From assembly GCF_026011715.1 (NCBI RefSeq), contig NZ_BRVM01000003.1, positions 189,297 to 253,296 on the forward strand: a stretch of 64,000 nucleotides of DNA, given 5' to 3'. This document shows positions 1 to 64,000 of the stretch, piece by piece. The notes under the pieces were generated by a model. It was not told the origin of the DNA. It did no database searches and saw nothing but the letters and a program-made list of their open reading frames with translations. The stretch's first letter is position 1. The number at the start of each line of letters is the position of its first letter. This stretch comes from Cytobacillus sp. NCCP-133 (GTDB lineage: Bacteria; Bacillota; Bacilli; Bacillales; Cytobacillaceae). Both the position numbers and the translations under genes were made by a program.

Positions 1-122
<122 letters not shown>

Positions 123-145
123 TTATTTAAAATTTCTATCAGCGC

Positions 146-157
146 GCAAACGTTTGC
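146..157. promoter_or_regulatory. LacI/GalR-type operator palindrome
   Basis: GCAAACGTTTGC is a perfect 12-bp palindrome with the central CG typical of LacI/GalR-family operators (MalR-like or CcpA-like). It lies about 36 bp upstream of the GH13 start, where a repressor would control that gene. Which protein binds is inference. Confidence 0.6.
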
Positions 158-214
158 ATTCAACAGTATAAAAAAAGCTGCTTGCTTTGGGCATTTGCAT
201 ACTTTTACAGTAAG

Positions 215-227
215 TGTAGCGCTTACA
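215..227. promoter_or_regulatory. cre-like site (CcpA)
   Basis: TGTAGCGCTTACA is near-palindromic around CG and, read on the minus strand (TGTAAGCGCTACA), follows the CcpA cre consensus apart from its last two positions. It lies upstream of the GH13 gene, which fits catabolite control. Confidence 0.45.
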
Positions 228-293
228 ATTGGTTTTTTCAATACCCTTTCCGAAACAAAATCAGGTTGAATTCCGGGGGAATTGTGCCTTTAA

Positions 294-329
294 ACAAAAA
301 AAGCCGCTGCCGCTTCTGCACAGCGGCTT
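294..329 (-). terminator. Intrinsic terminator of the HExxH gene
   Basis: Read on the minus strand, AAGCCGCTG and its complement enclose a short loop and are followed by a run of T. It starts about 12 bp past the stop codon of the metallopeptidase-like gene. Confidence 0.8.
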
Positions 330-341
330 CCTCATTAGTTC

Positions 342-794
342 TTAGGCTAGCTCCAATTGAAGCTGGTCCCAATAGGGCTTTAATGAGTGGTAAATAATCT
401 TTTGCATAAAGTCATGATCCATTTGCGGAAGAAGCTTTTCAGCAAATGACCAAGCATTTTCTTCAATTCTGAGTGCAATTTGATACCGTTCTTGCTCTGT
501 CTTACAGAGGTCAAGTTTTTCGGCCAAATCTACGAGTTCTCTGTCTTCAGCATGACCTAATTCATGGGCAAACACCACTGTAAAATAGTCCAAAAATCGT
601 TCAGTCGAAGAAAATAATTGATAACATTGGTTTTTAATCTCTTCCATGTATAGTGTGATGGAATGCGATCCCATGCTGTACTTGCCGCCAGCTAAACGAT
701 TTCCCGGAAAATGACCTTCCAGTATAATATCCACAAGACTCCCTGATCTTTTTATCAGCTCCTGAACAACTAGATCCAACTTCTCTTTTTCCAA
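342..794 (-). CDS. HExxH-motif (zinc metallopeptidase-like) hypothetical protein
   Basis: A 150-residue soluble protein with no signal peptide. The clear feature is FAHELGHAED about two thirds along, a textbook HExxH zinc-binding/catalytic helix, with an acidic patch after it that could supply a third ligand. This places it with small gluzincin/metzincin-like putative peptidases, but the substrate is unknown. I prefer the TTG start at 794 because AGAAAGGTG sits 7-8 bases upstream; an upstream in-frame TTG at 827 has no ribosome site. It is transcribed alone and has its own terminator. Cytoplasmic location is inferred from the absence of membrane segments. Confidence 0.7.
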   Translation of the reverse strand: MEKEKLDLVVQELIKRSGSLVDIILEGHFPGNRLAGGKYSMGSHSITLYMEEIKNQCYQLFSSTERFLDYFTVVFAHELGHAEDRELVDLAEKLDLCKTEQERYQIALRIEENAWSFAEKLLPQMDHDFMQKIIYHSLKPYWDQLQLELA

Positions 795-932
795 CGGGTA
801 ACACCTTTCTCTATTTTGAGTATTCAAATACTTGAACAGCCCCCTAGTAGTTTATAGGCTATTATATGAGAAAAGTGATAAAAAATAAACCAAGTTAATT
901 ACCCAATGAATAAGAAAATAAAACCTTTTTGA

Positions 933-1835
933 CTAGTTTTTTTCTTGCAAAAGCGACTTATGAATCCATATGGCTGCCTGTGAGCCTTCTCCCATTGCAA
1001 TTGTCACTTGTTCAGAGTGGGCAGCAACATCGCCTGCTGCCCAAACGTTTTTTACATTGGTCATTTTTGTACGGGCATCCGTCACCACATGTTTATTTTC
1101 AAGACGTTCGACTCCCAGCTGTTTGGCTAGATCCGATTTTACCTCGTTGCCTCCAAAGGCAATAAAGCCTCTATCTCCAGTAATTTCTTTTCCACTTTCC
1201 AGCCTCACACCGTTAAATGCATCACCATCAGCAAGTACCTTTTGAATGGCTTCTTCGATATATTCAATATCCTTATTTTTCATTTCCTCCATTAATTTCT
1301 CATCTAATGGTGCCTTTTCATGGCTAATGAAAACTAGATCATTCGTCCAATAGGATAAAGTTAAGGCCATATTGGCACCAGCGTTTCCTGAGCCCAGCAC
1401 AATCGTGCGTTTGTCCTTAATTTCATATCCGTCACAATCCGGGCAAACATAAACGGATATGCCCAGGCATGGCATTAATTCAGGGAAAGGAGGGAGGCGG
1501 TCCATTACCCCTGTCGCAAGCAATATTCGCTTGCCTTTGTACTTATTGCCTGTATCAGCTGTGACCTCAAATCCCACACTTGTTTTTTGAGCCTGCTTAA
1601 CTTTCTCCACAGCAAACTTTACCCCAAGGCTCTCCGCATGCTTCTTCCCAATTTCCCGCAGTTCCTGACCGCTCACTCCATCAGGATAGCCTAAAATATT
1701 ATGATAGCTTCTGCAAATGGCGGAACGGCCATCATTTGCATCAAGCACCAAAACTTTATGTTTATATCGGCCCAGCTGAATAGCAGCCTGCAGGCCAGCA
1801 ATTCCGCCGCCAACAATCAAGCAGTCATATGCCAA
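933..1835 (-). CDS. NAD(P)/FAD-dependent oxidoreductase, thioredoxin-reductase-like
   Basis: A 300-residue flavoprotein. DCLIVGGGIAGLQAAIQLGR near the start is the Rossmann FAD site; VYCPDCDGYE at about residues 141-150 holds the redox CxxC; VLGSGNAGANMA is the second (NAD(P)H) dinucleotide fold; NVWAAGDVA near the C terminus is the family's FAD-binding ATG-type motif. This is the domain order of thioredoxin reductase and related small disulfide reductases (YpdA, YumC and HcbA types). The electron acceptor is unknown, since this family is large and B. subtilis TrxB has CATCDG rather than CPDCDG. The TTG start follows AAGGAGGAATGCAAG. Monocistronic by spacing. Confidence 0.85.
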   Translation of the reverse strand: MAYDCLIVGGGIAGLQAAIQLGRYKHKVLVLDANDGRSAICRSYHNILGYPDGVSGQELREIGKKHAESLGVKFAVEKVKQAQKTSVGFEVTADTGNKYKGKRILLATGVMDRLPPFPELMPCLGISVYVCPDCDGYEIKDKRTIVLGSGNAGANMALTLSYWTNDLVFISHEKAPLDEKLMEEMKNKDIEYIEEAIQKVLADGDAFNGVRLESGKEITGDRGFIAFGGNEVKSDLAKQLGVERLENKHVVTDARTKMTNVKNVWAAGDVAAHSEQVTIAMGEGSQAAIWIHKSLLQEKN

Positions 1836-1952
1836 CTTGCATTCCTCCTTTTTGTGCCAAAAATAGCTTTACATGTAATCTACCCGAAAAAATTTGATCT
1901 AAATACAAAAAAGGAGAGTTTCAGCTGCTTCCGAAAAACTCTCCCTTTTCCT

Positions 1953-2570
1953 TTACTTATTCATCTTTGAAAGAAATCCGCCAAGAAGTGTATCCAAATC
2001 TTCTTCACTTTCCTTTTTAGGCTCATCTTCCGTCTGTTCCTGCTGTTCTTTTTTTGCCTTTTCCCAATCAAAATCAAGCAAATCATCATCTATATCCGCA
2101 AGACCTGTTTCTGAAAAAGATTCCGAATCAGAATCCGATTCTTCCAGGGCTGCAGCTGCAGAATCATACGGATCAAGAGCTGGGATGGGCTCCTCCTGCA
2201 AATACAATGCCTCATCTATATCTGAGGACCTGCTATTCAATGAAGCAAGCAAAGAGGTTGACCGGACAGGGTCCGTGATCAGCTGATAAAGGATGCTTCC
2301 CAGCAATGCCTCTGAATGCTCGTGTTTCAGCCAGTCCCTCTGAACTTTGCTCAACCCTTTGGGCAGGGGAATGGTGATGGTTTCCCGACCCTTTGATTGG
2401 GAACTGCTGACTCCCTGCATCACAAACTCTGCAATCTTGCTTGAAAAATTCCGTTTTTCGGTTTCCTTCAGCTTTTGCAGATGTTTCAATATATGGTCAG
2501 GTGTATCAGACGGCACCCGAAAGGAAATCGATTGCCCTCTCTTTATTTCAGAAGAGGAAGCTTTTTTCAT
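1953..2570 (-). CDS. Probable ParR-like DNA-binding partner of the actin-like protein
   Basis: A 205-residue protein encoded 11 bp after the ParM-like gene and on the same strand. The N-terminal ~50 residues (ISFRVPSDTPDHILKHLQKL, then SSKIAEFVMQGV) look like a ribbon-helix-helix fold: a short beta strand followed by two amphipathic helices. The C-terminal half is very acidic and low-complexity (many D, E and S), ending in a short LDTLLGGFLSKMNK helix. A small RHH protein with a disordered acidic tail is what ParR proteins look like: the RHH part binds parC and the tail contacts the filament. No sequence match was checked, so the assignment rests on size, fold prediction and position. Confidence 0.6.
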   Translation of the reverse strand: MKKASSSEIKRGQSISFRVPSDTPDHILKHLQKLKETEKRNFSSKIAEFVMQGVSSSQSKGRETITIPLPKGLSKVQRDWLKHEHSEALLGSILYQLITDPVRSTSLLASLNSRSSDIDEALYLQEEPIPALDPYDSAAAALEESDSDSESFSETGLADIDDDLLDFDWEKAKKEQQEQTEDEPKKESEEDLDTLLGGFLSKMNK

Positions 2571-2581
2571 GAAGTATCACC

Positions 2582-3763
2582 CTAGTTGGCTTTAACAGGT
2601 TTCTTTTCCTGGTCTGCCTTTTCTTTATTCGTTCTTCTTGAAAAATCAGAGATCAGCTTATAATAAGCGTTTGCCATCATCCAGATGCTTTCTTTTTCAT
2701 CCTCGAAGAAGTCAATATTATAGCCATCCAGATTATTATTTAATGTCTTCAAATAATCTTTTAAAACGATTGAACCGCCACCGACAAAATAGCAGATTTC
2801 CGTTTGTGAATTCTTTTGCCACACATTGCGGAGCAGGCGATACTGCTTCTTTGCAAGGTCAAGAAGGATACGGTCCGTAATATCATGAACACTTGTCCGG
2901 CTTCCTTTAACCATGATGTGGTTGCGGTCATTCTTTTTCGTAATGATTTCAACTACATCTCTGCGGCTGTCCAATTCAACGCCATGCTTTGATCGGATTT
3001 CTTCGCGGATTGATTCAAGCGCTTCTGAAACCCCAAGGTTAAATCCTTGAGCTTTATCATCATCCACATTTCGATTTTTAATGACTGCAATATCAGTTGA
3101 TAAACCGCCAATATCCTGGATTAAAATCCGTTTGTCAATTAGATCTTTATTAATGATGTTTAAGTTGTTATCCATAACCAGATTAATGTATGCAGCAAAC
3201 CCTTCAGGATACACCTTTACTTCATCAAATTTGATATTGACCTTTATCCCTTGATATTTAGGTGTGACAAGGAACTCAACCTGATGGACGGATCCAAGTA
3301 ATTTTGAGCGGTATCCAGCATCTTTTCCTTCCTTTACTTCACGAAGGGGCAGGCCTGTCCCAAGGGTATAGTTTGCATCAATTACATTCCCGGACTTTTT
3401 AAATCCAGTGAAACCTTCCTTTTGAACTGTATCCAACGCCAAAGCAGAGAAAAGCATAACCAATGTCTGATCTTCTTCTGATTTGCTGCTGCCTGGATCA
3501 AGTTCAGTAGCATTGTTGCTTTTTGTAGCTAAATGGCCAACACGATAAATCGAATTATTTTCCTTCAGGGCAGGGGAGTGGACTCTAATATGTATACCTT
3601 CAAGCGGATTCTTGCTATCAAGATCTTCAATCCCGATAACCGGTCTATCCTCCACCTCTCTTGCAATAACGTTTGGTATGTTTAACTCTGAATCTAATTT
3701 TCCAAAGATTGCTTTAATAGAATCGTTACCTACATCAACTGCTGCAATTCTTGAATTAGTCAA
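2582..3763 (-). CDS. ParM/StbA-family actin-like ATPase
   Basis: 393 residues, the usual size for bacterial plasmid actins. The actin-fold signatures are all present: phosphate-1 loop AAVDVGNDSIKAIFG (residues 7-21), phosphate-2 loop QDIGGLSTD (216-224) and the adenosine motif YFVGGGSIV (about 325-333). Such proteins polymerise with ATP and push or pull replicons whose centromere is bound by a ParR adaptor. Here the adaptor candidate follows 11 bp downstream, and an iteron cluster lies about 105 bp upstream, giving the parC-parM-parR order of R1-type systems. The TTG start has GGGATTGAAG upstream. Finding it on what seems to be a chromosome is unusual; an integrated plasmid remnant or a chromosomal role are both possible. 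Confidence 0.85.
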   Translation of the reverse strand: MTNSRIAAVDVGNDSIKAIFGKLDSELNIPNVIAREVEDRPVIGIEDLDSKNPLEGIHIRVHSPALKENNSIYRVGHLATKSNNATELDPGSSKSEEDQTLVMLFSALALDTVQKEGFTGFKKSGNVIDANYTLGTGLPLREVKEGKDAGYRSKLLGSVHQVEFLVTPKYQGIKVNIKFDEVKVYPEGFAAYINLVMDNNLNIINKDLIDKRILIQDIGGLSTDIAVIKNRNVDDDKAQGFNLGVSEALESIREEIRSKHGVELDSRRDVVEIITKKNDRNHIMVKGSRTSVHDITDRILLDLAKKQYRLLRNVWQKNSQTEICYFVGGGSIVLKDYLKTLNNNLDGYNIDFFEDEKESIWMMANAYYKLISDFSRRTNKEKADQEKKPVKAN

Positions 3764-3869
3764 AATACTTCAATCCCTTCATTCTCTTAATAGAGGTGTT
3801 TAGTTAAGAGTAATCCAGATTAAGAGTTTTATCAATGAAAGGAGAAAAAAAGTAATCAAAGCGTAAAGA

Positions 3870-4038
3870 CGTAAACAAAATGTAAACTTAATCCTCTCTT
3901 GTTTACATTTTCCGTATACAAGTATGCAAATCTGCACACATCCTTATACACCAATTTGTACACAGATTTGTTTACAGGTATACATTTCTGTCCACAAATG
4001 TAAACAAAAATGTACACAAGTATTCAATATTGTTTACA
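3870..4038. repeat. Iteron cluster of TGTNNACA octamers, candidate parC centromere
   Basis: About 14 copies or near-copies of the palindromic octamer TGTNNACA (TGTAAACA, TGTACACA, TGTTTACA, GTATACA and so on) start near 3870, 3881, 3900, 3913, 3921, 3933, 3943, 3957, 3969, 3977, 3989, 3999, 4011 and 4031. Steps are mostly 8-13 bp, close to one helical turn, so bound proteins would sit on one DNA face. The cluster lies directly upstream of the ParM-like gene. RHH-type ParR proteins bind arrays of this kind. Confidence 0.65.
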
Positions 4039-4301
4039 GAGGTTATTCTGTAAAAACCAATCAATTATTCCTATCCCAAATATGGGTTCACATTCTTTTA
4101 TTAGTGTGAAATAAATAAGAAAGTTGGATTTTACAAAAAACAGACAATCTTAAAAAACATTTAAGTCTGCCTAGTATTTATATTCAGCCTGTTTGATATA
4201 AATGGGAAATGCTTATTAGTCTATTTATCCGTACTCCCTTGCAAGCCGTTCATTTCTTTCTAAATCCCAAATGCTTCAGAATAAGCTCGAAAGGGATAAA
4301 T
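4039..4301. other. AT-rich intergenic DNA, no gene seen
   Basis: This stretch between the iteron cluster and the small frame at 4302 shows no convincing reading frame, RNA fold or repeat. Confidence 0.5.
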
Positions 4302-4385
4302 TTGAACAAAAACAAGATAATAAGCAGTGACGCACACGGCGACGGCAACACCAGCCATAAGGATCCTGTTCTTGCAGGGAGATAA
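4302..4385 (+). CDS. Possible 27-residue peptide gene
   Basis: A short frame starting at TTG reads NKNKIISSDAHGDGNTSHKD and ends at TAA 4383, just 12 bp before a strong terminator. An AAAGGGATAA sequence precedes the start. The composition (many D, G, N, S, H; no hydrophobic stretch) and the terminator suggest a real short transcript, which could equally be a non-coding RNA. I do not recognise the peptide. It could be a small spore protein, but nothing proves it. Confidence 0.3.
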   Translation: MNKNKIISSDAHGDGNTSHKDPVLAGR

Positions 4386-4397
4386 GAATTCTTCAAA

Positions 4398-4420
4398 AGC
4401 CGCCGGTTTGGCGGTTTTTT
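4398..4420 (+). terminator. Intrinsic terminator
   Basis: CCGCC-GGTTT-GGCGG followed by six T. It ends a plus-strand transcript that must begin before 4300; the POT gene starts 195 bp further on with its own promoter region. Confidence 0.75.
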
Positions 4421-4615
4421 ATTTGGGCATAATAGGTTTGTTCTTAAGAATTGCTAAAACATAATTATTCTGAAAAAATAAATTTCTTACTAAATAGCTA
4501 AATATAAACATTAATCACTATGTACAGTCAATAATAATCAGTGTTACATAAAAATTTTTTTTGACAATTAGGAACTATGAAAGATATTATGGAATAGCTA
4601 AAAGGAGGATAAGAC

Positions 4616-6109
4616 ATGTCAGATTTTAACAGACAGAAAATTGTTGAAAGCGTGCCTCAAAAAGGCTTTTTTGGACATCCAAAAGGATTGTTCACACTTT
4701 TCTTCACTGAATTTTGGGAACGTTTCTCATATTACGGAATGAGAGCAATTCTTGTATTTTATATGTATTATGAGGTTTCCAAAGGCGGACTAGGCCTCGA
4801 TGAAACGACTGCACTTGCTATCATGTCCATCTATGGATCATTGGTTTATATGTCCGGCATAATTGGCGGCTGGCTCGCTGATAGGATATTCGGGACTTCA
4901 AAGGCAGTCTTTTACGGCGGAGTATTAATCATGCTTGGCCATATTGCGCTTGCAATTCCCGGAAGTCTCTCCATGTTCTTCGTTTCCATGGTGCTCATCG
5001 TACTTGGTACAGGCCTACTAAAGCCGAATGTATCAAGTGTTGTCGGTGAAATTTACAGTCCTGAAGATACACGCCGTGATGCAGGGTTCAGCATTTTCTA
5101 TATGGGTATTAACCTTGGCGGATTCCTTGCACCATTAATTGTCGGAACAGTTGGAATGAAATATAATTTCCATCTTGGTTTCGGTATTGCTGCAGTAGGT
5201 ATGTTCTTTGGTTTATTAGTATTTATTTTTACAAAGAAGAAGAACCTGGGACTGGCAGGAACATATGTTGCCAACCCTCTAACAGGGGATGAAAAGAAAA
5301 AAGTCTTTACACGTTTCCTAATAGGTGCTGTTGTGATTGCGATCCTGGTTGCAGTAGGTATCCCAACTGGCCTATTAACAGTTGGTTCATTTATTGCACT
5401 CGTGGGTATTTTAGGTATTGCCCTTCCAATTGCTTACTTTACGGTTATGTATCGGAGCCCGAAAACAACGGATGTGGAACGTTCACGTATTATTGCATAC
5501 ATTCCGCTATTTATCGCATCTGTTATGTTCTGGGCGATTCAGGAACAAGGATCAACCATTTTGGCGAACTATGCAGATAAACGGACACAGCTGGACTTCA
5601 TGGGACTAAATATTTCTCCTGCATGGTTCCAGTCTCTTAACCCGTTATTTATCATTTTCTTAGCCCCAGTGTTTGCATGGATGTGGGTGAAACTTGGCGA
5701 ACGCCAGCCTTCCGTTCCTCAAAAGTTCTCATTGGGACTCTTATTTGCAGGTTTATCCTTTATCGTTATCCTTGTGCCAGCTTATTTGGGCGGAACGGAT
5801 TCGCTTGTAAACCCATTATGGCTCGTGCTTAGCTATTTCATTGTCGTACTAGGTGAGCTAATGCTGTCACCGGTAGGACTATCAGCTACAACCAAATTAG
5901 CGCCTGCCGCCTTCTCAGCACAAACGATGAGCCTTTGGTTCTTATCAAACGCTGCGGCTCAGGCAATCAATGCGCAGATTGTTAAATTCTATTCACCAGA
6001 AACTGAAATGACTTATTTCGGAGTGATCGGTGCGGCTGCAATCGTACTTTCTATCATCTTATTCCTATTGAGTCCAAAGATACAGGTGTATATGAAGGGT
6101 GTACGTTAA
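4616..6109 (+). CDS. POT-family proton-dependent di/tripeptide transporter
   Basis: 497 residues with about 14 membrane segments. FTLFFTEFWERFSYYGMRAI at residues ~26-45 is the ExxERFxYYG proton/peptide signature of the POT/PTR2 (NPF) family; GGWLADR and the motif around SIFYMGINLGGFLAP are also conserved in it. The closest well-known relatives are DtpT/YclF types, which import di- and tripeptides with protons across the cell membrane. The ATG follows AAAGGAGGATAAGAC. It is a single-gene unit ending in a strong terminator. Confidence 0.9.
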   Translation: MSDFNRQKIVESVPQKGFFGHPKGLFTLFFTEFWERFSYYGMRAILVFYMYYEVSKGGLGLDETTALAIMSIYGSLVYMSGIIGGWLADRIFGTSKAVFYGGVLIMLGHIALAIPGSLSMFFVSMVLIVLGTGLLKPNVSSVVGEIYSPEDTRRDAGFSIFYMGINLGGFLAPLIVGTVGMKYNFHLGFGIAAVGMFFGLLVFIFTKKKNLGLAGTYVANPLTGDEKKKVFTRFLIGAVVIAILVAVGIPTGLLTVGSFIALVGILGIALPIAYFTVMYRSPKTTDVERSRIIAYIPLFIASVMFWAIQEQGSTILANYADKRTQLDFMGLNISPAWFQSLNPLFIIFLAPVFAWMWVKLGERQPSVPQKFSLGLLFAGLSFIVILVPAYLGGTDSLVNPLWLVLSYFIVVLGELMLSPVGLSATTKLAPAAFSAQTMSLWFLSNAAAQAINAQIVKFYSPETEMTYFGVIGAAAIVLSIILFLLSPKIQVYMKGVR

Positions 6110-6120
6110 TAGACAAGCAA

Positions 6121-6154
6121 AAGCCAGAAGACTATGCTCTCTTCTGGCTTTTTT
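6121..6154 (+). terminator. Terminator of the POT transporter gene
   Basis: AGCCAGAAGA and its exact complement TCTTCTGGCT enclose an 8-base loop and are followed by a T run, 12 bp after the stop. Confidence 0.9.
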
Positions 6155-6308
6155 GCGCACGCACTCCCTGTCCTGTTCCCGGCTTAAAACCTGTTTGGCC
6201 GGTATTTGCTTAAATAAATCATGACCGAAATGTCCGGATCGTTAGGTATTTTTCCATCTCCTCAAGCAAAATTATCCCGACTTGACTATTACGAGATTCT
6301 CTCCTTTC

Positions 6309-7169
6309 TCACCAGCCTTTGCTTATGCCCCTTTGTTTAAACGTATCTCCGCCTTTGATGGTTCCGTTTTGAAATCCTTTGTAAAACCATGATTTCCGTT
6401 GTTCGGATGTTCCATGTGTAAAGCTTTCAGGCACCACATACCCCTGTGCTCTTTTTTGGAGTGTATCGTCACCAACAGCGGTTGCAGCGTTAAGGGCTTC
6501 TTCCAGGTCGCCTTCCTCCAAATAACCCATTCCCTCTGCATGATGCGCCCATACGCCAGAGTAGTAGTCAGCCTGCAATTCAAAACGCACGAGGTATTTG
6601 TTAAATTTTTCTTCACTCATCCCTTGCCGAAGCGGCATGATTTCCTCTGTTGTTCCCAAGAGAGTCTGCACATGGTGCCCTACCTCATGGGCAATGACAT
6701 AAGCCATGGCAAAATCACCCGGAGCCTGAAATTTCCTGTGCAGCTCTTCATAGAAGCTTAAATCAATATAAAGTTTTTGATCTCCAGGACAATAAAATGG
6801 GCCAACTGCAGAAGTCGCTGCCCCGCAGGCGGACTCCACGCTCCCCGTATATAAAACAAGGGCGGGCTCTTCATAGGCTAAACCCTTTTTTTCGAAAATT
6901 TCCGTCCATACTTCCTCTGTGTCCGCCAGTATAACAGAGACGAAGTCAGCCAGTTCTTTTTCCTGCTCCGTCTCTTCGTAAGGAACGGACGTGCCGGATT
7001 CCGTTCCGGCCATATTGCCTAATAGCTCACCCGGATCGCCTCCGAGGAAGGTAAATATCAATAAAATGATGATCCCGCCAAGGCCTCCGCCGACAAGGGT
7101 TTTCCCCCCTCCGCCCATGCCTCTTCGGTCTTCTACATTAGAACTCGCTCTTCTTCCTTTCCACTTCAT
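6309..7169 (-). CDS. YpfJ-type neutral zinc metallopeptidase
   Basis: 286 residues. The N terminus (MKWKGRRASSNVEDRRG, then a Gly-rich run) and a single membrane helix at about 27-45 (GGLGGIIILLIFTFLGG) are hallmarks of the YpfJ/putative neutral zinc metallopeptidase family. The catalytic helix is YVIAHEVGHHVQ; a later ELQADYYSG supplies the conserved third-ligand region. CGAATSAVGPFYCPGDQKLY is the other family signature. The peptidase domain is probably outside the membrane. The biological substrate is not known for this family. Single gene. Confidence 0.9.
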   Translation of the reverse strand: MKWKGRRASSNVEDRRGMGGGGKTLVGGGLGGIIILLIFTFLGGDPGELLGNMAGTESGTSVPYEETEQEKELADFVSVILADTEEVWTEIFEKKGLAYEEPALVLYTGSVESACGAATSAVGPFYCPGDQKLYIDLSFYEELHRKFQAPGDFAMAYVIAHEVGHHVQTLLGTTEEIMPLRQGMSEEKFNKYLVRFELQADYYSGVWAHHAEGMGYLEEGDLEEALNAATAVGDDTLQKRAQGYVVPESFTHGTSEQRKSWFYKGFQNGTIKGGDTFKQRGISKGW

Positions 7170-7301
7170 GACTCTGCCTCCTACCGGAACACCTTTAATA
7201 ATTCATTTCATTAGTGTATACCCAAAATGAAGCGATTTATTAACTTGACAGAGTTCTATTTTACCTATATTCCCATAAGAATAGCGCAGGGCATCTGGAG
7301 C

Positions 7302-7333
7302 TAGACTGCTCTCTAAGTTCAAAGGGATAAATT
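7302..7333. repeat. Fragment of a dispersed Bacillaceae repeat (copy 1)
   Basis: TCTAAGTTCAAAGGG followed by ATAAATTC also occurs near 14277, again just downstream of longer repeat-like sequence. The upstream GGAGCTAGAC recalls the GTCTAGCTCC repeat family common in Bacillus intergenic DNA. The family link is from memory. Confidence 0.45.
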
Positions 7334-7380
7334 CTGATATTATAAAAAAGATGCCTGCTGCGTACAGACACCCTTTATCC

Positions 7381-8502
7381 TTATATTTTTTTGATTGCTC
7401 CGGCCGGATCATAAAGGTTCAGATCAATTTCCACTTTTTGCCCGAGAGCAAGCTTAGCTAGCTGTGCGCCCAAAAACGGTCCTGCGGTCAGCCCTGAGGC
7501 CCCAAGCCCATTTGATAAGTAAAGTCCCTTCACCCCTGGAACTTGGCCTATAACGGGCAGGAAACCGGGTGTATAGGGACGGAATCCCACTCTTGCTTCA
7601 GCGAATATTCCCTCAGCCAAGCCCGGGGCAATGGCTAACGCTTTATCAAAGATTTCATGCAGGCCTCCTGCCGTTACCCTCAAATCGTATCCCATTTCAT
7701 CTTCATGGGTAGCACCAGCCACAATGCGTCCGCCTTCAAACGCTAAAATATATTGATTATTGGGAGGCATGACAACCGGCCAATTACCCGTGTCCTCACC
7801 TTCAAACTGAAGATGAACAATTTGCGCTTTTTGCGGTTTTACATCCAAATGGATTCCGAGCGGTTCAAAAAGCTCTCCTGCCCATGCTCCTGCCGCTGCA
7901 ATGACACTTTCCGCTTCATATTGCTTCCCGCCGGCTTTAACAGCAGTAACCTCTTCTCCTTGGCACACAAGTTCCGCAGAGCCACGCACCAATTCAGCAC
8001 TGTGTTTTTCGGCTGCCCGCAGCAGGGCGTCCCTTAGTTCCCGACCGTTGACGCGTGCCGCACCGCTTACATGTACAGAAGCAAATTCCTTTGCTAAAGG
8101 CGGAAACAGCTCAAATGTCTGTTCCGGAGACAATTGTATAACTTCCCCCATTTCAGGTGCATCATCACGCCTTTTAATCGCTCGTTCTTCCATTTTTTCA
8201 AGCTTCACAGGATCTGTATGGAGGCTGACAGCTCCTACCTGCTGATACCCTGTCTCGGTCTCGCCGTCTTTTTTGAGCTCCTGAATGAGTGTTTGGTAAT
8301 AGGCCGCTCCCCCTTTTGCCAGTGCGTACCAGGCCTTGTTCCGGCGCTGTGTCAGCCAGGGGCAGATAATCCCGGCTGCAGCGTCAGTAGCCTGCCCCTG
8401 ATCTTGGCGGTCTATGACCGTGACAAGCGCACCCGCCTTTGCCAAATGATAGGCTGCAGAAGCCCCTAGGATTCCTGCACCGATTACAATATGTCTTTTC
8501 AT
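7381..8502 (-). CDS. FAD-dependent amine/amino-acid oxidase (DadA/ThiO type)
   Basis: 373 residues. HIVIGAGILGASAAYHLAKA at the N terminus is the FAD Rossmann motif of the DAO superfamily, AAGIICPW follows at the expected distance, and the C-terminal VGFRPYTPGFLPVIG with LSNGLGASGLTAGP is the conserved DAO/glycine-oxidase end. Enzymes of this type oxidise D-amino acids, glycine or sarcosine. The gene is not beside thiamine genes, so ThiO is not supported by context, and the substrate stays open. The ATG at 8502 is preceded by AAAGGAGTC. Confidence 0.85.
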   Translation of the reverse strand: MKRHIVIGAGILGASAAYHLAKAGALVTVIDRQDQGQATDAAAGIICPWLTQRRNKAWYALAKGGAAYYQTLIQELKKDGETETGYQQVGAVSLHTDPVKLEKMEERAIKRRDDAPEMGEVIQLSPEQTFELFPPLAKEFASVHVSGAARVNGRELRDALLRAAEKHSAELVRGSAELVCQGEEVTAVKAGGKQYEAESVIAAAGAWAGELFEPLGIHLDVKPQKAQIVHLQFEGEDTGNWPVVMPPNNQYILAFEGGRIVAGATHEDEMGYDLRVTAGGLHEIFDKALAIAPGLAEGIFAEARVGFRPYTPGFLPVIGQVPGVKGLYLSNGLGASGLTAGPFLGAQLAKLALGQKVEIDLNLYDPAGAIKKI

Positions 8503-8643
8503 AATGACTCCTTTTCGTTATCTTGTTTGCAATTATTTTACAGGAGTTGGGGGTATGGTTCAAAAAAGATAAATTTGCCTTATGAGGTTGGAGGTGCTGA
8601 TATTCCTGCGGTATGGATGCTTGAAAGCTGATAGGACGCGGAG

Positions 8644-8825
8644 TGACCGATAAAATGAAAATCTGACCGATATCGATAGCAAAGTGACCGATATATTCAA
8701 TTTTTGACCGATAAATAGGACAAAGTGACAGATATATTCAAATTCTGACTGATATCCTGGCAAAGAGACTGATCGATTCAATTTCTATCTGCTATCTTTG
8801 ATCCAAGACCGATCGATTCAAGTTC
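8644..8825. repeat. Tandem array of a 20-bp unit (9 copies, two alternating types)
   Basis: Units start at 8644, 8664, 8685, 8705, 8726, 8746, 8766, 8786 and 8806, a strict 20-21 bp step. Each opens with TGACCGATA or a variant. Odd units continue ATTCAAATTC-like, even units TCNTGGCAAAG-like, so the true repeat is a 41-bp pair. The first units are closest to the consensus and the later ones decay. It lies between the oxidase and the spore protein gene with no reading frame. It is not CRISPR: there are no unrelated spacers. Confidence 0.85.
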
Positions 8826-8855
8826 CCGCAGAATTTCTCACAATCTAAGGGAAAC

Positions 8856-8893
8856 AAAACTGCATGACAGGAACGAACCCATCATGCAGTTTT
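8856..8893 (-). terminator. Terminator of the spore protein gene
   Basis: CTGCATGA and TCATGCAG form the stem, with T runs on both sides, directly after the spore protein stop codon. Confidence 0.85.
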
Positions 8894-8894
8894 A

Positions 8895-9086
8895 TTAGAA
8901 TGGTTTATTCGGCTCATATGTCGGCTGCTGGTTTTGTGCCTGATACTGCTGGCTTTTGGCTGCCGCATCTTGAACGTTTTCTTCAAGAGCAAACTCTGTA
9001 TCCATTGCTTTATTAAATTGCTCCGCCTGGTTTTGGGCAGCTACTACCTGCTGTTCTTCTGTTACTTTATTCGGCTGCTTTGGCAT
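8895..9086 (-). CDS. sspE: Gamma-type small acid-soluble spore protein
   Basis: A 63-residue, very Gln- and Ala-rich protein with FALEENVQ and a repeated Q-AQNQ pattern ending in TYEPNKPF. This size and composition fit the gamma-type SASP family, a storage protein packed in the spore core and broken down by the GPR protease at germination. The germination-protease-like site is TEFALEE, matching the TEFASE motif of known gamma SASPs. The ATG at 9086 is preceded by AAGGAGAGATACAG; the frame is open further upstream but that part runs into a repeat element and is not coding. It shows that the organism is a spore former. Expression should depend on sigma-G. Confidence 0.85.
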   Translation of the reverse strand: MPKQPNKVTEEQQVVAAQNQAEQFNKAMDTEFALEENVQDAAAKSQQYQAQNQQPTYEPNKPF

Positions 9087-9157
9087 CTGTATCTCTCCTT
9101 TGTTTTTTAGAGGCTCTTTTCGTATAGATTGTTGTTTTTGGACTATAAAGCTTGCCC

Positions 9158-9341
9158 GTTGATTTCCGCTCCAGTCACTTGCTTTCCGCGGGGAGGAACG
9201 GAAGCCTCTTCGGCGTTTCACGCCTGTGGGTTCTCCCGCAACCTCTCTTCCCGCAGGACATTGAATAAGCTTCCTCGAATGAACACCGCACGAAGGAAAT
9301 GCGGCATTTTCGAGGATCAAGTGCCTTCCGCTCCAATCAAC
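9158..9341. repeat. Bacillaceae dispersed palindromic repeat (MITE-like)
   Basis: The segment begins GTTGATTTCCGCTCCAG and ends CCGCTCCAATCAAC, so the ends read GTTGATT inward on both strands. The inside has GCTTTCCGCGGGGAGG, GAAGCCTC and CCCGCAGGA blocks. From memory, such GGAGCGGAA/TTTCCGC elements of 150-200 bp are found many times in Bacillus, Geobacillus and Oceanobacillus intergenic DNA. There is no coding potential. Confidence 0.65.
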
Positions 9342-9442
9342 TCAGTTAGTAAAATTAGTTTGTAAGCAACACCCTTTGCGAAAACAGCCTTTTTAGAAGT
9401 ATAAATATAGATTTTCCAAAGACTCAGGCACTATTCACCTTT

Positions 9443-9682
9443 TTACAGATTCACCTTAGTTCCGGAAAAATGGTGACTACTTTCACAGCCGTTTTTCCGA
9501 TCGGCTCCATCGCACTCGGCATATAAAGAGCAGATGCCTTTTCCCAGGAAAGTCCAGCACGGTTCTGTGCGAATTATGAATTTCCCCCTCCAGATAATGA
9601 ACCAGCGCATTCTCCGTATCCTTAATGGCTGATTCCATCGTATAAATATGGATTTAATTTCTTTTTCAGATAATAAAAGCAT
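9443..9682 (-). pseudogene. Remnant of an ornithine cyclodeaminase family gene (N-terminal part)
   Basis: Joining frames on the minus strand gives MLLLSEKEIKSIF, then ESAIKDTENALVHYLEGE, HRTVLDFP and SALYMPSAMEPIG, ending VVTIFPE. This tracks the start of the intact cyclodeaminase at 33156-34130 (MLILNEQLIQSIY, DAIRDVEAMLVAIHQG, QRTVLNVPE, VLYMPSSDG, KIVSIFPD). At least two frameshifts occur and the rest of the gene is gone. It follows an MFS fragment in the same order as the intact pair. Confidence 0.75.
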
Positions 9683-9759
9683 GAAATCTGCCTTTCTTCA
9701 GTTTAAGCTTTTTGATCGGTCCCAAGGCCTGTATGGATTGAATCATCCCCTGCCAGATC

Positions 9760-9903
9760 CTAAGCCAGGTCCTGATTGCTTCGGTTACGGACAGATGCAA
9801 TCGCAATTAAAGAAATGGCTGCGGCAAGCATGATATAAAGCGCCACAGGAACATAGGAATTGTCGCAGGCATTCAGCAAAGCCGTTGCATGTGAGAGAAG
9901 CGG
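9760..9903 (-). pseudogene. Remnant of an MHS-type MFS transporter (C-terminal end)
   Basis: The frame reads SHATALLNACDNSYVPVALY and then IMLAAAISLIAI, almost the same as the C terminus of the intact transporter at 34167-35474 (ATALLASFDNSYVPVALY, IMFTALVSLIAI). Everything upstream of this stretch is lost. With the cyclodeaminase scrap 80 bp further on, it forms the junction of a deleted second copy of that operon. Confidence 0.8.
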
Positions 9904-10074
9904 TTCCTCCTGCCAATCATAGTTTATATTATTTTGATATTTCAATATATTTTAACAATTCGTTTATTAAATAGAACTTATTTCCCTGTCCCCTTCCTGA
10001 GGTGAAAGTATGGGAATGTTTTTGATATAATCATAATACTTAGATGGAATTTGACCTTAACTGGAGTGAACACG

Positions 10075-11247
10075 TTGAATACAAAAAAAGCACTGCCTCT
10101 TTTATTCGCAGTTATGTTTCTTGTCATGGTAGGGTTTGGAATCATTATTCCAGTCATACCCTTTTATGCGGAAGAGTTGGGGGCTTCACCAACAGAACTG
10201 GGCCTGTTAATGGCCGTTTATTCGTTAATGCAGCTGCTGTTTGCACCTATGTGGGGACGAATTTCCGATAAAATCGGACGCAAGCCGGTCATTATGATCG
10301 GGATTTTTGGCCTTGGCCTTTCTTTTTTCATGATGGCGTTATCTACTGAGCTTTGGATGCTGTTTGCCGCAAGAATCATCGGAGGCTTCCTATCCTCCGC
10401 CAATATGCCGACTGTTATGGCCTACGTAGCAGATATCACTTCTGAAGAGGACCGGGGAAAAGGAATGGGCATTATTGGTGCTGCTGTAGGTTTAGGATTT
10501 ATTTTCGGCCCGGCAATCGGCGGCATCTTTTCCCGGGAAAGTTTGAATGTCCCTTTTTACGCGGCAGGAGCATCTTCGTTTATCACGTTTTTTCTTGTTA
10601 TGCTTGTGCTGAAAGAATCCCTTTCACCAGAGCAGCGCAGTCAGGGAACGGCTAAGCGGCCAGGACTTTTAACAGCTTTAAGCGGGAACACTGGAATTTT
10701 GTTTATTCTTCAGCTGTTTGTTTCGCTGTCACTGGCAGGCCTTGAAGCAACTTTTGCTTATTTTGCAGCTGCCAAGGCTGGCCTTGGCACAGTGGAGCTT
10801 GGCTATATCTTTATGATAATGGGATTTGGAGGCGCCCTTGTGCAGGGCGGTCTGGTAGGACGAATGACGAAAAAGTACGGAGAAGGAGCTGTCATTCAGC
10901 TGGGGATCATCATCTCCGCCATTGGCTTTGGGCTTATTCTCCTGGTTGACAGTTTTACAACAGCAGCGATTTTCTTAACAGTTTTCGGCATAGGAAACGG
11001 GTTTATCCGTCCAAGCGTTTCTTCCCTGCTGACAAAGACATCTCAGACTGGACACGGCAGCACGACCGGCCTGCTGTCATCCTTTGATTCCCTGGGACGC
11101 ATTATCGGGCCCCCGCTTGGCGGTTGGCTTTTTACCATGAGCATCGGTGCCCCGTACATCTCGGGAATCCTGCTTTCCGGAATGGCATTCGTGTTGTATC
11201 GTGTATATTCATCCAAGGTAAACAGAACCCAATCAATTACATCTTAA
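10075..11247 (+). CDS. MFS multidrug/tetracycline-type efflux transporter
   Basis: 390 residues, 12 membrane segments. GRISDKIGRKP after the second helix is MFS motif A, and GFGIIIPVIPFYAEELGASP in the first helix region is typical of drug:H+ antiporter-1 members related to TetA and NorA. This family exports drugs or metabolites in exchange for protons. The TTG at 10075 has CTGGAGTGAACACG in front, so I place the start there rather than at 10051. A TATAAT-like box (TGATATAATC) lies about 50 bp upstream. No regulator is adjacent. The substrate is unknown. Confidence 0.85.
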   Translation: MNTKKALPLLFAVMFLVMVGFGIIIPVIPFYAEELGASPTELGLLMAVYSLMQLLFAPMWGRISDKIGRKPVIMIGIFGLGLSFFMMALSTELWMLFAARIIGGFLSSANMPTVMAYVADITSEEDRGKGMGIIGAAVGLGFIFGPAIGGIFSRESLNVPFYAAGASSFITFFLVMLVLKESLSPEQRSQGTAKRPGLLTALSGNTGILFILQLFVSLSLAGLEATFAYFAAAKAGLGTVELGYIFMIMGFGGALVQGGLVGRMTKKYGEGAVIQLGIIISAIGFGLILLVDSFTTAAIFLTVFGIGNGFIRPSVSSLLTKTSQTGHGSTTGLLSSFDSLGRIIGPPLGGWLFTMSIGAPYISGILLSGMAFVLYRVYSSKVNRTQSITS

Positions 11248-11252
11248 ATAAG

Positions 11253-11280
11253 AAAAGGAGGCTGCTCATGCCTCCTTTTT
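11253..11280. terminator. Bidirectional terminator between convergent genes
   Basis: AAAAGGAGGC and GCCTCCTTTTT around a 7-base loop sit between the ends of the MFS gene (plus) and the methyltransferase gene (minus). Confidence 0.9.
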
Positions 11281-11876
11281 CATTTTTGCAATATAGCCTG
11301 AATCACATGCCCCGTACCAGTATGGCCTTTTCCTTCGACTCTCTCCTGTTCGCCATAAAAGAAATGAAGGACTTTATAGCCCTGAATCCATTGAAGAATA
11401 TCTGCAGGATGATAGACCATATCCACGCTTTTCGGCCCGCCTGTTCCGTAGCGGAGCTGATCCTCTGAATAGACCTCAAGCATGACAATTCCACCCGGCT
11501 TGACAACGGAAACCAGCTTATCAAATACGGTTTTTTGGTCTTTTTTCAGAAAATGGCCGAAAACCATTATGGAAGCGTCATATTCACCGGATGGCACAGA
11601 ATCATGAATCAGATCCTTCTGCCCTGTTTCCACACTGACCTGATGGCGCTCAGCCAGCTGCTGTGTTTTGTTTAAGCCGCTTTGCGTATAATCCCATGCT
11701 GTTACATCATGCCCTTGTCCAGCAAGGAATACAGCATTTCGGCCCTCCCCCTCGGCAAAGGCAACAACTTTTTTGTGCCCTTCAAGCCGCCATGCCTGCT
11801 CTCTGATGAATTCATTGGGCTCTTCACCATATAAATAGCCTTCTTGAGAAAACTTTTCTTCCCATAGATTAGCCAA
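11280..11876 (-). CDS. Class I SAM-dependent methyltransferase (TehB-like)
   Basis: About 198 residues. VVAFAEGEGRNAVFLAGQGHDVTAWDYTQSG is motif I of class I methyltransferases with the EGEGRNA form seen in TehB/thiopurine-like enzymes. VKPGGIVMLEVYSEDQL is the post-III strand. The N-terminal WEEKFSQEGYLYGEEPNEFI is the substrate-side helix of this subgroup. The best start is TTG 11876, eight bases after GAAGGAG; longer forms up to 11954 lack a ribosome site. Substrate unknown; tellurite or small thiols are the usual guesses for the family. Confidence 0.8.
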   Translation of the reverse strand: MANLWEEKFSQEGYLYGEEPNEFIREQAWRLEGHKKVVAFAEGEGRNAVFLAGQGHDVTAWDYTQSGLNKTQQLAERHQVSVETGQKDLIHDSVPSGEYDASIMVFGHFLKKDQKTVFDKLVSVVKPGGIVMLEVYSEDQLRYGTGGPKSVDMVYHPADILQWIQGYKVLHFFYGEQERVEGKGHTGTGHVIQAILQK

Positions 11877-11967
11877 TCTAACCACTCCTTCCTGATAAGG
11901 TATTCTAGGCGAGTTTATGGAAATCCTATTGGATAATGGAAAAAATGCCAGCAAGAGGAGGATAAAA

Positions 11968-12309
11968 ATGATAGAGCTGACAGCAATGGAAGAGGTGCAT
12001 CAATTTATTCAAAGCACTGAGCTCGGCCTTATATATGTGCTGCATGACAGCTGAAGCGTCTGTCATGGCCTGCTTCCTCAGGTTGAGGAAGTCTTGAAAG
12101 ATTATCCCCGTATAGAAGCACGGCTAGTAAATGCCGGCATGGTAACCGAAATAGCCGGGTTTCTGATGGTTTTCACAGTACCTGTGATTGCCTTATATCT
12201 CGATGGAAAAGAAGTTCTGAGGGAGGCCCGCTTTATACCGGTTGAAAAGCTTCGTGAAGATTTGAAAAGGATCTATGAAGGGGTTTTTGATGAAGACAAA
12301 AAGGATTGA
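11968..12309 (+). CDS. Thioredoxin-like protein with in-frame UGA at the first CxxC cysteine
   Basis: From ATG 11968 (behind GAGGAGGATAAAA) the frame reads MIELTAMEEVHQFIQ, LGLIYVLHDS, then TGA at 12052-12054, then SVCHGLLPQVEEVL and on to a natural stop at 12309. Without the stop this is a 113-residue thioredoxin fold: strand, U/C-S-V-C active site, helix, VNAGMVTEIAGF, cis-Pro strand FTVPVIALYLDGK. The UGA sits exactly where the first Cys of CxxC belongs. Either one base changed TGC/TGT to TGA and the gene is dead, or UGA is read as selenocysteine. A hairpin follows at 12073. No length decay is seen after the UGA. Translation from a later start would lack the active site. Confidence 0.6.
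12073..12091 (+). promoter_or_regulatory. Stem-loop downstream of the UGA (SECIS-like candidate)
   Basis: CTTCCTCA-GGT-TGAGGAAG is a perfect 8-bp hairpin with a GGU loop, 18 nt after the UGA (loop 26 nt after). Bacterial SECIS elements sit inside the coding region at about this distance and have a G early in the loop. The same bases encode LPQVEEV, so the match could be chance. Confidence 0.35.
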
Positions 12310-12345
12310 CGATTCTTTTCCGCCAGTCTCTTTTGACTTATTAGC

Positions 12346-12364
12346 TGCCCCATTCCCTGGGGCA
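12346..12364 (+). terminator. Terminator after the thioredoxin-like gene
   Basis: TGCCCC-ATTCCCT-GGGGCA followed by ATTAATTTT, 37 bp past the stop and facing the convergent transporter gene. Confidence 0.7.
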
Positions 12365-12445
12365 TTAATTTTACAATTCTAAGCCTGTTATAAATTATTT
12401 AAAGTTATCTTGAATGAGAGACTCTCCTTTTCTGCTTACAAAAAC

Positions 12446-13982
12446 CTATACAAGGCCCGGATCAGGCTCTTCCTCCGGCTTTACTTTTTTTGTTTTTTTC
12501 CTTGCCGCGCTTTTTGCAGGAACTTCTTTTCTAAAATCCTGTAGAATAGCAATGGACATAGCAATCAGTACGAAGGTCAGCGGGAATGCACTGACGATTA
12601 TAGCTGTCTGCATGGCATTAAGTCCGCCCGATAGCATTAACACGATCGCCGAGGCGGTTAAAAATAGCCCCCAGATAACTTTTACAATATTAGGCGGATT
12701 CAAGTCACCATTTGTTGTTTGCATACCCAGAACAAAAGTTGCTGAATCAGCTGAGGTTACAAAGAAACTTGTAATGAGCAATAGTGTTACGATTACTAAA
12801 ACACCTGAAAATGCCAATCGGTCATACACAAAGAATAATGCTGTCTCAAGGCTTTGGCCGGCAATATTTACCCCTTCAAAATATTCATAGTAAATAGCTG
12901 TCCCGCCAAATACACTAAACCAAAAGGCACACACCAGTGCTGGTATGACGAGTACAGCGATCATGAATTCCCGGACGGTTCTCCCTTTGGATACACGGGC
13001 AATAAAGGTTCCGACAAATGGGGCCCAGGCAATCCACCAGGCCCAATAAAAAATGGTCCTGTATCCATGTTGCCTGTTCTTCATTAAAAGGGGCAAGTCT
13101 TAACCCCATACTAGGCAGGTTTTGTATATAACTGCCCAATGTCGTTGTAAATAGATCGAGAACAAAGCCTGTTGGCGCTAACATCAGGAAAGCAAATAGA
13201 AGAATGACTGCAAGAACTAAATTGGCATTGCTTAAATATTTGATGCCTCTTTGAAGGCCCGTACTAGCTGATAGGATAAACAAGACTGTCACGATGGCAA
13301 TAATAATAAGCTGGACAGTAAAGTTATTGGGCACCCCTGCCACATAATGAAGTCCCCCGTTGATCTGGGCCGCTCCCAATCCAAGAGAGGCTGCGACTCC
13401 AAAAATGGTTGCAAAGACCGCCACACTATCCACGATGATGCCAATTACCCCTTTCGCTCTGCTGCCGATAAGAGGAGTTAATGTAATACTCTTTAATCCA
13501 GGCTGCTTCTTTCGGAATTTATAATAAGCTAGGACAAGGGCTATGACAAAGTAAATCGCCCAGGCATGAAACCCCCAATGCAAATAGGTGTATCGTAAAG
13601 CCACTCTTGCAGCCTCGGGAGTTCCTCCTTCAACAATCGGCGGACTCATAAAGTGGGAAATGGGTTCAGATACCCCAAAAAATAACAATCCTATTCCCAT
13701 TCCAGCACTGAAGAGCATCGCAAACCATGTACTGCGATTAAAATCCGGCTTATCTTCATCTGCCCCCAATTTAATTTTTCCATATTTGCTGAAAATTAAA
13801 AAGATAGAAAATATAAGAAAAAAAGTAGCTGAAAGCTGATAAAACCAGCCAAATGAATCGAGGAAGTACACCTTCGTTTTATCCATAACATTACCTAATT
13901 GAACGGGTGCAACCATTCCCCAGATGACGAAGATGCTTGCAATGACCAAAGAGATCCAGAATACACTTGTTACCTTTTTCAA
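12446..13982 (-). pseudogene. opuD: BCCT-family glycine betaine transporter with a frameshift (OpuD type)
   Basis: The first part (13982 down to about 13060) has the BCCT helices, including FNRSTWFAMLFSAGMGIGLL and HWGFHAWAIYF. The second part continues in another frame with TIFYWAWWIAWAPFVGTFIA, the conserved BCCT signature, and ends with a Lys-rich tail at 12446. The switch lies around 13042-13066 in a run of A/T bases. Together the two parts make a full-length protein of about 510 residues, so a one-base indel or a sequencing error broke one gene. An intact version would import glycine betaine with sodium in osmotic stress. Starts at ATG 13982. Confidence 0.85.
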
Positions 13983-14132
13983 AGCGCGGACAACTCCCTT
14001 ATAGAAAAATAGGATAATGTTATGTTTCCCGAATACTGAAAAAGCATGAATGAAAGGGGACCATCATACACAAACTCAAAAAAAATGTTTGAGCAATTCA
14101 TTACACGCAAGAAAGGTGGAGTCGACTGTCAA

Positions 14133-14300
14133 GGGACAACAATCATAAAGACAAGCCTTGTTAGAAGGCGGTTTTTCCTTCTGAAGGGCTTGTCAAGTCT
14201 TTCGTCCCTAGGACGCAACAAGACATGCTTGTGACCTCGTGGGGAGAGGAGAGGCTGCTTGCGCTAAGACGGTCATCTAAGTTCAAAGGGGTATAAATTC
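14133..14300. repeat. Dispersed Bacillaceae repeat (copy 2)
   Basis: The stretch has GACAAGCC and GGGCTTGTC facing each other, then CTAGGACGCAACAAGACATG, CTTGTGACCTCG and GCTTGCGCTAAGACGG, ending in TCTAAGTTCAAAGGG, which also occurs near 7312. The blocks match my memory of a GC-rich intergenic repeat of Bacillus that carries GTCTAGCTCC and CGAGGTCACAAG. No coding potential. Confidence 0.5.
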
Positions 14301-14330
14301 AAAAGGAGAGCCTGGGAGGCACTCCTTTTT
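14301..14330 (-). terminator. Terminator of the small lipoprotein gene
   Basis: AAAAAGGAGTGCCTCCCAGG on the minus strand folds back on CTCTCCTTTT, about 23 bp past the stop. Confidence 0.7.
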
Positions 14331-14352
14331 CTTAACGGTTCTGTTCATTTCC

Positions 14353-14502
14353 TTACTCATCATCAATCTCGCCGTCACCCATTTCATCCTCTTCCTCGAC
14401 ATCCTCCACTTGTTCCCCTTCTTCAGGCTTTTCATCATTTCCACAGCCCGTTAATGTGAAGAAAGAAAGGGATAAGAAAAACATCAATAAGAACTTTTTC
14501 AT
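14353..14502 (-). CDS. Small acidic lipoprotein (49 residues)
   Basis: This gene is too short for usual gene callers. MKKFLLMFFLSLSFFTLTGC is a lipoprotein signal peptide with lipobox LTGC (Cys20), followed by a very acidic tail (EEGEQVEDVEEEDEMGDG). After processing about 30 residues would remain anchored to the outer face of the membrane. The ATG follows AAGGAGGTTTAGAA, and a terminator follows the stop. Function unknown; similar short acidic lipoproteins are common in Bacillus. Confidence 0.75.
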   Translation of the reverse strand: MKKFLLMFFLSLSFFTLTGCGNDEKPEEGEQVEDVEEEDEMGDGEIDDE

Positions 14503-14780
14503 TTCTAAACCTCCTTTTCCTTAGCTTTGCAAAAAGGCAAACGATATATGTACAGTTCTCGACAGGTGCAGCCGCTTTTCTTCCAGGCAAAAATCATTTC
14601 TTCCATCACCTTTCTGTAAATCGATCCTCCATTATGGTAAAATTATCGGCCAAAAGCAAAGGCAGGAATGGCTACAGGGAGCGCACGCAAAAGTTGCAGT
14701 GCCTTAACACCTGTAATAACAAAAAGAAAAGCGCAAGGCGCCTTGCCCACAAAGGAGAATTTAATAATTTCCAAAAAAAA

Positions 14781-14820
14781 TAAAAAAAGAACCTTAACCC
14801 ACATTCGGATCAAAGGTTCT
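14781..14820 (-). terminator. Terminator of mqo
   Basis: AGAACCTT and AAGGTTCT with a long T run on the minus strand, 14 bp past the mqo stop. Confidence 0.85.
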
Positions 14821-14833
14821 ATATTTCTAAGAA

Positions 14834-16345
14834 TTAGCTATAGGCAAGTTCTTGCTGGTTTTCTTTTTCGCTGAGTCCGAGGACCTGTGCAGTTGAAGTA
14901 TGAATTTCATGGAACAGCTCTGGGTGTTCAGATAGTGACACACCGTACGACGGAATCATTTCCTTAATTTTAAAATGCCACTCTTCCATATGCTGCGGGA
15001 AGCATTTCTTCAATACTTCAAGCATAACATTAACGGCAGTAGATGCTCCCGGCGAAGCACCGAGTAATGCAGCAACCGAGCCATCAGAGGCACTGACCAC
15101 TTCTGTGCCGAATTGAAGGGTTCCTTTTCCTGCATCCGTATCTTTGATTACCTGTACACGCTGGCCTGCCACAACGACACTCCAGTCTTCACTCTGGGCA
15201 TTTGGAATAAACTCGCGTAATTCTTCTACGCGCTGTTCATGGGATAGCATGACCTGCTGGATCAGGTATTTTGTCAACGCCATCTCTTTTACGCCTGCAG
15301 CCAGCATGGTGATGACATTATTGGGTTTAATGGAACTGATCAGATCCATATTGGAACCCGTTTTTAAGAACTTAGGCGAGAAGCCGGCAAACGGTCCAAA
15401 CAGCAATGATTTCTTATTATCAATATATCTAGTATCAAGATGCGGCACGGACATCGGAGGAGCACCAACTTTTGCTTTTCCGTACACTTTTGCATGATGC
15501 TTCTCGACAATTTCCTGATTGTTGCAAGTCAGGAATAGCCCGCTTACCGGGAATCCGCCTATATGTTTTGATTCTGGGATGCCAGTCTTTTGCAGTAAAT
15601 GCAGGCTTCCGCCACCGCCGCCGATAAAGACGAACTTTGCCTGATGGTTTTCGGTTCTGCCGCTGGCAATATCACGTACTTTTACATTCCATGATCCATC
15701 ATCAGCACGCTTTAAATCCTCAACGCTATGCTGGTAGTGAACGTTAACATTTTTAGTCTTTAAGTGATCAAACATCATGCGTGTTAACGCACCAAAGTTG
15801 ACATCCGTTCCAGAGTCGATTTTTGTGGCTGCAATCGGTTCATCCGATGCACGGCCTTCCATCATCAGCGGAATCCATTCCTTCAGCTTTTCAGGATCAT
15901 CTGAAAACTCCATTCCCTGAAACAGCGGATTAGCTGACAGCGCTTCCAGCCGCTTTTTCAAAAACGTTACATTCTTTTCCCCTTGTACAAAACTCATATG
16001 AGGGATTGGCATAATAAAGTCATGCGGATTACGAATCAGCTTGTTTTCTACAAGATAAGCCCAAAATTGTCTCGAAAGCTGGAATTGTTCATTCACATTT
16101 ATTGCTTTGCCAATATCTATTGATCCATCTGATTTTTCGGATGTATAGTTAAGCTCGCACAATGCAGCATGGCCCGTCCCTGCATTATTCCATTCGTTAG
16201 AGCTTTCTTCTCCTGCGCTTGCGAGCTTCTCAAACACTTTGATTTCCCATTCAGGTGCTAACTCTTTCAGTAAAGACCCCAAAGTTGCGCTCATGATTCC
16301 GGCACCAATTAAGATAACGTCTGTTTTGTTCTGTACGCTGCTCAT
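14834..16345 (-). CDS. mqo: Malate:quinone oxidoreductase
   Basis: 503 residues, the usual Mqo length. It oxidises malate to oxaloacetate and passes electrons to menaquinone, acting at the inner face of the membrane as a peripheral FAD enzyme. The N terminus has the FAD motif [39 protein letters not shown] is the Mqo signature; [20 protein letters not shown] and [14 protein letters not shown] are also family hallmarks. There is no neighbour on the same strand. It gives a route parallel to malate dehydrogenase. ATG 16345 has AAGGAAGG upstream. Confidence 0.95.
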
Positions 16346-16722
16346 TTTAAACCTTCCTTATCTCAGATATTTGCCAAAAACTGCAGGCATTCTGCTCAGA
16401 TGTCACCACTAGAAAGGCATCACCCAAGGACAAACCTTTTCCGTCTCACAAACAACATATTCTATTCCATAATAATAATTTATAGGGTAAGTTATCTAGT
16501 TTTATCTGATAATTATATACTATTTTAGACGAATTTAAAAGTGGCACGTAATTTTATAATTGCAAGCCTGTTAGACAATTTCTGGTTAAATTCCATTTTT
16601 TTCTATCTTTTTCATTTAAAAAGTCAGCCATACATTGAAAAGAAATAGTAGAAAAATAGCCGCAGCTTGCTGATCCAATGCAAAAAAGTGAAGATAAATT
16701 TCTCCACTTCCCCACTATAAAA
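16346..16722. other. AT-rich region upstream of mqo, no gene seen
   Basis: The 377 bp hold the mqo promoter region and the downstream flank of the Crp-type gene. I see no frame, repeat or clear riboswitch fold. Confidence 0.5.
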
Positions 16723-17394
16723 TCATTTATTCTTCAACACATCAGCAAGCCGGTGCAGTGCGTCATTCTGCCGAATGCTGTAATGACGCTCTTCCTTCTC
16801 CAAGTACCCCTTCTCACAAAATTGCACAAGAACATGCAGTAAGTGGCGATAGGATACACCTAAAAAATCACAGACGGTTACATGTTTCTCCTTATAAATT
16901 TCCCCATCAGCGGTTTGCAGGATAAAATCGGCCAGCCGGTTTTCAAGCGGAAAAGAAAGACTCTGGGAATACTTCTCAGCCATTTTCGTTGCTTTCATAC
17001 TTAAAAACTTAGTGAGTTCTCGGAGAAAGGTCGTATCTTCAAGCAGTCTTTTACGGCAGTGATGTAAGGGAATCGCAAAACAGATTAACTTCGAAGTGGC
17101 TTGGATCCCCTTTGTATAATACACTTCATGTAAAAGTTCCATTTCCCCTATATAATCATGGGCATTAATGAAGTTGATCAAGGAAACCTTCCCATTTTGA
17201 TACGTTAAGTAGATTTTGGCTTTTCCCTCAATGACATAATACAAATAATCCGGCCTCATGCCTTCGCGAATAATCCATTCATCCCGCTTATATTCGTGTA
17301 CTTCCATAAATTCCTCAATCGGAAAAGAAAATAAATGCGATATGGAGTGTTCTTCCAGGCAATACTGTTTTTTTTCCTGTTTGTAAATTTCCAT
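16723..17394 (-). CDS. Crp/Fnr-family regulator (YeiL-like)
   Basis: 223 residues. The N-terminal half is a cyclic-nucleotide-binding fold (DEWIIREGMRPDYLYYVIEG, then YIGEMELL). The C-terminal half is a winged helix with ENRLADFIL, TVCDFLGVSYRHLLHVLVQF as the recognition region. The arrangement resembles YeiL, a stationary-phase regulator in enterobacteria. It lacks a clear N-terminal Cys cluster of Fnr type. It is divergent from the MFS gene at 17474, with 79 bp between them, so it may control that transporter. The effector is unknown. Confidence 0.85.
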   Translation of the reverse strand: MEIYKQEKKQYCLEEHSISHLFSFPIEEFMEVHEYKRDEWIIREGMRPDYLYYVIEGKAKIYLTYQNGKVSLINFINAHDYIGEMELLHEVYYTKGIQATSKLICFAIPLHHCRKRLLEDTTFLRELTKFLSMKATKMAEKYSQSLSFPLENRLADFILQTADGEIYKEKHVTVCDFLGVSYRHLLHVLVQFCEKGYLEKEERHYSIRQNDALHRLADVLKNK

Positions 17395-17473
17395 TTCCCA
17401 CCCCGAAATAGGAGATATCTCATATTATTATACGCATCTTCCTGGTATCATGCAAATATCGGAGGGATCCTGA

Positions 17474-18655
17474 ATGAATACACAAAGATGGATGAGCAGA
17501 CAGTTTTTCAGTTTTTTTATGACTTGGGGTGTTTTTCTGCCCTATTGGACTGGGTGGATGATCCATATAAAAGGCATGACGGTGTCACAGGCGAGTTTAA
17601 TCATGAGCTTAGGTTTGGCAATACGGGGACTTGCCACACTCGTTGCCTTTCCTTATTTATCAGGAAAATTCAGCAGTAGAACCCTGCTAAACGGGATGGC
17701 AATTGGCACACTGATCGCCATTTTATGCTATATCCCGGCCAATTCATTTACAAGCCTGCTAGTGGTAACGCTGCTTTTACATTTCTTTTATCCGGCGCTG
17801 ATGCCCGCATTAGATAGTGCTGCCGGTATTCTTGTACAAAGTAAACAATTAAGAGATTACGGAAAAAGCCGTTCCTGGGGATCGATCGGATTCGTCGTAT
17901 CTGGCATGGTTTTGACTTTCTTCACCGGGGCACTTGGGGACGAAGCCATACTCTGGGCGCTTGTGCTCGGCATGATCGTATTCCTGAGTCTCGGTTTTAT
18001 GGGTATACCTGTAGTTTTATCTGCAAAACCAAAAACCGGCCAGACAAAGGGGGCCATAAAGAAGTTATTCAGCATCCATCACTTTGGCCTGGTGCTCATC
18101 ATTGTGATCTTGCTGCAGGCAGCCCATGCTTCTTATTACAACTATGGATATATCTATTTACAGGAAATCCAGGCACCAAAATACTTAATCGGCGTGATCA
18201 TTAATATTGCCGTGATTGCAGAAATCCTATTCTTTTTCATTGCCGACCGGACTTTCCGCAAATTTTCAATCGGCTCATTACTGGCCCTGGCTGCACTGGG
18301 CTCAACCGCACGCTGGATACTTGTATATGCCTTTCCGCATGTGATTGTATTTGCGATTGTCCAAACTATGCATGCCTTCTCATTTGCAATGGCACACTAT
18401 GCCTTTATGAAATACTTAATCAAGCATGTCCCGCATGAACAGGTACCGATTACACAAGGGATATACTCTGCCCTGGCACTTAGCTGGAGCACAGCAGTCT
18501 TCACTATCTTCGGCGGGTATTTATATGAAATGGAACCAAGATATGCTTTTATCGGAATGGTGGTTTGCACAATACCAGCGGCGCTGCTTGCTTTTGTTTA
18601 CCGGAGATTGGAAGGGAAGAAAAAAAGTACGCAAACCAGACAGCAGGTGATTTAA
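17474..18655 (+). CDS. MFS transporter, HcaT/YwbF (LacY-related) type
   Basis: 393 residues, 12 helices. SRQFFSFFMTWGVFLPYWTGW and the motif RLATLVAFPYLSGK-like stretch belong to the nucleoside:H+/3-phenylpropionate group (PF01306/PF12832-like). DYGKSRSWGSIGFVVSG is the characteristic loop of this group. Members import aromatic acids or sugars by proton symport. It is divergent from the Crp-type regulator, which may be its controller. ATG 17474 follows CGGAGGGATCCTGA. Confidence 0.8.
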   Translation: MNTQRWMSRQFFSFFMTWGVFLPYWTGWMIHIKGMTVSQASLIMSLGLAIRGLATLVAFPYLSGKFSSRTLLNGMAIGTLIAILCYIPANSFTSLLVVTLLLHFFYPALMPALDSAAGILVQSKQLRDYGKSRSWGSIGFVVSGMVLTFFTGALGDEAILWALVLGMIVFLSLGFMGIPVVLSAKPKTGQTKGAIKKLFSIHHFGLVLIIVILLQAAHASYYNYGYIYLQEIQAPKYLIGVIINIAVIAEILFFFIADRTFRKFSIGSLLALAALGSTARWILVYAFPHVIVFAIVQTMHAFSFAMAHYAFMKYLIKHVPHEQVPITQGIYSALALSWSTAVFTIFGGYLYEMEPRYAFIGMVVCTIPAALLAFVYRRLEGKKKSTQTRQQVI

Positions 18656-19085
18656 TTAAAATTACGCCTGGCCCCAAGCATTTTAAAGCGGCAATGTATT
18701 TAGGGTTAAGCACCAGTCATTCATGATTTTATATGCCGGCATATTTTCCTCCCAATACAGTTTTAGGCATAAAGCAATAATAGTAGATAAAAACCTTTGA
18801 ATCTCATATCTATTAGTTTTTGGGTTTTATGCTTTTATACTATTAATTTTCAACACAAGAAGCATCTCTAGGAATTGACGAATAATTAATTTCATGGTTA
18901 AATATTATTGCCGTCATAAAAATTCTAAAAACCCGGGTTTAGAGTATTTTCCACTATTTCGACGGAAGTTAACTTCATAATTCTCCGTACTGATCCAATC
19001 ATTTCTTGAGGGAACTCCGCAATGATTTTATCATTACTTGAGCATTTTTATTGAATATTAAAAATAAATTGCTGAGGTGATGTTC
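18656..19085. other. Intergenic DNA with one degenerate repeat copy
   Basis: At 18665-18720 there is CGCCTGGCCCCAAGCATTTT followed by AAAGCGG, related to the two better copies near 21.4 and 21.55 kb. The rest is AT-rich with no gene. The end includes the ribosome site of the next gene. Confidence 0.5.
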
Positions 19086-20270
19086 TTGTTAAAATATGCG
19101 ATTCTTTCAGTTTCACTTATTACCGTTATGGCTGGGGCTATCATTGCGCCCGCTGTTGGCTCAATTGCAGTTGCGTTCCCAAATGCATCTGGCTTTGAAA
19201 TAAACTTATTAACTAGTTTACACGCAGCCTTTATGATCCCATTTGCTTTTGTATCAGGCTTTTTATGCCGTTATTTCTCAAAAAAGACTGTATTAATCAT
19301 TGGTCTAGTTCTCTATTTAGTGGCTGGTCTCGGTGGTGGATTCGCCACAAACATGACATTCTTATTATTTACCCGCGCTCTTTTAGGGGTTTCTGTTGGT
19401 CTACTAATGCCGTTATCTACCACTCTCGTATCTGATTACTATGATGGAGAAAAACGCACAAGTATGATGGGACTTGTCAGTGCAGCTACCAATCTCGGAG
19501 CAATTATTGCCATTATGATATCCGGTATTCTAGCAATGCAAGGCTGGAGAGCAGCATTTTATGTCTATGGTATTGCTGCAATTGTCATGATCTTTGTAGT
19601 TGCTTTTCTTCCAAGAAAGACTCCTGACCCCGTAAAAGAAAATAAAACAGCAAAAACTTCTTTACCAAAATCTCAAATAGCGAAATATTCTATATTAATA
19701 TTTCTAGTATTTGTTGTATTTTATTCAATTCCTTCAAATATGGCACTATTCCTTAGAGAAAATGGAGTTACTAATACTGGGATATCAGGTGTCATAATAG
19801 CAGCATGTTCACTTGGTGGATTTTTGGGTGGACTTACATTATCAGGGTTGAAGAAAAAAATTAAAAGTTTGTATGTTCCAGTCCAGGTAATGCTCTTGGG
19901 TATTGGTTTTGGATTGGTTGTATTTACTCAGCCATTAGTCACACTTGGAATTGGGGTATTAATCCTCGGTTTTGGATATGGAAGCCTCGTACCTGTAATC
20001 TTTGATGGTGTTTCAAAAGCGGCTACTGGTGCACAGGCAATGATTGCAATGGCAATTGTTCAAAGTTTTATCTATTTAGGTCAATTCAGTTCTCCGCACA
20101 TTCATAGAATAGTGAGTACTTCTTTTGGAGACGATAGTGTCAATTACTCCTATACAGTGATGGCAATCGTATTACTGATTGTTGGATCTTTGCTCATTCT
20201 TAAATCACTGTATCAGCTGAAATTTGCCAAAGGTACTGAAATGCCAGTACCACAAAAGAAATCAATATAA
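19086..20270 (+). CDS. MFS transporter (12-helix, YdhP/AraJ-like)
   Basis: About 394 residues. GFLCRYFSKKTVLIIGLVLY is motif A in an altered form and SDYYDGEKRTSMMGLVSAAT follows TM5. The whole length is membrane helices with one loop rich in Lys in the middle. It resembles the DHA1/arabinose-efflux-like exporters. The start is probably TTG 19086, 5 bases after GAGGTGA; GTG 19077 and ATG 19080 are in frame but overlap that ribosome site. Codon use is more AT-rich than in the neighbouring genes. Substrate unknown. Confidence 0.8.
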   Translation: MLKYAILSVSLITVMAGAIIAPAVGSIAVAFPNASGFEINLLTSLHAAFMIPFAFVSGFLCRYFSKKTVLIIGLVLYLVAGLGGGFATNMTFLLFTRALLGVSVGLLMPLSTTLVSDYYDGEKRTSMMGLVSAATNLGAIIAIMISGILAMQGWRAAFYVYGIAAIVMIFVVAFLPRKTPDPVKENKTAKTSLPKSQIAKYSILIFLVFVVFYSIPSNMALFLRENGVTNTGISGVIIAACSLGGFLGGLTLSGLKKKIKSLYVPVQVMLLGIGFGLVVFTQPLVTLGIGVLILGFGYGSLVPVIFDGVSKAATGAQAMIAMAIVQSFIYLGQFSSPHIHRIVSTSFGDDSVNYSYTVMAIVLLIVGSLLILKSLYQLKFAKGTEMPVPQKKSI

Positions 20271-20291
20271 AATTTAGATTTTCTAGGATAA

Positions 20292-20336
20292 AGGGTAACG
20301 AGAACATTTCAAGCCTTCTCGGCCCTTTTTTTTTTA
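20292..20336 (+). terminator. Terminator of the MFS gene
   Basis: GGG-CGAGAA and TTCTCG-CCC arms followed by ten T, starting 22 bp past the stop. Confidence 0.85.
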
Positions 20337-20339
20337 CTT

Positions 20340-20821
20340 AAAAGGATAGTAAATCGACTGTGACCACCAAAAATGGTGCTTCTATGTTTAATCCTATACC
20401 TTTCCTGATTTAGGCGAATGACTTCCTTCCTATGAAAAAGCCGATCTAATATGGCCGTGCTGATACCTTGGTCTCCATCCATTCTCCTCTTGCTCTGTTC
20501 CTTTTAGGGAAGTCAGTATGATTGAGCTTTGTTCATAAAGGCTGTAGATCAGATGAAAAAACAGGTTTGCTCCTTTGGTCCATAGCCATATCCATTAGAT
20601 CGTCAGTAATGACATAATCTGCTTTCCAGATCCTTTTGAAGTGGGTTTGGGATTTGGACGGGTATTCCTTGGTCCCTGAGCACATGGACCAATTTCCCCA
20701 TCGTTGAAAAGGTTATCTTGAACCCCTTCTGAATGGCTTCAGGGCCGAGTCCAATCACAATATGGATCTTATCCCACTCCTTGCGGTCATTGGTGAAAAA
20801 GTGTTCATTTCGATTTAGCAA
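20340..20821 (-). pseudogene. IS21-family istB remnant
   Basis: The longest frame has HIVIGLGPEAIQKGFKITF followed by LVHVLRD, close to the IstB Walker region of HLAIGLG-EAIKKGYKV type. Other frames further on read ADYVITDDLMDMAMDQRS and then VSARPY-IGFF, matching IstB DDLMFMAMDQRE and ISTAILDRL. There are several frameshifts and stops, the N-terminal Walker A part is missing, and no istA is present. It is an old insertion scar with no activity expected. Confidence 0.75.
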
Positions 20822-20924
20822 TAACTTTTGATATAAGTATAGCAGTTACACTACCTGATTGTAAACGTTTACATTTTACTAAGTTTAAAATTCCGGGGGA
20901 CTGCTGCTACAATGTAATTGGAAT

Positions 20925-21380
20925 CTACATCAAATACTCAAAAGCACTTCTAATAACATCCCCTCTGCTGATAATGCCAACCAAAACTCCATCATGTACA
21001 ACAGGCAATTTCTTAATTTGCTTTTTTCCCAAAATGTATGCAATTCTCTCCATATCTTCATCCCAATTTACAGTATATACTGTTTTTTTGGCAACCTCCA
21101 TCACATTATAATCAAGAATCTTCCTAGCTCTTTCTTCAAATTCGTCATCATCTCCTTGCAACACATTCACAAAGTAAAAGGCATTCAAAATATTTTCTTT
21201 GTGCTTTCCAATAAAGCGCATAATATCTCCATCACTTATATAACCAACTATTTCATTTCTATCGTTAACCACTGGAACTCCGCTAATTCCGTTTTCTATA
21301 AATTGTTGAATGACGGAACGTACCGTAGTATCTTCTTTTACTTTAATTACCCGTTTTTTCATAATTTCATTTGCTTTCAT
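20925..21380 (-). CDS. Two-CBS-domain protein
   Basis: 151 residues made of a CBS pair: IMKKRVIKVKEDTTVRSV with GVPVVNDRNEIVGYISDGDI (residues about 6-56), then a linker, then VYTVNWDEDMERIAYIL with KLPVVHDGVLVGIISRGDVI (about 98-143). Such stand-alone pairs bind adenosine nucleotides and act as sensors. It sits downstream of no obvious partner; the acyl gene cluster on the same strand starts further upstream and ends at 21738. ATG 21380 follows AAGGGGGATATTAG. Confidence 0.85.
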   Translation of the reverse strand: MKANEIMKKRVIKVKEDTTVRSVIQQFIENGISGVPVVNDRNEIVGYISDGDIMRFIGKHKENILNAFYFVNVLQGDDDEFEERARKILDYNVMEVAKKTVYTVNWDEDMERIAYILGKKQIKKLPVVHDGVLVGIISRGDVIRSAFEYLM

Positions 21381-21389
21381 CTAATATCC

Positions 21390-21446
21390 CCCTTGGTGCC
21401 TGACCCCCGGCACTTTAAAGCGGTAGAAGAATGAGAGTCAGGCACT
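21390..21446. repeat. Short palindromic repeat, copy A
   Basis: GGTGCCTGACCCCCGGCACT followed by TTAAAGCGG and, after a few bases, GAGTCAGGCACTG. The outer parts GTGCCTGAC and GTCAGGCAC are complementary. The central TTTAAAGCGGYA is shared with two other copies in this window. Confidence 0.7.
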
Positions 21447-21529
21447 GTAATATACAACTATTCAAATCCTATTTACTCTTATTATAACAAACTTTTTAGA
21501 AAATTATAAAAAATATTACTTGTGACCAG

Positions 21530-21587
21530 GTTCCTGACCACAGGTACTTGAAAGCGGCAGAATCGTGGGGGGGGCAGAAACCTGAAA
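21530..21587. repeat. Short palindromic repeat, copy B
   Basis: CAGGTTCCTGACCACAGGTA followed by CTTGAAAGCGGCAG and a GGGGGGGG run, ending in GCAGAAACCTG. It has the same layout as copy A, 140 bp away, with outer arms CAGGTT and AACCTG. Confidence 0.65.
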
Positions 21588-21640
21588 AAGGGGGAGCGAA
21601 CTCACCGTAATAGATGAATCCCCTCCCCCTTTAAAGGTGA
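21586..21640 (-). terminator. Terminator of the acyl gene cluster
   Basis: AAAGGGGGAG and CTCCCCCTTTTT face each other about 100 bp past the last gene of the cluster, read on the minus strand. Confidence 0.65.
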
Positions 21641-21737
21641 AGTGTTTAGCAGCTTCTTAATTGAGTTGTATTTGTATCATATCAATCTTTCTGTCCTCAC
21701 TGATGGTAATTTGACAGATAAGCAGGAGGATCAGTCT

Positions 21738-22997
21738 TTACTTTTGATCTCTAGCCAGTGACTCTTGATAGATTTTTTTGAATGCCAGCACCGCATTGTG
21801 ACCTCCAAAACCAAAACCATTTGAAATGGCAATATTCATCTTACTGCTAACGGCATGGTTCGGTACATAATTAAGATCACATTCAGGATCTGGATTTTGT
21901 AGATTAATGGTAGGAGGGGCAACCTCCTCTTCTATGCTTTTAAGCGTAATGATTGCTTCTACAGCACCTGCAGCACCAAACAAATGACCAGTCATTGATT
22001 TAGTGGAACTTACCTTTAAATCATATGCATGATTTCCGAATACCTCTTTGATTGCCTTGGTTTCTGATTTGTCTCCTTCAGGCGTACTTGTTCCATGAGC
22101 ATTAATGTAATCCACTTCTTGAGGATCAAGATTAGCCATATCTAAAGCACGTTTCATTGCATTTGCAGCCCCATTGAAATCAGGAGAAGTGATATGATAA
22201 GCATCTGTTGAGGAACCATATCCAATTATTTCACCTAGAATATTTGCTCCACGTTTTATAGCATGTTCATACTCTTCTAGCAGTATGACCCCTGCCCCCT
22301 CTGACATAACAAATCCATCCCTCATTGCGTCAAATGGTTTACTCGCTTGTTCGGGAGTCTCATTTTGAGTTGACATGGCTCTCATTTTTGAGAACCCGCC
22401 GAAAGCGATCGGTGTTATGACTGCCTCGGATCCTCCTGCCAAGATTGCATCCGTATATCCATGAACGATGTTTAAATATGCTTCACCGATAGCTTGATTT
22501 CCAGTTGCACAAGCTGAAACCGGAGAATAGCTGGGACCTCTGAAACCTGTTTTAATTGCTATAATGCCAGGTGCGATATTACTGATCATCATTGGAATCA
22601 TGAAAGGGGAAATTCGCTTCGGGCCCTTTTCTATCATTATCTTATGGTTGTTTAATAAAGTATTCAGTCCGCCAATCCCCGAGCCAATAAAAATCCCCAT
22701 TCTATCTTTGTTAACATTCTCTAAATCGAGCTTAGATTGTTCTAAGGCTTGCATTGCAGCTGCATAAGCATATTGGACAAATAAATCATATTTGCCTAAT
22801 TCTTTTCTTTCAAAATATTCCTCTCCGTTAAAATCGTCAACCACCCCGGCAATTCTGGTATTAATATCCTTGTATGCTTCATCTTCCAGCTTCTTTATTC
22901 CTGATTTTCCTTGTTTGATGTTGCCCCATAATGTTTCTACATCATTTCCTAAAGGGGAAACAACGCCGCTTCCTGTTACCACTACTCTTCGCTTCAT
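21738..22997 (-). CDS. FabF-type beta-ketoacyl-ACP synthase (KAS II-like), last gene of the acyl cluster
   Basis: About 419 residues. The catalytic triad is intact: Cys163 in SPVSACATGN, His301 in INAHGTSTPEGD and His338 in SMTGHLFGAAG. It should therefore catalyse decarboxylative condensation of an acyl thioester with malonyl-ACP. The start is ATG 22997, preceded by GGGAGGTTATATA; the longer frame upstream has no ribosome site. A second KAS of the same cluster (24890) also keeps all three residues, so neither looks like a chain-length-factor partner. It is not beside fabH, fabD or acpP, so housekeeping lipid synthesis is unlikely. Confidence 0.85.
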   Translation of the reverse strand: MKRRVVVTGSGVVSPLGNDVETLWGNIKQGKSGIKKLEDEAYKDINTRIAGVVDDFNGEEYFERKELGKYDLFVQYAYAAAMQALEQSKLDLENVNKDRMGIFIGSGIGGLNTLLNNHKIMIEKGPKRISPFMIPMMISNIAPGIIAIKTGFRGPSYSPVSACATGNQAIGEAYLNIVHGYTDAILAGGSEAVITPIAFGGFSKMRAMSTQNETPEQASKPFDAMRDGFVMSEGAGVILLEEYEHAIKRGANILGEIIGYGSSTDAYHITSPDFNGAANAMKRALDMANLDPQEVDYINAHGTSTPEGDKSETKAIKEVFGNHAYDLKVSSTKSMTGHLFGAAGAVEAIITLKSIEEEVAPPTINLQNPDPECDLNYVPNHAVSSKMNIAISNGFGFGGHNAVLAFKKIYQESLARDQK

Positions 22998-23170
22998 TAT
23001 ATAACCTCCCATACTCAGTAGATTTCTACCTTACTGCCTTTCATCTTTCAAGAGTGAAACCTCCCCACTATTCAAATCTCCCATGAATAACGATGGAGGC
23101 TCTCCTCTGCATAGTTCTATTTAATAGAATGATTCTCAAGTAACTACTATATCAAATAGTCCTTTATTAA

Positions 23171-24841
23171 TCACCGTCTTTCAAATAAACCTTGCTTTTG
23201 ATCTTTAACCGCTAATTCCCGCACCTTGAAATGTTTCTTTTTCCCTGTTGCGGTATATGGCAATTCATCAATAAACCGGTAAAATCTTGGTTTTTTAAAA
23301 TCAGCTAACATCAGATGGTCTGTACAATATTTATGCAAGTCATTTGCAGTTAAAGAGGGGTCTTCCCTTACAACATAAGCGACAACAGCTTCTCCTCTTA
23401 GATCATCCGGAACTCCCACTACCACTGATTCTTTAATCCCGGGATGTTGATTGAGAATTTCTTCAATCTGGACTGGGTGAATATTTTCACCTGATGATAC
23501 AATCATATCATTCTTTCTGCCGACGATTGTCACGTACTCATCTTCATCCCAAGTACCCATATCCCCGATATAAATCCAACCCTTATAAAAGACTTTCTTG
23601 CTTGCCTCTTCTTTATTGATATAAGAATATGTCGTTTTCCCAGGAGCTTTGACTATTACTTCTCCAACCTCTTTATTATCTTTAGCGACCACATCATCTG
23701 GCTCTGCTTTGCGGTCAGGATACGTTTTCACAACTGCTACATCATCATCTGTACAGGCACGGCCCGCTGATCCGGACATACCAGGTAAGTCATACGGGCG
23801 GAGAAACGTGTTCCAAAAGGCTTCGGAAGTACCATATCCGTTAAAAATATTCGGCGTTAACGATTTTTGATACTTAATGCAGTCTTCTTTTTCCAAAGGG
23901 GCACCCATAGTCACAATCCCTTTTAATTCCGTTAAATCAGCCTTTTTCTTTCGTTGTACATTTTCAAGCATTTTGAGCATTGGCGGAGCACCAATTAAAA
24001 AAGAGATGCCGTATTTTTCTACATATTCTAAACATACCTTTGGATTGAAATACCTGAGGATGACAATTTCCCCTCCAATATATAAGGTTGGCGTAGGTCC
24101 TCCAGAGTGCAATCCTCCGCGATGAAACCATGGACTCATATTCATTGTTTTATCGACTGGACTTAGCGGAAAATGCATCGCAACATCATGAGCTGAGAGC
24201 ACATCGTTAATATTATTTAAAGGTACACCTTTTGGACTTCCAGTCGTACCGGAAGTATAAATTCTTGTCGTTTCATCATATATGTGTGTTGGGCGATCAT
24301 GTTTGGGGTTATCCATTGATTTCCCCTCAACATATTTAGAATAGTCTACATGGCCTTCAGGAACTGTAACTTCGCAAGTCATATCTACCAGTACGATTCT
24401 ACGAGGCTTATGTTTAGACATCTCTAACGCCTTTTCCGCAGTTTCCTTGATCTCAGCATCATAGACAAACACTTCTGGTTTACTGTCATCAATGATTGAG
24501 GCTGTTTCTCCCGGCGAGAGACGGAAATTTATTGTACAATTGATTGCACCAATTTTCTGCGGTGCCAAATAACAGAAAACAAATTCGGCTGAATTCAGCA
24601 GTTGATACATGACTACATCATTCTTTCCTATTCCATCCTCTAATAAAGCATGAGCTAATTGATTTACCTCTTGATTCAATTCAGCATAGGTCCATGTACG
24701 ATTACGTAATGGACAAGTCACAGCTGGCCGTGCTGAAAATCTATGAACATTACGTAAAAAACCCTTCATATAGGTAAACTCATATTCAAATGTATCTTTA
24801 AACATCGTGATATCGTATGTATATTGCCCCTTTTTTTCCAT
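23171..24841 (-). CDS. Class I adenylate-forming acyl/aryl-CoA ligase
   Basis: 556 residues. The ATP motif is IYTSGTTGSPKGVPL (about 190-204), the A5 region is NGYGTSEAFWN, the A7-A8 stretch YKGWIYIGDMGTWDEDEYVTIVGRKNDMI holds the hinge, and the C-terminal catalytic Lys lies in YTATGKKKHF. It activates a carboxylic acid with ATP and transfers it to CoA (or to a carrier). The acid cannot be read from the sequence; the pocket is not obviously of long-chain FadD type. It lies between the two KAS genes with short gaps (48 bp to the upstream KAS, 173 bp to the downstream one), so all are probably cotranscribed. Confidence 0.85.
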   Translation of the reverse strand: MEKKGQYTYDITMFKDTFEYEFTYMKGFLRNVHRFSARPAVTCPLRNRTWTYAELNQEVNQLAHALLEDGIGKNDVVMYQLLNSAEFVFCYLAPQKIGAINCTINFRLSPGETASIIDDSKPEVFVYDAEIKETAEKALEMSKHKPRRIVLVDMTCEVTVPEGHVDYSKYVEGKSMDNPKHDRPTHIYDETTRIYTSGTTGSPKGVPLNNINDVLSAHDVAMHFPLSPVDKTMNMSPWFHRGGLHSGGPTPTLYIGGEIVILRYFNPKVCLEYVEKYGISFLIGAPPMLKMLENVQRKKKADLTELKGIVTMGAPLEKEDCIKYQKSLTPNIFNGYGTSEAFWNTFLRPYDLPGMSGSAGRACTDDDVAVVKTYPDRKAEPDDVVAKDNKEVGEVIVKAPGKTTYSYINKEEASKKVFYKGWIYIGDMGTWDEDEYVTIVGRKNDMIVSSGENIHPVQIEEILNQHPGIKESVVVGVPDDLRGEAVVAYVVREDPSLTANDLHKYCTDHLMLADFKKPRFYRFIDELPYTATGKKKHFKVRELAVKDQKQGLFERR

Positions 24842-24889
24842 CCTTTAATTCTCCTTTTTCGGTATTAAATTTTTCAAAAAGCCTTTTAG

Positions 24890-26128
24890 TTAATTCTCAT
24901 TATATTTACCAACTAGTAATACAGCGTTTTGCCCTCCGAATCCAAACGAATTTGACATCGCCACATTGACCTTACTTTTTCTAGCTTGGTTTGGAACAAA
25001 ATCAAGATCACACTGAGGATCTGCTTGCACAAAATTTAACGTCGGCGGGATAATTCCTTCTTGAATAGCTTTGATACATGTGATGAGTTCGGTTACTCCA
25101 CCAGCCCCCATTAAATGGCCAGTAGCCCCTTTTGTCGAACTAACTGGAATATGTTTAGCTGATTCACCAAACACCGATTTAATTGCCATTGTTTCAATTT
25201 GGTCGCCCAACGGTGTTGATGTTCCATGCGCATTGATATAATCCACCTCAGAAGGCTTTAAATCTGCCTGATCTAATGCCTTTTGCATACAGAAGATGGC
25301 TCCTCGGCCATTTGGTTCGGGGGAGGTAATATGGTGAGCATCCGTACTATTTCCATAGCCTAATAATTCCGCTTTAATGTCGGCGTCCCTTCCTTCTGCG
25401 AACTCTAATAATTCAAGGACCACCGCTCCTCCTCCTTCACCCATCACAAAACCATCCCGATTTATGTCAAAGGGGCGGCTTGCCTTTTCCGGATGGTCAT
25501 TTTGGGTTGATAATGCACGCGCAGAGGCAAGCCCGGCATCCATCAAACTGCATAGAATCGATTCAGCACCTACAGCAACTACAACATCAACTTGTCCTGA
25601 TTTCAAAAGCATTGAAGCCATTCCAATAGCATCTGCTCCAGACGAACAGGCAGTATTCACAGTATAACTCGGCCCTGTAAAATTAAAATAAATACCAATT
25701 TGAGCTGCTGCGATATTCCCCAATATTTTAGGTACAAAAAATGGACTAACTCTATAATTACCACTCTGAGTAATCTGTTCCTGTGTTTCAGTAAGGGTAG
25801 AAATACCTGCTAAAGATGTGCCTACAACTATTCCAACCCGCTCCGGATCAGCTTTCAAATTACTATCAGCTATAGCCTCTTTTGCTGCTATTAAAGCAAA
25901 TTGCATAAATATATCTGTTTGCCGCACTAACTTTTTCGGTAAATAATCCGTTGCAATATAATTCTTTACTTCCGCTGCAATCTTGACCGGCACATTCTTA
26001 GTATCAAAACGACTGATAAAGGATATGCCGCTTTTGCCTAACTTAAGGTTTTTCCAAAAGGAAGAAACATCATTTCCTAAAGGGGTAATTGCACCCATAC
26101 CTGTCACTACTATGCGCTCTTTGGACAT
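24890..26128 (-). CDS. FabF-type beta-ketoacyl-ACP synthase, second copy of the acyl cluster
   Basis: About 412 residues. Triad: Cys161 in TVNTACSSGAD, His301 in INAHGTSTPLGD and His338 in GATGHLMGAGG. It shares the general plan of the 21738 protein but differs clearly in sequence (for example NTACSSG against VSACATG), so it is not a recent duplicate. ATG 26128 follows GGAGGCAATATAGGA; the frame is open for 13 more codons upstream, but these overlap the previous gene's end region. The gap to the thioesterase gene is about 39 bp from the real start, which fits an operon. Confidence 0.85.
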   Translation of the reverse strand: MSKERIVVTGMGAITPLGNDVSSFWKNLKLGKSGISFISRFDTKNVPVKIAAEVKNYIATDYLPKKLVRQTDIFMQFALIAAKEAIADSNLKADPERVGIVVGTSLAGISTLTETQEQITQSGNYRVSPFFVPKILGNIAAAQIGIYFNFTGPSYTVNTACSSGADAIGMASMLLKSGQVDVVVAVGAESILCSLMDAGLASARALSTQNDHPEKASRPFDINRDGFVMGEGGGAVVLELLEFAEGRDADIKAELLGYGNSTDAHHITSPEPNGRGAIFCMQKALDQADLKPSEVDYINAHGTSTPLGDQIETMAIKSVFGESAKHIPVSSTKGATGHLMGAGGVTELITCIKAIQEGIIPPTLNFVQADPQCDLDFVPNQARKSKVNVAMSNSFGFGGQNAVLLVGKYNEN

Positions 26129-26167
26129 TCCTATATTGCCTCCTTGGCTTATAAATTCACTTATCAC

Positions 26168-26599
26168 TTAAACTTGCCACTTATCAACCATTAACTCCCA
26201 AAGTTCAGGATGGCTCTTTTTAAGATTCATCGGAAGTCCTTTTTGATTAGCATATGCATGTGACGTCATTCCATACGCAGCTAACTCTCCATCTTGTTTA
26301 ATCAATTGATATTCAAATGTCAGCCTCGTACGAGTTAAAGATGCCAATGACGTACGTATGGAAATGCGTTCTAAAGGCCGCAACATCTTTTTGTATTGAC
26401 AATCTGCCTTTAAGCAAACTAGTGAAATTCCCCTAGCATGGAAGGTTTCCATGTATGGAAAGCCATGAAAAGCAAGCAGATGCATATACGAGTTGGTGAA
26501 CCACTCAAAATTCTTCGCATAATATGAGATCCCCGCTGCATCACAATCTCCCCAATGAACAATCATTTCATTTTCGCAGCTAACCTGTAAACTTGTCAT
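26168..26599 (-). CDS. 4HBT-type hotdog-fold acyl-CoA thioesterase, first gene of the acyl cluster
   Basis: 143 residues, one hotdog domain. VHWGDCDAAGISYYAKNFEW is the 4-hydroxybenzoyl-CoA thioesterase signature, with the catalytic Asp at about residue 20 in DxDAAG form. The enzyme would release a free acid from a CoA or ACP thioester. As first gene of a set with two KAS enzymes and a ligase it could set product release. No ACP, ketoreductase or dehydratase is present in the cluster, so those would have to come from elsewhere. RBS GGGGGTTGACAA precedes ATG 26599. Confidence 0.8.
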   Translation of the reverse strand: MTSLQVSCENEMIVHWGDCDAAGISYYAKNFEWFTNSYMHLLAFHGFPYMETFHARGISLVCLKADCQYKKMLRPLERISIRTSLASLTRTRLTFEYQLIKQDGELAAYGMTSHAYANQKGLPMNLKKSHPELWELMVDKWQV

Positions 26600-27069
26600 T
26601 TGTCAACCCCCTTTTCTACTATTCATTTCTGGATGAAGAATAGTATAGAATATCTTGATCAGTGGAAATCACCGAGGTTGCAAATACTTATATTCCTTAG
26701 TTTATTCCCTAGTTTAATTAATTCGCTAATATACTAGCATATATTCAAATTTAGTTGAAACTGCATGTAAACGTAAACACCTCAGAAAATCTTGACTCTG
26801 ATTCAGATTTTGCCACTTTTCTCTCAAACAATATAGAAATACCCATTCCATAAATTAAAGATTAGCTAAAACACGAAAGTGCTGCCGCAAAGCAATTCTA
26901 ATTGTGCCGGACGTTAAACTGTGAATCTAATGTAAAATACTATTCATTACATTTAATATAACTTTCCAGTAAATTGACTGTATTAATTTTTGGGTATACT
27001 AATAAAGCCTATTCAAGAGCTAAACGAACTCTGAATAGGCTTTTTTAAATTCTACTTCAAAACCTTGTT
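26600..27069. other. Intergenic DNA upstream of the acyl cluster, no gene seen
   Basis: AT-rich, with the promoter of the acyl cluster presumably near 26.65-26.75 kb. Its left-hand part shows no frame. It ends in a terminator hairpin and an att-like site, both listed separately. Confidence 0.5.
27004..27046 (+). terminator. Strong hairpin terminator
   Basis: AAAGCCTATTCA and TGAATAGGCTTT flank a 16-base loop and are followed by T on the plus side. On the minus strand the T run is shorter (TTTATTAG), so it might also stop mtlD transcripts. Confidence 0.8.
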
Positions 27070-27122
27070 TATTTATGATACGGTTGATAGTAACTCCCTC
27101 TAAGGAGAAAAGGCTCCTCTAA
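27070..27122. other. Third att-like site with in-frame tail and hairpin (distal island end?)
   Basis: TATTTATGATACGGTT (27070-27085) is identical to the first 16 bases of the element's left attachment site at 36649; after four different bases GTAAC matches again. Read in the recombinase frame it continues FMIRLIVTPSKEKRLL and stops at TAA 27120; a small hairpin (AGGAG and CTCCT, 27103-27118) is inside. The layout is that of the 36649 site, so this looks like the end of a related element that has lost its recombinase. It could mark the far end of a composite island. Confidence 0.6.
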
Positions 27123-27144
27123 ATACCTGCCTTCTCGAATATAC

Positions 27145-28299
27145 TCAAAGTGAACCAGAGGAACCGTCCCCGAGGCTTACCAATGCAATTAGCGGATGGC
27201 CCGGTTCAAGTCCGCCCACTTCTATTAGGGTTGCTTCAATCCCTTGCTTTCGGATCATTTCCTGTAGCTTGACCGCTTCTTCATCACCTTGGTAATCGTA
27301 CTGCAAGGCCGCGGCGATTGCTTTTGCGAGATGGATCGGCTGTCCACCTAGAAGTTCAACGTATTGTCTGGCTGGGCTAATCAGTCGGTCATTCGGACCA
27401 AGCTTTCGAAGGGGGCCTCTTGCTACTCGAGTGATTTCGTCCGAAATATGAATGTTTTGGAAACGAGACAATATTTGTGCAATATAGGCACTATGTTCAT
27501 TTTCATCAAAGCCATATTTCTCCACTAACACTGCACCGGATTCCTTTAAGGCATTTTCTACGTTGGTATAGATTTCGTTATTTTCCATTGCTTCCATGAT
27601 GGTATTTAATCCATGCTTATAACCAAGATAGGCCGCTACCGCGTGACCCGTATTCACAGTAAATAGCTTTCTTTCAATATAAGCACTTAGATTATCTACG
27701 TAATGAATTCCCTCTACCGCTGGATTGCCACCAACCGTTTTTGTTTGATCGACTACCCATTCATAAAAAGGTTCGACGGCAACCTTAAGCTTATCTTCAT
27801 TGGTTTGATTTGGGACAATACGGTCAACTGCCGCATCTGGAAAGCCAAAGTATTCATCAAATAACTCTACGTCAGATGCATCAATCTTTTGATAAACTTG
27901 CTCTTTTAAAAAGGAGCTGGCTCCAATCATATTTTCACAAGCTATAATATTTAAAGGCTGTTTCAATCCCTGGATGCGCTTCATTAAACCACTGGCAATC
28001 ACCTCTGCAATCAATGGTAAAATCGTTGGACCAACCGCAGTTGTCACAAGATCTGCTTTTGCAATATGATCAATGACATCTTCCTTATGAGTCATACTAT
28101 TAATCGCAAAAACCTGATCTACCTCCATTTCTTCTGAATTTTCATCTGCTAAAACAACCCGGTACTTTTTTCTTTCATTTAAAAGGTCGACAACTTCCTT
28201 ATTTACATCTACAAAACAAACCTTATATCCTGACTTGTTCAGCAAGCTTCCGATAAAACCTCTGCCAATATTTCCCGCTCCAAAATGTACAGCTAGCAT
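27145..28299 (-). CDS. mtlD: Mannitol-1-phosphate 5-dehydrogenase
   Basis: 384 residues. AVHFGAGNIGRGFIGSLLNK is the NAD-binding motif in the form that is diagnostic of MtlD, and FTVNTGHAVAAYLGYKHG holds the conserved catalytic-region residues. It oxidises mannitol-1-phosphate to fructose-6-phosphate with NAD+ in the cytosol. It is the last gene of mtlA-mtlR-mtlF-mtlD; its ATG begins right after the mtlF stop. The last residues (SLGDGSSGSL) are encoded by a GAACCGTCCCC-like sequence known from Bacillaceae repeats, so the extreme C terminus may have been altered by repeat insertion. Confidence 0.95.
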   Translation of the reverse strand: MLAVHFGAGNIGRGFIGSLLNKSGYKVCFVDVNKEVVDLLNERKKYRVVLADENSEEMEVDQVFAINSMTHKEDVIDHIAKADLVTTAVGPTILPLIAEVIASGLMKRIQGLKQPLNIIACENMIGASSFLKEQVYQKIDASDVELFDEYFGFPDAAVDRIVPNQTNEDKLKVAVEPFYEWVVDQTKTVGGNPAVEGIHYVDNLSAYIERKLFTVNTGHAVAAYLGYKHGLNTIMEAMENNEIYTNVENALKESGAVLVEKYGFDENEHSAYIAQILSRFQNIHISDEITRVARGPLRKLGPNDRLISPARQYVELLGGQPIHLAKAIAAALQYDYQGDEEAVKLQEMIRKQGIEATLIEVGGLEPGHPLIALVSLGDGSSGSL

Positions 28300-28734
28300 C
28301 TAGTTCACCTCATTAAAAAGACTTAAAATCTCTTCTGCTGATTTAGCATGAATCATATCCGTAACATTTTCTTCCTCCGAGCAAACAATCGCAATTTGAG
28401 AAAGTATTTCTAAATGCTCATTATTCTTACCTGCAATCCCAATCAATACCTTAGCAATGTTCCCATTTCCAAAGTCCACTCCATCTGGAGCTAAAACAAT
28501 TGATATGCCAGGTGAACGAACGGCCGACTTGGCGTCTTCCGTCCCGTGTGGAATAGCAACAAAATTCCCCATGTACGTGGAAGTCAGTTCTTCGCGTTCC
28601 AACATTTTTTCTATATATTCTTGTTCAACATAACCGTTATTTACTAAAATTTGCCCGGTATATCGAATGGCCTCTTCTTTATTTTTCAGCTTTGCATTTA
28701 ATACAATATTTTCTTCAGATAAGACTGGTATCAT
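28300..28734 (-). CDS. mtlF: Mannitol-specific PTS enzyme IIA
   Basis: 144 residues. FVAIPHGTEDAKS carries the phosphorylated His63, and the rest follows the EIIA-Mtl/Fru fold. It takes the phosphate from HPr and hands it to the EIIB Cys of MtlA. Its ATG overlaps the mtlR stop by four bases and mtlD begins immediately after its stop, so translation of the three is coupled. Confidence 0.95.
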   Translation of the reverse strand: MIPVLSEENIVLNAKLKNKEEAIRYTGQILVNNGYVEQEYIEKMLEREELTSTYMGNFVAIPHGTEDAKSAVRSPGISIVLAPDGVDFGNGNIAKVLIGIAGKNNEHLEILSQIAIVCSEEENVTDMIHAKSAEEILSLFNEVN

Positions 28735-30872
28735 TTCGATCGACTCCTAATTTCCTTCAATTTTATGTCAAAATAGCTGTTTAGTTCATGAGTAAGATAA
28801 GAAACGATATCTTCTTTACTCTCTTCTTCCATTTGTTGAATGGACTCTTTATCGCGAATAATCAACGCACTAATCTGGCTCAGAATCTCTAACGCTTGAT
28901 CATTGATATTCTGGGGGGCAAGCATAACCAATATCGTTTTTACTAGAATCTTTGTTTTATCCATCGTCTCAATGATGATTGGTTCTTGTAAACGATAGAG
29001 AGTAAAAGAAGGATTTGTCACAAACCTACTTCTTGTGTGAAACAACGCTAACCTAGTACCTGGAATACCTAAACCACCGGAACGTTCACGCTCCATCAGC
29101 TCTTTTACAACCATTTCCGGGTTTTCAATAATATTCTTATCCCTTTCCCTTTTACACGCTAGTTCAAGAACAGCTTTTTTCGTGAGGTTTTCCCTAATCT
29201 CCACTAAGTCGATGCCTTCCAAAAGGGTCAAAATCGCAGCGGAATAATTTTGGATCAGTCGCAGTTCCTCTACCACTTTACGGTTGTGCACGCTTTCTTC
29301 CGATTGCTGATCATTGACAATGTCTGTATTCTTTATTACCAATGAATGTGTTTTTAAATACGACCGGATTTTCTCTGTCTCAGCTTCCGATAACATCGGG
29401 CTAACAAGAATATAATTCCCTTCAAAGTTTTTTAAAGGTATGGTGGAAATAATGACATCATATTTACTTAATTCATCCCCCTTTAAATCAAAGAGGGAAA
29501 TGTTTTGGATCTGCTTCAGGCCAGGAATTTCCTGGCGTAGTTTAGTGGCTAATATTTTTGACGTACCAATTCCGCTTGAACAAACTACTAAGGCACGTAC
29601 ATCCTCATTTTCATCTTTCCCAATCAGAGCAGAAGCAAAATGCATTACTAAAAATCCAATTTCCTCCTTAGGTACGATCAGCTGAGGAAAAACCTTTTGA
29701 ACCCCTTGTTCAATTATGCAAAAAAGCTCATGATAATCTGTTTCTATTTTTTCAAGCAGGGGGTTAGTTATCCCCATATTTTGTCGAATCCGATAAATAG
29801 CTGGTCTAAGATGAACAACTAATCCTTGAAATAAGGAAAGATTCTTCGTCAATTCAAGGTGTAATTCCTCGCCAACGAATTGAATCAATTGTTGCGTTTT
29901 TATCCCTATTTGAAAGCTTGACTCCTCTAACGAATACTCTTGATGATTCCGAAGCTTGGCTCCCATTAGGTGCATCGTGATGTAGCCTATTTCACTTTCA
30001 GGGATGGTAATTTGAAATATTCCTTCCAACCCTACAGTGATTTCCCGTGCCGCTTGAAATTCTTTTGTTTGAATTAATTCGTCTAAATATTCTTGATCAA
30101 AGTGAATATTTTCCCCTTGCTGAATTCGCTCAATCGCTAATGTTAAATGAACAACAAGACCAATATATGCACTATCTGCAATGGGATATGGCAAGCAATT
30201 TCTAATCTTCTCGACTTGCTTTTCAATAATAAGAAGCTTTTTCTTGTCAACAAGACCGAGCAATCGATCTGTTAATGTATTCACGGTTTGTAATGACCTT
30301 TTTTGAATGTTTTGTTTAATAAGTGAAAGGAACTCCACTTCATCCAAATGATTTAACACTAGGCTACTCATCGCCCGTCTTTTCCCAGCCTCCGAGCCCT
30401 CTATTTCAACCCCGTATCCTCTTTTTCGAATGACAGAGAGGCCATATGAGGTAAGGCGTTCCTCGACTTTCGTTAAATCATTGCTGATGGTGGCAATCGT
30501 TACATGTAAATCATAGGCTAATGCCATTAGCTTTAAAGGCTCCTTTGCTTCAAGAAGCGCAGATAGAATAATGGTCTGGCGATCTTCCGGGGTATATTCA
30601 TTATGGTCGAGATTAAATAGATGAAGCTGTAATTTCGTTTTCATCTCTTCGCTACCGACCAACTGAATTCCTATTCCAGATGTTTTTTTCAGAGTGAGAT
30701 TATAGTCTTTTAGGATATACTCGATTCCTTTTAAATCCCGATGAATCGTACGAGGACTCACATCCAACTCATTCGCCAAATCAGCGATCGTCACTTCTGC
30801 CTCTTGTAAAAGGAGAATATCAAGGATTTTCTTTTCGCGAGCTGCAATATATATCGCCTTCACCCCTTTCAC
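28731..30872 (-). CDS. mtlR: Mannitol operon activator MtlR (PRD regulator)
   Basis: 713 residues. Order: DeoR-like winged helix (VTIADLANELDVSPRTIHRD, about 25-45), a second HTH region, two PRD domains with the conserved His residues (VVHLTLAIERI, HLMGAKLRNH, VVHLRPAIYRI, VMHFASALIG), an EIIB-Gat-like domain (VVCSSGIGTSK, Cys about 418) and an EIIA-like C terminus with LFHTRSRFV. In Bacillus and Geobacillus MtlR is switched by phosphorylation by HPr and by MtlF/MtlA. It lies between mtlA and mtlF, the order of Geobacillus stearothermophilus. Confidence 0.95.
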   Translation of the reverse strand: MKGVKAIYIAAREKKILDILLLQEAEVTIADLANELDVSPRTIHRDLKGIEYILKDYNLTLKKTSGIGIQLVGSEEMKTKLQLHLFNLDHNEYTPEDRQTIILSALLEAKEPLKLMALAYDLHVTIATISNDLTKVEERLTSYGLSVIRKRGYGVEIEGSEAGKRRAMSSLVLNHLDEVEFLSLIKQNIQKRSLQTVNTLTDRLLGLVDKKKLLIIEKQVEKIRNCLPYPIADSAYIGLVVHLTLAIERIQQGENIHFDQEYLDELIQTKEFQAAREITVGLEGIFQITIPESEIGYITMHLMGAKLRNHQEYSLEESSFQIGIKTQQLIQFVGEELHLELTKNLSLFQGLVVHLRPAIYRIRQNMGITNPLLEKIETDYHELFCIIEQGVQKVFPQLIVPKEEIGFLVMHFASALIGKDENEDVRALVVCSSGIGTSKILATKLRQEIPGLKQIQNISLFDLKGDELSKYDVIISTIPLKNFEGNYILVSPMLSEAETEKIRSYLKTHSLVIKNTDIVNDQQSEESVHNRKVVEELRLIQNYSAAILTLLEGIDLVEIRENLTKKAVLELACKRERDKNIIENPEMVVKELMERERSGGLGIPGTRLALFHTRSRFVTNPSFTLYRLQEPIIIETMDKTKILVKTILVMLAPQNINDQALEILSQISALIIRDKESIQQMEEESKEDIVSYLTHELNSYFDIKLKEIRSRSK

Positions 30873-31138
30873 TCATTGTCACTACTTACCATTAGTTGTT
30901 GACAAGACTTTATATATATAACCTTCACTTATATAGTAATGTGTCCAAACCCCATTCTCAACAAAAGTAAAATTCATTTTCGTCAAAACGGCTGTTGTCA
31001 TGATTTAAAAAGAATTGAAAATAACCAATAAAAAAAAGGCAGTTATCCCAAATGGGCCTGACCTCCTAAACCAATCAATAGGATCAATTGGATCTGGGAT
31101 CTGACCCCCTAATTTCGGGACAACCTCTCCTAGACTTT

Positions 31139-32563
31139 TTAGCTATGTTTCTTTAAATCTTCTATTAATTCATCGTATTTCGGACTGTTCAAGAAATTCT
31201 CGACTGAAATATGATTTGCATTTGGAACCTTTGCTTTCGCACGATCCGTTAAATCCTTGTGTGTGATCACGATGTCAGCATCCTCTGGAAGATTATTAAT
31301 GGATTTATTCGATACATCGATATCCAACTCTGCCTTCTTCACCTTATTTCGAAGAATAGATGCTCCCATTGCACTTGAACCCATACCTGCGTCACATGCA
31401 AAAATGATTTTTTGCACATTCTTGTAATTAGTATTTGCTCCTAAGGAATCCACTACGTCACTTTTTTTTCCTTTTAATTGTTGCACTTTTGCTGTTGCAT
31501 CCGTTAATTCTCCGCCGTCTTCCTTATTTTTGCTAGTTTTTAAGATAAGCGAAGCAATAATGAAAGATACTGCCGCTGCAACAAAAACGCCAAGTAATAC
31601 TGCGAGGTGGTCGCCTCTTGGTGTCATTGCCATATAAGCAAATATACTTCCCGGAGATGGCGGTGCCACTAAACCTGCATTGAAAATGGAGAATGTTGCT
31701 ACCCCGCTTATTCCACCAGCAATGGCCGCTAAAATTAAGATTGGTTTCATTAAAATATAAGGGAAATAAATTTCATGAATTCCACCTAAGAAATGGATAA
31801 CCACTGCTCCTGGTGCTGATTGTTTCGCTACTCCCTTACCAAATAACCAAATGGCTAATAAAATACCAAGTCCCGGACCCGGATTCGTTTCAAGCATGAA
31901 TAGTATCGATTTTCCTGTTTCAGATGCTTGCTCCACACCTAATGGGCTAAGAATCCCATGGTTAATCGCATTATTTAAGAACAGAACCTTTGCTGGTTCA
32001 ATGAAAATGTTTGCTAATGGAAGTAATCCGGCATTTACAATTAGTTCTACCCCTGCTGCTAATGCCTTATTTAATCCCAAAACAACTGGGCCAATTGCTT
32101 TAAAAGCAAGTAATGTTAAAATACCTGCCAAAATACCTGCAGAGAAGTTATTAACGAGCATTTCAAACCCTTGACGAACTTTTCCTTGAATCAATTGGTC
32201 AAACCTTTTGATCACCCAGCCACCTAATGGCCCCATGATCATGGCACCTAGGAACATCGGAATATCCGCACCGACAATAACCCCCATCGTTGCAGTAGCA
32301 CCCACCACTCCACCACGTTCTCCATAAATCATTTTACCGCCCGTATAACCAATTAATAATGGTAGCAAGTAAGTAATCATTGGCCCCACAAGCTGAGCTA
32401 ACGATTCATTTGGCAACCAGCCTGTCGGAATGAAAAGCGCAGTAATGATCCCCCATGCAATAAACGCACCAATATTCGGCATAATCATGCCACTTAAATA
32501 ACTACCAAATCTTTGAATCTTCACACGAAAATCTTTATTTGATTCTTCCGTTTTATTAGACAT
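31139..32563 (-). CDS. mtlA: Mannitol-specific PTS enzyme IICB
   Basis: 474 residues. The N-terminal 340 or so residues are the EIIC channel (FGSYLSGMIMPNIGAFIAWG; GGIHEIYFPYILMKP holds the conserved GIHE sugar site). The C-terminal EIIB domain carries IIFACDAGMGSSAMGASIL with the phosphorylated Cys at about 393. The IIA part is separate (mtlF), as in Bacillus. It imports mannitol and releases it as mannitol-1-phosphate. ATG 32563 follows AAGGGGGTAGAAATA, and a cre site lies about 55 bp upstream. A gap of about 270 bp to mtlR holds a repeat-like stretch. Confidence 0.95.
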   Translation of the reverse strand: MSNKTEESNKDFRVKIQRFGSYLSGMIMPNIGAFIAWGIITALFIPTGWLPNESLAQLVGPMITYLLPLLIGYTGGKMIYGERGGVVGATATMGVIVGADIPMFLGAMIMGPLGGWVIKRFDQLIQGKVRQGFEMLVNNFSAGILAGILTLLAFKAIGPVVLGLNKALAAGVELIVNAGLLPLANIFIEPAKVLFLNNAINHGILSPLGVEQASETGKSILFMLETNPGPGLGILLAIWLFGKGVAKQSAPGAVVIHFLGGIHEIYFPYILMKPILILAAIAGGISGVATFSIFNAGLVAPPSPGSIFAYMAMTPRGDHLAVLLGVFVAAAVSFIIASLILKTSKNKEDGGELTDATAKVQQLKGKKSDVVDSLGANTNYKNVQKIIFACDAGMGSSAMGASILRNKVKKAELDIDVSNKSINNLPEDADIVITHKDLTDRAKAKVPNANHISVENFLNSPKYDELIEDLKKHS

Positions 32564-32614
32564 TATTTCTACCCCCTTAGTATTTTTTTACTATTTATAA
32601 TTACACTTTTAATA

Positions 32615-32628
32615 CTAAAGCGCTTTCA
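32615..32628. promoter_or_regulatory. cre site (CcpA) upstream of mtlA
   Basis: CTAAAGCGCTTTCA (minus strand TGAAAGCGCTTTAG) matches the CcpA operator consensus except for one position near the end. Catabolite repression of the mannitol operon by CcpA is known in Bacillus; the exact role here is inferred from position. Confidence 0.7.
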
Positions 32629-32759
32629 CTTAAGGGGCAATTGAAAGAAATGTCTATTTTGTCATACACAAAGTTGTCAAATTCAAATAAGGGACATAGA
32701 TGATAGACTCTCCTCACTGAGTCTATGAAGAGAGTAAATCAGAGGTTATTGGACAAGGG

Positions 32760-33007
32760 CTATACACTGCTCATATGGAGCAATCGATGGTTATTGATGC
32801 ACCTATACTCTTAACATTTTGTGCTGACTTTAATTTCTTCTTAAGTTCTTTGTCCTTTGAGACGATAATCGAATACGTTTGCATATTACCACTTGAGGAG
32901 GCACGAATTCCCGCCTCTAAAATTTGATCCAGTAGATTCTGACTTATTTCCCTATCTTCATATTCTCGAATGGATCTGTGCCCCTGTATAACTTCATTCA
33001 ATTCCAC
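32760..33007 (-). pseudogene. Nitroreductase remnant with an internal inversion
   Basis: On the minus strand from 33007 the frame reads ELNEVIQGHRSIREYEDREI, then LEAGIRASSSGNMQTYSII and KDKELKKKL, the N terminus of a nitroreductase-family FMN enzyme. The continuation expected next (LYTAHMEQSMVIDAPILL, then TFCADFN) is present but on the plus strand, at 32760-32834. So a roughly 75-bp piece was flipped. The remaining C-terminal two thirds are missing. Not functional. Confidence 0.7.
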
Positions 33008-33155
33008 AATAATCCTCCTAAATATCTGTTTTAGACAAAGGGACGATTCCGCTGTCTCACCAAATTACATATTTTAATAATTTTTGAGCCACTGGAACTC
33101 TTTCCGCGTTTCGAAAGGTACGTCCCCATATGGCATGAAATCCGCCCTGGCGGTC

Positions 33156-34130
33156 CTACAGGAAGATCTCTTCGCCTTCATTCAATTCCTTCACTTTTTC
33201 AAACACACCTTTCGCTACAGCCAAGTCAAAATGAGCTGCTCCGACTGATTTAAAAATAGTGATATCCTCAAATCTACGTTCGACCTGATTCGCGTGAAGT
33301 TCAGCTAATGTTCCGGAGAGCTGATCGAATGACCATTTCCCTCGTTGCACTGCATCAATAAATTCTCCGCCCTCCGTTGTAATCCCTTCATAATCATCTG
33401 CATAAATCAATGCTGCTCTTTCAATCGCACCTAACGGGATTTCACGCATTTCGGGTAAGTAACTACCTACGCCGATGATATGGGTCCCTGCTTTTACATA
33501 ATCAGCATTAAATACTTCTTCAGTTGACCGGGTCGCGCAGCAAATGACATCAGACTGAACTACTGCTTCGTTCCGGTCGACACCGGTATGAATCGTGGCG
33601 GTCACGCCGGCTTCTTTGAGCTTTTCGCTGAATGTGAATGTCTTTTCAATGGAACGATTGATTAAGTAGATGTCTTGAATCGGCAACACGTTTACTAGTC
33701 CTAGTACCTGCTCAAACGCCATTCCGCCTGTTCCGATGACGGTCAACACTTGGCTGTCAGGCCTGGCGAGATGGCGGGCTGAAATGGCACTTAATGCGCC
33801 TGTTCTCAATCTTGTCAGGTAAGATGCGGATAGTAAGCTTATATGTCTTCCTGTTTCGAGTTCTGTGAGTAAAATGGCTCCCTGTGTGGTCGGAAGATTA
33901 GCTGAGCTGTTATCAGGAAAAATCGAGACAATTTTGGTCGCTGCCATGGACGTTCCATCCGAACTTGGCATATAGAGAACTGAACCGTTGCTTTCAGGGA
34001 CATTCAGTACCGTCCGCTGTGGATTATCAACGTGCCCTTGATGAATGGCCACTAACATGGCTTCGACATCTCGAATGGCATCTTCGATTTTATAGATGGA
34101 TTGGATCAGTTGTTCGTTCAGTATAAGCAT
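33156..34130 (-). CDS. Ornithine cyclodeaminase / mu-crystallin family protein
   Basis: 324 residues. LPTTQGAILLTELETGRHIS and TRLRTGALSAISARHLARPD form the substrate-binding half; VLTVIGTGGMAFEQVLGL is the NAD(H) motif. Members include ornithine cyclodeaminase, alanine dehydrogenase and ketimine reductase (mu-crystallin); the true activity cannot be told from sequence. It begins 37 bp after the MFS gene, and both lie opposite an HTH-cupin regulator, suggesting uptake plus metabolism of an amino or imino acid. A decayed second copy of this pair lies near 9.4-9.9 kb. Confidence 0.85.
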   Translation of the reverse strand: MLILNEQLIQSIYKIEDAIRDVEAMLVAIHQGHVDNPQRTVLNVPESNGSVLYMPSSDGTSMAATKIVSIFPDNSSANLPTTQGAILLTELETGRHISLLSASYLTRLRTGALSAISARHLARPDSQVLTVIGTGGMAFEQVLGLVNVLPIQDIYLINRSIEKTFTFSEKLKEAGVTATIHTGVDRNEAVVQSDVICCATRSTEEVFNADYVKAGTHIIGVGSYLPEMREIPLGAIERAALIYADDYEGITTEGGEFIDAVQRGKWSFDQLSGTLAELHANQVERRFEDITIFKSVGAAHFDLAVAKGVFEKVKELNEGEEIFL

Positions 34131-34166
34131 ATAGAATCCCTCCTTTTATGGAAAAACTCGGCCAAA

Positions 34167-35474
34167 TTATTTGGCCGAGCTAATTTTACCTGTCATCACA
34201 GTTTGTTCAACGCGGCTTTTCACTGCCCAAATGGCAATCAATGACACCAGAGCAGTAAACATGATGTAGAGTGCAACCGGTACGTAGGAATTATCGAATG
34301 ATGCGAGCAGCGCAGTGGCAACGAGTGGCGCTGTACCACCAGCAACTGCGGCACCAATTTGATAACCTAGTGAAACACCAGTATAACGAACTTTTGCATC
34401 AAAGATTTCGGAGAACATCGTTCCAAGTACAGCCGTAATTGGAGCCCAAATAATACCCAAGCCGATAATCGTCGCTACAACCAACATTAGTACACTGCCT
34501 TGATGAATCATCCAAAAGTATGGGAAAGCAAAAGCCATCATCGCTAATGTACCGACGATATACATTTTCTTACGGCCAACGCGGTCTGATAGACTTCCCA
34601 TGATTGGAATGAGGATCGTAGTAATAACAGTTGAAACCATAACAGCACCTAACACAGCGGAGCGGCTGAATCCAAGAGTGCTTGTACCATATGAAACAAT
34701 GAACGTACTGAAAATATAGAATGGAGCTGTCTCAACCACTTTCGCACCGATTGTGATCAGCACTTCTTTCCAGTAATAACGAAGTGTATCGGCGATTGGC
34801 AACTTTGGAATCTCGCCTTTTTCTTTCACTTTCTTGAATTCAGGTGTCTCATCGATTCCTTTTCGAATCCATAATCCAAAGATGACGAGTAATGCACTTA
34901 AGATGAATGGCACGCGCCAGCCCCAAGTCATAAATTGTTGCTCTGGTAATAAGCTCATGATCCAAAGGGCGAGTGTACCTATCACCATTCCGATCGTAAC
35001 ACCCATTTGTGGAATAGAGCCGAAGAATCCTCTGCGTTCTGGTGGAGCATACTCAGTTGCAAGCAACAGAGCTCCTCCCCATTCTCCGCCGATTCCAAGT
35101 CCTTGGATTAGACGAAGCGTAATCAAAATGATCGGTGCAGCTACACCAATAGCTTGATATGTAGGCAGAATCCCCATCGCAATAGTCGCAGCACCCATTA
35201 AGCTCAATGTTAAAACGAGTGTTTTCTTTCGGCCGATTCGATCCCCGATATGACTAAAAATAATTCCTCCAAATGGCCTGATAAAAAACGAAAGTGCAAA
35301 CGATGCATACGCAAGTAACAATCCTACTGTTGGATCCTCATTTACAAAGAATAATTGGTTAAATACAAGTGCAGCCATTGTTCCATATAGAAAATAGTCA
35401 AACCATTCAATGGAACTGCCTACAAGGCTGGCAATCAATACACGCCAAGTCGTTTTTTTATCTAATTGTTGCAT
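34167..35474 (-). CDS. MFS transporter of the metabolite:H+ symporter (MHS) family
   Basis: 435 residues, 12 helices. GSSIEWFDYFLYGTMAALVF at the start and FGGIIFSHIGDRIGRKKTLV (motif A) are typical of the MHS group that includes ProP, ShiA and KgtP. LIQGLGIGGEWGGALLLATE is the diagnostic RxxQGxxxGGE motif. It should import a carboxylate, amino acid or betaine with protons. It is the first gene of a two-gene unit with the cyclodeaminase. The intergenic region of 138 bp is shared with the divergent regulator. Confidence 0.9.
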   Translation of the reverse strand: MQQLDKKTTWRVLIASLVGSSIEWFDYFLYGTMAALVFNQLFFVNEDPTVGLLLAYASFALSFFIRPFGGIIFSHIGDRIGRKKTLVLTLSLMGAATIAMGILPTYQAIGVAAPIILITLRLIQGLGIGGEWGGALLLATEYAPPERRGFFGSIPQMGVTIGMVIGTLALWIMSLLPEQQFMTWGWRVPFILSALLVIFGLWIRKGIDETPEFKKVKEKGEIPKLPIADTLRYYWKEVLITIGAKVVETAPFYIFSTFIVSYGTSTLGFSRSAVLGAVMVSTVITTILIPIMGSLSDRVGRKKMYIVGTLAMMAFAFPYFWMIHQGSVLMLVVATIIGLGIIWAPITAVLGTMFSEIFDAKVRYTGVSLGYQIGAAVAGGTAPLVATALLASFDNSYVPVALYIMFTALVSLIAIWAVKSRVEQTVMTGKISSAK

Positions 35475-35612
35475 TTACTCTTCCTCCCCTTTTAAAATTG
35501 AAGTGACACTTCAATTAAATATTAGATAGTAGTTAATTTTCTGTCAACTATGTTCAATTTGACACAATCTTTATCTAAGGGAAAGAAATGAATAGGAAGG
35601 TGGGGGCGTTCT

Positions 35613-36101
35613 ATGAATGGTGCACGACTGAAAGAAATTCGCAAAGAGAAAAAATTGACCTTGAGAGAACTTGCAGAAGGGGCTGGTGTATCCATTAGTT
35701 TTCTGTCACAAGTCGAACGCGGAAAATCCAGTGTCACACTAGAGTCACTGCGAAAAATTTCTGAAGTTCTCGGTGTCAACCCAAGTATCTTTTTCTCAAG
35801 CAACAATGAGCGTATAAGTGAACCTTCATTTCATTATCAGGATCTGACTCAACAAGTCCCAAACCCAGATTTCCATCCCATACTTGTCACTCTCCCAGCA
35901 AACCAAAGTGAAGGACAACCCTTTGCACACAGCGGACACGAATTTGTCTATGTTATAGAAGGAACTTTGACCCTGCAAATAGGTATAAAAATGATCGAAC
36001 TGCAACAAGGAGAATCCTGGTTCTTTTCAGCCAGCGAAACACACTATTGGTACAATCATACAGTTCAGACGATCCGGTTCTTGGTTGTCTCCTCCAGGTA
36101 A
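35613..36101 (+). CDS. XRE-type HTH regulator with C-terminal cupin domain
   Basis: 162 residues. ARLKEIRKEKKLTLRELAEG, SISFLSQVERGKSSVTLESL is an XRE helix-turn-helix (about 4-60). The second half (GHEFVYVIEGTLTLQIG, QGESWFFSASETHYWYNH) is a double-stranded beta-helix that would bind a small ligand. This PuuR/SutR-like layout is common for local regulators of amine or amino-acid genes. It is divergent from the MFS-cyclodeaminase pair and probably controls it. ATG 35613 follows AGGTGGGGGCGTTCT. Confidence 0.9.
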   Translation: MNGARLKEIRKEKKLTLRELAEGAGVSISFLSQVERGKSSVTLESLRKISEVLGVNPSIFFSSNNERISEPSFHYQDLTQQVPNPDFHPILVTLPANQSEGQPFAHSGHEFVYVIEGTLTLQIGIKMIELQQGESWFFSASETHYWYNHTVQTIRFLVVSSR

Positions 36102-36379
36102 GGGAGACACAGCATACACGATTCTCTTATTTCAAAACATCTTTTCAATGGATCATAAATGGTAATTTTCACAAAGTCCTCTGTTATTTCATTAAAATCA
36201 GAAATTTGTCTTACCTGGGCATATGACCTTTTGAGGGCTGTTACCATTTCAGCAGATACGGTGTCTTTTAATACCGCACCACTTCTGGTGCAAGCAATAA
36301 CGCTATGTTCAAGACTAATTTCTTCAAGTAATTGAATAATTCCCAACCCTAATTTGTTACTAAGCAACGATTCATACAC
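36065..36379 (-). CDS. Doubtful hypothetical protein
   Basis: A 104-residue frame from GTG 36379 with YESLLSNKLGLGIIQLLEEI, EHSVIACTRSG and a Cys pair (CMLCLPY) near the end. It has a weak GGTGA ribosome site and its 3' end overlaps the tail of the HTH-cupin gene by 37 bp. I do not recognise it. The mix of charged and hydrophobic residues looks protein-like, so it is listed, but it could be a shadow frame. A nearby stronger ribosome site leads only to a 13-codon frame, so a decayed gene is another option. Confidence 0.35.
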   Translation of the reverse strand: MYESLLSNKLGLGIIQLLEEISLEHSVIACTRSGAVLKDTVSAEMVTALKRSYAQVRQISDFNEITEDFVKITIYDPLKRCFEIRESCMLCLPYLEETTKNRIV

Positions 36380-36648
36380 GAATTCACCATTAAATCACCT
36401 CTAACCTTAATAAGCAAATTGCCGTCGTCACATCTGTCTAATTGTAAATAAATTTCCAAATGTATGGAGCCACCTTTAACTGGGTATTTACTTTTTTGGC
36501 TCTAAATAAGAAAGATGATTAAACTGAAAATTACGATACTATTTACGCAACACTAGTGAAATAATATATAATTTAAAAATATTAATTACATCATCAACCT
36601 TTTCAGCCACTCTTTATCAAGAATAACTTCAACTCTCTGCTTCATCAC

Positions 36649-36668
36649 TATTTATGATACGGTTCACC
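36649..36668. other. Left attachment site (attL) of the rlmH element
   Basis: TATTTATGATACGGTTCACC, one mismatch from the copy at 59414. Just inside, the recombinase frame would continue GTA ACG TTG GAT AGG GTA AAA TGA, stopping at 36690-36692. Confidence 0.8.
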
Positions 36669-36696
36669 GTAACGTTGGATAGGGTAAAATGATAAA

Positions 36697-36718
36697 TGGA
36701 GAGGAATAGTCCTCTCCA
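36697..36718. terminator. Hairpin just inside the left end
   Basis: TGGAGAGGA-ATAG-TCCTCTCCA is a perfect 9-bp stem. In the integrated state it can stop transcription of the subtilase gene (minus strand). In the excised circle it would lie 5 bp after the recombinase stop and end that transcript. Confidence 0.75.
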
Positions 36719-36754
36719 GAATTTTCAGTAATTTGTCAGTTTTAATACGTTCTA

Positions 36755-39118
36755 CTATATTTTAACCCTTACCTTTTTAACTCTTACTCTTTCTCTTAAT
36801 GAAATACTCTCTTGTACTCTCTGAGAAATTTCTGTATATAAATCCACTTCCTCTTTAGTATGTTCAAGTGTTACAACTAATGCATATTTTTGAGGACTGA
36901 CTTCTTCTGTAGCCCATTTACTTTCACATCTTACTACCAAATAATAAGTATCTCCATAATCTAATGGGTTTGAAGCTGTAAAGGTAGATTTTTGGACAGT
37001 GCATTTTTCTCTTACTGTAGGTGTTGGAATTAACTTGCAATTATTAGCACTAGGTACCCTCTCATCTAAATCTGTATCAACTTGATTTTTAGGTTTAAAA
37101 AAGTTTACCACTTCATCAATGCCTTTTCCTCGAATTAATCTATACGACATAGTGATACCCAAATAATCTAATCGTGTATGTCTAGTAGGTGGGTCAAATG
37201 CTAATGTTGCACATATAAATCTCTTACCTCTAACTTCATTAAAATCCTTTGGTATAGGAACTTCGAATATATGAAATTTATCTAATTCAATTGTTGTTTC
37301 AGCAAAAAGAGTAACTCTTTGATTATTGGATGTTAAAAACCTTTCTACCTGAGCAACACCATAACCATACATTTTAAGAAGTTCATCTTCAGTAAATGTA
37401 TCATCTATACCTTTAGGATATTCAGCAGAATGTACTAAAATTGCTCTTACTAGATTAGCAGAAGCTCCTTTAAAAACATTTAATATTCTTGAAGCTTTAT
37501 AAGTTGAAACAGGAGCCGCAAAGCTTGTGCCGATATCTGTGGTAAATAATTCATTGGGCAGTTCTTTAGAAGTGCTTACAACAGAAAGTGCCCTATCTAC
37601 ATTTATTCTGCCTATTAGACCATCAAAAATGAGATTTCCACCATATTCACATAATTCAGGTTTAATGGACCCTTGTACTCCTGGTCCTGTACGAGTAAAT
37701 GGTGATGGATGATTTTCTTTCCCTATTACTCTTGCATCTACCCTGGTCTCTTTACGAAACAAATTTACAGTTGGACCACTTTCAAAAGCACAGTAGGAAC
37801 CGACTGTTATTGCTAGAGCTGCACTTGCAGGGTCAATAATCCTTGCTTTTTCATCGAAAAGATAAGTTGGATACTCAGACAGCACATTCTCTTCTATCTC
37901 CCCATCATAAAAGTAGTTACCTGCTGAAACTATTACTACTATGTCTAGTTCTCTTATTAACTCATCTAAAGTAGCTGCCCAATATGTTTGTTTTCCTTCT
38001 ACATAAGGTTTTTCACTATCCCCTAAAGAAATATTAAAGATTCTACATCCATACTCATGATAAAAATAATTTATAGCATCTCTCATTTGAGTCGTGATTA
38101 ATTTTTCATCATCAAAAGAATTATATTCATTTGTAACCCTTGCACTGAACAGCCTTGCTTGAGGTTTAAAAACACCATCATTAATACATTTTAAAACGTC
38201 ACCATATAAAGCTAAGCCACTAACTTTAGTCCCATGTCCCTCTTTATCCGTAGGTTCACCAATCTCAGTAGGAAATGAGACTGAGTCTCCAAGTGCTGGA
38301 CCAATCATAGGATGCCCTTCCATTACTCCACTATCAATTACACAAACTCCTGTACTTTCTGGGTCGGGTGGGATAACTTCTGGAAATGAGTCAATCGTTA
38401 AATTGCTTATTTCTCTAGGATTAAAGTATGGTTTAGGCGGAATATCGATTAAACGAACAATACTATCCTCTAATAAAATTTTAACAAGTTCACCAGTTAA
38501 GTTTGCACGTAAAACGACTATGGATTTCCCGATATAATTATCTGTTACACGGCCTTGGTTTGTTAGTATTATTTTTCTAACTTCCTCTATTTTTTCATTA
38601 CACAGCTGTCTTGAACCCAAGTGCCAAAGCTCAATATCAACCCAATATGTATCATTATTCTTTATTTCAATTTTACTTAATTTAGGACCAATCCTGTCTT
38701 GTGGGGTTAATGTCGAAACTGTTTCAATATTAGCAAAGACTTGATTATATGATGGGTGTTTATTTCCTTCCTTCGGTCCATTTTGATATTGTGCCAATCT
38801 AGCTCTAAATTCAGTTAACTCTTTATCAGAAGCAAAAAGAATAAGTGCATTATTGGAGTCTTCACCAATTACTTCCAAATCGCATTTCCTTAATTCATCT
38901 GCTTGAATTTTATTAGCATAACTTATTTTAAGAATTAGTTCTGGATTTAATCCTTTTGTTTCATTTTTCTTTGTTTCATTGAGCAGCTCCACAACATCAT
39001 TATTTATTTTTGTGGCATGCGTATTATAATTTCTAGATGAAGCATTACCAAATCCATGTTTTCGTCTGTCATATTCAACATCAATTCTTACCAATGGAAG
39101 ATTATTAAACTCCGTCAA
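36755..39118 (-). CDS. Subtilisin-like serine protease (S8), partner of the AAA+ ATPase
   Basis: 787 residues. The catalytic triad is complete: Asp262 in CVIDSGV, His295 in KEGHGTKVSG and Ser532 in IGTSFAAPVS, with the oxyanion Asn401 in VSAGN. About 250 residues precede the protease domain and about 250 follow; no signal peptide is seen, so it works in the cytosol. The start is TTG 39118, only 3 bp after the AAA+ stop, behind GGGGAG. ATPase-subtilase gene pairs recur on genomic islands and are suspected of defence or stress roles, but no mechanism is known to me. Target unknown. Confidence 0.85.
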   Translation of the reverse strand: MTEFNNLPLVRIDVEYDRRKHGFGNASSRNYNTHATKINNDVVELLNETKKNETKGLNPELILKISYANKIQADELRKCDLEVIGEDSNNALILFASDKELTEFRARLAQYQNGPKEGNKHPSYNQVFANIETVSTLTPQDRIGPKLSKIEIKNNDTYWVDIELWHLGSRQLCNEKIEEVRKIILTNQGRVTDNYIGKSIVVLRANLTGELVKILLEDSIVRLIDIPPKPYFNPREISNLTIDSFPEVIPPDPESTGVCVIDSGVMEGHPMIGPALGDSVSFPTEIGEPTDKEGHGTKVSGLALYGDVLKCINDGVFKPQARLFSARVTNEYNSFDDEKLITTQMRDAINYFYHEYGCRIFNISLGDSEKPYVEGKQTYWAATLDELIRELDIVVIVSAGNYFYDGEIEENVLSEYPTYLFDEKARIIDPASAALAITVGSYCAFESGPTVNLFRKETRVDARVIGKENHPSPFTRTGPGVQGSIKPELCEYGGNLIFDGLIGRINVDRALSVVSTSKELPNELFTTDIGTSFAAPVSTYKASRILNVFKGASANLVRAILVHSAEYPKGIDDTFTEDELLKMYGYGVAQVERFLTSNNQRVTLFAETTIELDKFHIFEVPIPKDFNEVRGKRFICATLAFDPPTRHTRLDYLGITMSYRLIRGKGIDEVVNFFKPKNQVDTDLDERVPSANNCKLIPTPTVREKCTVQKSTFTASNPLDYGDTYYLVVRCESKWATEEVSPQKYALVVTLEHTKEEVDLYTEISQRVQESISLRERVRVKKVRVKI

Positions 39119-39121
39119 ATC

Positions 39122-40117
39122 CTACTCCCCTCCTTTGTATATTCTAATCCTTTGCTTTTGCCTCTTTATTGAATCCATAATCACAGATGTGTTTAATGAC
39201 TGAATATCATGTAATAAGCAATATTTTATGGCATCATGACAGGCACGTTCTATCTCGGCATGACTAAAACCATCCATTTCATCAACAATTTTTTTTGTGT
39301 CTAGGTTCCCTAAAGAAAAACTAGCAGTTTTCTTTCTAATTAATTTAGAAATGTCTTCTTTATTAGGTTTACCGAAATAGATAACTTCATCAAATCGACG
39401 CCAAATCGCTTTATCTAGAACATCTTCATGATTTGTACAAGCTATTATAAGGCTATTTCCATCGTAGTTATCAATTATTTGAAGAAAGCTATTTACTACC
39501 CTTTTTAATTCACCATGTTCATTTGAGTCATTTCGACTTTTACCAATAGCATCAAATTCATCAAATAACATGACCCAAGTATCTTTTGCTACAAAATCGA
39601 ATACCTTTCTTAAGTTGGTAGAAGTATCACCCAAGTAAGAAGAAATAATTGAATCAAACCTGTTATAAATCAGGTTTAAACCTAATTCTCCCGCCAAAGC
39701 TTCTGCACAAAGACTTTTTCCACACCCTGGTGGACCACAAAATAATATCTTTGTTTTAGGTTTTAAATTATATGATTTAAGAAGTTCAGACCTCCAAAAT
39801 TCTTCAATTATCTCGTTAATCATTTCTTCATTTTGTTGTGATAAAATAATATCGTCTAAATATTTTTGAGGTTTTCGAATATCAATTAATGGTATTTCAT
39901 TATCATCTTTAGGCAAAGATACCATATCTGAAAATTTTCTAAATGTTCTAGAGATATTCATTTCTGCTTCAATTATTTTTTGTAATTGGTCTGCTAATAC
40001 ATTATGGTTTTTTTTACGTTCATCCCTTATAATTTCTAAGGATATTTCTTTAAACTTTTTATCCTCTCCACGTTGGTATGCTAAGAGTAGCTTTTTTAGC
40101 AAATCACCTCTCGCCAT
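39122..40117 (-). CDS. AAA+ ATPase, partner of the subtilase
   Basis: 331 residues, one AAA module of the FtsH/Cdc48 class: Walker A FCGPPGCGKS (127-135), Walker B VMLFDEFD (182-189), sensor-1 Asn in ACTNHED (about 229) and arginine-finger pair WRRFDE (240-241). The N-terminal 80 residues are helical and charged and may recognise the substrate or the partner. No membrane helix. It is cotranscribed with the S8 gene (3 bp gap), so it may unfold proteins or gate the protease. ATG 40117 follows GGAGGAGGTGTAACC. Confidence 0.85.
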   Translation of the reverse strand: MARGDLLKKLLLAYQRGEDKKFKEISLEIIRDERKKNHNVLADQLQKIIEAEMNISRTFRKFSDMVSLPKDDNEIPLIDIRKPQKYLDDIILSQQNEEMINEIIEEFWRSELLKSYNLKPKTKILFCGPPGCGKSLCAEALAGELGLNLIYNRFDSIISSYLGDTSTNLRKVFDFVAKDTWVMLFDEFDAIGKSRNDSNEHGELKRVVNSFLQIIDNYDGNSLIIACTNHEDVLDKAIWRRFDEVIYFGKPNKEDISKLIRKKTASFSLGNLDTKKIVDEMDGFSHAEIERACHDAIKYCLLHDIQSLNTSVIMDSIKRQKQRIRIYKGGE

Positions 40118-40364
40118 TGGTTACACCTCCTCCCTAACCTTTAAAAAAGCAAACAAGAATATTTTTCATAATAGCATTGGTTTATGTAAATTATATCAGT
40201 TGTAAATAAGCTTATTAGCAGTATAAACAAGTATTTTTCATAGAAAACACAGTTTATAAAATAAGGATTTACTTTAGATTTAAATTTACTATCTACCTTT
40301 CAGTTCTATTTTACTAGATTAGGAATAATATTAAATATTAAATCTAGTAATTGGGGTGAAGGTC

Positions 40365-40802
40365 ATGAGCAAATTCAAAACAGGACAAGCCGTTAAAATT
40401 AAGCACAATGGAAAGTTCGGACAAATTGTTTCTGGAATTAAAGAACGTAATAACAAGTATTCCGTGGTCATACGGAATAAAAACAGAGAAGTAGAAATTA
40501 ACTTTTACCACAATGATGATTTAGAACATTATGAGAACAATTGTTGGAACTGTAATGCACTTGTTAATAGTTCCCAAGATGAAACTTGTGTAACCTGCGG
40601 TTTGGTAATATGTTCAATTTGTCACCGGTGTCGAAAAGGTGGCTGTATACCAAATGGTATTACAATAAACCAAAATAAACGGCCAATAAAGGCAAAGATT
40701 AAAAGAAAAACTGATAACAAGCAATTACCAGATTCAGACGGCTTGGGTTCTAGTTTGGGCAAAGAGTTTTGGGAAAGTATAGATAATATGTTAGAAAAGT
40801 AA
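40365..40802 (+). CDS. Small zinc-ribbon protein
   Basis: 145 residues from ATG 40365 (GGGGTGAAGGTC upstream; an in-frame GTG 40356 is overlapped by that site). The N terminus looks like a small SH3/KOW-type barrel (FKTGQAVKIKHNGKFGQIVS). The middle has CWNCNALV, CVTCGLVICSICHRCRKGGC, six or more Cys and a His that could bind two zinc ions. The C-terminal tail is charged and ends in an amphipathic helix. I do not recognise it. It is the only plus-strand gene within the defence cargo and is divergent from the AAA+/subtilase pair by about 250 bp, so it might regulate them, but that is inference. Confidence 0.65.
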   Translation: MSKFKTGQAVKIKHNGKFGQIVSGIKERNNKYSVVIRNKNREVEINFYHNDDLEHYENNCWNCNALVNSSQDETCVTCGLVICSICHRCRKGGCIPNGITINQNKRPIKAKIKRKTDNKQLPDSDGLGSSLGKEFWESIDNMLEK

Positions 40803-40860
40803 TATGTGTCTTTAGGAATGAGTCACGGTTGACCCATTCCTTATTATTTTATATCTTATG

Positions 40861-41799
40861 CTACAAATTTTTAACATAAGAGGAGATTGCTTTATAAAAT
40901 TTATTCATGCAATCAATCATCTCTTCTTGAATTTGCGACCACGATTCTTCATTCGCTTTTAATCCACCCATATTAATTGTATACTTTATTCTAGACGCCC
41001 TTTTCTCATCAAGTCTTTCCCATTCTAATTTCTTTTGGAATGCATTTTCAATCGCTTCTTTGTTTTTGTAAAGCTCATCAAACATTTGCTTGTTCCGTTC
41101 CGTTCCTCGTCCCCTGTATCAATATAAAGCTCAACACCTTTTTTTTCATCAATCCAGATTAGAAATTATAACTTAGTCCTGCTTTACCCGCTCCAGTCCC
41201 TAACCACATATTCTTGGTTGGGTTCTTATTAATATGTAGATTTACTCACTTTATTTTGGCCATTGTTAATAACTGTTCCCAAAATCTAAGACGGAGAACA
41301 TGCCTCTCAGCTAAGTCTTTCGTTTGTCGGCCAAAGTCTTTCGTTTCTTCATTAGGACCAGCAATCATCGTAAATAGTGGAGCTGGTTTTGAATCACCTA
41401 TTCTATAAGCTGCAAGTTTAATTAAATAGAAGGAAACATCAACAGGTGTAGCCTCGTTTAACCATGTAATTGCATTAATATGTTCAGGTCTTGGCTCACT
41501 TACTATCCAGATTGCTGTCTTTGCATCCAAGTTACTCAAATATGTTAATATCTTTCCAAGATGGTCATGGTTTGTTGGTTCTAATTGGTTCTCAATAACT
41601 ACTATATTACCGTCTGAATCCTCAGCAACAATGTCAACCTGAAAGGAAACAACCCTTCTCTCTCTTTAACAACCGTTAATTCCAAATTAATTAAATTTGA
41701 AATTAAATCAATATTATCCTCTAGCCAACTTGAGAAATCAAACTCCTCATGTTTCCAGATGGCCCTTAGTGTTACTGGTTCTAGCTTTCCAATCCCCAT
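40861..41799 (-). pseudogene. Broken DUF4268-domain gene (nuclease-like)
   Basis: Three pieces in different frames make one protein: MGIGKLEPVTLRAIWKHEEF (from 41799), then VDIVAEDSDGNIVVIENQLE running into LTYLSNLDAKTAIWIVSEPR, and finally MFDELYKNKEAIENAF with ISSYVKNL at the end (40861). This order and wording is that of DUF4268-domain proteins, whose N-terminal part carries a PD-(D/E)XK-like core (VDIVAED ... VIENQ). There is a frameshift near 41645 and more damage between 41246 and 41085. Such proteins sit beside restriction systems. Not functional here. Confidence 0.8.
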
Positions 41800-41941
41800 G
41801 AAATTTAATTCCTCCCAGTTTATTATGTTTCTTTTACTGTTACTCTAGTGTTTTTTGCAAAATAAAAATACACAATGTTGCAGATAGTTTGGCTTAGCCC
41901 AACTTTACATGGAGAGGCGGGTATGATAGCCCTGATTTGCT

Positions 41942-41970
41942 AAGCCAGCCCTTGTTACAGCTGGCTTTTT
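41942..41970 (+). terminator. Terminator-like hairpin in the 270-bp gap
   Basis: AAGCCAG and CTGGCTTTTT around a 12-base loop. The gap around it (41800-42067) has no gene; GGCTTAG/CTAAGCC blocks occur three times there. Confidence 0.5.
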
Positions 41971-42067
41971 GGCTTAGTAGTCATGTCTGCAGAGGCTCCA
42001 TGTCAAGTTGCAATTCTCTGCATTCCCCGCTGCACAACTCTGCATTTTTGAATTGCACAAAACAACT

Positions 42068-42583
42068 CTAGTAATATAAGTGTGAAATGTTCTCATTAAT
42101 TTGTCGTTTTACTGACTGAAGTATTGATATCTGATTCTCTACCCACTCTATCCATTCGCTTCCTTGAAATGCTGGTTTACTTCGAAAATGGCCGCCTTCA
42201 TCAATTAGAATTGAATAAGCGATGTAAGCATCAGCTTCAAGAACATATCTTTGAATCCTATCTATATCCTTCCCGATTTCACTCCATGAGGCTACTGGAA
42301 ACTTCGTTGGAACTATATCTGTTCTCCTGTGAGATGGTTCATACTTAAATTCAACCGCTAATTCAATTTGCATGTCTTCACCTAAGACTACTAAATCAGC
42401 TCTTTGCTTAGGTAAAATGGAAAAATCATTGTGAACCTGTAATGGACAGTTGTATTGGTCTATAAGTTTGTTCATCATGGTTTGAACAGTCAGAACAATA
42501 TCTCTTTCCACATAAAACTTGTAATTGTTATAATCTTTTCTTAATCTATTAATAGCCTCAAGAAATAGTTCTTCTGCTTTCAT
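42068..42583 (-). CDS. PD-(D/E)XK-type putative nuclease
   Basis: 171 residues. Glu25 in YVERDIV, Asp63 in QRADLVVLG and Glu78-x-Lys80 in AVEFKYEP follow the alpha-E, D, ExK order of the PD-(D/E)XK nuclease superfamily. The C-terminal half is helical (GKDIDRIQRYVLEADAYIAY). It is probably a small DNA nuclease or a subunit of the neighbouring restriction system. It is on the same strand as the HNH gene, 141 bp downstream. ATG 42583 has a weak ribosome site (GGAATC). Confidence 0.6.
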   Translation of the reverse strand: MKAEELFLEAINRLRKDYNNYKFYVERDIVLTVQTMMNKLIDQYNCPLQVHNDFSILPKQRADLVVLGEDMQIELAVEFKYEPSHRRTDIVPTKFPVASWSEIGKDIDRIQRYVLEADAYIAYSILIDEGGHFRSKPAFQGSEWIEWVENQISILQSVKRQINENISHLYY

Positions 42584-42724
42584 CTAGATTCCTTCCATAT
42601 TTTTATGCCTCAATACTTTAGCAAATGTATTTTTTTTCATTTCCCTGTAGTTGTTCATATATTGGAAATACATTGCTACTTCTATGACATATCGATTCTC
42701 TCATTTATCGTTTCTAACCAAGTC

Positions 42725-43870
42725 TTAAACTAAATCATTTATATGCACCTTTAGTAAACCCTTAAGCTCCTGAATCGTTAATACATTATTCTTTCTACGA
42801 TGTATCATTCTATGGCAGTTCGAACAAACAGGTACTAAATCTGTTTCTGGATTAATTTCAGTTTCTTCACCAATGGTATGAAGAGGCTTAACATGATGTA
42901 CTTCTATAAAGTCTTTACCCCGTTCCCCATATACATTTTCAAAATTGAATCCACATGCTTTACAAGTTACGCCATGAATTTCAATTGCTTTCGCCCTATT
43001 TACTGGATTTCGCTCATAACGTGTTCCAAAATATTCTATGGTTTTCCCATCTTTATAATAGGATTCCTCTTGTGCACTCTCTGAATCAATATCATTATCC
43101 ACTATATGTTTGAAAAACAATGACCTTTCTTCAAAGAAAAGTGGTTCTAAACTATTTTTTTTTTCTTTTTCCCATAATTCTTCACCAGGTCTGTCTGGCT
43201 TATAATGCATCATGGTAATATCGTCATTTTTAATAGTTGAAGCATAATTAAATAATAGCTGAAGCCCTATCCGCTTGGCAGGAGTTAATAACTGCTTTTT
43301 AGTGAGGTCTTCTATTGTACTTTTATTCACTAGCTTATCTTGGTCTAATACAAGGACATGGTACTGAAATGGCCCATGCTGTTGAGTATCAAAAAATGCC
43401 TTCACAGTTAGTATGTAATACTTTGTTCTTTTACCCTTAAGATATTTTTTGGCTGTTAAAATATCATTCAAGTTAATTTTGTTTGAGTTTGTTCCGATAT
43501 TATTTTGCAATGTAAATGCCTTGTCTAAAAAGGCCGCCCAATCATCACAACTGAATACACTTTCTTTTTGTTCTGTAAAAAACTCATCCCACTTTGATGG
43601 AGGTAAGGTAGGATACCCCATTTTTGCTGCTACCCAAGTGAAAAAACCTTCTCCTGGGAGCCTAGTATCATGGTTCACCACAATTGCTGAAAGAGGAGGA
43701 TATCCATGTTTGATACAACGCAAAGAAATTTCACCCAAAGGTTCATTAAGACGAATCGGTGTTATTACCCCACCTAATTTTTTACTGACTTGGTTGTACT
43801 CAATCACATCTTGATTTTTTGCATACTCAATTATTAATTCGCTTATCTTTTTAAGAATTGTTTCGTTCAC
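42725..43870 (-). CDS. HNH endonuclease of the restriction cluster
   Basis: 381 residues from GTG 43870, which has GAAGGAGGTCTAAC right in front; a longer in-frame ATG at 43951 would overlap the res gene and a hairpin, so I reject it. The C terminus is a zinc-type HNH: VTCKACGFNF, then DFIEVHHVKPLHTIG and LVPVCSNCHRMIH, as in McrA-like restriction enzymes. The N-terminal 270 residues include NHDTRLPGEGFFTWVAAKMG, a region I do not recognise but which could read DNA or modified bases. It follows res by 58 bp after a hairpin. Confidence 0.85.
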   Translation of the reverse strand: MNETILKKISELIIEYAKNQDVIEYNQVSKKLGGVITPIRLNEPLGEISLRCIKHGYPPLSAIVVNHDTRLPGEGFFTWVAAKMGYPTLPPSKWDEFFTEQKESVFSCDDWAAFLDKAFTLQNNIGTNSNKINLNDILTAKKYLKGKRTKYYILTVKAFFDTQQHGPFQYHVLVLDQDKLVNKSTIEDLTKKQLLTPAKRIGLQLLFNYASTIKNDDITMMHYKPDRPGEELWEKEKKNSLEPLFFEERSLFFKHIVDNDIDSESAQEESYYKDGKTIEYFGTRYERNPVNRAKAIEIHGVTCKACGFNFENVYGERGKDFIEVHHVKPLHTIGEETEINPETDLVPVCSNCHRMIHRRKNNVLTIQELKGLLKVHINDLV

Positions 43871-43897
43871 AGTTAGACCTCCTTCTATAAAGGAAAA

Positions 43898-43920
43898 GTA
43901 GGAGTCAAATAAACTCCTAC
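43898..43920 (-). terminator. Hairpin between res and HNH (terminator or attenuator)
   Basis: GTAGGAGT and ACTCCTAC around 7 bases, followed on the minus strand by TTTTCCTTT. It sits 9 bp past the res stop and 28 bp before the HNH start, so it could lower HNH expression. Confidence 0.7.
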
Positions 43921-43928
43921 CTGTAATG

Positions 43929-46900
43929 TCATGATGTAATAGTGTTTTCATTTAATATGCTCTTAATCATCTTATCAATGTAAGTTTCTCTGTCGTCATT
44001 TTGGAAAAGAATGTGCTGTTCTTCCATCTGCTCCTTAGATAATTTGAGCCCTGTGGTTATTAAATCACTGTAATAGGTGTTAGCGATGGTAAATGCATTA
44101 AGAATAACATCTTTATCATTTAAGCGATGTTCCATTTCCTTAATATGGCGATAGAATTGAAGCTTTGCATCAGTTATTGAAAGGTTTCGGATACCTTTTG
44201 GGTCAGCAAATGTAATGTACTGCTTTTCTCCATGTATAATCCAGATAATGAAGTCTGGATAAAATCCACCCGCTTCGAAAAATCCAATTCCTCTACCTCG
44301 GCTTTGGTTTCGGAGCAGATATAGCTCTTTATCTTTAAAGAAATCCTTATTACGTTCATAGTGGGTCTTTAAATCTTGCACAAAACGGTATTCTCCTTCA
44401 TTAAGCGGAACAGGTGATACCTTTATAGCTGCACCTTCTAGGGTAATCAATGGTTGATATAGGTGCTGTGAAAATGAAAAGGAGGTTAAGCCGCCAAATT
44501 CGATATCGCTTAACATGCTTTTCTTCAACGCATCCTTTAATTGCTTTAATTTAGTTATCATACTCGTATCACTAGTATCAACAGACACTTTATATTCGTC
44601 AAAGAAGTTGCTATCTGATTCAGTTAACTCATAATACTCCAAATGTGGTGCTTCCCACTCCTTCTTGGCATATAGATATTGTTTTTCGCAATACTTCTTT
44701 AATAGAACTAGAGCAATTTCTTCCCATCGTTTTACCTTGTTAAAGGAATCAAATACAAGTTCCTCTTTGGGTATTTCGATTTCATACCAATAATCATTAG
44801 ATAATAATTTAATGATTTCTTCTTTAGATAAGCTTAGGTTATACCATGAACGCTCATTCTTAAATTTTTGCATCTCATAGTAAATATGGTCCATATCCAT
44901 AAAGGCAATATGTTTTTCCGAAAATGCTTCTTTGTTTAAAGTTATTGATTGAGTTTCTCGAACACTTAACCTTTTAATTCGACTATCATGTATTTGAAGC
45001 TTTGGATACCAGTTAACGATTATCTTATCGTTACTTGATAATCGTTCTGATGGAGCAGAAAATTTTGGTTTTGGTCCTTGCTTTTTAAAATCGATACCAT
45101 CTTTTAATCGTAAGACCTTTAACTTTAGCTTTCTTTTATGGTAATCCTTCAAAACGGGCAGTCGTATTTCTTCATAGTCGGTTTCCGTTTGGATACCTTC
45201 ATCTTCTAGATATTCTTTAAATTGCTGCATGTAGTCAGCACGAATGCCAAAAATGTTTAATGTTTCAATAAAGTTAAGATATTTAGGAATATCAGGTACT
45301 TCACCCTTTAATGCTTCGCTTCGCTTTAAGCTAAAGTCATATCCTTTAAGGCGTACCCCACGGCCAAATAATTGGATGATTTGTGAACCTTCGCTTCTAC
45401 CTAAATTCATTAATCCCATTGTGCTTACACGCCAACTACTCCAACCCTCAGTAAACTTTTTAGAGCCAATTAAAATATTTATGCCTGAATCTTTTTTATC
45501 AATTTCATGAAAATACGATTTTGAAAAATCTCTGTCGGTAACAAGAAGCTCTGTGTAAGTTGCACAAAGCTTACTAAGTTCATTCGAATCACCTACATTG
45601 ATAACACCAAAAGGTTCATGGTCTCCAATACGAAGTGCTATTTCACCATCGACACCTTTTAAATTTTCTACACGTAACGTAGCATTAGATAGAGTTGAAT
45701 TAAAAACGATTAAGAGAATTTCACGATAAACTTCTTCAGCAGACATTTGTTTGTCTAGAAGATACGGGAAGGAGTTACCAAATATTTCACTCCCTTTTCC
45801 GTCTAAAAGACCTGGTTGCCCGCTTAGAAGGCGTTCTATCATACTTATGCCTTCTTTACTATCCTTTACAAAACGAGCAATAAATAACAAGATGTCTGTT
45901 ACATCAGATACTTTTCTTTTATTTTGGGTTCTCAGTGCATTAACGCTGCCACCTACAAAAACCCATAAAGGTTTAGCCACCATAAAAGGACGATAAGCTA
46001 CTTCATTTTCACTATAAAGTTTTAACTGTTGATAAAAGGCTGTTAAACATGCTGTTAAATATAAATGACGAATATGTTCATCTTCATCATCCTGTAGATT
46101 TAAGATGCGATAATCTTTTCCATATCCATCGCTATAAAAATAACGATAGGAGTAATCAAATAAAATACATTTTGAATACTCATCCATTAATTTCTTATTA
46201 CCTGATACAGCTTGTCCAAACGTTGCTGAATACTCAAAGGCAAATCCTTGCTCACTTAGCTTTTCTCTTTTATTTCTCCATTCATCACCAGATGAACCAC
46301 GATGTCCTTCATCAACAAGAACAAGGTTATTCCCTTCAAATGCATCAATGGCAACCGTTTTTTCGCCCATTTCATCCTTTAGTTTATGAATATCAATTAT
46401 TGAGATTTCATTTCCTCGGAATAAGCCTTGCATATTCTTATCAAAGAGCGCCGCTTGTAGCCCTGATACTTCAAACTCCCTCAAATGTTGTTTGGATAGG
46501 TCTTCACTTGGTGTTAATAGAATAACCTGTTCCAATTCATTGCGACGATGTTTGTTATAAAAATAATGTTTATATTGAAGTATATTTACATGCATCAGCA
46601 GCGTCTTTCCAGAGCCAGTTGAATTCCAAAATGCTAACTTTTTTAGGTCTGTAACATTGTAATAGTTAAGTTGCTCACCTTTTGATTTATCCTCATTAAA
46701 TACATCAATAAATGCATTTAAGTCATTCAATAGTTTTTCTCTGTGGTTAAAGTAACGGTCTAGATAAATTTCCGTAAACAACAACGAAAGATATTGGAAA
46801 TATTTCCACCTTATTTTTTTCTCTCTCTTTTCACTAATTGTAAGGGTATGACTTACGATGTTTTCATCATACTGTCTTAAGATATCATTACTTAGTTCTT

Positions 46901-47093
46901 CCCGTTCGACTAATTTCATAGTAAGTTGTTTATAAAACTGCGAGACATTATCAATGTCTAATTCTTCGAGGGAACTATCCTTCATGTCTTTTGTAAGGTG
47001 CTCAAAATCCTCCACTTCAAAGAGACGCAGCATAAACTGATTCAATATTAATTGGTCACTTAATTGAATCTTTTTGGTTGTCCCTCTAGGCAT
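43929..47093 (-). CDS. Type III restriction-like helicase-nuclease (Res)
   Basis: 1054 residues. SF2 helicase motifs: Walker A NSTGSGKT (about 157-164), DEGH box LVDEGHRG (261-264), SATF motif III, and motif VI QLFGRGVRLKG. The C-terminal nuclease is PD-(D/E)XK: YPDFIIW with Asp947 and FADPKG with Asp964 and Lys966. This is the plan of type III Res subunits, which translocate and cut after meeting two unmodified sites. It is 11 bp downstream of mod and overlaps nothing. ATG 47093 follows GGAGGTGAGATT. Confidence 0.9.
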   Translation of the reverse strand: MPRGTTKKIQLSDQLILNQFMLRLFEVEDFEHLTKDMKDSSLEELDIDNVSQFYKQLTMKLVEREELSNDILRQYDENIVSHTLTISEKREKKIRWKYFQYLSLLFTEIYLDRYFNHREKLLNDLNAFIDVFNEDKSKGEQLNYYNVTDLKKLAFWNSTGSGKTLLMHVNILQYKHYFYNKHRRNELEQVILLTPSEDLSKQHLREFEVSGLQAALFDKNMQGLFRGNEISIIDIHKLKDEMGEKTVAIDAFEGNNLVLVDEGHRGSSGDEWRNKREKLSEQGFAFEYSATFGQAVSGNKKLMDEYSKCILFDYSYRYFYSDGYGKDYRILNLQDDEDEHIRHLYLTACLTAFYQQLKLYSENEVAYRPFMVAKPLWVFVGGSVNALRTQNKRKVSDVTDILLFIARFVKDSKEGISMIERLLSGQPGLLDGKGSEIFGNSFPYLLDKQMSAEEVYREILLIVFNSTLSNATLRVENLKGVDGEIALRIGDHEPFGVINVGDSNELSKLCATYTELLVTDRDFSKSYFHEIDKKDSGINILIGSKKFTEGWSSWRVSTMGLMNLGRSEGSQIIQLFGRGVRLKGYDFSLKRSEALKGEVPDIPKYLNFIETLNIFGIRADYMQQFKEYLEDEGIQTETDYEEIRLPVLKDYHKRKLKLKVLRLKDGIDFKKQGPKPKFSAPSERLSSNDKIIVNWYPKLQIHDSRIKRLSVRETQSITLNKEAFSEKHIAFMDMDHIYYEMQKFKNERSWYNLSLSKEEIIKLLSNDYWYEIEIPKEELVFDSFNKVKRWEEIALVLLKKYCEKQYLYAKKEWEAPHLEYYELTESDSNFFDEYKVSVDTSDTSMITKLKQLKDALKKSMLSDIEFGGLTSFSFSQHLYQPLITLEGAAIKVSPVPLNEGEYRFVQDLKTHYERNKDFFKDKELYLLRNQSRGRGIGFFEAGGFYPDFIIWIIHGEKQYITFADPKGIRNLSITDAKLQFYRHIKEMEHRLNDKDVILNAFTIANTYYSDLITTGLKLSKEQMEEQHILFQNDDRETYIDKMIKSILNENTITS

Positions 47094-47104
47094 AATCTCA
47101 CCTC

Positions 47105-50101
47105 CTACATATCTTGTACATCAAACATTAGACGCTTAAATTCTTCCTCAATAAGAACCACTTTCCACTTATTTTCCGCCAATTTCAAGTTTTCTAAGTG
47201 ATTATCTCCATTGACATAAATTCGTTCAAACTCAGAGTCACGTGTATTGTAACCTTGCTTTTTAAAGAAGTCTTCTAACTGTTCATTTGTGACTTCATCC
47301 GTGTTTCTCCAAAGAACTAAAGTATTTTCCCCTGTCCGTAATGTTCCTGTTATTACTTTAATACCTTTAATCAAATCAATGGTCTTAATATGTAAACCAA
47401 TCAAGTAGTTAAAGGTTTCCACAAGGTCAACATTTGTAAGCTTAGATTCCGTTCCATTTGTAATCATCATTTTATAATCAAATGGATTTCTAAATGCCTC
47501 GGTATTTAATAATGATGAACTTCCTTCTGCTTCAACTTCTAGCATATATGAAAGTAAATATTCTTCCTTCGCTTCGCTAGACATTAATTCAGTCATAGCT
47601 GATTGTTGCTGGGAAGAACGTTTGAGTTGAATATTATTTAGAGCATCCTCATAAGACTCAAGCTTTATATATTTAAACATATGACTTGAACCCTCACGCG
47701 AAACAGGTTTCCCATCTTTCCAATCCTTCGAATAGATTGCCTTTTGTATTCTTGGTTTTGTTACTGTATTAAAGTATTCTCCCATTTCAACAAGAATGTA
47801 TTTAAGGTCACTACCATTTTCCCTATTTAACTCTACAACTGCATGACCAGTCGTGCCTGAACCAGCGAAATAATCGAGTATTATATCCTTATTTTCATTT
47901 AAGGTAGATAAACTAATGCTTCTCTTTACAGTATTTATGGATTTAGGAAAATCAAATAACTTTTTTCCAAGCATATTTATTAACAATGTATTTCCATAAT
48001 TTCCAGCATCGTATTCTCCACCACTCCACACGGTTTTGGGAACGGTTAATTCATGTGTTAAAAACAAATCAAAGACGCCATCATTCTCTATAATTGCAAT
48101 TCTATCTAAATTACTCTTAATGGTATCTAAACCAAAATTCCATCTTCTTTCTATACCATTTTGGTCTATTGGCCATATTTCAATTTCACCGTTTTCTTGT
48201 CTTACATTCCTACCTGCCGGGCTAAATTCATCACTAGGAACGTCACCAATTCTTGTTATTTTCCCATCTTTAATATAAATTGGATAAAAGGATAATCTCC
48301 TTTCAGTTCTTAAAGAATTCTCTCCCCACCTTCTCATTTTTCTTGGTGTATCATTTTCTTCTAGAGTACGATTTATAACATTTTTTTCATCTTCATTAGT
48401 AATAAAAATTGCATATTCATGTACTCTATTGAAATCTTTAGTAATGGAACCTTTGGGATTATGGACTAATGTTATTGGAGAAATTCTATGGTTTGTGAAA
48501 CTCCCTTTTAAGACAGACATCAGATTAACCATCTCCGTATCATCGATAGCAATAGCACACACACTTTTTTTATCCATTAAAGGCTTAGAGAATTCCAATC
48601 TATCCTTCATTAATGAAAGCCACGATGAATGCTTATAACCATTTTTATATATTATTGGAGTGGAATTGGTATTGTATGGTGGGTCAATATAAATGCTCTT
48701 AATACTTTTTTGATATTTTTCCTGTAATAAATTTAATGCTTGGAAATTCTCACTATGAATTAATAATCCATCAGCATTACCGTCAATATTTTCTATTTGA
48801 GCTAGTAATTTATCTGTAAAATTACTACTAAAGAATTTTGTATCTAGTAAGAGATAACGATTCTCTGATAAAAATTTAACTGATAATGGTTTGGTAAAAT
48901 TACTTAATTCATCAATTGAAAAAAGCTTTTTCCATTCATCTATTTGCTGCTCATTTTGGCTAATTTCTTCATATAATTCTTCTGGGATTCTATCGAGTGA
49001 AATACAATAGTTGGTTTCAATGACAAATTTCTTTTTTAACCAAAGTTTCTTTTGGAAATCTTCTATTTGTTCTAGAAATGCAATGATTTTCTCGCCAATA
49101 GATTTAATCACCTTCACCTTTGATAGATATTGTTCAAATCGTTTCTCGTTTTCAGTATCAAGGTCATCTAAGTGCATTATTTCATTTTTGATAAAGAAGT
49201 CTAACTCACGCCGTAAAAAGCCACCTAGATCTTTATGGATAAAATAATCAAAGGTATTACGTGCTGTATAGTCATTTAAATACTTTTCTAGAATAGTACG
49301 TTTCTTATTCTTTTCAGTTGGAGAAAGAGTCTGTAGTTCTTGTAACCAATCAGCATTCCCTTTTATAGTGAATATCTTTTCTAATGCACTTTCATTTAAT
49401 TGCTTTTGTGTTTGCTTTCCTTCACCAGGACGATATTCAAAATGGATAAATAGTTCCCCATTTTCCTCTTTAATTGGGTCATCTTCAAAAAGAATAAACC
49501 GTCGTTCTTTACCTTCCTGAGCTTTATTATTATTTTGTTCTGTATTAGCCTCTATCAATTTAAAATGGACTGTTCTTTCCGAAGGTAGTTTGAACGTATA
49601 ATCACGGAAATACTCGGATGTTTTCACATAGTATTGGTCTGAGTTCGCCCAGTGAAGTTTTACTTCTTCCCCTTCGTATGGAATTGCATAAACATCCTTT
49701 TTATAACGTCGTAAAGAAATAAAATCACCATTGTCATAATACCGTCTGAAGAAACTTGTTAAATCGGAGAACACTTCATTTTCGAGCGCTGTAACATCTA
49801 CGCCTTGATTAAGTTGTTCTGTAAGGGTTTTATACTTTTCAGAACTTTCCTTTGCCACACCCATATCACTTAGTTTTTTCTCAAGGTCTTCTATTTGTTG
49901 TTTAATTGTTTCTATATCTGCATTCTTGTATTTTTCAAATGCCTTTTGAGCCTGAGGTACTAATTCCTTCTCCAAAAAGTTAGTTACCTCATCACGTTTT
50001 TGGTTCATAATTCGATATATGCCGAAGTCTAAATCTGCTTGGTCAAATTGAAATATTTCTTTAAGTAAATCGATAAATTTCTTTTGTTGCGTTGTTGTCA
50101 T
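47105..50101 (-). CDS. Beta-class DNA adenine methyltransferase (type III Mod-like)
   Basis: 998 residues, longer than classical Mod. DPPY (residues 473-476) in SIYIDPPYNTNS precedes FAGSGTTGHAV (745-752), the beta-class order of N6-adenine methylases. About 440 residues come before the catalytic part, with coiled-coil stretches, and about 150 after. An insert between the motifs holds the target-recognition region. It should protect host DNA from the Res protein. It sits 12 bp after the SNF2 helicase gene and 11 bp before res: a tight operon. Confidence 0.9.
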   Translation of the reverse strand: MTTTQQKKFIDLLKEIFQFDQADLDFGIYRIMNQKRDEVTNFLEKELVPQAQKAFEKYKNADIETIKQQIEDLEKKLSDMGVAKESSEKYKTLTEQLNQGVDVTALENEVFSDLTSFFRRYYDNGDFISLRRYKKDVYAIPYEGEEVKLHWANSDQYYVKTSEYFRDYTFKLPSERTVHFKLIEANTEQNNNKAQEGKERRFILFEDDPIKEENGELFIHFEYRPGEGKQTQKQLNESALEKIFTIKGNADWLQELQTLSPTEKNKKRTILEKYLNDYTARNTFDYFIHKDLGGFLRRELDFFIKNEIMHLDDLDTENEKRFEQYLSKVKVIKSIGEKIIAFLEQIEDFQKKLWLKKKFVIETNYCISLDRIPEELYEEISQNEQQIDEWKKLFSIDELSNFTKPLSVKFLSENRYLLLDTKFFSSNFTDKLLAQIENIDGNADGLLIHSENFQALNLLQEKYQKSIKSIYIDPPYNTNSTPIIYKNGYKHSSWLSLMKDRLEFSKPLMDKKSVCAIAIDDTEMVNLMSVLKGSFTNHRISPITLVHNPKGSITKDFNRVHEYAIFITNEDEKNVINRTLEENDTPRKMRRWGENSLRTERRLSFYPIYIKDGKITRIGDVPSDEFSPAGRNVRQENGEIEIWPIDQNGIERRWNFGLDTIKSNLDRIAIIENDGVFDLFLTHELTVPKTVWSGGEYDAGNYGNTLLINMLGKKLFDFPKSINTVKRSISLSTLNENKDIILDYFAGSGTTGHAVVELNRENGSDLKYILVEMGEYFNTVTKPRIQKAIYSKDWKDGKPVSREGSSHMFKYIKLESYEDALNNIQLKRSSQQQSAMTELMSSEAKEEYLLSYMLEVEAEGSSSLLNTEAFRNPFDYKMMITNGTESKLTNVDLVETFNYLIGLHIKTIDLIKGIKVITGTLRTGENTLVLWRNTDEVTNEQLEDFFKKQGYNTRDSEFERIYVNGDNHLENLKLAENKWKVVLIEEEFKRLMFDVQDM

Positions 50102-50113
50102 TAAAAATCCTCC

Positions 50114-52972
50114 TTAAACCACTGTCCAACGTATAGTAAATAATTCTTCCTGTTCTGTTTTTTGAACCATTTTCTTTTCAAGTTCATCAATAAGGTCATC
50201 ACGCTTATCCATTATTTCATCTTCAACATCAAATATACGTTGCCTTTGCCTCCGCTGCAGTCGTTCCAAGTCCTTAATGTGTTTTTGTATTTGGTGTTGC
50301 TCTTCTGTCGATTTGGCCAGCCTCGCTTGCCGCTTGGCCTCTTTAATTTTTGCCTTTGTATCATTTAATTCCTTTTCAGAAGCAAGTACTAAATCGTCCG
50401 CCCACTTTTCTAATCTTTCTCTTTCCTCATGGAAAAACTTATTATTGCTTTCAAGTGATTTGCTAATGGTTGCTTCAACGTGACGGTTAGCATCTTTTTT
50501 TAAGGTCAAAAGTTTATCACTAGAACAATTCGTTTGCTTATTTTCATGGCCAACGCATTGAAACAACTTTTCACATGTTTCCTGGTCCATTGTTTTATTA
50601 TCATCAGTAACTCCGTTAAAAAGCAAATATTCTTCTTTACCGTAGGAATCTATTGATAATTTAGTTAATGTTAAAAAGCCACTTTTACCCTTAAGAGATT
50701 CAATTACAGATATTCGGACAGGGTGATTGGTTATATCAAATTGCACTTCGCTTAGATGGGTTGGTATTAATTTTGCCGAATTTATGACATATTCCCCGAG
50801 AGGGTCTGAAAGCCGGTAAAGATGTGCTCCTGTTTCCTTTTCGTCTTTGGAGATAAGCTCATATTTCCCCATAGGAATATTGGAAATTGGTGGCTCCTTT
50901 ACTAGAGTAAATGTTAAGTCATCATCGTTGAATTTTGCCTTTTCCTTTAACATAATTTTAGTTAAAGACCAGAACATCTTACCTACTCGGTCTAAATGGT
51001 ATTTGGTATCTTCAAGATGGACTTTTAATCTCGAATGGACATCCATATCAAAGTGCTCTAGTAAAGCTTTCCTTGTATCGTCTAAACGGCTTTGGATTTG
51101 TTGCTCCAATTCATTTTGCAACTCTTTAAAAGCATTCTCAATTTCTTCTGGTGTACGACAGCGTTGATAGATTGATAAAATTCGTTTTTCAAAATCGACG
51201 CCTGATTCAATACTACCTAACACTTCATCGGAAGCACCTAGAACACCTGTAAAGAGGTTAAATTTCTCTTTAAGGAGTTCATAAACCCTTCTATCTGCTT
51301 CATTACGCTCATTTAAGAAGTTAATAACCACCACATCATGCTTCTGTCCATAGCGATGACAACGTCCAATCCGTTGCTCAATTCGCTGCGGGTTCCAAGG
51401 GAGGTCATAATTAATAACCAATGAGCAAAATTGAAGGTTAACTCCTTCTGCTGCTGATTCTGTAGCTATCATAATTTCTGAAGAGTCTCGGAAATATTCA
51501 ATTAACGCAGCTCTCATATCTGCTGTTTTAGAGCCACTAATTCTACTTGTATTTTGGTTCTTCTCTACCCAATTTTTATAGATTCCTTTTGAATGTTCAT
51601 CAGTGTTTGTCCCATTAAACAATACAATTCTACCTGCATATCCATTCGCCTCCAAAAAGTCTTTTAGATACCCCTGGGTACGTCTAGATTCAGTAAAAAT
51701 TAGGGCTTTTCGACTCGCACCCATTTTCCCCATTTCGACAAATCCTGTTTCAAGAGCTTTTAATAATGAACGTGATTTACTGTCAACACGGATAGACCTA
51801 GCCCAGTTTAATAATCTGTTAACCTCTTCTATTTCTTTCTTCAGCTTTTCTATATTTAAAGGCTGTATTACCTCATTTTCATCATCATCTTCATTGTACT
51901 CTTCCTCTATTAATTCCGTTTCCATTTCATCCAAATCTACTAATTTCTCTAACCAGTTATCTTCAGGAGTGTAACTGCCTAAAGTGGCTTCTAAACGCTC
52001 CTTTATCGTATTTAGTGTACCTGAAAGAGCCTGGGATGATGATGCAAGTAATTTGCGAATGATTAACGTCGTTAAGACCTTTTGTCTATTAGGGATGGCA
52101 TAGGTATCTTCACGTAATAAAAACTCTGATACCGCTTGGTACAAAGCTTGTTCATCATCTGTAGGTCTGAACGGGAAAGTTATTGGGATTCTCTCTGTAT
52201 AACGTATGTATTCCAAAACTTGAGAACGAAGGGTTATGTGACAGAACGCCCTTAACCTATCCTTTAAGTCTTGTAAATTACCATTATTACTCATATATTG
52301 CGAACGGAAAGCTCCTATATCACCAAAGATATGTTCATCTATCAATAAAGATAGGCCAAATAACTCTAGTAACGAATTATGCAAAGGTGTCGCTGTTAGT
52401 AGTAGTTTCTTAGTGTCATCTAACGCCCATTTGATTCCTTTACCTAGCTTGTTACTGTGACGATAAACATTCCGTAATTTGTGGGCTTCATCAATAACAG
52501 CCATATCCCAAGGAACAAGCTTTAATTCATTTCTTTTACGATTTGCAAATTGAAAAGATGTAATTATTATTGCATCTTGTATAAACGGATTACCTTTTCC
52601 ATTACGTATATAGTCGTTAAACGATTTCGCCTCTAAAATAATACTTGGAAGATTAAATTTCTCTTTAAGCTCCATGCTCCATTGTTTACGCAGAGATGCT
52701 GGGCAAATAATAATAAGCTTCCTCTCACGCTCTGCCCACTTTTGACACAATACTAACCCTGCTTCAATTGTTTTCCCGAGTCCGACCTCATCAGCAAGTA
52801 CAACACCTTTAGATAAAGGAGAACGGAAAGCAAACAGGGCTGCTTCAATTTGATGAGGGTTTAAGTCAACGGATGCATCAAATAGAGACCTGGACAGCTT
52901 CTCAACCCCAGCTTCGGTTGATTGCCTCGTTAATTCATGAGCAAAATATTTTGCATGATAGATTGTTGACAC
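50114..52972 (-). CDS. SNF2/RapA-type helicase, first gene of the restriction operon
   Basis: 952 residues. Motif I VVLADEVGLGKTIEAG, DEAH-type box AVIDEAHKLRN, motif III LLLTATPLHNS, motif V ATESAAEGVNLQ and motif VI RIEQRIGRCHRYGQ are complete. The C terminus is a long coiled coil (ARLAKSTEEQHQIQKHIKDL and on). Similar SNF2 helicases occur as DrmD in DISARM, but drmA, drmB and drmC are not here. The role is likely DNA translocation or sensing for the Mod-Res pair. GTG 52972 follows AGGGGGGATTTTT. Confidence 0.9.
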   Translation of the reverse strand: MSTIYHAKYFAHELTRQSTEAGVEKLSRSLFDASVDLNPHQIEAALFAFRSPLSKGVVLADEVGLGKTIEAGLVLCQKWAERERKLIIICPASLRKQWSMELKEKFNLPSIILEAKSFNDYIRNGKGNPFIQDAIIITSFQFANRKRNELKLVPWDMAVIDEAHKLRNVYRHSNKLGKGIKWALDDTKKLLLTATPLHNSLLELFGLSLLIDEHIFGDIGAFRSQYMSNNGNLQDLKDRLRAFCHITLRSQVLEYIRYTERIPITFPFRPTDDEQALYQAVSEFLLREDTYAIPNRQKVLTTLIIRKLLASSSQALSGTLNTIKERLEATLGSYTPEDNWLEKLVDLDEMETELIEEEYNEDDDENEVIQPLNIEKLKKEIEEVNRLLNWARSIRVDSKSRSLLKALETGFVEMGKMGASRKALIFTESRRTQGYLKDFLEANGYAGRIVLFNGTNTDEHSKGIYKNWVEKNQNTSRISGSKTADMRAALIEYFRDSSEIMIATESAAEGVNLQFCSLVINYDLPWNPQRIEQRIGRCHRYGQKHDVVVINFLNERNEADRRVYELLKEKFNLFTGVLGASDEVLGSIESGVDFEKRILSIYQRCRTPEEIENAFKELQNELEQQIQSRLDDTRKALLEHFDMDVHSRLKVHLEDTKYHLDRVGKMFWSLTKIMLKEKAKFNDDDLTFTLVKEPPISNIPMGKYELISKDEKETGAHLYRLSDPLGEYVINSAKLIPTHLSEVQFDITNHPVRISVIESLKGKSGFLTLTKLSIDSYGKEEYLLFNGVTDDNKTMDQETCEKLFQCVGHENKQTNCSSDKLLTLKKDANRHVEATISKSLESNNKFFHEERERLEKWADDLVLASEKELNDTKAKIKEAKRQARLAKSTEEQHQIQKHIKDLERLQRRQRQRIFDVEDEIMDKRDDLIDELEKKMVQKTEQEELFTIRWTVV

Positions 52973-53194
52973 AAAAATCCCCCCTTCAAAATAATTATAA
53001 CCATTAATATATTCAAATTCTATAAATTCCCTTTTTTTATATCTTCATTTAATTCCAGCATATCCGTGCTTCGCACTATTTACTAAGTTTCTAAAAAACT
53101 ATATATACCAAAAATTTGATATAAAATTTCTGGGGGTACTAGGTATATCTATAATAGACTTTGTTGCCGTTCGGTGCCCCACCCCTTTTTAACA
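52973..53194. other. Divergent promoter region and possible short transcript
   Basis: The region serves both the SNF2 operon (left) and the small-gene operon (right). ATCTATAATAGAC at about 53149-53161 is a good -10 element; about 45 nt later the terminator at 53195 begins, so a short RNA of roughly 75 nt or a leader is possible. Confidence 0.4.
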
Positions 53195-53227
53195 GGCCTA
53201 CTCCAATATGGAATAGGTCCTTTTTTT
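53195..53227 (+). terminator. Terminator upstream of the small-gene operon
   Basis: GGCCTACTCCA and TGGAATAGGTCC around ATA, followed by seven T. With no plus-strand gene before it, it ends a short leader or small RNA. Confidence 0.75.
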
Positions 53228-53283
53228 ATTTACAGTGAGGACTAGGATGGTGAGAGGCTTCCAACAACAAAGGAGGTGAAACA

Positions 53284-53532
53284 ATGAGAAAGCTTCACAA
53301 GGAGACAGTAAAACGTGTCATAACTGAAAGAGGAGAATGGTCAGGGTTCCTAGCATCTAGCCAAGAAAGTAAGGGTCATCTCAAAGACCTATGGTGCTTT
53401 GGGATAAAGTGTACTATTCGTAGTTTAGAAGAACTTGAACAGACTATGGAGAGGTTAAGCAATTATAACGGAAATGGTGAACTGGAACATCTAATGTCAT
53501 TTTATGAAGGAAGTAACGGAGAAAGCAACTAA
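53284..53532 (+). CDS. Small hypothetical protein of the element
   Basis: 82 residues, basic at the start (MRKLHKETVKRVITERGEW), then mixed with LEELEQTMERLSNYNGNGEL. ATG 53284 follows AAAGGAGGTGAAACA, a very strong ribosome site. It is the first gene of a group with the next gene, 19 bp away. I do not recognise it. Likely cytoplasmic. Confidence 0.6.
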   Translation: MRKLHKETVKRVITERGEWSGFLASSQESKGHLKDLWCFGIKCTIRSLEELEQTMERLSNYNGNGELEHLMSFYEGSNGESN

Positions 53533-53551
53533 TACAAAGGAGTGAAAAACA

Positions 53552-54277
53552 TTGAAGGATGCATTAGAAAAGCTACGTAATGTAATTCCACTGTCAGAAA
53601 AAGTGGAACAGGCTAATATTGTTCCTAGTCTAGCAATCTCTTTACGAGAAGCGAAAGAAAGAATTAAATTACTAGAACAGTTTGTTAGAGAGATGATGAC
53701 GGAAGGGGTAGATTACGGGAAAATTGAAGGATTTGACAAGCCAACCCTACTTAAACCTGGTGCAGAAAAACTGTGTGATATATTTGGTTTTTCCAAACAA
53801 GTCAGTATTATCAATCGTATTGAGAACTGGGAGAAAGGGATATTTGCATACGAGGTAAAGGTCACTCTTATTAGTAAGCAAACAGGGCTGATGGAGGCTG
53901 AAGGAATCGGAACATGTAACAACAAAGAGAAAGCTTATATTAACCAAGACCCATTCAGCGTAATCAATACACTTCTAAAGATGGCAAAGAAACGTGCATT
54001 AATTGATGCAGTACTATCAGCAACAAGAGCTAGTGGAATTTTCACTCAAGATATTGAGGACTTCTCAAAACAAACTCACATCAAAGGAGGTAATGAACCA
54101 GTCACTGAAAGGCAGCTACAAATGATTTTTAGAACAGTTAAAGAAATCAACATGCTTCCTGAAGTTGCAAGGGAACTGATGAGGATGCAATACAACGTGG
54201 AGCACAGTACAATGCTAACAAAACAACAAGCATCATCTTTCATCCAGGACTTGTTGCTACTTAAGGAACAGCCCTAA
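53552..54277 (+). CDS. Conserved hypothetical protein, KPTLLKPGAEKL family
   Basis: 241 residues from TTG 53552 behind AAAGGAGTGAAAAACA. The marked stretch EGVDYGKIEGFDKPTLLKPG then AEKLCDIFGF near residue 55-85 is found, from memory, in many phage and plasmid proteins. DPFSVINTLLKMAKKRALID at 130-150 is the second conserved block, also recalling single-strand annealing-type phage proteins. The C-terminal 60 residues are a helical domain (TERQLQMIFRTVKE). It may handle DNA in replication or recombination of the element, but no function is proved. Confidence 0.6.
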   Translation: MKDALEKLRNVIPLSEKVEQANIVPSLAISLREAKERIKLLEQFVREMMTEGVDYGKIEGFDKPTLLKPGAEKLCDIFGFSKQVSIINRIENWEKGIFAYEVKVTLISKQTGLMEAEGIGTCNNKEKAYINQDPFSVINTLLKMAKKRALIDAVLSATRASGIFTQDIEDFSKQTHIKGGNEPVTERQLQMIFRTVKEINMLPEVARELMRMQYNVEHSTMLTKQQASSFIQDLLLLKEQP

Positions 54278-54290
54278 GGAGGTGAATCAA

Positions 54291-54320
54291 ATGAATATTA
54301 GTCATAAGATAAACCCATGA
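54291..54320 (+). CDS. Nine-residue frame behind a strong ribosome site
   Basis: ATG AAT ATT AGT CAT AAG ATA AAC CCA TGA, with TAAGGAGGTGAATCAA just before it and a terminator hairpin just after. It is either the truncated start of a lost gene or a leader peptide. Confidence 0.3.
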   Translation: MNISHKINP

Positions 54321-54357
54321 AGCTCTTTGAGTGCAAAAGCATTCTAAGGGCTCTTTT
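54321..54357 (+). terminator. Terminator of the 53.28-54.32 kb group
   Basis: AGCTCTTTGAGTGC and GCATTCTAAGGGCT pair around AAAA and are followed by CTTTT. Confidence 0.65.
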
Positions 54358-54444
54358 AATGCACAAAAAAAATGAGCTCAATTTACGAACTCATCAATAA
54401 TCACCTTATAAACATCATACAGAAAAAATCTATTTCAATCAATT

Positions 54445-54470
54445 GGAGGGACATTTGTCTCTCCTTTTTT
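54445..54470 (+). terminator. Hairpin with six T ahead of radC
   Basis: GGAGGGAC-ATTT-GTCTCTCC-TTTTTT. It ends 28 bp before the radC start, so it acts either as a second terminator or as an attenuator of radC. Confidence 0.7.
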
Positions 54471-54497
54471 ATTTCAAAATAACTGGAGGAATATTCT

Positions 54498-55103
54498 ATG
54501 GATATATTTGATAAATACACATTTAAAATTTTACTTGCAGCTACAATCAGAGAAAAAGAAGATGGATATATCGTAAATGAGATTTTCAGCCGCTTTCCGT
54601 CCATTCAGGAATTACTTGAAGTAACAGAAGAAGAACTCTTGCAAATTAAAGGGGTTGGCAAGGGTAAAGCCCAACAAATTATGTCGGCATTAAAACTTGC
54701 ACGTATGAATCCGACACCAATGGAAACTCGCTTTGCAATCAGAAGCCCTGAGGATGGTTATCGCTATTTAAAAGACATGCAGTACCTAAATAGAGAAGAG
54801 TTTGTTTGCTTAGGCCTTAATACGAAAAATGAGGTATTATTTCGTGAGACTGTATTTGTCGGCTCGTTAAACGCTTCGATTGTGCATCCCCGCGAGACGT
54901 TCAAATGTTTAATTCGTCGCAGTTGTGCCAGTGCCATTGTGGCTCATAATCATCCATCTGGACAGCCAGAGCCTTCAAGAGAAGATATAGAGATTACCAA
55001 ACGTCTTGCCGAAGTTGGTAAGGTTGTGGGCATCGAAATTCTTGACCACCTAATAATTGGACATGAAAAATATATTAGTTTAAAAGAAAAAGGATACCTA
55101 TAA
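54498..55103 (+). CDS. radC: RadC-family JAMM/MPN protein
   Basis: 201 residues. A helix-hairpin-helix (LLQIKGVGKGKAQQI, about 47-61) is followed by the RadC domain with the zinc-binding JAMM set His150, His152 and Asp163 in VAHNHPSGQPEPSREDIEIT. Chromosomal RadC is about 225 residues; this shorter form with a reduced N terminus is typical of copies carried by islands and plasmids. Its enzymatic role is still unsettled; links to DNA repair and recombination are disputed. ATG follows ACTGGAGGAATATTCT. Confidence 0.85.
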   Translation: MDIFDKYTFKILLAATIREKEDGYIVNEIFSRFPSIQELLEVTEEELLQIKGVGKGKAQQIMSALKLARMNPTPMETRFAIRSPEDGYRYLKDMQYLNREEFVCLGLNTKNEVLFRETVFVGSLNASIVHPRETFKCLIRRSCASAIVAHNHPSGQPEPSREDIEITKRLAEVGKVVGIEILDHLIIGHEKYISLKEKGYL

Positions 55104-55109
55104 AATTAA

Positions 55110-55157
55110 GAAGGATTAAAATGGGGACTGACTATTTGTTGGTCCCTATCCTTTTAT
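55110..55157 (+). terminator. Terminator of radC
   Basis: AAGGAT-GGGAC and GTCCC-ATCC arms around TGACTATTTGTTG, followed by TTTTAT. Confidence 0.7.
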
Positions 55158-55251
55158 AATTATAAGTACCCATTACAATTGAAATAATCCATTAATAGTT
55201 ACAACCGCATGACGAGCATGAAGGACATAAAATCCAACCGTATCTATTACA

Positions 55252-55491
55252 TTACTCCATTGTCTCATCAAGGCGTTTTCTACATTTCTTACTATGACAT
55301 CTTGGAGTCCTTCCATCGTGCATCAATTCACTAGAATGGACATGCTTAGGAAGAATTTCTCCTGGAACTCTAACCACGCAAATATCTTTATGTACCTTAT
55401 TACTTTCATATTCGTTAGAATCATAGATAATATCGTTTTTCCCCTTATAACCTTCCTTTTTATGCCTAACAGTTTGTCCGACCTTTAACAT
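55252..55491 (-). CDS. Small hypothetical protein with SH3-like start and Cys/His tail
   Basis: 79 residues from ATG 55491, with TAGGAGGGATTCTTATT before it. MLKVGQTVRHKKEGYKGKND looks like a small beta-barrel start; the C terminus CHSKKCRKRLDETME with HVHSSELMHDG is rich in Cys, His and Lys. The same kind of start is seen in the 40365 protein of this element. No function known. It is antisense to the radC transcript and ends 150 bp from it. Confidence 0.55.
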   Translation of the reverse strand: MLKVGQTVRHKKEGYKGKNDIIYDSNEYESNKVHKDICVVRVPGEILPKHVHSSELMHDGRTPRCHSKKCRKRLDETME

Positions 55492-55750
55492 AATAAGAAT
55501 CCCTCCTAGCTTTGATAATACATTATATGAACTAAAAGGGATTCTATTACTATATTCACTATCTGATAGATTCATAATAAGTTGTAAAATTGGTTATCAC
55601 TTAATTGGTTATAACGATAATGTTTATTGGTAACTCCCCTTTACATATAGGTCTATCCCTAGTTTTGTCCGCTTTTTATTCACTTACTGTTATATTAAAG
55701 CCATTGAATCTATATATAATCCTATGAAAATGTTGGTTTTGTAACACCTA

Positions 55751-56662
55751 TTATAAAAAAAATTCGTTGTCCTGCTTTCTCCATTTTAATATGGCATCTT
55801 TATATTGTGATAATAAAGATTTAACGAAACCTAATTCATTCAAAATACGTATGACTCGGTTTCTTTTACGAACATCTAACTGTTTTAATGTCGCTATCAT
55901 TGAATACTTGCCATTATTAATTGCCTGTACATTATATTGTCTTAAAATATCATTTATATCTTTAGTTTCAGCATTAACAAGGATAACATCTTCAAATAGC
56001 TTCAATTCTGTTACACTATTCAAAAAAGTAATTAGAGTCATTTGTTCTGTTTTATCATATGACCTTGTAGTCTCTATCCTTGTCCAAACGATGCTTATCC
56101 CCTGTTCTTTCCCTTTGTCATATATCCGTATTCTTATTTTGCTATGAGTGCTTCCCAGATACAGAGTACCTTTTTCAAAATACCTTTCATCTATCTTTCT
56201 AAAATCCGAACACCACCATATTTTATTCATACACTCATATGGGTCAAGACCAAAGAAATCTAACTTTGTATCTACCTTTTTTACAAATATTCGTTGCACA
56301 TCAGTTACTAAAAATCGACACCATTCATACAACTGTTTTGGAGAAAGCCCTCCTTTAGACGGATTAATCCTTATTTTGACTGCAGGGACACATGGAAATA
56401 TTGGTTCAAGCATAACTGTAACACAACCTAAAGAATAACTGACCTTATATGGCTGCTTCTCGTTTGCTTTAAGATATTCTTTTCTAAAGAGGGGCTCAAT
56501 TTCATAAAATCCAGCCGCTAAAGATGAGTCTGTCAATACCTCGATTCCATCAATCGGGCAGTCGCCTATCTCATTGTGTTGTTCAAACAAATAGGAATAC
56601 GTTATAGCAACAGACGACGGTAATTGTTGTACCTTAGTGTTCCAAGTCTTTGATAACTTCAA
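55751..56662 (-). CDS. Rep_trans-like replication initiator
   Basis: 303 residues. Three features fit rolling-circle initiators of the pT181/Rep_trans and replication initiation factor group: KVDTKLDFFGLD (about 129-140), GTLYLGSTHSKIRIRIYDKG with Tyr181 (165-184), and VWTRIETT (192-199). In pT181 RepC the matching YxGSRxS...RxYDK block holds conserved residues of the nicking domain. The final 70 residues form a basic helical part. An element that is excised by a serine recombinase and also encodes a Rep may replicate as a circle. TTG 56662 follows GGGGAAGTAGCT. It is divergent from the HTH gene. Confidence 0.7.
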   Translation of the reverse strand: MKLSKTWNTKVQQLPSSVAITYSYLFEQHNEIGDCPIDGIEVLTDSSLAAGFYEIEPLFRKEYLKANEKQPYKVSYSLGCVTVMLEPIFPCVPAVKIRINPSKGGLSPKQLYEWCRFLVTDVQRIFVKKVDTKLDFFGLDPYECMNKIWWCSDFRKIDERYFEKGTLYLGSTHSKIRIRIYDKGKEQGISIVWTRIETTRSYDKTEQMTLITFLNSVTELKLFEDVILVNAETKDINDILRQYNVQAINNGKYSMIATLKQLDVRKRNRVIRILNELGFVKSLLSQYKDAILKWRKQDNEFFL

Positions 56663-56998
56663 AGCTACTTCCCCTATGCTGGTAAAACCAGAGGAGCATT
56701 ATATTAACTTAAAGTATAAGTTTACTCCTCAAGGTCTCTATTGGTATACGGTTAGAGGAGTGGCAACCATATTATACCGACCTTAGCTAGTACCTGGTGT
56801 TCAAGCTTGTTCCAAACCTGATTAAACTAGATATATTGTATACAGCTTAATATAAATTGCAGCTAATACCTTATGTTATAGTAAACAATACATATTGTTA
56901 ATTAAAATTCTTACACTATCTAAATAATATAGTATTATATTGAATTATTATTGTAAATAACAAATCTTACATTTATAATAGAATAGAGGTGATTAATA
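56663..56998. other. Intergenic region between rep and the HTH gene, possible origin
   Basis: GAGGAG...CTCCTC arms (56691-56730) enclose an AT-rich loop, and a second GAGGAG occurs near 56756. An AT-rich stretch follows with GTAAACAA and TATTG blocks. It holds the promoters of both neighbours and is a natural place for the Rep's double-strand origin. No gene seen. Confidence 0.4.
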
Positions 56999-57556
56999 AT
57001 GACATTTTCGCAAAAAGTTAAGAGAAAACGTTCAGATTTGGGACTTAGTCTACGTCAACTATCAGAAAAAACCGGTATTTCACACGCACACATATCCGAT
57101 ATAGAGAAGGAAAAACATCCTCCTTCATTTGAAGCATCGTTAAAATTAGCTAAGGCACTCGAATTGGATATTAAAGAAATCATCATCGAAACGTACCAGG
57201 CTCAGTTAAGACAGTCTTTAATGGAATTAGTTAAAACATGTCATGAAAATAATATTCGGATTCCCTATGAAGAGTGGGTTAAATCTAATTTACCAATGCA
57301 ACCACTTGGAACTGAAGAAAGTAAAATCAGTGATGCGGCTTTTAAAATTGCTACAGCTTTGTTTAATGATTCAAATCAGTTTTCTGTTGAAGAAAAAATT
57401 AATCTACTTACAGCTATTTCAGCATCCTCAAATCAAGGAACAGTGTATACCTTCCTTCAAAGGCTCTTAGAACCTATCAGTATCGCTTGTGGATTAAAAG
57501 GGAGTCTTAAAGTGAATGAAGATATAAACAGATATATTAAAGAGTTAAGTTCTTAA
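56999..57556 (+). CDS. XRE-family HTH regulator of the element
   Basis: 185 residues. An HTH_3 domain at the start (VKRKRSDLGLSLRQLSEKTG, SHAHISDIEKEKHPPSFEAS) is followed by a helical 120-residue part that may bind a signal or make dimers. ATG 56999 follows ATAGAGGTGATTAATA. It is the first gene of the right-end operon (HTH, small protein, recombinase) and is the obvious candidate for control of excision. No RecA-type autocleavage or ImmA-like partner is seen. Confidence 0.8.
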   Translation: MTFSQKVKRKRSDLGLSLRQLSEKTGISHAHISDIEKEKHPPSFEASLKLAKALELDIKEIIIETYQAQLRQSLMELVKTCHENNIRIPYEEWVKSNLPMQPLGTEESKISDAAFKIATALFNDSNQFSVEEKINLLTAISASSNQGTVYTFLQRLLEPISIACGLKGSLKVNEDINRYIKELSS

Positions 57557-57586
57557 GGAAGTAAGTTTTAAAAGGATGTGTTAATT

Positions 57587-57760
57587 ATGAATATGTGGCA
57601 GAAAACAAAACCTTTTTATAATGAACTTAAAAGCTTACCTATTGAATCACAAAATGGTAAGCATAACAAACAAATATTTATAGCCGCGGTGTCTCAAGCA
57701 ATTAACCGTGTTAAATACAAGGATTATAAAACACACATAGAAACGGAGGGAAAAGAATGA
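57587..57760 (+). CDS. Small protein translationally coupled to the recombinase
   Basis: 57 residues from ATG 57587 (AAAGGATG upstream). MNMWQKTKPFYNELKSLPIE, then a basic helix SQAINRVKYKDYKTHIETEG. Its TGA overlaps the recombinase ATG (ATGA), a sign of coupled translation. Position and size fit a recombination directionality factor, but sequence gives no proof. Confidence 0.6.
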   Translation: MNMWQKTKPFYNELKSLPIESQNGKHNKQIFIAAVSQAINRVKYKDYKTHIETEGKE

Positions 57761-59556
57761 ACATTAAAAAGGCAGTAATATATGCTCGTGTAAGTACAGA
57801 AGAGCAAGCAACCGAAGGATTTAGTATTAAGGCTCAGTTATCCGAACTATACAGACAAGCAGAACTGTTGAACATGGAAGTTATTAATGAGTACATAGAT
57901 GAGGGCGTAAGTGGTAAGAGTATCGCTGGCCGTCCAGAAATGAAAAAACTATTAGCTGATGCACGTCATAGAAAATTTGATATTGTTCTGGTATATAAAT
58001 TAGACCGTGTTTCAAGAAAATTAAAAGATGCTTTGGAAATTAGCGATGAACTGGAACGTAATAATGTTCAATTGATGAGTTTAAATGAAAACTTTGATAC
58101 GACAACTCCTATGGGTAAAATGGTGTTTCAAATGATAAGCTCGTTTGCTGAATTAGAACGTAACACCATTGTTGGCCGTGTCAAAATGGGGATGACAGAA
58201 CGAGCAAAGCAAGGGAAATTCAACGGAGGACTTTGCCTAGGATACGATAGTATTAATAAACATTTAGTCATAAATGATGCTGAAGCTATCATCGTGAAGG
58301 AGATTTTTAACCTTGCTGAACAAGGATTAGGATTAAAGGCTATAACACATCGTATAAATGAAAAAGGATTTAAATCAAAACGGGATAAACTTTTCTCCAC
58401 TAATGCAATTAAACAAATATTAGATAATTCAATGTACATTGGTAAAATACGCTTCAATCAAGTTGAGGATTGGAATGAAAAACGCCGCAGAGGTAAAAAT
58501 GAGAACTTTATTCTTGCAGATGGAGAGCATGAACCAATTATTACTCAAGAACAATGGGATAAAGTGCAGAGTATCCGTCAAAAAAGGTCTATCAAGCCAT
58601 CCCGCTCACAAGAGCCATATATTCTCAGTGGCTTATTAAAATGCCCTGTATGCGGTCACGGAATGGTTCCGAGTCGTTCAAAAGGAGCTGCAGGTCAGAC
58701 TTATCGTTACTATACTTGTGGCCAGTATCATAATAAAGGCAAAGAAGCATGTCGACCAAATTCAATACGTGCCGACAAAGCCGAACAACATGTATTTGAA
58801 GAGTTATTACGTATTGTCTCACAACCATCAGCATTAAAGAAAATCATTGCAGAAACCAATAAGCAGAGAAGTCATTCAATGGAGCCAATTCAAGAGGAAA
58901 TAAAGCTGCTAAAGTCTAAGGTTAACAAAATCACAGGCCATATAGATAAACTAATGAATGCTCTTCTTGACGAGGAACTGCCAAAAGAAATTGTTAAACC
59001 AAAGCTAGTTTCTTCCCAGGAACAAAAAAAGCAGCTAGAAGAACGCCTGGAAGCGTTAAATACGGAAATAACAGAAGCCGATACTTCACCTGTTGACTAT
59101 GATTCAGTACAACAACTATTAGGGGACTTTCAGGTTTTACTCTCACGGGTTGAGCCAGAAGAACAAAAGATACTGCTCCGCTCTATCATCAAAGACATCC
59201 AGGTAAGTCTGGAAGCCCCACGTGGTATAGGTCGTCATATTACAAAGATTAACCTTTTCTTTGATTTCACTATCGATGCTATGGCCGATAGCTACGAATT
59301 ATTGCAAAGTATTTATCCTGACCTTGAGCAGCAGCTAGATACTTGGTCAACAAGCTCCATTTCATACGGTAAATATAAAAGGGACATGCTTGAGTCCCTT
59401 AATAGTTTACCTTTATTTATGGTACGGTTCACCCCGATTAATCCGAAATGCCCGATAAACCTGTTCCAAGAGTATCAGCTTCATCAGCTGATGAGGAAAC
59501 GTCATTTTCGAAAAAGAAAGCTTCTCATCCGCCCGCTGCAAAACCTCCTGGCTTAA
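57757..59556 (+). CDS. Large serine recombinase of the rlmH element (integrase)
   Basis: 599 residues as integrated. The resolvase domain has the nucleophile Ser13 in [19 protein letters not shown] (81-89) and [17 protein letters not shown] recombinase domain follows (GLCLGYDS and on), then a zinc ribbon with Cys296, Cys299, Cys321 and Cys332, then a coiled coil (about 365-420). The last ~47 residues, from codon 553, are read from the att site and rlmH antisense sequence. Before integration the frame should end PLFMIRFTVTLDRVK (566 residues). It should cut and join attP and attB with a 2-bp staggered break and phosphoserine links, as in SCC Ccr and phage Int enzymes. Confidence 0.9.
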
Positions 59557-59892
59557 TCCAAGTGATCCCCCGATAACAAAAGCAATTCTGCTTTTCCCGT
59601 ATGTAGCTAGTTTATCGAGAGTGTCCGCAAGCTCTTCCGATGATTTCATTTTCCCTTCGATAGCCAATGCAATGACATGGGCATCTAGATGGATCTTCGT
59701 AAGGATCCGTTCCCCCTCTTTTTGCTTAACCTGAATCATTTCCGTTTCACTTAATTCCTCCGGAGCTTTTTCATCCGATACCTCTATGATATCCATTTTG
59801 GCATATGCCGACAGTCTTTTTAAGTATTCGTCAATTCCTTGCTTCAGGTATTTTTCTTTTAGCTTTCCGACCGTAATAATTGAGATATTCAC
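59413..59892 (-). CDS. rlmH: 23S rRNA pseudouridine1915 N3-methyltransferase
   Basis: 159 residues, the normal length. SPOUT fold with the trefoil-knot signature [20 protein letters not shown] and the conserved end [16 protein letters not shown]. It methylates pseudouridine 1915 in helix 69 of 23S rRNA using SAM. The last codons are the attachment site of the downstream element, yet the protein end is unbroken. The same gene (orfX) is the SCC target in Staphylococcus. It follows the CxxH/CxxC gene. Confidence 0.95.
59414..59433. other. Right attachment site (attR) inside the 3' end of rlmH
   Basis: TATTTATGGTACGGTTCACC covers the last codons of rlmH on the minus strand (Gly-Glu-Pro-Tyr-His-Lys and most of the stop codon). 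It differs from the left copy at 36649 by one base. Confidence 0.8.
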
Positions 59893-59917
59893 AGCTCGTC
59901 CTCACTTTACAAACAAG

Positions 59918-59960
59918 ATATCCACATAAGTTATCCACATGTCCACAATTTTCATCCACA
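59918..59960. promoter_or_regulatory. DnaA-box cluster, part 1
   Basis: TTATCCACA at 59931-59939 is a perfect DnaA box; ATATCCACA (59918) and TCATCCACA (59952) each differ by one base. It lies directly upstream of rlmH. Confidence 0.7.
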
Positions 59961-59972
59961 TCTTGTATGGGA

Positions 59973-60134
59973 TCACTCGTTCGCTACAACATACATTGCG
60001 TTATTTTGACAATATTCACAGGGTGTTGATAACTTTTTTTCCTCTTCAATTTTTGTTAATTGTGGGAATGTTTCGTACTCATCGACGACTGTATCTATTG
60101 CCAGATCAACATGTTCCTCACAGCAGTAAATCAT
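59973..60134 (-). CDS. CxxH/CxxC protein
   Basis: 53 residues from ATG 60134 (AAAAAGGAGCAAGCTAAAA upstream): MIYCCEEHVDLAIDTVVDEY, then CEYCQNNAMYVVANE. The paired CCEEH and CEYC metal-binding motifs and the position next to rlmH identify a short family known only from Bacillus and relatives near this locus. Probably binds one zinc. Function unknown. The frame open to 60224 has no ribosome site and overlaps DnaA boxes. Confidence 0.85.
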   Translation of the reverse strand: MIYCCEEHVDLAIDTVVDEYETFPQLTKIEEEKKLSTPCEYCQNNAMYVVANE

Positions 60135-60183
60135 TTTTAGCTTGCTCCTTTTTAGGCTGGCAGCCTGTTTTTTTATTCCGTTC

Positions 60184-60225
60184 TGTGGATAATTTTTATT
60201 TTTCCATGTATACAACTTATCCACA
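60184..60225. promoter_or_regulatory. DnaA-box cluster, part 2
   Basis: TGTGGATAA (60184-60192, minus-strand box) and TTATCCACA (60217-60225) are perfect DnaA boxes facing each other between the CxxH/CxxC gene and htrC. Confidence 0.7.
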
Positions 60226-60295
60226 TCTCATCTTATCAAAACAACAAAAAACAGGAAAGCGCTAACCGCTTCCCCGTTTAGTATTTCCTGTATTC

Positions 60296-61522
60296 CTAAA
60301 ATGTCTCGCCGCTCAGTTTAATTGTTGTTTCCTTCAGTTTGCCTTCACGATAAAACTTTATTTTCATTTGTTCTCCTACAGCTTTTTTCGTATAAAGGTG
60401 CTGGCGCAGCTCAATGATGTCCTTTATCTCTTCACCATCCATCTCAACAATAACATCCATCTCTTTCAAACCGGCCTGCGCAGCAGGAGAATTCGGCTCT
60501 ACCGAAGTAATAGCCACTCCGGTTTTAACATCTTGAGGGAGCTTCAGCGCTTCCTGCTGGTAATAGCCTGGAATATCAGATACGGAAGATAATTGAATGC
60601 CCATGTAAGGACGTCTCACCTCTCCAAATTTCTCGAGGTCATCAATGACAGGTTGGGCATAGTTAATTGGAATAGCTAAGCCAATTCCTTCAACAGCCTG
60701 AGTAGCAATTTTCATGGAGTTTATGCCAACAAGCTGGCCGCTGATATTCACTAAAGCACCGCCGCTGTTTCCTGGGTTAATGGCAGCATCCGTTTGAAGA
60801 ACCTCAGCCTGCCAATCAATCGTCCCATTTTGGTCAATATCAACGGGCACCGCCCTTTCGACTCCAGAAATAATCCCCTGTGTAACAGAGCCTGAAAATT
60901 GGCCTAGAGGGTTTCCGATTGCTATAACTGGTTCCCCTGGCTTTAGGGTATCTGAATCGCCAAACTCAGCAACTGTCTTAATTTCCTTCGCCTCAACCTC
61001 AAGCACAGCCAGATCAGTCCATATATCGCTTCCAACAAGCTTTGCTGGAATCTTCGTGCCATCTTGCAAGCTCACTTCAAGTTCCGTTGCCCCTTCCACT
61101 ACATGGTGGTTTGTGACAATGAAAGCTGTATTTCCCTCTTTTTTATAGATGACTCCTGATCCTGTTCCAGCAGGCTGTGCACCGCCATTTCCGCCATTAG
61201 ACCAAAATCCCGCAGTTTGAATATTAGTAATGCTCACAACTGCATCACCAGCTTTATCAACAGCCTTGGTTACATCGGTTACAACATCAAGAGTGACATT
61301 TTGAACATTGGCATTGCCATTGTTTACACCTGCTTCCTTCTGCAATTCCGCATCCGGTTCAACCGTATAAGGGAGCACATTATAATCGGATAGTTTAGGC
61401 ACTGCGACAATAATAAGAATGGCACCTAAAATAATGCCAATGAGGCTGGCCAGAAAATAACCGCCTTTATTGCCTTTTTGCTCCTTATATCGGTTCTGAT
61501 GATCTTGATCATAATAACCCAA
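60296..61522 (-). CDS. htrC: HtrA-like membrane serine protease
   Basis: 408 residues. One membrane helix at about 22-42 (YFLASLIGIILGAILIIVAV) anchors the protease outside the cell membrane. Triad: His140 in VTNHHVVEGA, Asp170 in DIWTDLAVLEV and Ser253 in NPGNSGGALVN. A PDZ domain follows (GVAITSVEPNSPAAQAGLKE, then DVIVEMDGEEI). This is the YyxA/HtrC of the wal locus, a quality-control protease for secreted proteins. It is on the same strand as walHIJ and follows walJ after about 270 bp, so it likely has its own promoter there. Confidence 0.9.
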   Translation of the reverse strand: MGYYDQDHQNRYKEQKGNKGGYFLASLIGIILGAILIIVAVPKLSDYNVLPYTVEPDAELQKEAGVNNGNANVQNVTLDVVTDVTKAVDKAGDAVVSITNIQTAGFWSNGGNGGAQPAGTGSGVIYKKEGNTAFIVTNHHVVEGATELEVSLQDGTKIPAKLVGSDIWTDLAVLEVEAKEIKTVAEFGDSDTLKPGEPVIAIGNPLGQFSGSVTQGIISGVERAVPVDIDQNGTIDWQAEVLQTDAAINPGNSGGALVNISGQLVGINSMKIATQAVEGIGLAIPINYAQPVIDDLEKFGEVRRPYMGIQLSSVSDIPGYYQQEALKLPQDVKTGVAITSVEPNSPAAQAGLKEMDVIVEMDGEEIKDIIELRQHLYTKKAVGEQMKIKFYREGKLKETTIKLSGETF

Positions 61523-61790
61523 GCCGCACCAATCCTTTCTTTATCATTACAGAAACACTTTGCTTCTCCCTGTACCGGAAGAAGCCGTTTAAGAATAATT
61601 GCTAAAATTTATTCTTCCTTTATACCCAATATTATACTCTCTCGATTTTAAAAATCTAAACAAAATGCATGGGTGAAAGAAATCTTACGACTTTGTTCAT
61701 ATTTTTGTTTAAAATTTTTAAAAAATGCCAAATAAAAAAGAAGGAGGAACAAAAACCAAAGATTTCGCTCATTCCTTTTTCACTTTTTTA

Positions 61791-62585
61791 TTAAACTGCC
61801 GTTAAAATGGTTGGTATCTTGGGGTCTGTATCGAAAAGATCAAATTGTTCACCTACAATGATGCCTCGGCTCTCAAGTGTCTGTGTAACAGACATTCTCG
61901 CCAGATCCTTTATATTATTATCAAGGCTTAAATGGGCGAGATAGAAGCTCTTTGTCCGGTCTCCAGCCACTTCACTCATCGCAAAGGCAGCATCCTCATT
62001 TGATACATGCCCCACATCACTAAGGATTCTTCTTTTTATATTCCACGGATAGCGGCACATACGAAGCATCTGGACATCATGGTTGCTTTCAAATACATAG
62101 GCCTCTGCATTCGAAATAAGCCCCTTCATACGGTCACTGACATACCCTGTATCGGTGATTAACACAAGTTTTTTCCCATCTTGATGGAACACATAAAACA
62201 TTGGGTCGGCCGCATCGTGAGAAACCCCAAAGGATTCAATATCCAGGGAACCGAATGTTTTAACGGTTTCCATATCAAAATGGAACTTTTGGTCAACGGG
62301 AACCTGTCCAATTAAACTGTCCATAGCCTGCCATGTTTTTTCATTCGCATAAATCGGCAAATTATATTTTCTTGCAAGAATACCGACACCTTTAATATGG
62401 TCACTATGCTCGTGGGTAACTAAAATGCCAGAAAGTTTCCCTGCATCCCGGTCAATTTGCTCAAATAAGGCTTCCGTTTGCTTACCGCTTAAACCGGCAT
62501 CAACCAGAAAGGAATGTTCCTCCGTCTCGACAAAGATCGCATTCCCTGTACTGCCGCTCGCGAGAACGCTAAATTGTAAAGACAT
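61791..62585 (-). CDS. walJ: Metallo-beta-lactamase-fold hydrolase WalJ (YycJ)
   Basis: 264 residues. [20 protein letters not shown] opens the fold; the metal site is [12 protein letters not shown] (HxHxDH), with [10 protein letters not shown] and later GHVSNEDA histidines. WalJ proteins are thought to be 5'-3' DNA exonucleases linked to cell-wall/division control through WalKR. It starts 6 bp after walI and is the last gene of the wal group here. Confidence 0.95.
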
Positions 62586-62591
62586 ATTCTC

Positions 62592-63404
62592 TCACTCCAC
62601 TATTTTTTTTTCGTCGTTGGTTAACTGAATAATTTGCCCCTCGAAGGCATGGACAAATAAATTTTCCTCGTCATTTATGACAAACCGCCAAGCAGGAGTC
62701 AGTACCTGGGAGGAACTTAAATGCACAAACGTAAAATAACCCAATTCCAAGTTGGTAATCTTGGATTTTGGCTTTAACAAGCCGTTTTCACTAAGGGTTT
62801 CAATTGCCTTTAATGGCTGAATCACTTTTTCGCTTTCCTGCATCTCTTCAATTTCTTCAAGCAATGTCTGCTTATAAGATACAATTTCATTTTCGTCATT
62901 TAAGTAGAAAGTCAGCTCACCGTTTATATTCATATAGAACATCTTATCTTCAAATTGCTGATAATAAGTCAGCGTATTACTGTTTTTGCTTTTTTCCCAA
63001 AAACGATACTGATCACCGTATAAGACTTTATTTTTAATAAATGAATTAAGTTCTGAAGGGTTAAATTTCTCACTGATTTCATATGGTTCATCCAGGACTG
63101 AATTTAGGATCGTGCCATCCGTAATCTTGATGTCCTGCCCTTTCAGCTTTGTCCTTTTAGCCTCTTCTATTTCATCAGTATCAAAAACCATCGGCTTCGC
63201 GCTTAAGTATCTATCTTTCGGATTTGTTTTTGGAAGATCAACACCAAACTCAATTTCATCCGTCTTAAGCCGCTTTTCAAATGATGCGTGTGCCATCGGT
63301 TCATATTGGCTTGAATCCTTCAATTTAAAAAATTCATACATCAAATAGATATCCAAGACCAGGAAGGTTAAAATAAAGATTGTTTTGATTTTACTCCAAT
63401 CCAT
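62592..63404 (-). CDS. walI: WalI (YycI), regulator of the WalK kinase
   Basis: 270 residues. A single N-terminal membrane helix (IKTIFILTFLVLDIYLMYEF, residues 6-25) and an outer domain of the YycH/YycI two-domain beta fold. With WalH it holds WalK in check in B. subtilis. It overlaps walH by 14 bp and walJ follows 6 bp later. ATG 63404 follows GGAGGGATGAATA. Confidence 0.95.
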   Translation of the reverse strand: MDWSKIKTIFILTFLVLDIYLMYEFFKLKDSSQYEPMAHASFEKRLKTDEIEFGVDLPKTNPKDRYLSAKPMVFDTDEIEEAKRTKLKGQDIKITDGTILNSVLDEPYEISEKFNPSELNSFIKNKVLYGDQYRFWEKSKNSNTLTYYQQFEDKMFYMNINGELTFYLNDENEIVSYKQTLLEEIEEMQESEKVIQPLKAIETLSENGLLKPKSKITNLELGYFTFVHLSSSQVLTPAWRFVINDEENLFVHAFEGQIIQLTNDEKKIVE

Positions 63405-64000
63405 TATTCATCCCTCCTGTTTCATTGAGTGACACACTTTTCCATTCGCCTTCATAGCGGTAAAACCAGGATGGCTCTATTCGGACAAACATGGTTTGAG
63501 GGACTTTAACCATTTGGTACCCCAATTTAACATCCTCCAGATTTTTAGGATCAAAACCTTCTAACTTCTGCAAAGAATCAATAATTGCCTTTCCGGAACT
63601 TAGTAATACTTCGGTAGTTTCTGCCCGCAGGCCAAGCTGGAAATTGCTGCGGTAATATTCATAGATTTCATTTTGTCCCCAAACTTGGCGAATTTCAGAA
63701 ATCTTTGAATCATCGCTGAAAACCGGGTAGCCTGAAGAATCATAAAGACGGAATATGACTCTATGGTTTACTGGATCCATCTCAGCATATTGGTAATTAT
63801 CTGTCCACCCGGCATGGCCATTTATAAACTCAATACTCTTTTTTAGCAGGTCTGCAGAAGGGAAGGTTGGATTATTGCCCGCAGCCGGCTTTACATATCG
63901 AAGTGTATTCTTAGCAGAATTCACCCGAAGCAAACTTAAAGTATCATTGTATTCTTCTTCTGATTGCTGATCATTTTTCTGAACAACACTTGGGTCACTG
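63391..64000 (-). CDS. walH: WalH (YycH), C-terminal part, cut by the window edge
   Basis: The frame runs from beyond 64000 to the stop at 63391 (about 202 residues here, near half of the usual 450). It contains TLRYVKPAAGN, GWTDNYQYAEMDPVNHRVIF and VPQTMFVRIEPSWFYRYEGE, fitting the YycH outer domain. There is no start in the window. WalH anchors in the membrane with an N-terminal helix that lies outside the window and inhibits WalK together with WalI. Confidence 0.9.
   Translation of the reverse strand, partial: SDPSVVQKNDQQSEEEYNDTLSLLRVNSAKNTLRYVKPAAGNNPTFPSADLLKKSIEFINGHAGWTDNYQYAEMDPVNHRVIFRLYDSSGYPVFSDDSKISEIRQVWGQNEIYEYYRSNFQLGLRAETTEVLLSSGKAIIDSLQKLEGFDPKNLEDVKLGYQMVKVPQTMFVRIEPSWFYRYEGEWKSVSLNETGGMNNGLE

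Follow-up and report, generated by a model that had tools for sequence, protein, structure and literature searches.

The 64,000-nt stretch of Cytobacillus sp. NCCP-133 DNA analyzed here (the window) very probably carries an integrative island at the 3′ end of rlmH. Placing exchange at the GA dinucleotides 36664-36665 and 59429-59430 gives the island a length of 22,765 bp; it has a CcrB-related recombinase, would represent a sister lineage of SCC, and appears to use a GA-centered attachment site that rebuilds the RlmH tail. The island adds a new branch to a known kind of rlmH island; SCC-like rlmH islands with Pol-SSB pairs have already been published from Bacillus, Planococcus, Paraliobacillus, and other genera (PMC10061031).

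The island is bounded by a 20-bp direct repeat, TATTTATG[A/G]TACGGTTCACC, whose copies at 36649-36668 (attL, minus strand) and 59414-59433 (attR, minus strand) differ by one mismatch, as the original prediction had stated. The second copy indeed coincides with the last codons of rlmH (59413-59892, minus strand), the target gene, which encodes a 23S rRNA pseudouridine methyltransferase (SPOUT_MTase, E 4.8e-61) ending in GEPYHK. Within three mismatches, the window contains three copies of the repeat, compared with a mean of 0.01 in shuffled windows; the third copy (27070-27089) is poorer, with three mismatches over 20 bp and one over the 17-bp core at 27070. Under strict matching, this core is found only in the two island-end copies across the whole 4.3-Mb assembly. 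The GC content of the island is 34.4%, compared with 41.1% in the left flank and 40.4% in the right. The translations of 60296-63933 resemble htrA, yycJ, yycI, and yycH, one end of the wal locus that the original prediction placed next to rlmH. An Rfam scan of 36000-60000 returned nothing at gathering scores.

The attachment site was delineated by comparing nine islands from several genera in which both ends were found. In these islands, the crossover maps to a block that opens with the GA of a Glu codon in the RlmH tail (GGT GAA CCG TAC CAT AAA TAA); the shared block GAACCGTA bounds the exchange, and symmetry points to GA. At the left end, the arm ...ACGGT[GA] is fixed and the bases outside it differ by host, and at rlmH the bases before GA differ by host and those after it track the island type. 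The left arm of the window island, TTTACCCTATCCAACGTTACGGT (36666-36688, minus strand), thus appears to be island-derived; its terminal ACGGT is present in 9/9 islands, five of which share the exact 23-mer and four of which have near-matches. The right arm on the attR side, ACCGTACCATAAATAAAGGTAAA (59406-59428, minus strand), is likewise regarded as island-derived and contains the motif RGGTAAA, which lies at a constant distance from GA in 14/14 recombinase-clade loci with rlmH alongside. The two arms form a palindrome around GA in which 15/23 positions pair (reached by 0/10,000 shuffles), and in all nine islands 13-18 positions pair (reached by at most 22/10,000 shuffles), values that refer to a center picked after the symmetry had been seen and to islands related to one another. 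By the same score, the host attB reaches 4, attR 6, and attL 12 of 23 in the window, the last because the core is partly self-symmetric.

From this layout we infer that the final rlmH codons, PYHK-stop, are supplied by the island and that attL holds the former last rlmH codons of the host. Just past the rlmH stop, within the recombinase coding sequence, lies a terminator-like hairpin (59379-59400, minus strand), the only one found in 59200-59600, where 0.2 are expected from shuffles; its terminator role is a prediction. The host side of the putative empty site (36580-36648, minus strand) resembles, with the core included, the sequence directly after rlmH in three genomes (G034, 71 bp at 82%; G046, 55 bp at 80%; G056, 56 bp at 79%), in which a span of about 19 kb showed no such recombinase. 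In the proposed comparison with rlmH flanks of relatives, no empty sister strain was seen; the nearest seemingly empty flank, that of G034, comes from a different species and has its own 696-bp cassette. In Escherichia coli, the RlmH substitutions Y152F, H153F, and R154A are inactive (PMC5430550), so an attachment site that restores the tail makes sense.

The large serine recombinase (57757-59556, plus strand), anticipated beside the repeat, has an intact frame, and Pfam places Resolvase, Recombinase, and Zn-ribbon domains in this single protein; at its 3′ end, the gene runs across attR into antisense rlmH and overlaps the opposite-strand gene by 144 nt. Against the curated Ccr models, it scores below every cut-off (CcrB 372/900, CcrC 314/900, and CcrA 130/700 bits), and alignments that cover part of its length show 34-40% identity to the retrieved staphylococcal CcrB proteins. 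By sequence it is a distant CcrB homolog, and it falls in a clade of its own that comprises 11 tree rows, 11/11 of them at rlmH (SH-aLRT 100). Among the clade loci, 14/15 were seen at rlmH, with L012 and L043, apparently one genome with the same coordinates, counted once; the fragment of a close relative at L044, outside the tree, is not at rlmH. Two large rlmH-overlapping clades group as sisters with an SH-aLRT support of only 90%, CcrB forms a separate clade, and other rlmH-overlapping recombinases (L027, L072, and L057) are placed elsewhere. In this tree, 17/94 candidate rows were removed by hand (multi-domain contigs, near copies, and short pieces), the broken recombinases of G169 and Terrihalobacillus are not included, and CcrA and phage rows sit on long branches, which makes their placement unsure. 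Across 398 Bacilli genomes, 56 CcrB-like matches were obtained, including one that overlaps rlmH in G085 (L020): 41 of these are located downstream of rlmH at distances of up to 80 kb, a further 4 elsewhere on the rlmH contig, and 11 on contigs that lack rlmH.

Taken as a mechanism, the single large serine recombinase would join a circular form of the island to the rlmH 3′ end, with exchange presumably at the GA of the Glu codon in the tail G-E-P-Y-H-K of RlmH. The attachment site of the island itself would be the palindrome around GA, the right half of which spells P-Y-H-K-stop followed by the terminator-like hairpin, so that integration would rebuild a working RlmH tail and leave the old host codons at the far junction, attL. 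Upon excision, the predicted circle junction across 36.7/59.4 kb would carry CAACGTTACGGTGAACCGTACCATAAATAA. The Rep, RadC, and RAD52-like module would serve to replicate the circle after excision or to repair it, and the type III restriction-like genes, DrmD-like helicase, HNH nuclease, and IetAS would favor retention of the island.

The genes of this module, the core of the island, lie in the part next to the recombinase. That part encodes a Cro/C1-type HTH regulator (56999-57556, plus strand; HTH_3), for which, among the islands compared, that of Metabacillus alone has a relative (98%); a rolling-circle-type, Rep_trans-like replication initiator (55751-56662, minus strand; PF02486 at 27.5 bits, just below the 29.6 cut-off), which matches PDB Rep 4cij at E 4.2e-5 with a profile of six sequences; a small protein (55252-55575, minus strand) with no Pfam match and a 94% relative in the Metabacillus island; and a RadC-family protein (54498-55103, plus strand; PF04002, E 4.7e-43), relatives of which (73-96%) occur in 8/11 other islands compared. 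The adjacent conserved core protein of 241 aa (53552-54277, plus strand) has relatives in 9/11 other islands compared, one of them a fragment. A PDB sequence search with it yielded no credible relative, and its predicted structure, of low confidence (pLDDT 62.8), resembles entries for RAD52 and phage RecT/ERF; it is possibly a RAD52/ERF-type single-strand annealing protein. A further small protein (53284-53532, plus strand) has no Pfam match.

The cargo of the island probably defends the host against phage. It includes a DrmD-like SNF2 helicase (50114-52972, minus strand; PADLOC DrmD 671 bits; NCBIfam DrmD_b 664.9, under the 950 cut-off), a type III-like DNA methyltransferase, mod (47105-50101, minus strand; PADLOC MTase_III 787 bits), a type III-like restriction subunit, res (43929-47093, minus strand; PADLOC REase_III 794.5 bits), and an HNH endonuclease (42725-43951, minus strand; PF01844, E 1.4e-7) with a weak type IV restriction match. 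These are followed by a protein with no match in Pfam, PADLOC, NCBIfam, or PHROG (42068-42583, minus strand), a fragment resembling the mid-part of a PDC-S11 candidate defense protein (41246-41539, minus strand; positions 90-182 of 314), the end of a DUF4268 domain (40861-41085, minus strand; PF14088 positions 68-139 of 140), and a protein with no Pfam match and a weak PHROG 3261 match (40356-40802, plus strand). At the left end, the AAA ATPase IetA (39122-40117, minus strand; PADLOC 320.9 bits) adjoins the subtilisin-like protease IetS (36755-39118, minus strand; PADLOC 517.9 bits), the arrangement of an IetAS defense system. The expected content of defense-type genes with Rep and RadC is thus present, and no mec gene was recognized in the island; a Pfam scan of the 17 island proteins revealed neither a transfer gene nor a second recombinase. 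The cargo matches PADLOC models for both IetAS and type III restriction-modification, the latter differing here in the DrmD-like helicase and HNH genes beside mod and res. The DISARM set consists of drmA, drmB, and drmC beside drmD or a methylase. Assignment to DISARM was rejected: the best-hit match is the DrmD-like helicase only, whose neighbors are the HNH gene and the type III genes mod and res.

SCC elements carry Cch helicase or CcPol-MP replication genes and a variable cargo, often with restriction systems. The window island shares with them integration in the rlmH 3′ end at the same target codon, flanking direct and inverted repeats, a putative GA center, palindromic arms, and a large serine recombinase of the CcrB kind. 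It differs in having one recombinase below the Ccr cut-offs in place of a CcrA-CcrB pair (or ccrC), in its arm motif (RGGTAAA instead of GATGCGG), and in the overlap of its recombinase gene with rlmH. In the Pfam scan of 17 island proteins, no match to Cch or CcPol, the replication genes named for SCC in PMC10061031, was obtained; with no ccr-level recombinase and no Cch or CcPol recognized, the island is not SCC by name. The layout seen in the window (codon, putative GA center, and palindromic arms) was found at staphylococcal junctions in 6/7 genomes examined, and GA is stated to be the CcrAB central dinucleotide (PMC10581047). In the same junction comparison, 4/7 non-staphylococcal stretches (G362, G306, G519, and G447) had no rlmH match and were uninformative. 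The Pol-SSB islands, for which tandem composites and empty sites are known, likewise occur downstream of rlmH and carry restriction-type cargo and one or two large serine recombinases, but they are defined by polymerase-SSB pairs (PMC10061031); no such pair was recognized in the window, where Rep, RadC, and the possible RAD52-like protein are found instead. ECC elements also have dyad-symmetric attachment sites at the rlmH 3′ end, and 6/32 carry a rolling-circle-type rep, but they use a CcrAB pair and belong to Enterococcus (PMC6222049). The CI ccrDE islands resemble the rlmH-carrying sisters of the window island in bringing a second copy of the entered gene and differ in their rimL target and CcrDE recombinase pair (PMC10581047).

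Whether the island was a relative of SCC or a separate user of the same site had been left open; on these data, it is most likely a relative, as indicated by CcrB homology, the clade at rlmH, and the shared codon, GA, and palindromic layout. Neither relatives with the same genes and no repeat nor placement in a family with a different known site was found. That the recombinase reached rlmH apart from Ccr, with the likeness of the sites due to the fixed coding of the RlmH tail, is improbable. The partial identity to CcrB, the scores below all Ccr cut-offs, the modest support for uniting the two large rlmH-overlapping clades, the separate CcrB clade, the scattered L027, L072, and L057, and the amount of core sequence forced by codons are in keeping with such an origin, but codons force neither the GA center nor palindromic arms at like distances, and 41/45 CcrB-like matches sharing a contig with rlmH, from many families, are no more than 80 kb downstream of that gene, for which one ancestral specificity is simpler. 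Chance origin of the repeat beside an unrelated gene block is extremely improbable, since short two-copy repeats are common but the strict core is unique in the assembly and the same arms recur in eight other islands across genera.

It is unlikely that the island is a formerly mobile element, now fixed and retained for its defense genes. The PDC-S11 and DUF4268 pieces in mid-island would fit such decay; against it, the recombinase frame is intact with its domains, both arms are present, and the difference between attL and attR is expected from host-derived codons. Moreover, a Metabacillus island with different cargo encodes a recombinase 94-96% identical to that of the window, which points to fairly recent movement, and the island is presumably still active. 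The recombinase gene runs through attR, so its C-terminus depends on the state of the island: the computed tail comprises 41 codons of antisense rlmH when integrated and a short ...RFTVTLDRVK in the circle. A role for this change in setting the direction of the reaction is very unlikely. Several islands share the circle-form tail RFTV..., but tail length and stops vary (20 codons before GA in Pseudalkalibacillus and 2 after it in Ornithinibacillus), and the antisense stretch is conserved because of rlmH; the change is probably incidental. A state-dependent C-terminus was accordingly rejected as a conserved feature, the stop lying short of the site in some islands and just or well past it in others.

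Comparison of the island with its sisters hints at how elements of this kind enter a gene without disrupting it. In four sister islands, the RlmH tail of the host is changed (a YIF tail is seen) and the element brings a whole rlmH itself, rule-breakers whose spare gene makes the constraint visible; no published account of such islands was found in a search for a second rlmH or orfX judged mainly by titles and abstract openings, and the main text of PMC10083194 does not mention rlmH. A long, intact recombinase frame is missing from the islands of G169 and Terrihalobacillus, and some islands are therefore probably dead. As a tentative wider reading, SCC may be a single twig of a system that spans the Bacilli, with one rlmH codon as the dedicated target of a CcrB-like recombinase family; each site would have to re-encode the catalytic tail, or the island would bring a replacement rlmH (as in the four sisters), arm motifs would be matched to recombinase clades, and att-bounded cassettes, mostly without their own recombinase, would form strings behind rlmH in an integron/attI-like manner. 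The island sets the machinery of the methicillin-resistance cassette in the wider frame of environmental spore formers, with defense genes as the cargo here and an attachment site that at the same time encodes a catalytic tail. The recombinase clades, with distinct arm motifs and one core, are a natural set for studying how these enzymes read DNA.

Strings of cassettes lie behind rlmH in many genomes of the genus and are a possible source of defense and metabolic genes. Inverted repeats of at least 7 were found in 14/49 cassettes, a count that is not above chance (296/2,000 permuted pairings reach it), whereas the mean arm match over the 49 cassettes was reached by 0/2,000 permuted pairings; the cassette reading is thus only partly supported. 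A search with the window recombinase gave a match inside 3/49 cassettes (G054, G059, and G062). Among the 52 direct copies of the site in the cassette comparison, 3 belong to the 3′ ends of rlmH genes carried by elements; a looser limit added one inverted copy (G050).

The 22,765-bp island at the 3' end of rlmH is real and probably still mobile, and is most likely a sister to SCC in both recombinase and site. As originally observed, it is bounded by a 20-bp direct repeat whose copies, at 36649-36668 (attL) and 59414-59433 (attR), differ by one mismatch; the right copy forms the end of rlmH, and the adjoining large serine recombinase (57757-59556, + strand) enters rlmH for 144 nt on the opposite strand. 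Three repeat matches with up to three mismatches were found in the window, against a mean of 0.01 in its dinucleotide-preserving shuffles, the third and poorer one lying at 27070, and the strict 17-bp core has two matches in the whole assembly (4,306,804 bases, 62 contigs), both at the island ends. The GC content of the island is 34.4%, compared with 41.1% and 40.4% in its flanks. Inside it, two short fragments (a DUF4268 piece and a PDC-S11 piece; 40861-41539) resemble defence-gene remains. The core copy at 27070-27089 is decayed (1 mismatch in 17), runs in the same direction and is followed by AACAAGGTTTT, as at other cassette starts; the genus relatives of the adjoining mtlD are located away from rlmH. 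Because of this decayed copy and the position of the mtlD relatives, 27-36.6 kb of the window may be an older insertion.

Metabacillus, Pseudalkalibacillus and Ornithinibacillus each have, at rlmH, a recombinase 83-94% identical to that of the window; Terrihalobacillus and Bacillus sp. REN3 gave partial matches. Among nine named loci, rlmH lies at the recombinase 3' end in eight, the exception (L044) being a fragment. Both ends could be placed in eight further islands, namely those of Metabacillus (15,585 bp), Pseudalkalibacillus (17,093 bp), Paraliobacillus (19,138 bp) and genomes G169 (25,812 bp), G054 (8,072 bp), G032 (26,026 bp), G041 (30,116 bp) and G040 (29,207 bp); no second end was found in the stretches covered for Ornithinibacillus, Terrihalobacillus, Virgibacillus and G109. 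The left arm ends in ACGGT[GA] in all nine islands, and is exactly TTTACCCTATCCAACGTTACGGT in five, with differences at a few positions in the other four. Outside attL the bases depend on the host; at rlmH, the base preceding GA (59429-59430 in attR, 36664-36665 in attL) is likewise host-dependent and those following it track the island type, and exchange would therefore fall within the shared block GAACCGTA. The island arms form a GA-centred palindrome, with 15 matched positions out of 23 for the window and 13-18 across the nine islands, values reached by at most 22 of 10,000 shuffles, although the nine scores are not nine independent tests, since the islands are akin and the centre was chosen once the symmetry had been noticed. 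Control scores in the window were 4 for the host site, 6 for attR and 12 for attL, the last because the core is itself partly symmetric.

Sequence outside the window attL resembles that right after rlmH in G034 (71 bp, 82%), G046 (55 bp, 80%) and G056 (56 bp, 79%; core included in each), and no window-type recombinase was found in the approximately 19 kb downstream of rlmH in these genomes. Because they belong to other species and the G034 site precedes a 696-bp cassette, these flanks count as equivalents of the empty site and not as a sister strain lacking the island.

Through this arrangement, the island would supply the final codons of RlmH (P-Y-H-K-stop), after which comes a terminator-like hairpin (59379-59400; one found, 0.2 expected). 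This hairpin, AAGGGAC...GTCCCTT, sits just inside attR within the recombinase coding sequence, and different arms (AAGCGAA...TTCGCTT) occupy the same place in other islands; since the hairpin is kept at this position with different arms, it may terminate rlmH transcripts. In E. coli, RlmH variants Y152F, H153F and R154A are each described as inactive (PMC5430550). Among 29 rlmH rows with a recombinase alongside (two of them duplicating a locus), the ending is GEPYHK in 24 and GEPYHR in one. The host RlmH ends in YIF or YIFQG in four distinct islands, those of G040 (L154), G032 (L156), G041 (L158/L043, apparently Cytobacillus kochii) and Paraliobacillus (L174), and each of these islands also bears a further full-length rlmH, with the ending NEPYHK; identity is 93-98% among these element-borne copies, compared with 71-86% among the four host copies. 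In the remaining five islands with full coverage (window, Metabacillus, Pseudalkalibacillus, G169 and G054), no second rlmH match was found. Our reading of these sequences is that the attachment site would have to re-encode the RlmH tail, or else the island bring its own rlmH; we infer that a host RlmH with a YIF tail would be inactive. The ccrDE islands termed CI likewise carry a spare copy of their target gene, rimL, as described in PMC10581047.

Whether the island is a relative of SCC or an independent user of the same site had been left undecided, and recombinase and site both favour a relative as most likely. Against NCBIfam models, the window recombinase scores 372 bits for CcrB (cut-off 900), 314 for CcrC (900) and 130 for CcrA (700), and by these cut-offs the island is not an SCC. 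Staphylococcal sites nevertheless share its layout, with arms such as ...ACCGCATCA...GCA[GA]AGC...TGATGCGG..., and a second end with a staphylococcal-type arm was found in six of seven genomes; GA is reported as the central dinucleotide for CcrAB (PMC10581047). A quick maximum-likelihood tree (77 rows, SH-aLRT supports) places the window recombinase, a distant CcrB match, in its own clade of 11 rows (support 100), all at rlmH; its sister clade (support 90 for the grouping) also has 11 rows, ten at rlmH and one (G160) with recombinase and rlmH on separate contigs. Staphylococcal CcrB forms a separate clade, and the rlmH-overlapping rows L027, L072 and L057 are placed outside both large clades. 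The outer arm, 17-23 bases after GA, differs between these two clades, being RGGTAAA in 14/14 window-clade loci with rlmH alongside and AGGCAAA in 11/11 loci of the second, with assignments taken from the tree except for L013, L022, L042 and L045, which are absent from it and were placed by similarity. In the second clade, L015, L016, L017 and L021 have a partner recombinase just upstream in ccrA-ccrB-like order, the partners being unlike CcrA. The L044 fragment (Bacillus sp. V3-13, 125-628) is a recombinase 3' end with an att core, and its neighbour is not rlmH but a gene resembling a 23S rRNA uracil methyltransferase.

A family-level search (E 1e-100 or better) gave 29 matches in 28 of 193 genomes; with the window excluded, 16 of 28 overlap rlmH, another ten share its contig and lie 7-65 kb downstream of it, and the last two are on other contigs. 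In a class-wide sample, the CcrB model (E 1e-80 or better) gave 56 matches in 47 of 398 genomes, which are not independent because some genomes have two: 45 are on the rlmH contig, 41 of them no more than 80 kb downstream of rlmH (36/47 genomes; included is the match in G085, which overlaps rlmH) and four far from it, and 11 are on other contigs. Three of the four distant matches come from family f25, which also contains full CcrB matches. Without the nine matches that pass the CcrB cut-off, 47 remain, 38 on the rlmH contig and 34 within 80 kb downstream. Islands of similar kind at rlmH are already described in Bacillus (PMC10061031); within the searches made, what is added here is the lineage with a lone recombinase and its core, together with the sisters that carry rlmH and the range over which the family occurs.

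The anticipated cargo, defence-type genes plus a Rep and RadC, is present. The recombinase is accompanied by an HTH regulator, a Rep_trans-like protein (weak match to the rolling-circle Rep structure 4cij, E 4.2e-5), RadC and a 241-aa protein, whose low-confidence model (pLDDT 62.8, pTM 0.40) best matches RAD52 in the PDB (E 9.9e-4) and a viral RecT-family entry (E 2.7e-12). Among 11 other islands, three incompletely covered at the far end, relatives of RadC occur in eight, of the 241-aa protein in nine and of the HTH regulator only in that of Metabacillus. The defence genes are IetAS and, as one block, a DrmD-like helicase, type III mod and res, and HNH. No relative of mod, res or HNH was found at E 1e-6 in those 11 islands; the helicase has relatives (26-31%) in five, IetA (28-41%) in two and IetS (21%) in one. 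The core is therefore common and the cargo mostly different.

In genomes of the genus, strings of att-bounded cassettes downstream of rlmH, mostly lacking a recognised recombinase, carry defence and metabolic genes, as in L147 (G061), L149 (G031), L152 (G029) and L145 (G058). Within about 20 kb of rlmH in 33 genus genomes (633,733 bp), a further 52 sites resembling the core, with no more than two mismatches, run in the same direction and none is inverted, three of the 52 being element-borne rlmH ends; a looser limit yielded one inverted copy. Neighbouring sites delimit 49 segments of 0.7-15 kb in 22 of the 33 genomes, three with a window-recombinase match, and their 188 predicted proteins form 136 clusters. 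Nineteen proteins were scanned (ten in Pfam, ten in PADLOC, one in both), giving Hachiman HamB, HEC-05-like and PDC-S39 defence matches as well as PhoD, GMC oxidoreductases, TerD and an actin-like protein; five of the ten PADLOC queries had no match. Arm-matching tests on cassettes had a mixed outcome. A reversed control pattern of the core had no match in 36 genomes. Groups of same-direction core sites also occur far from rlmH or on another contig (G048:C1:3131380-3137523, G030:C1:1237304-1255107 and G031:C38:162217-171060), and are perhaps secondary islands or rearrangements.
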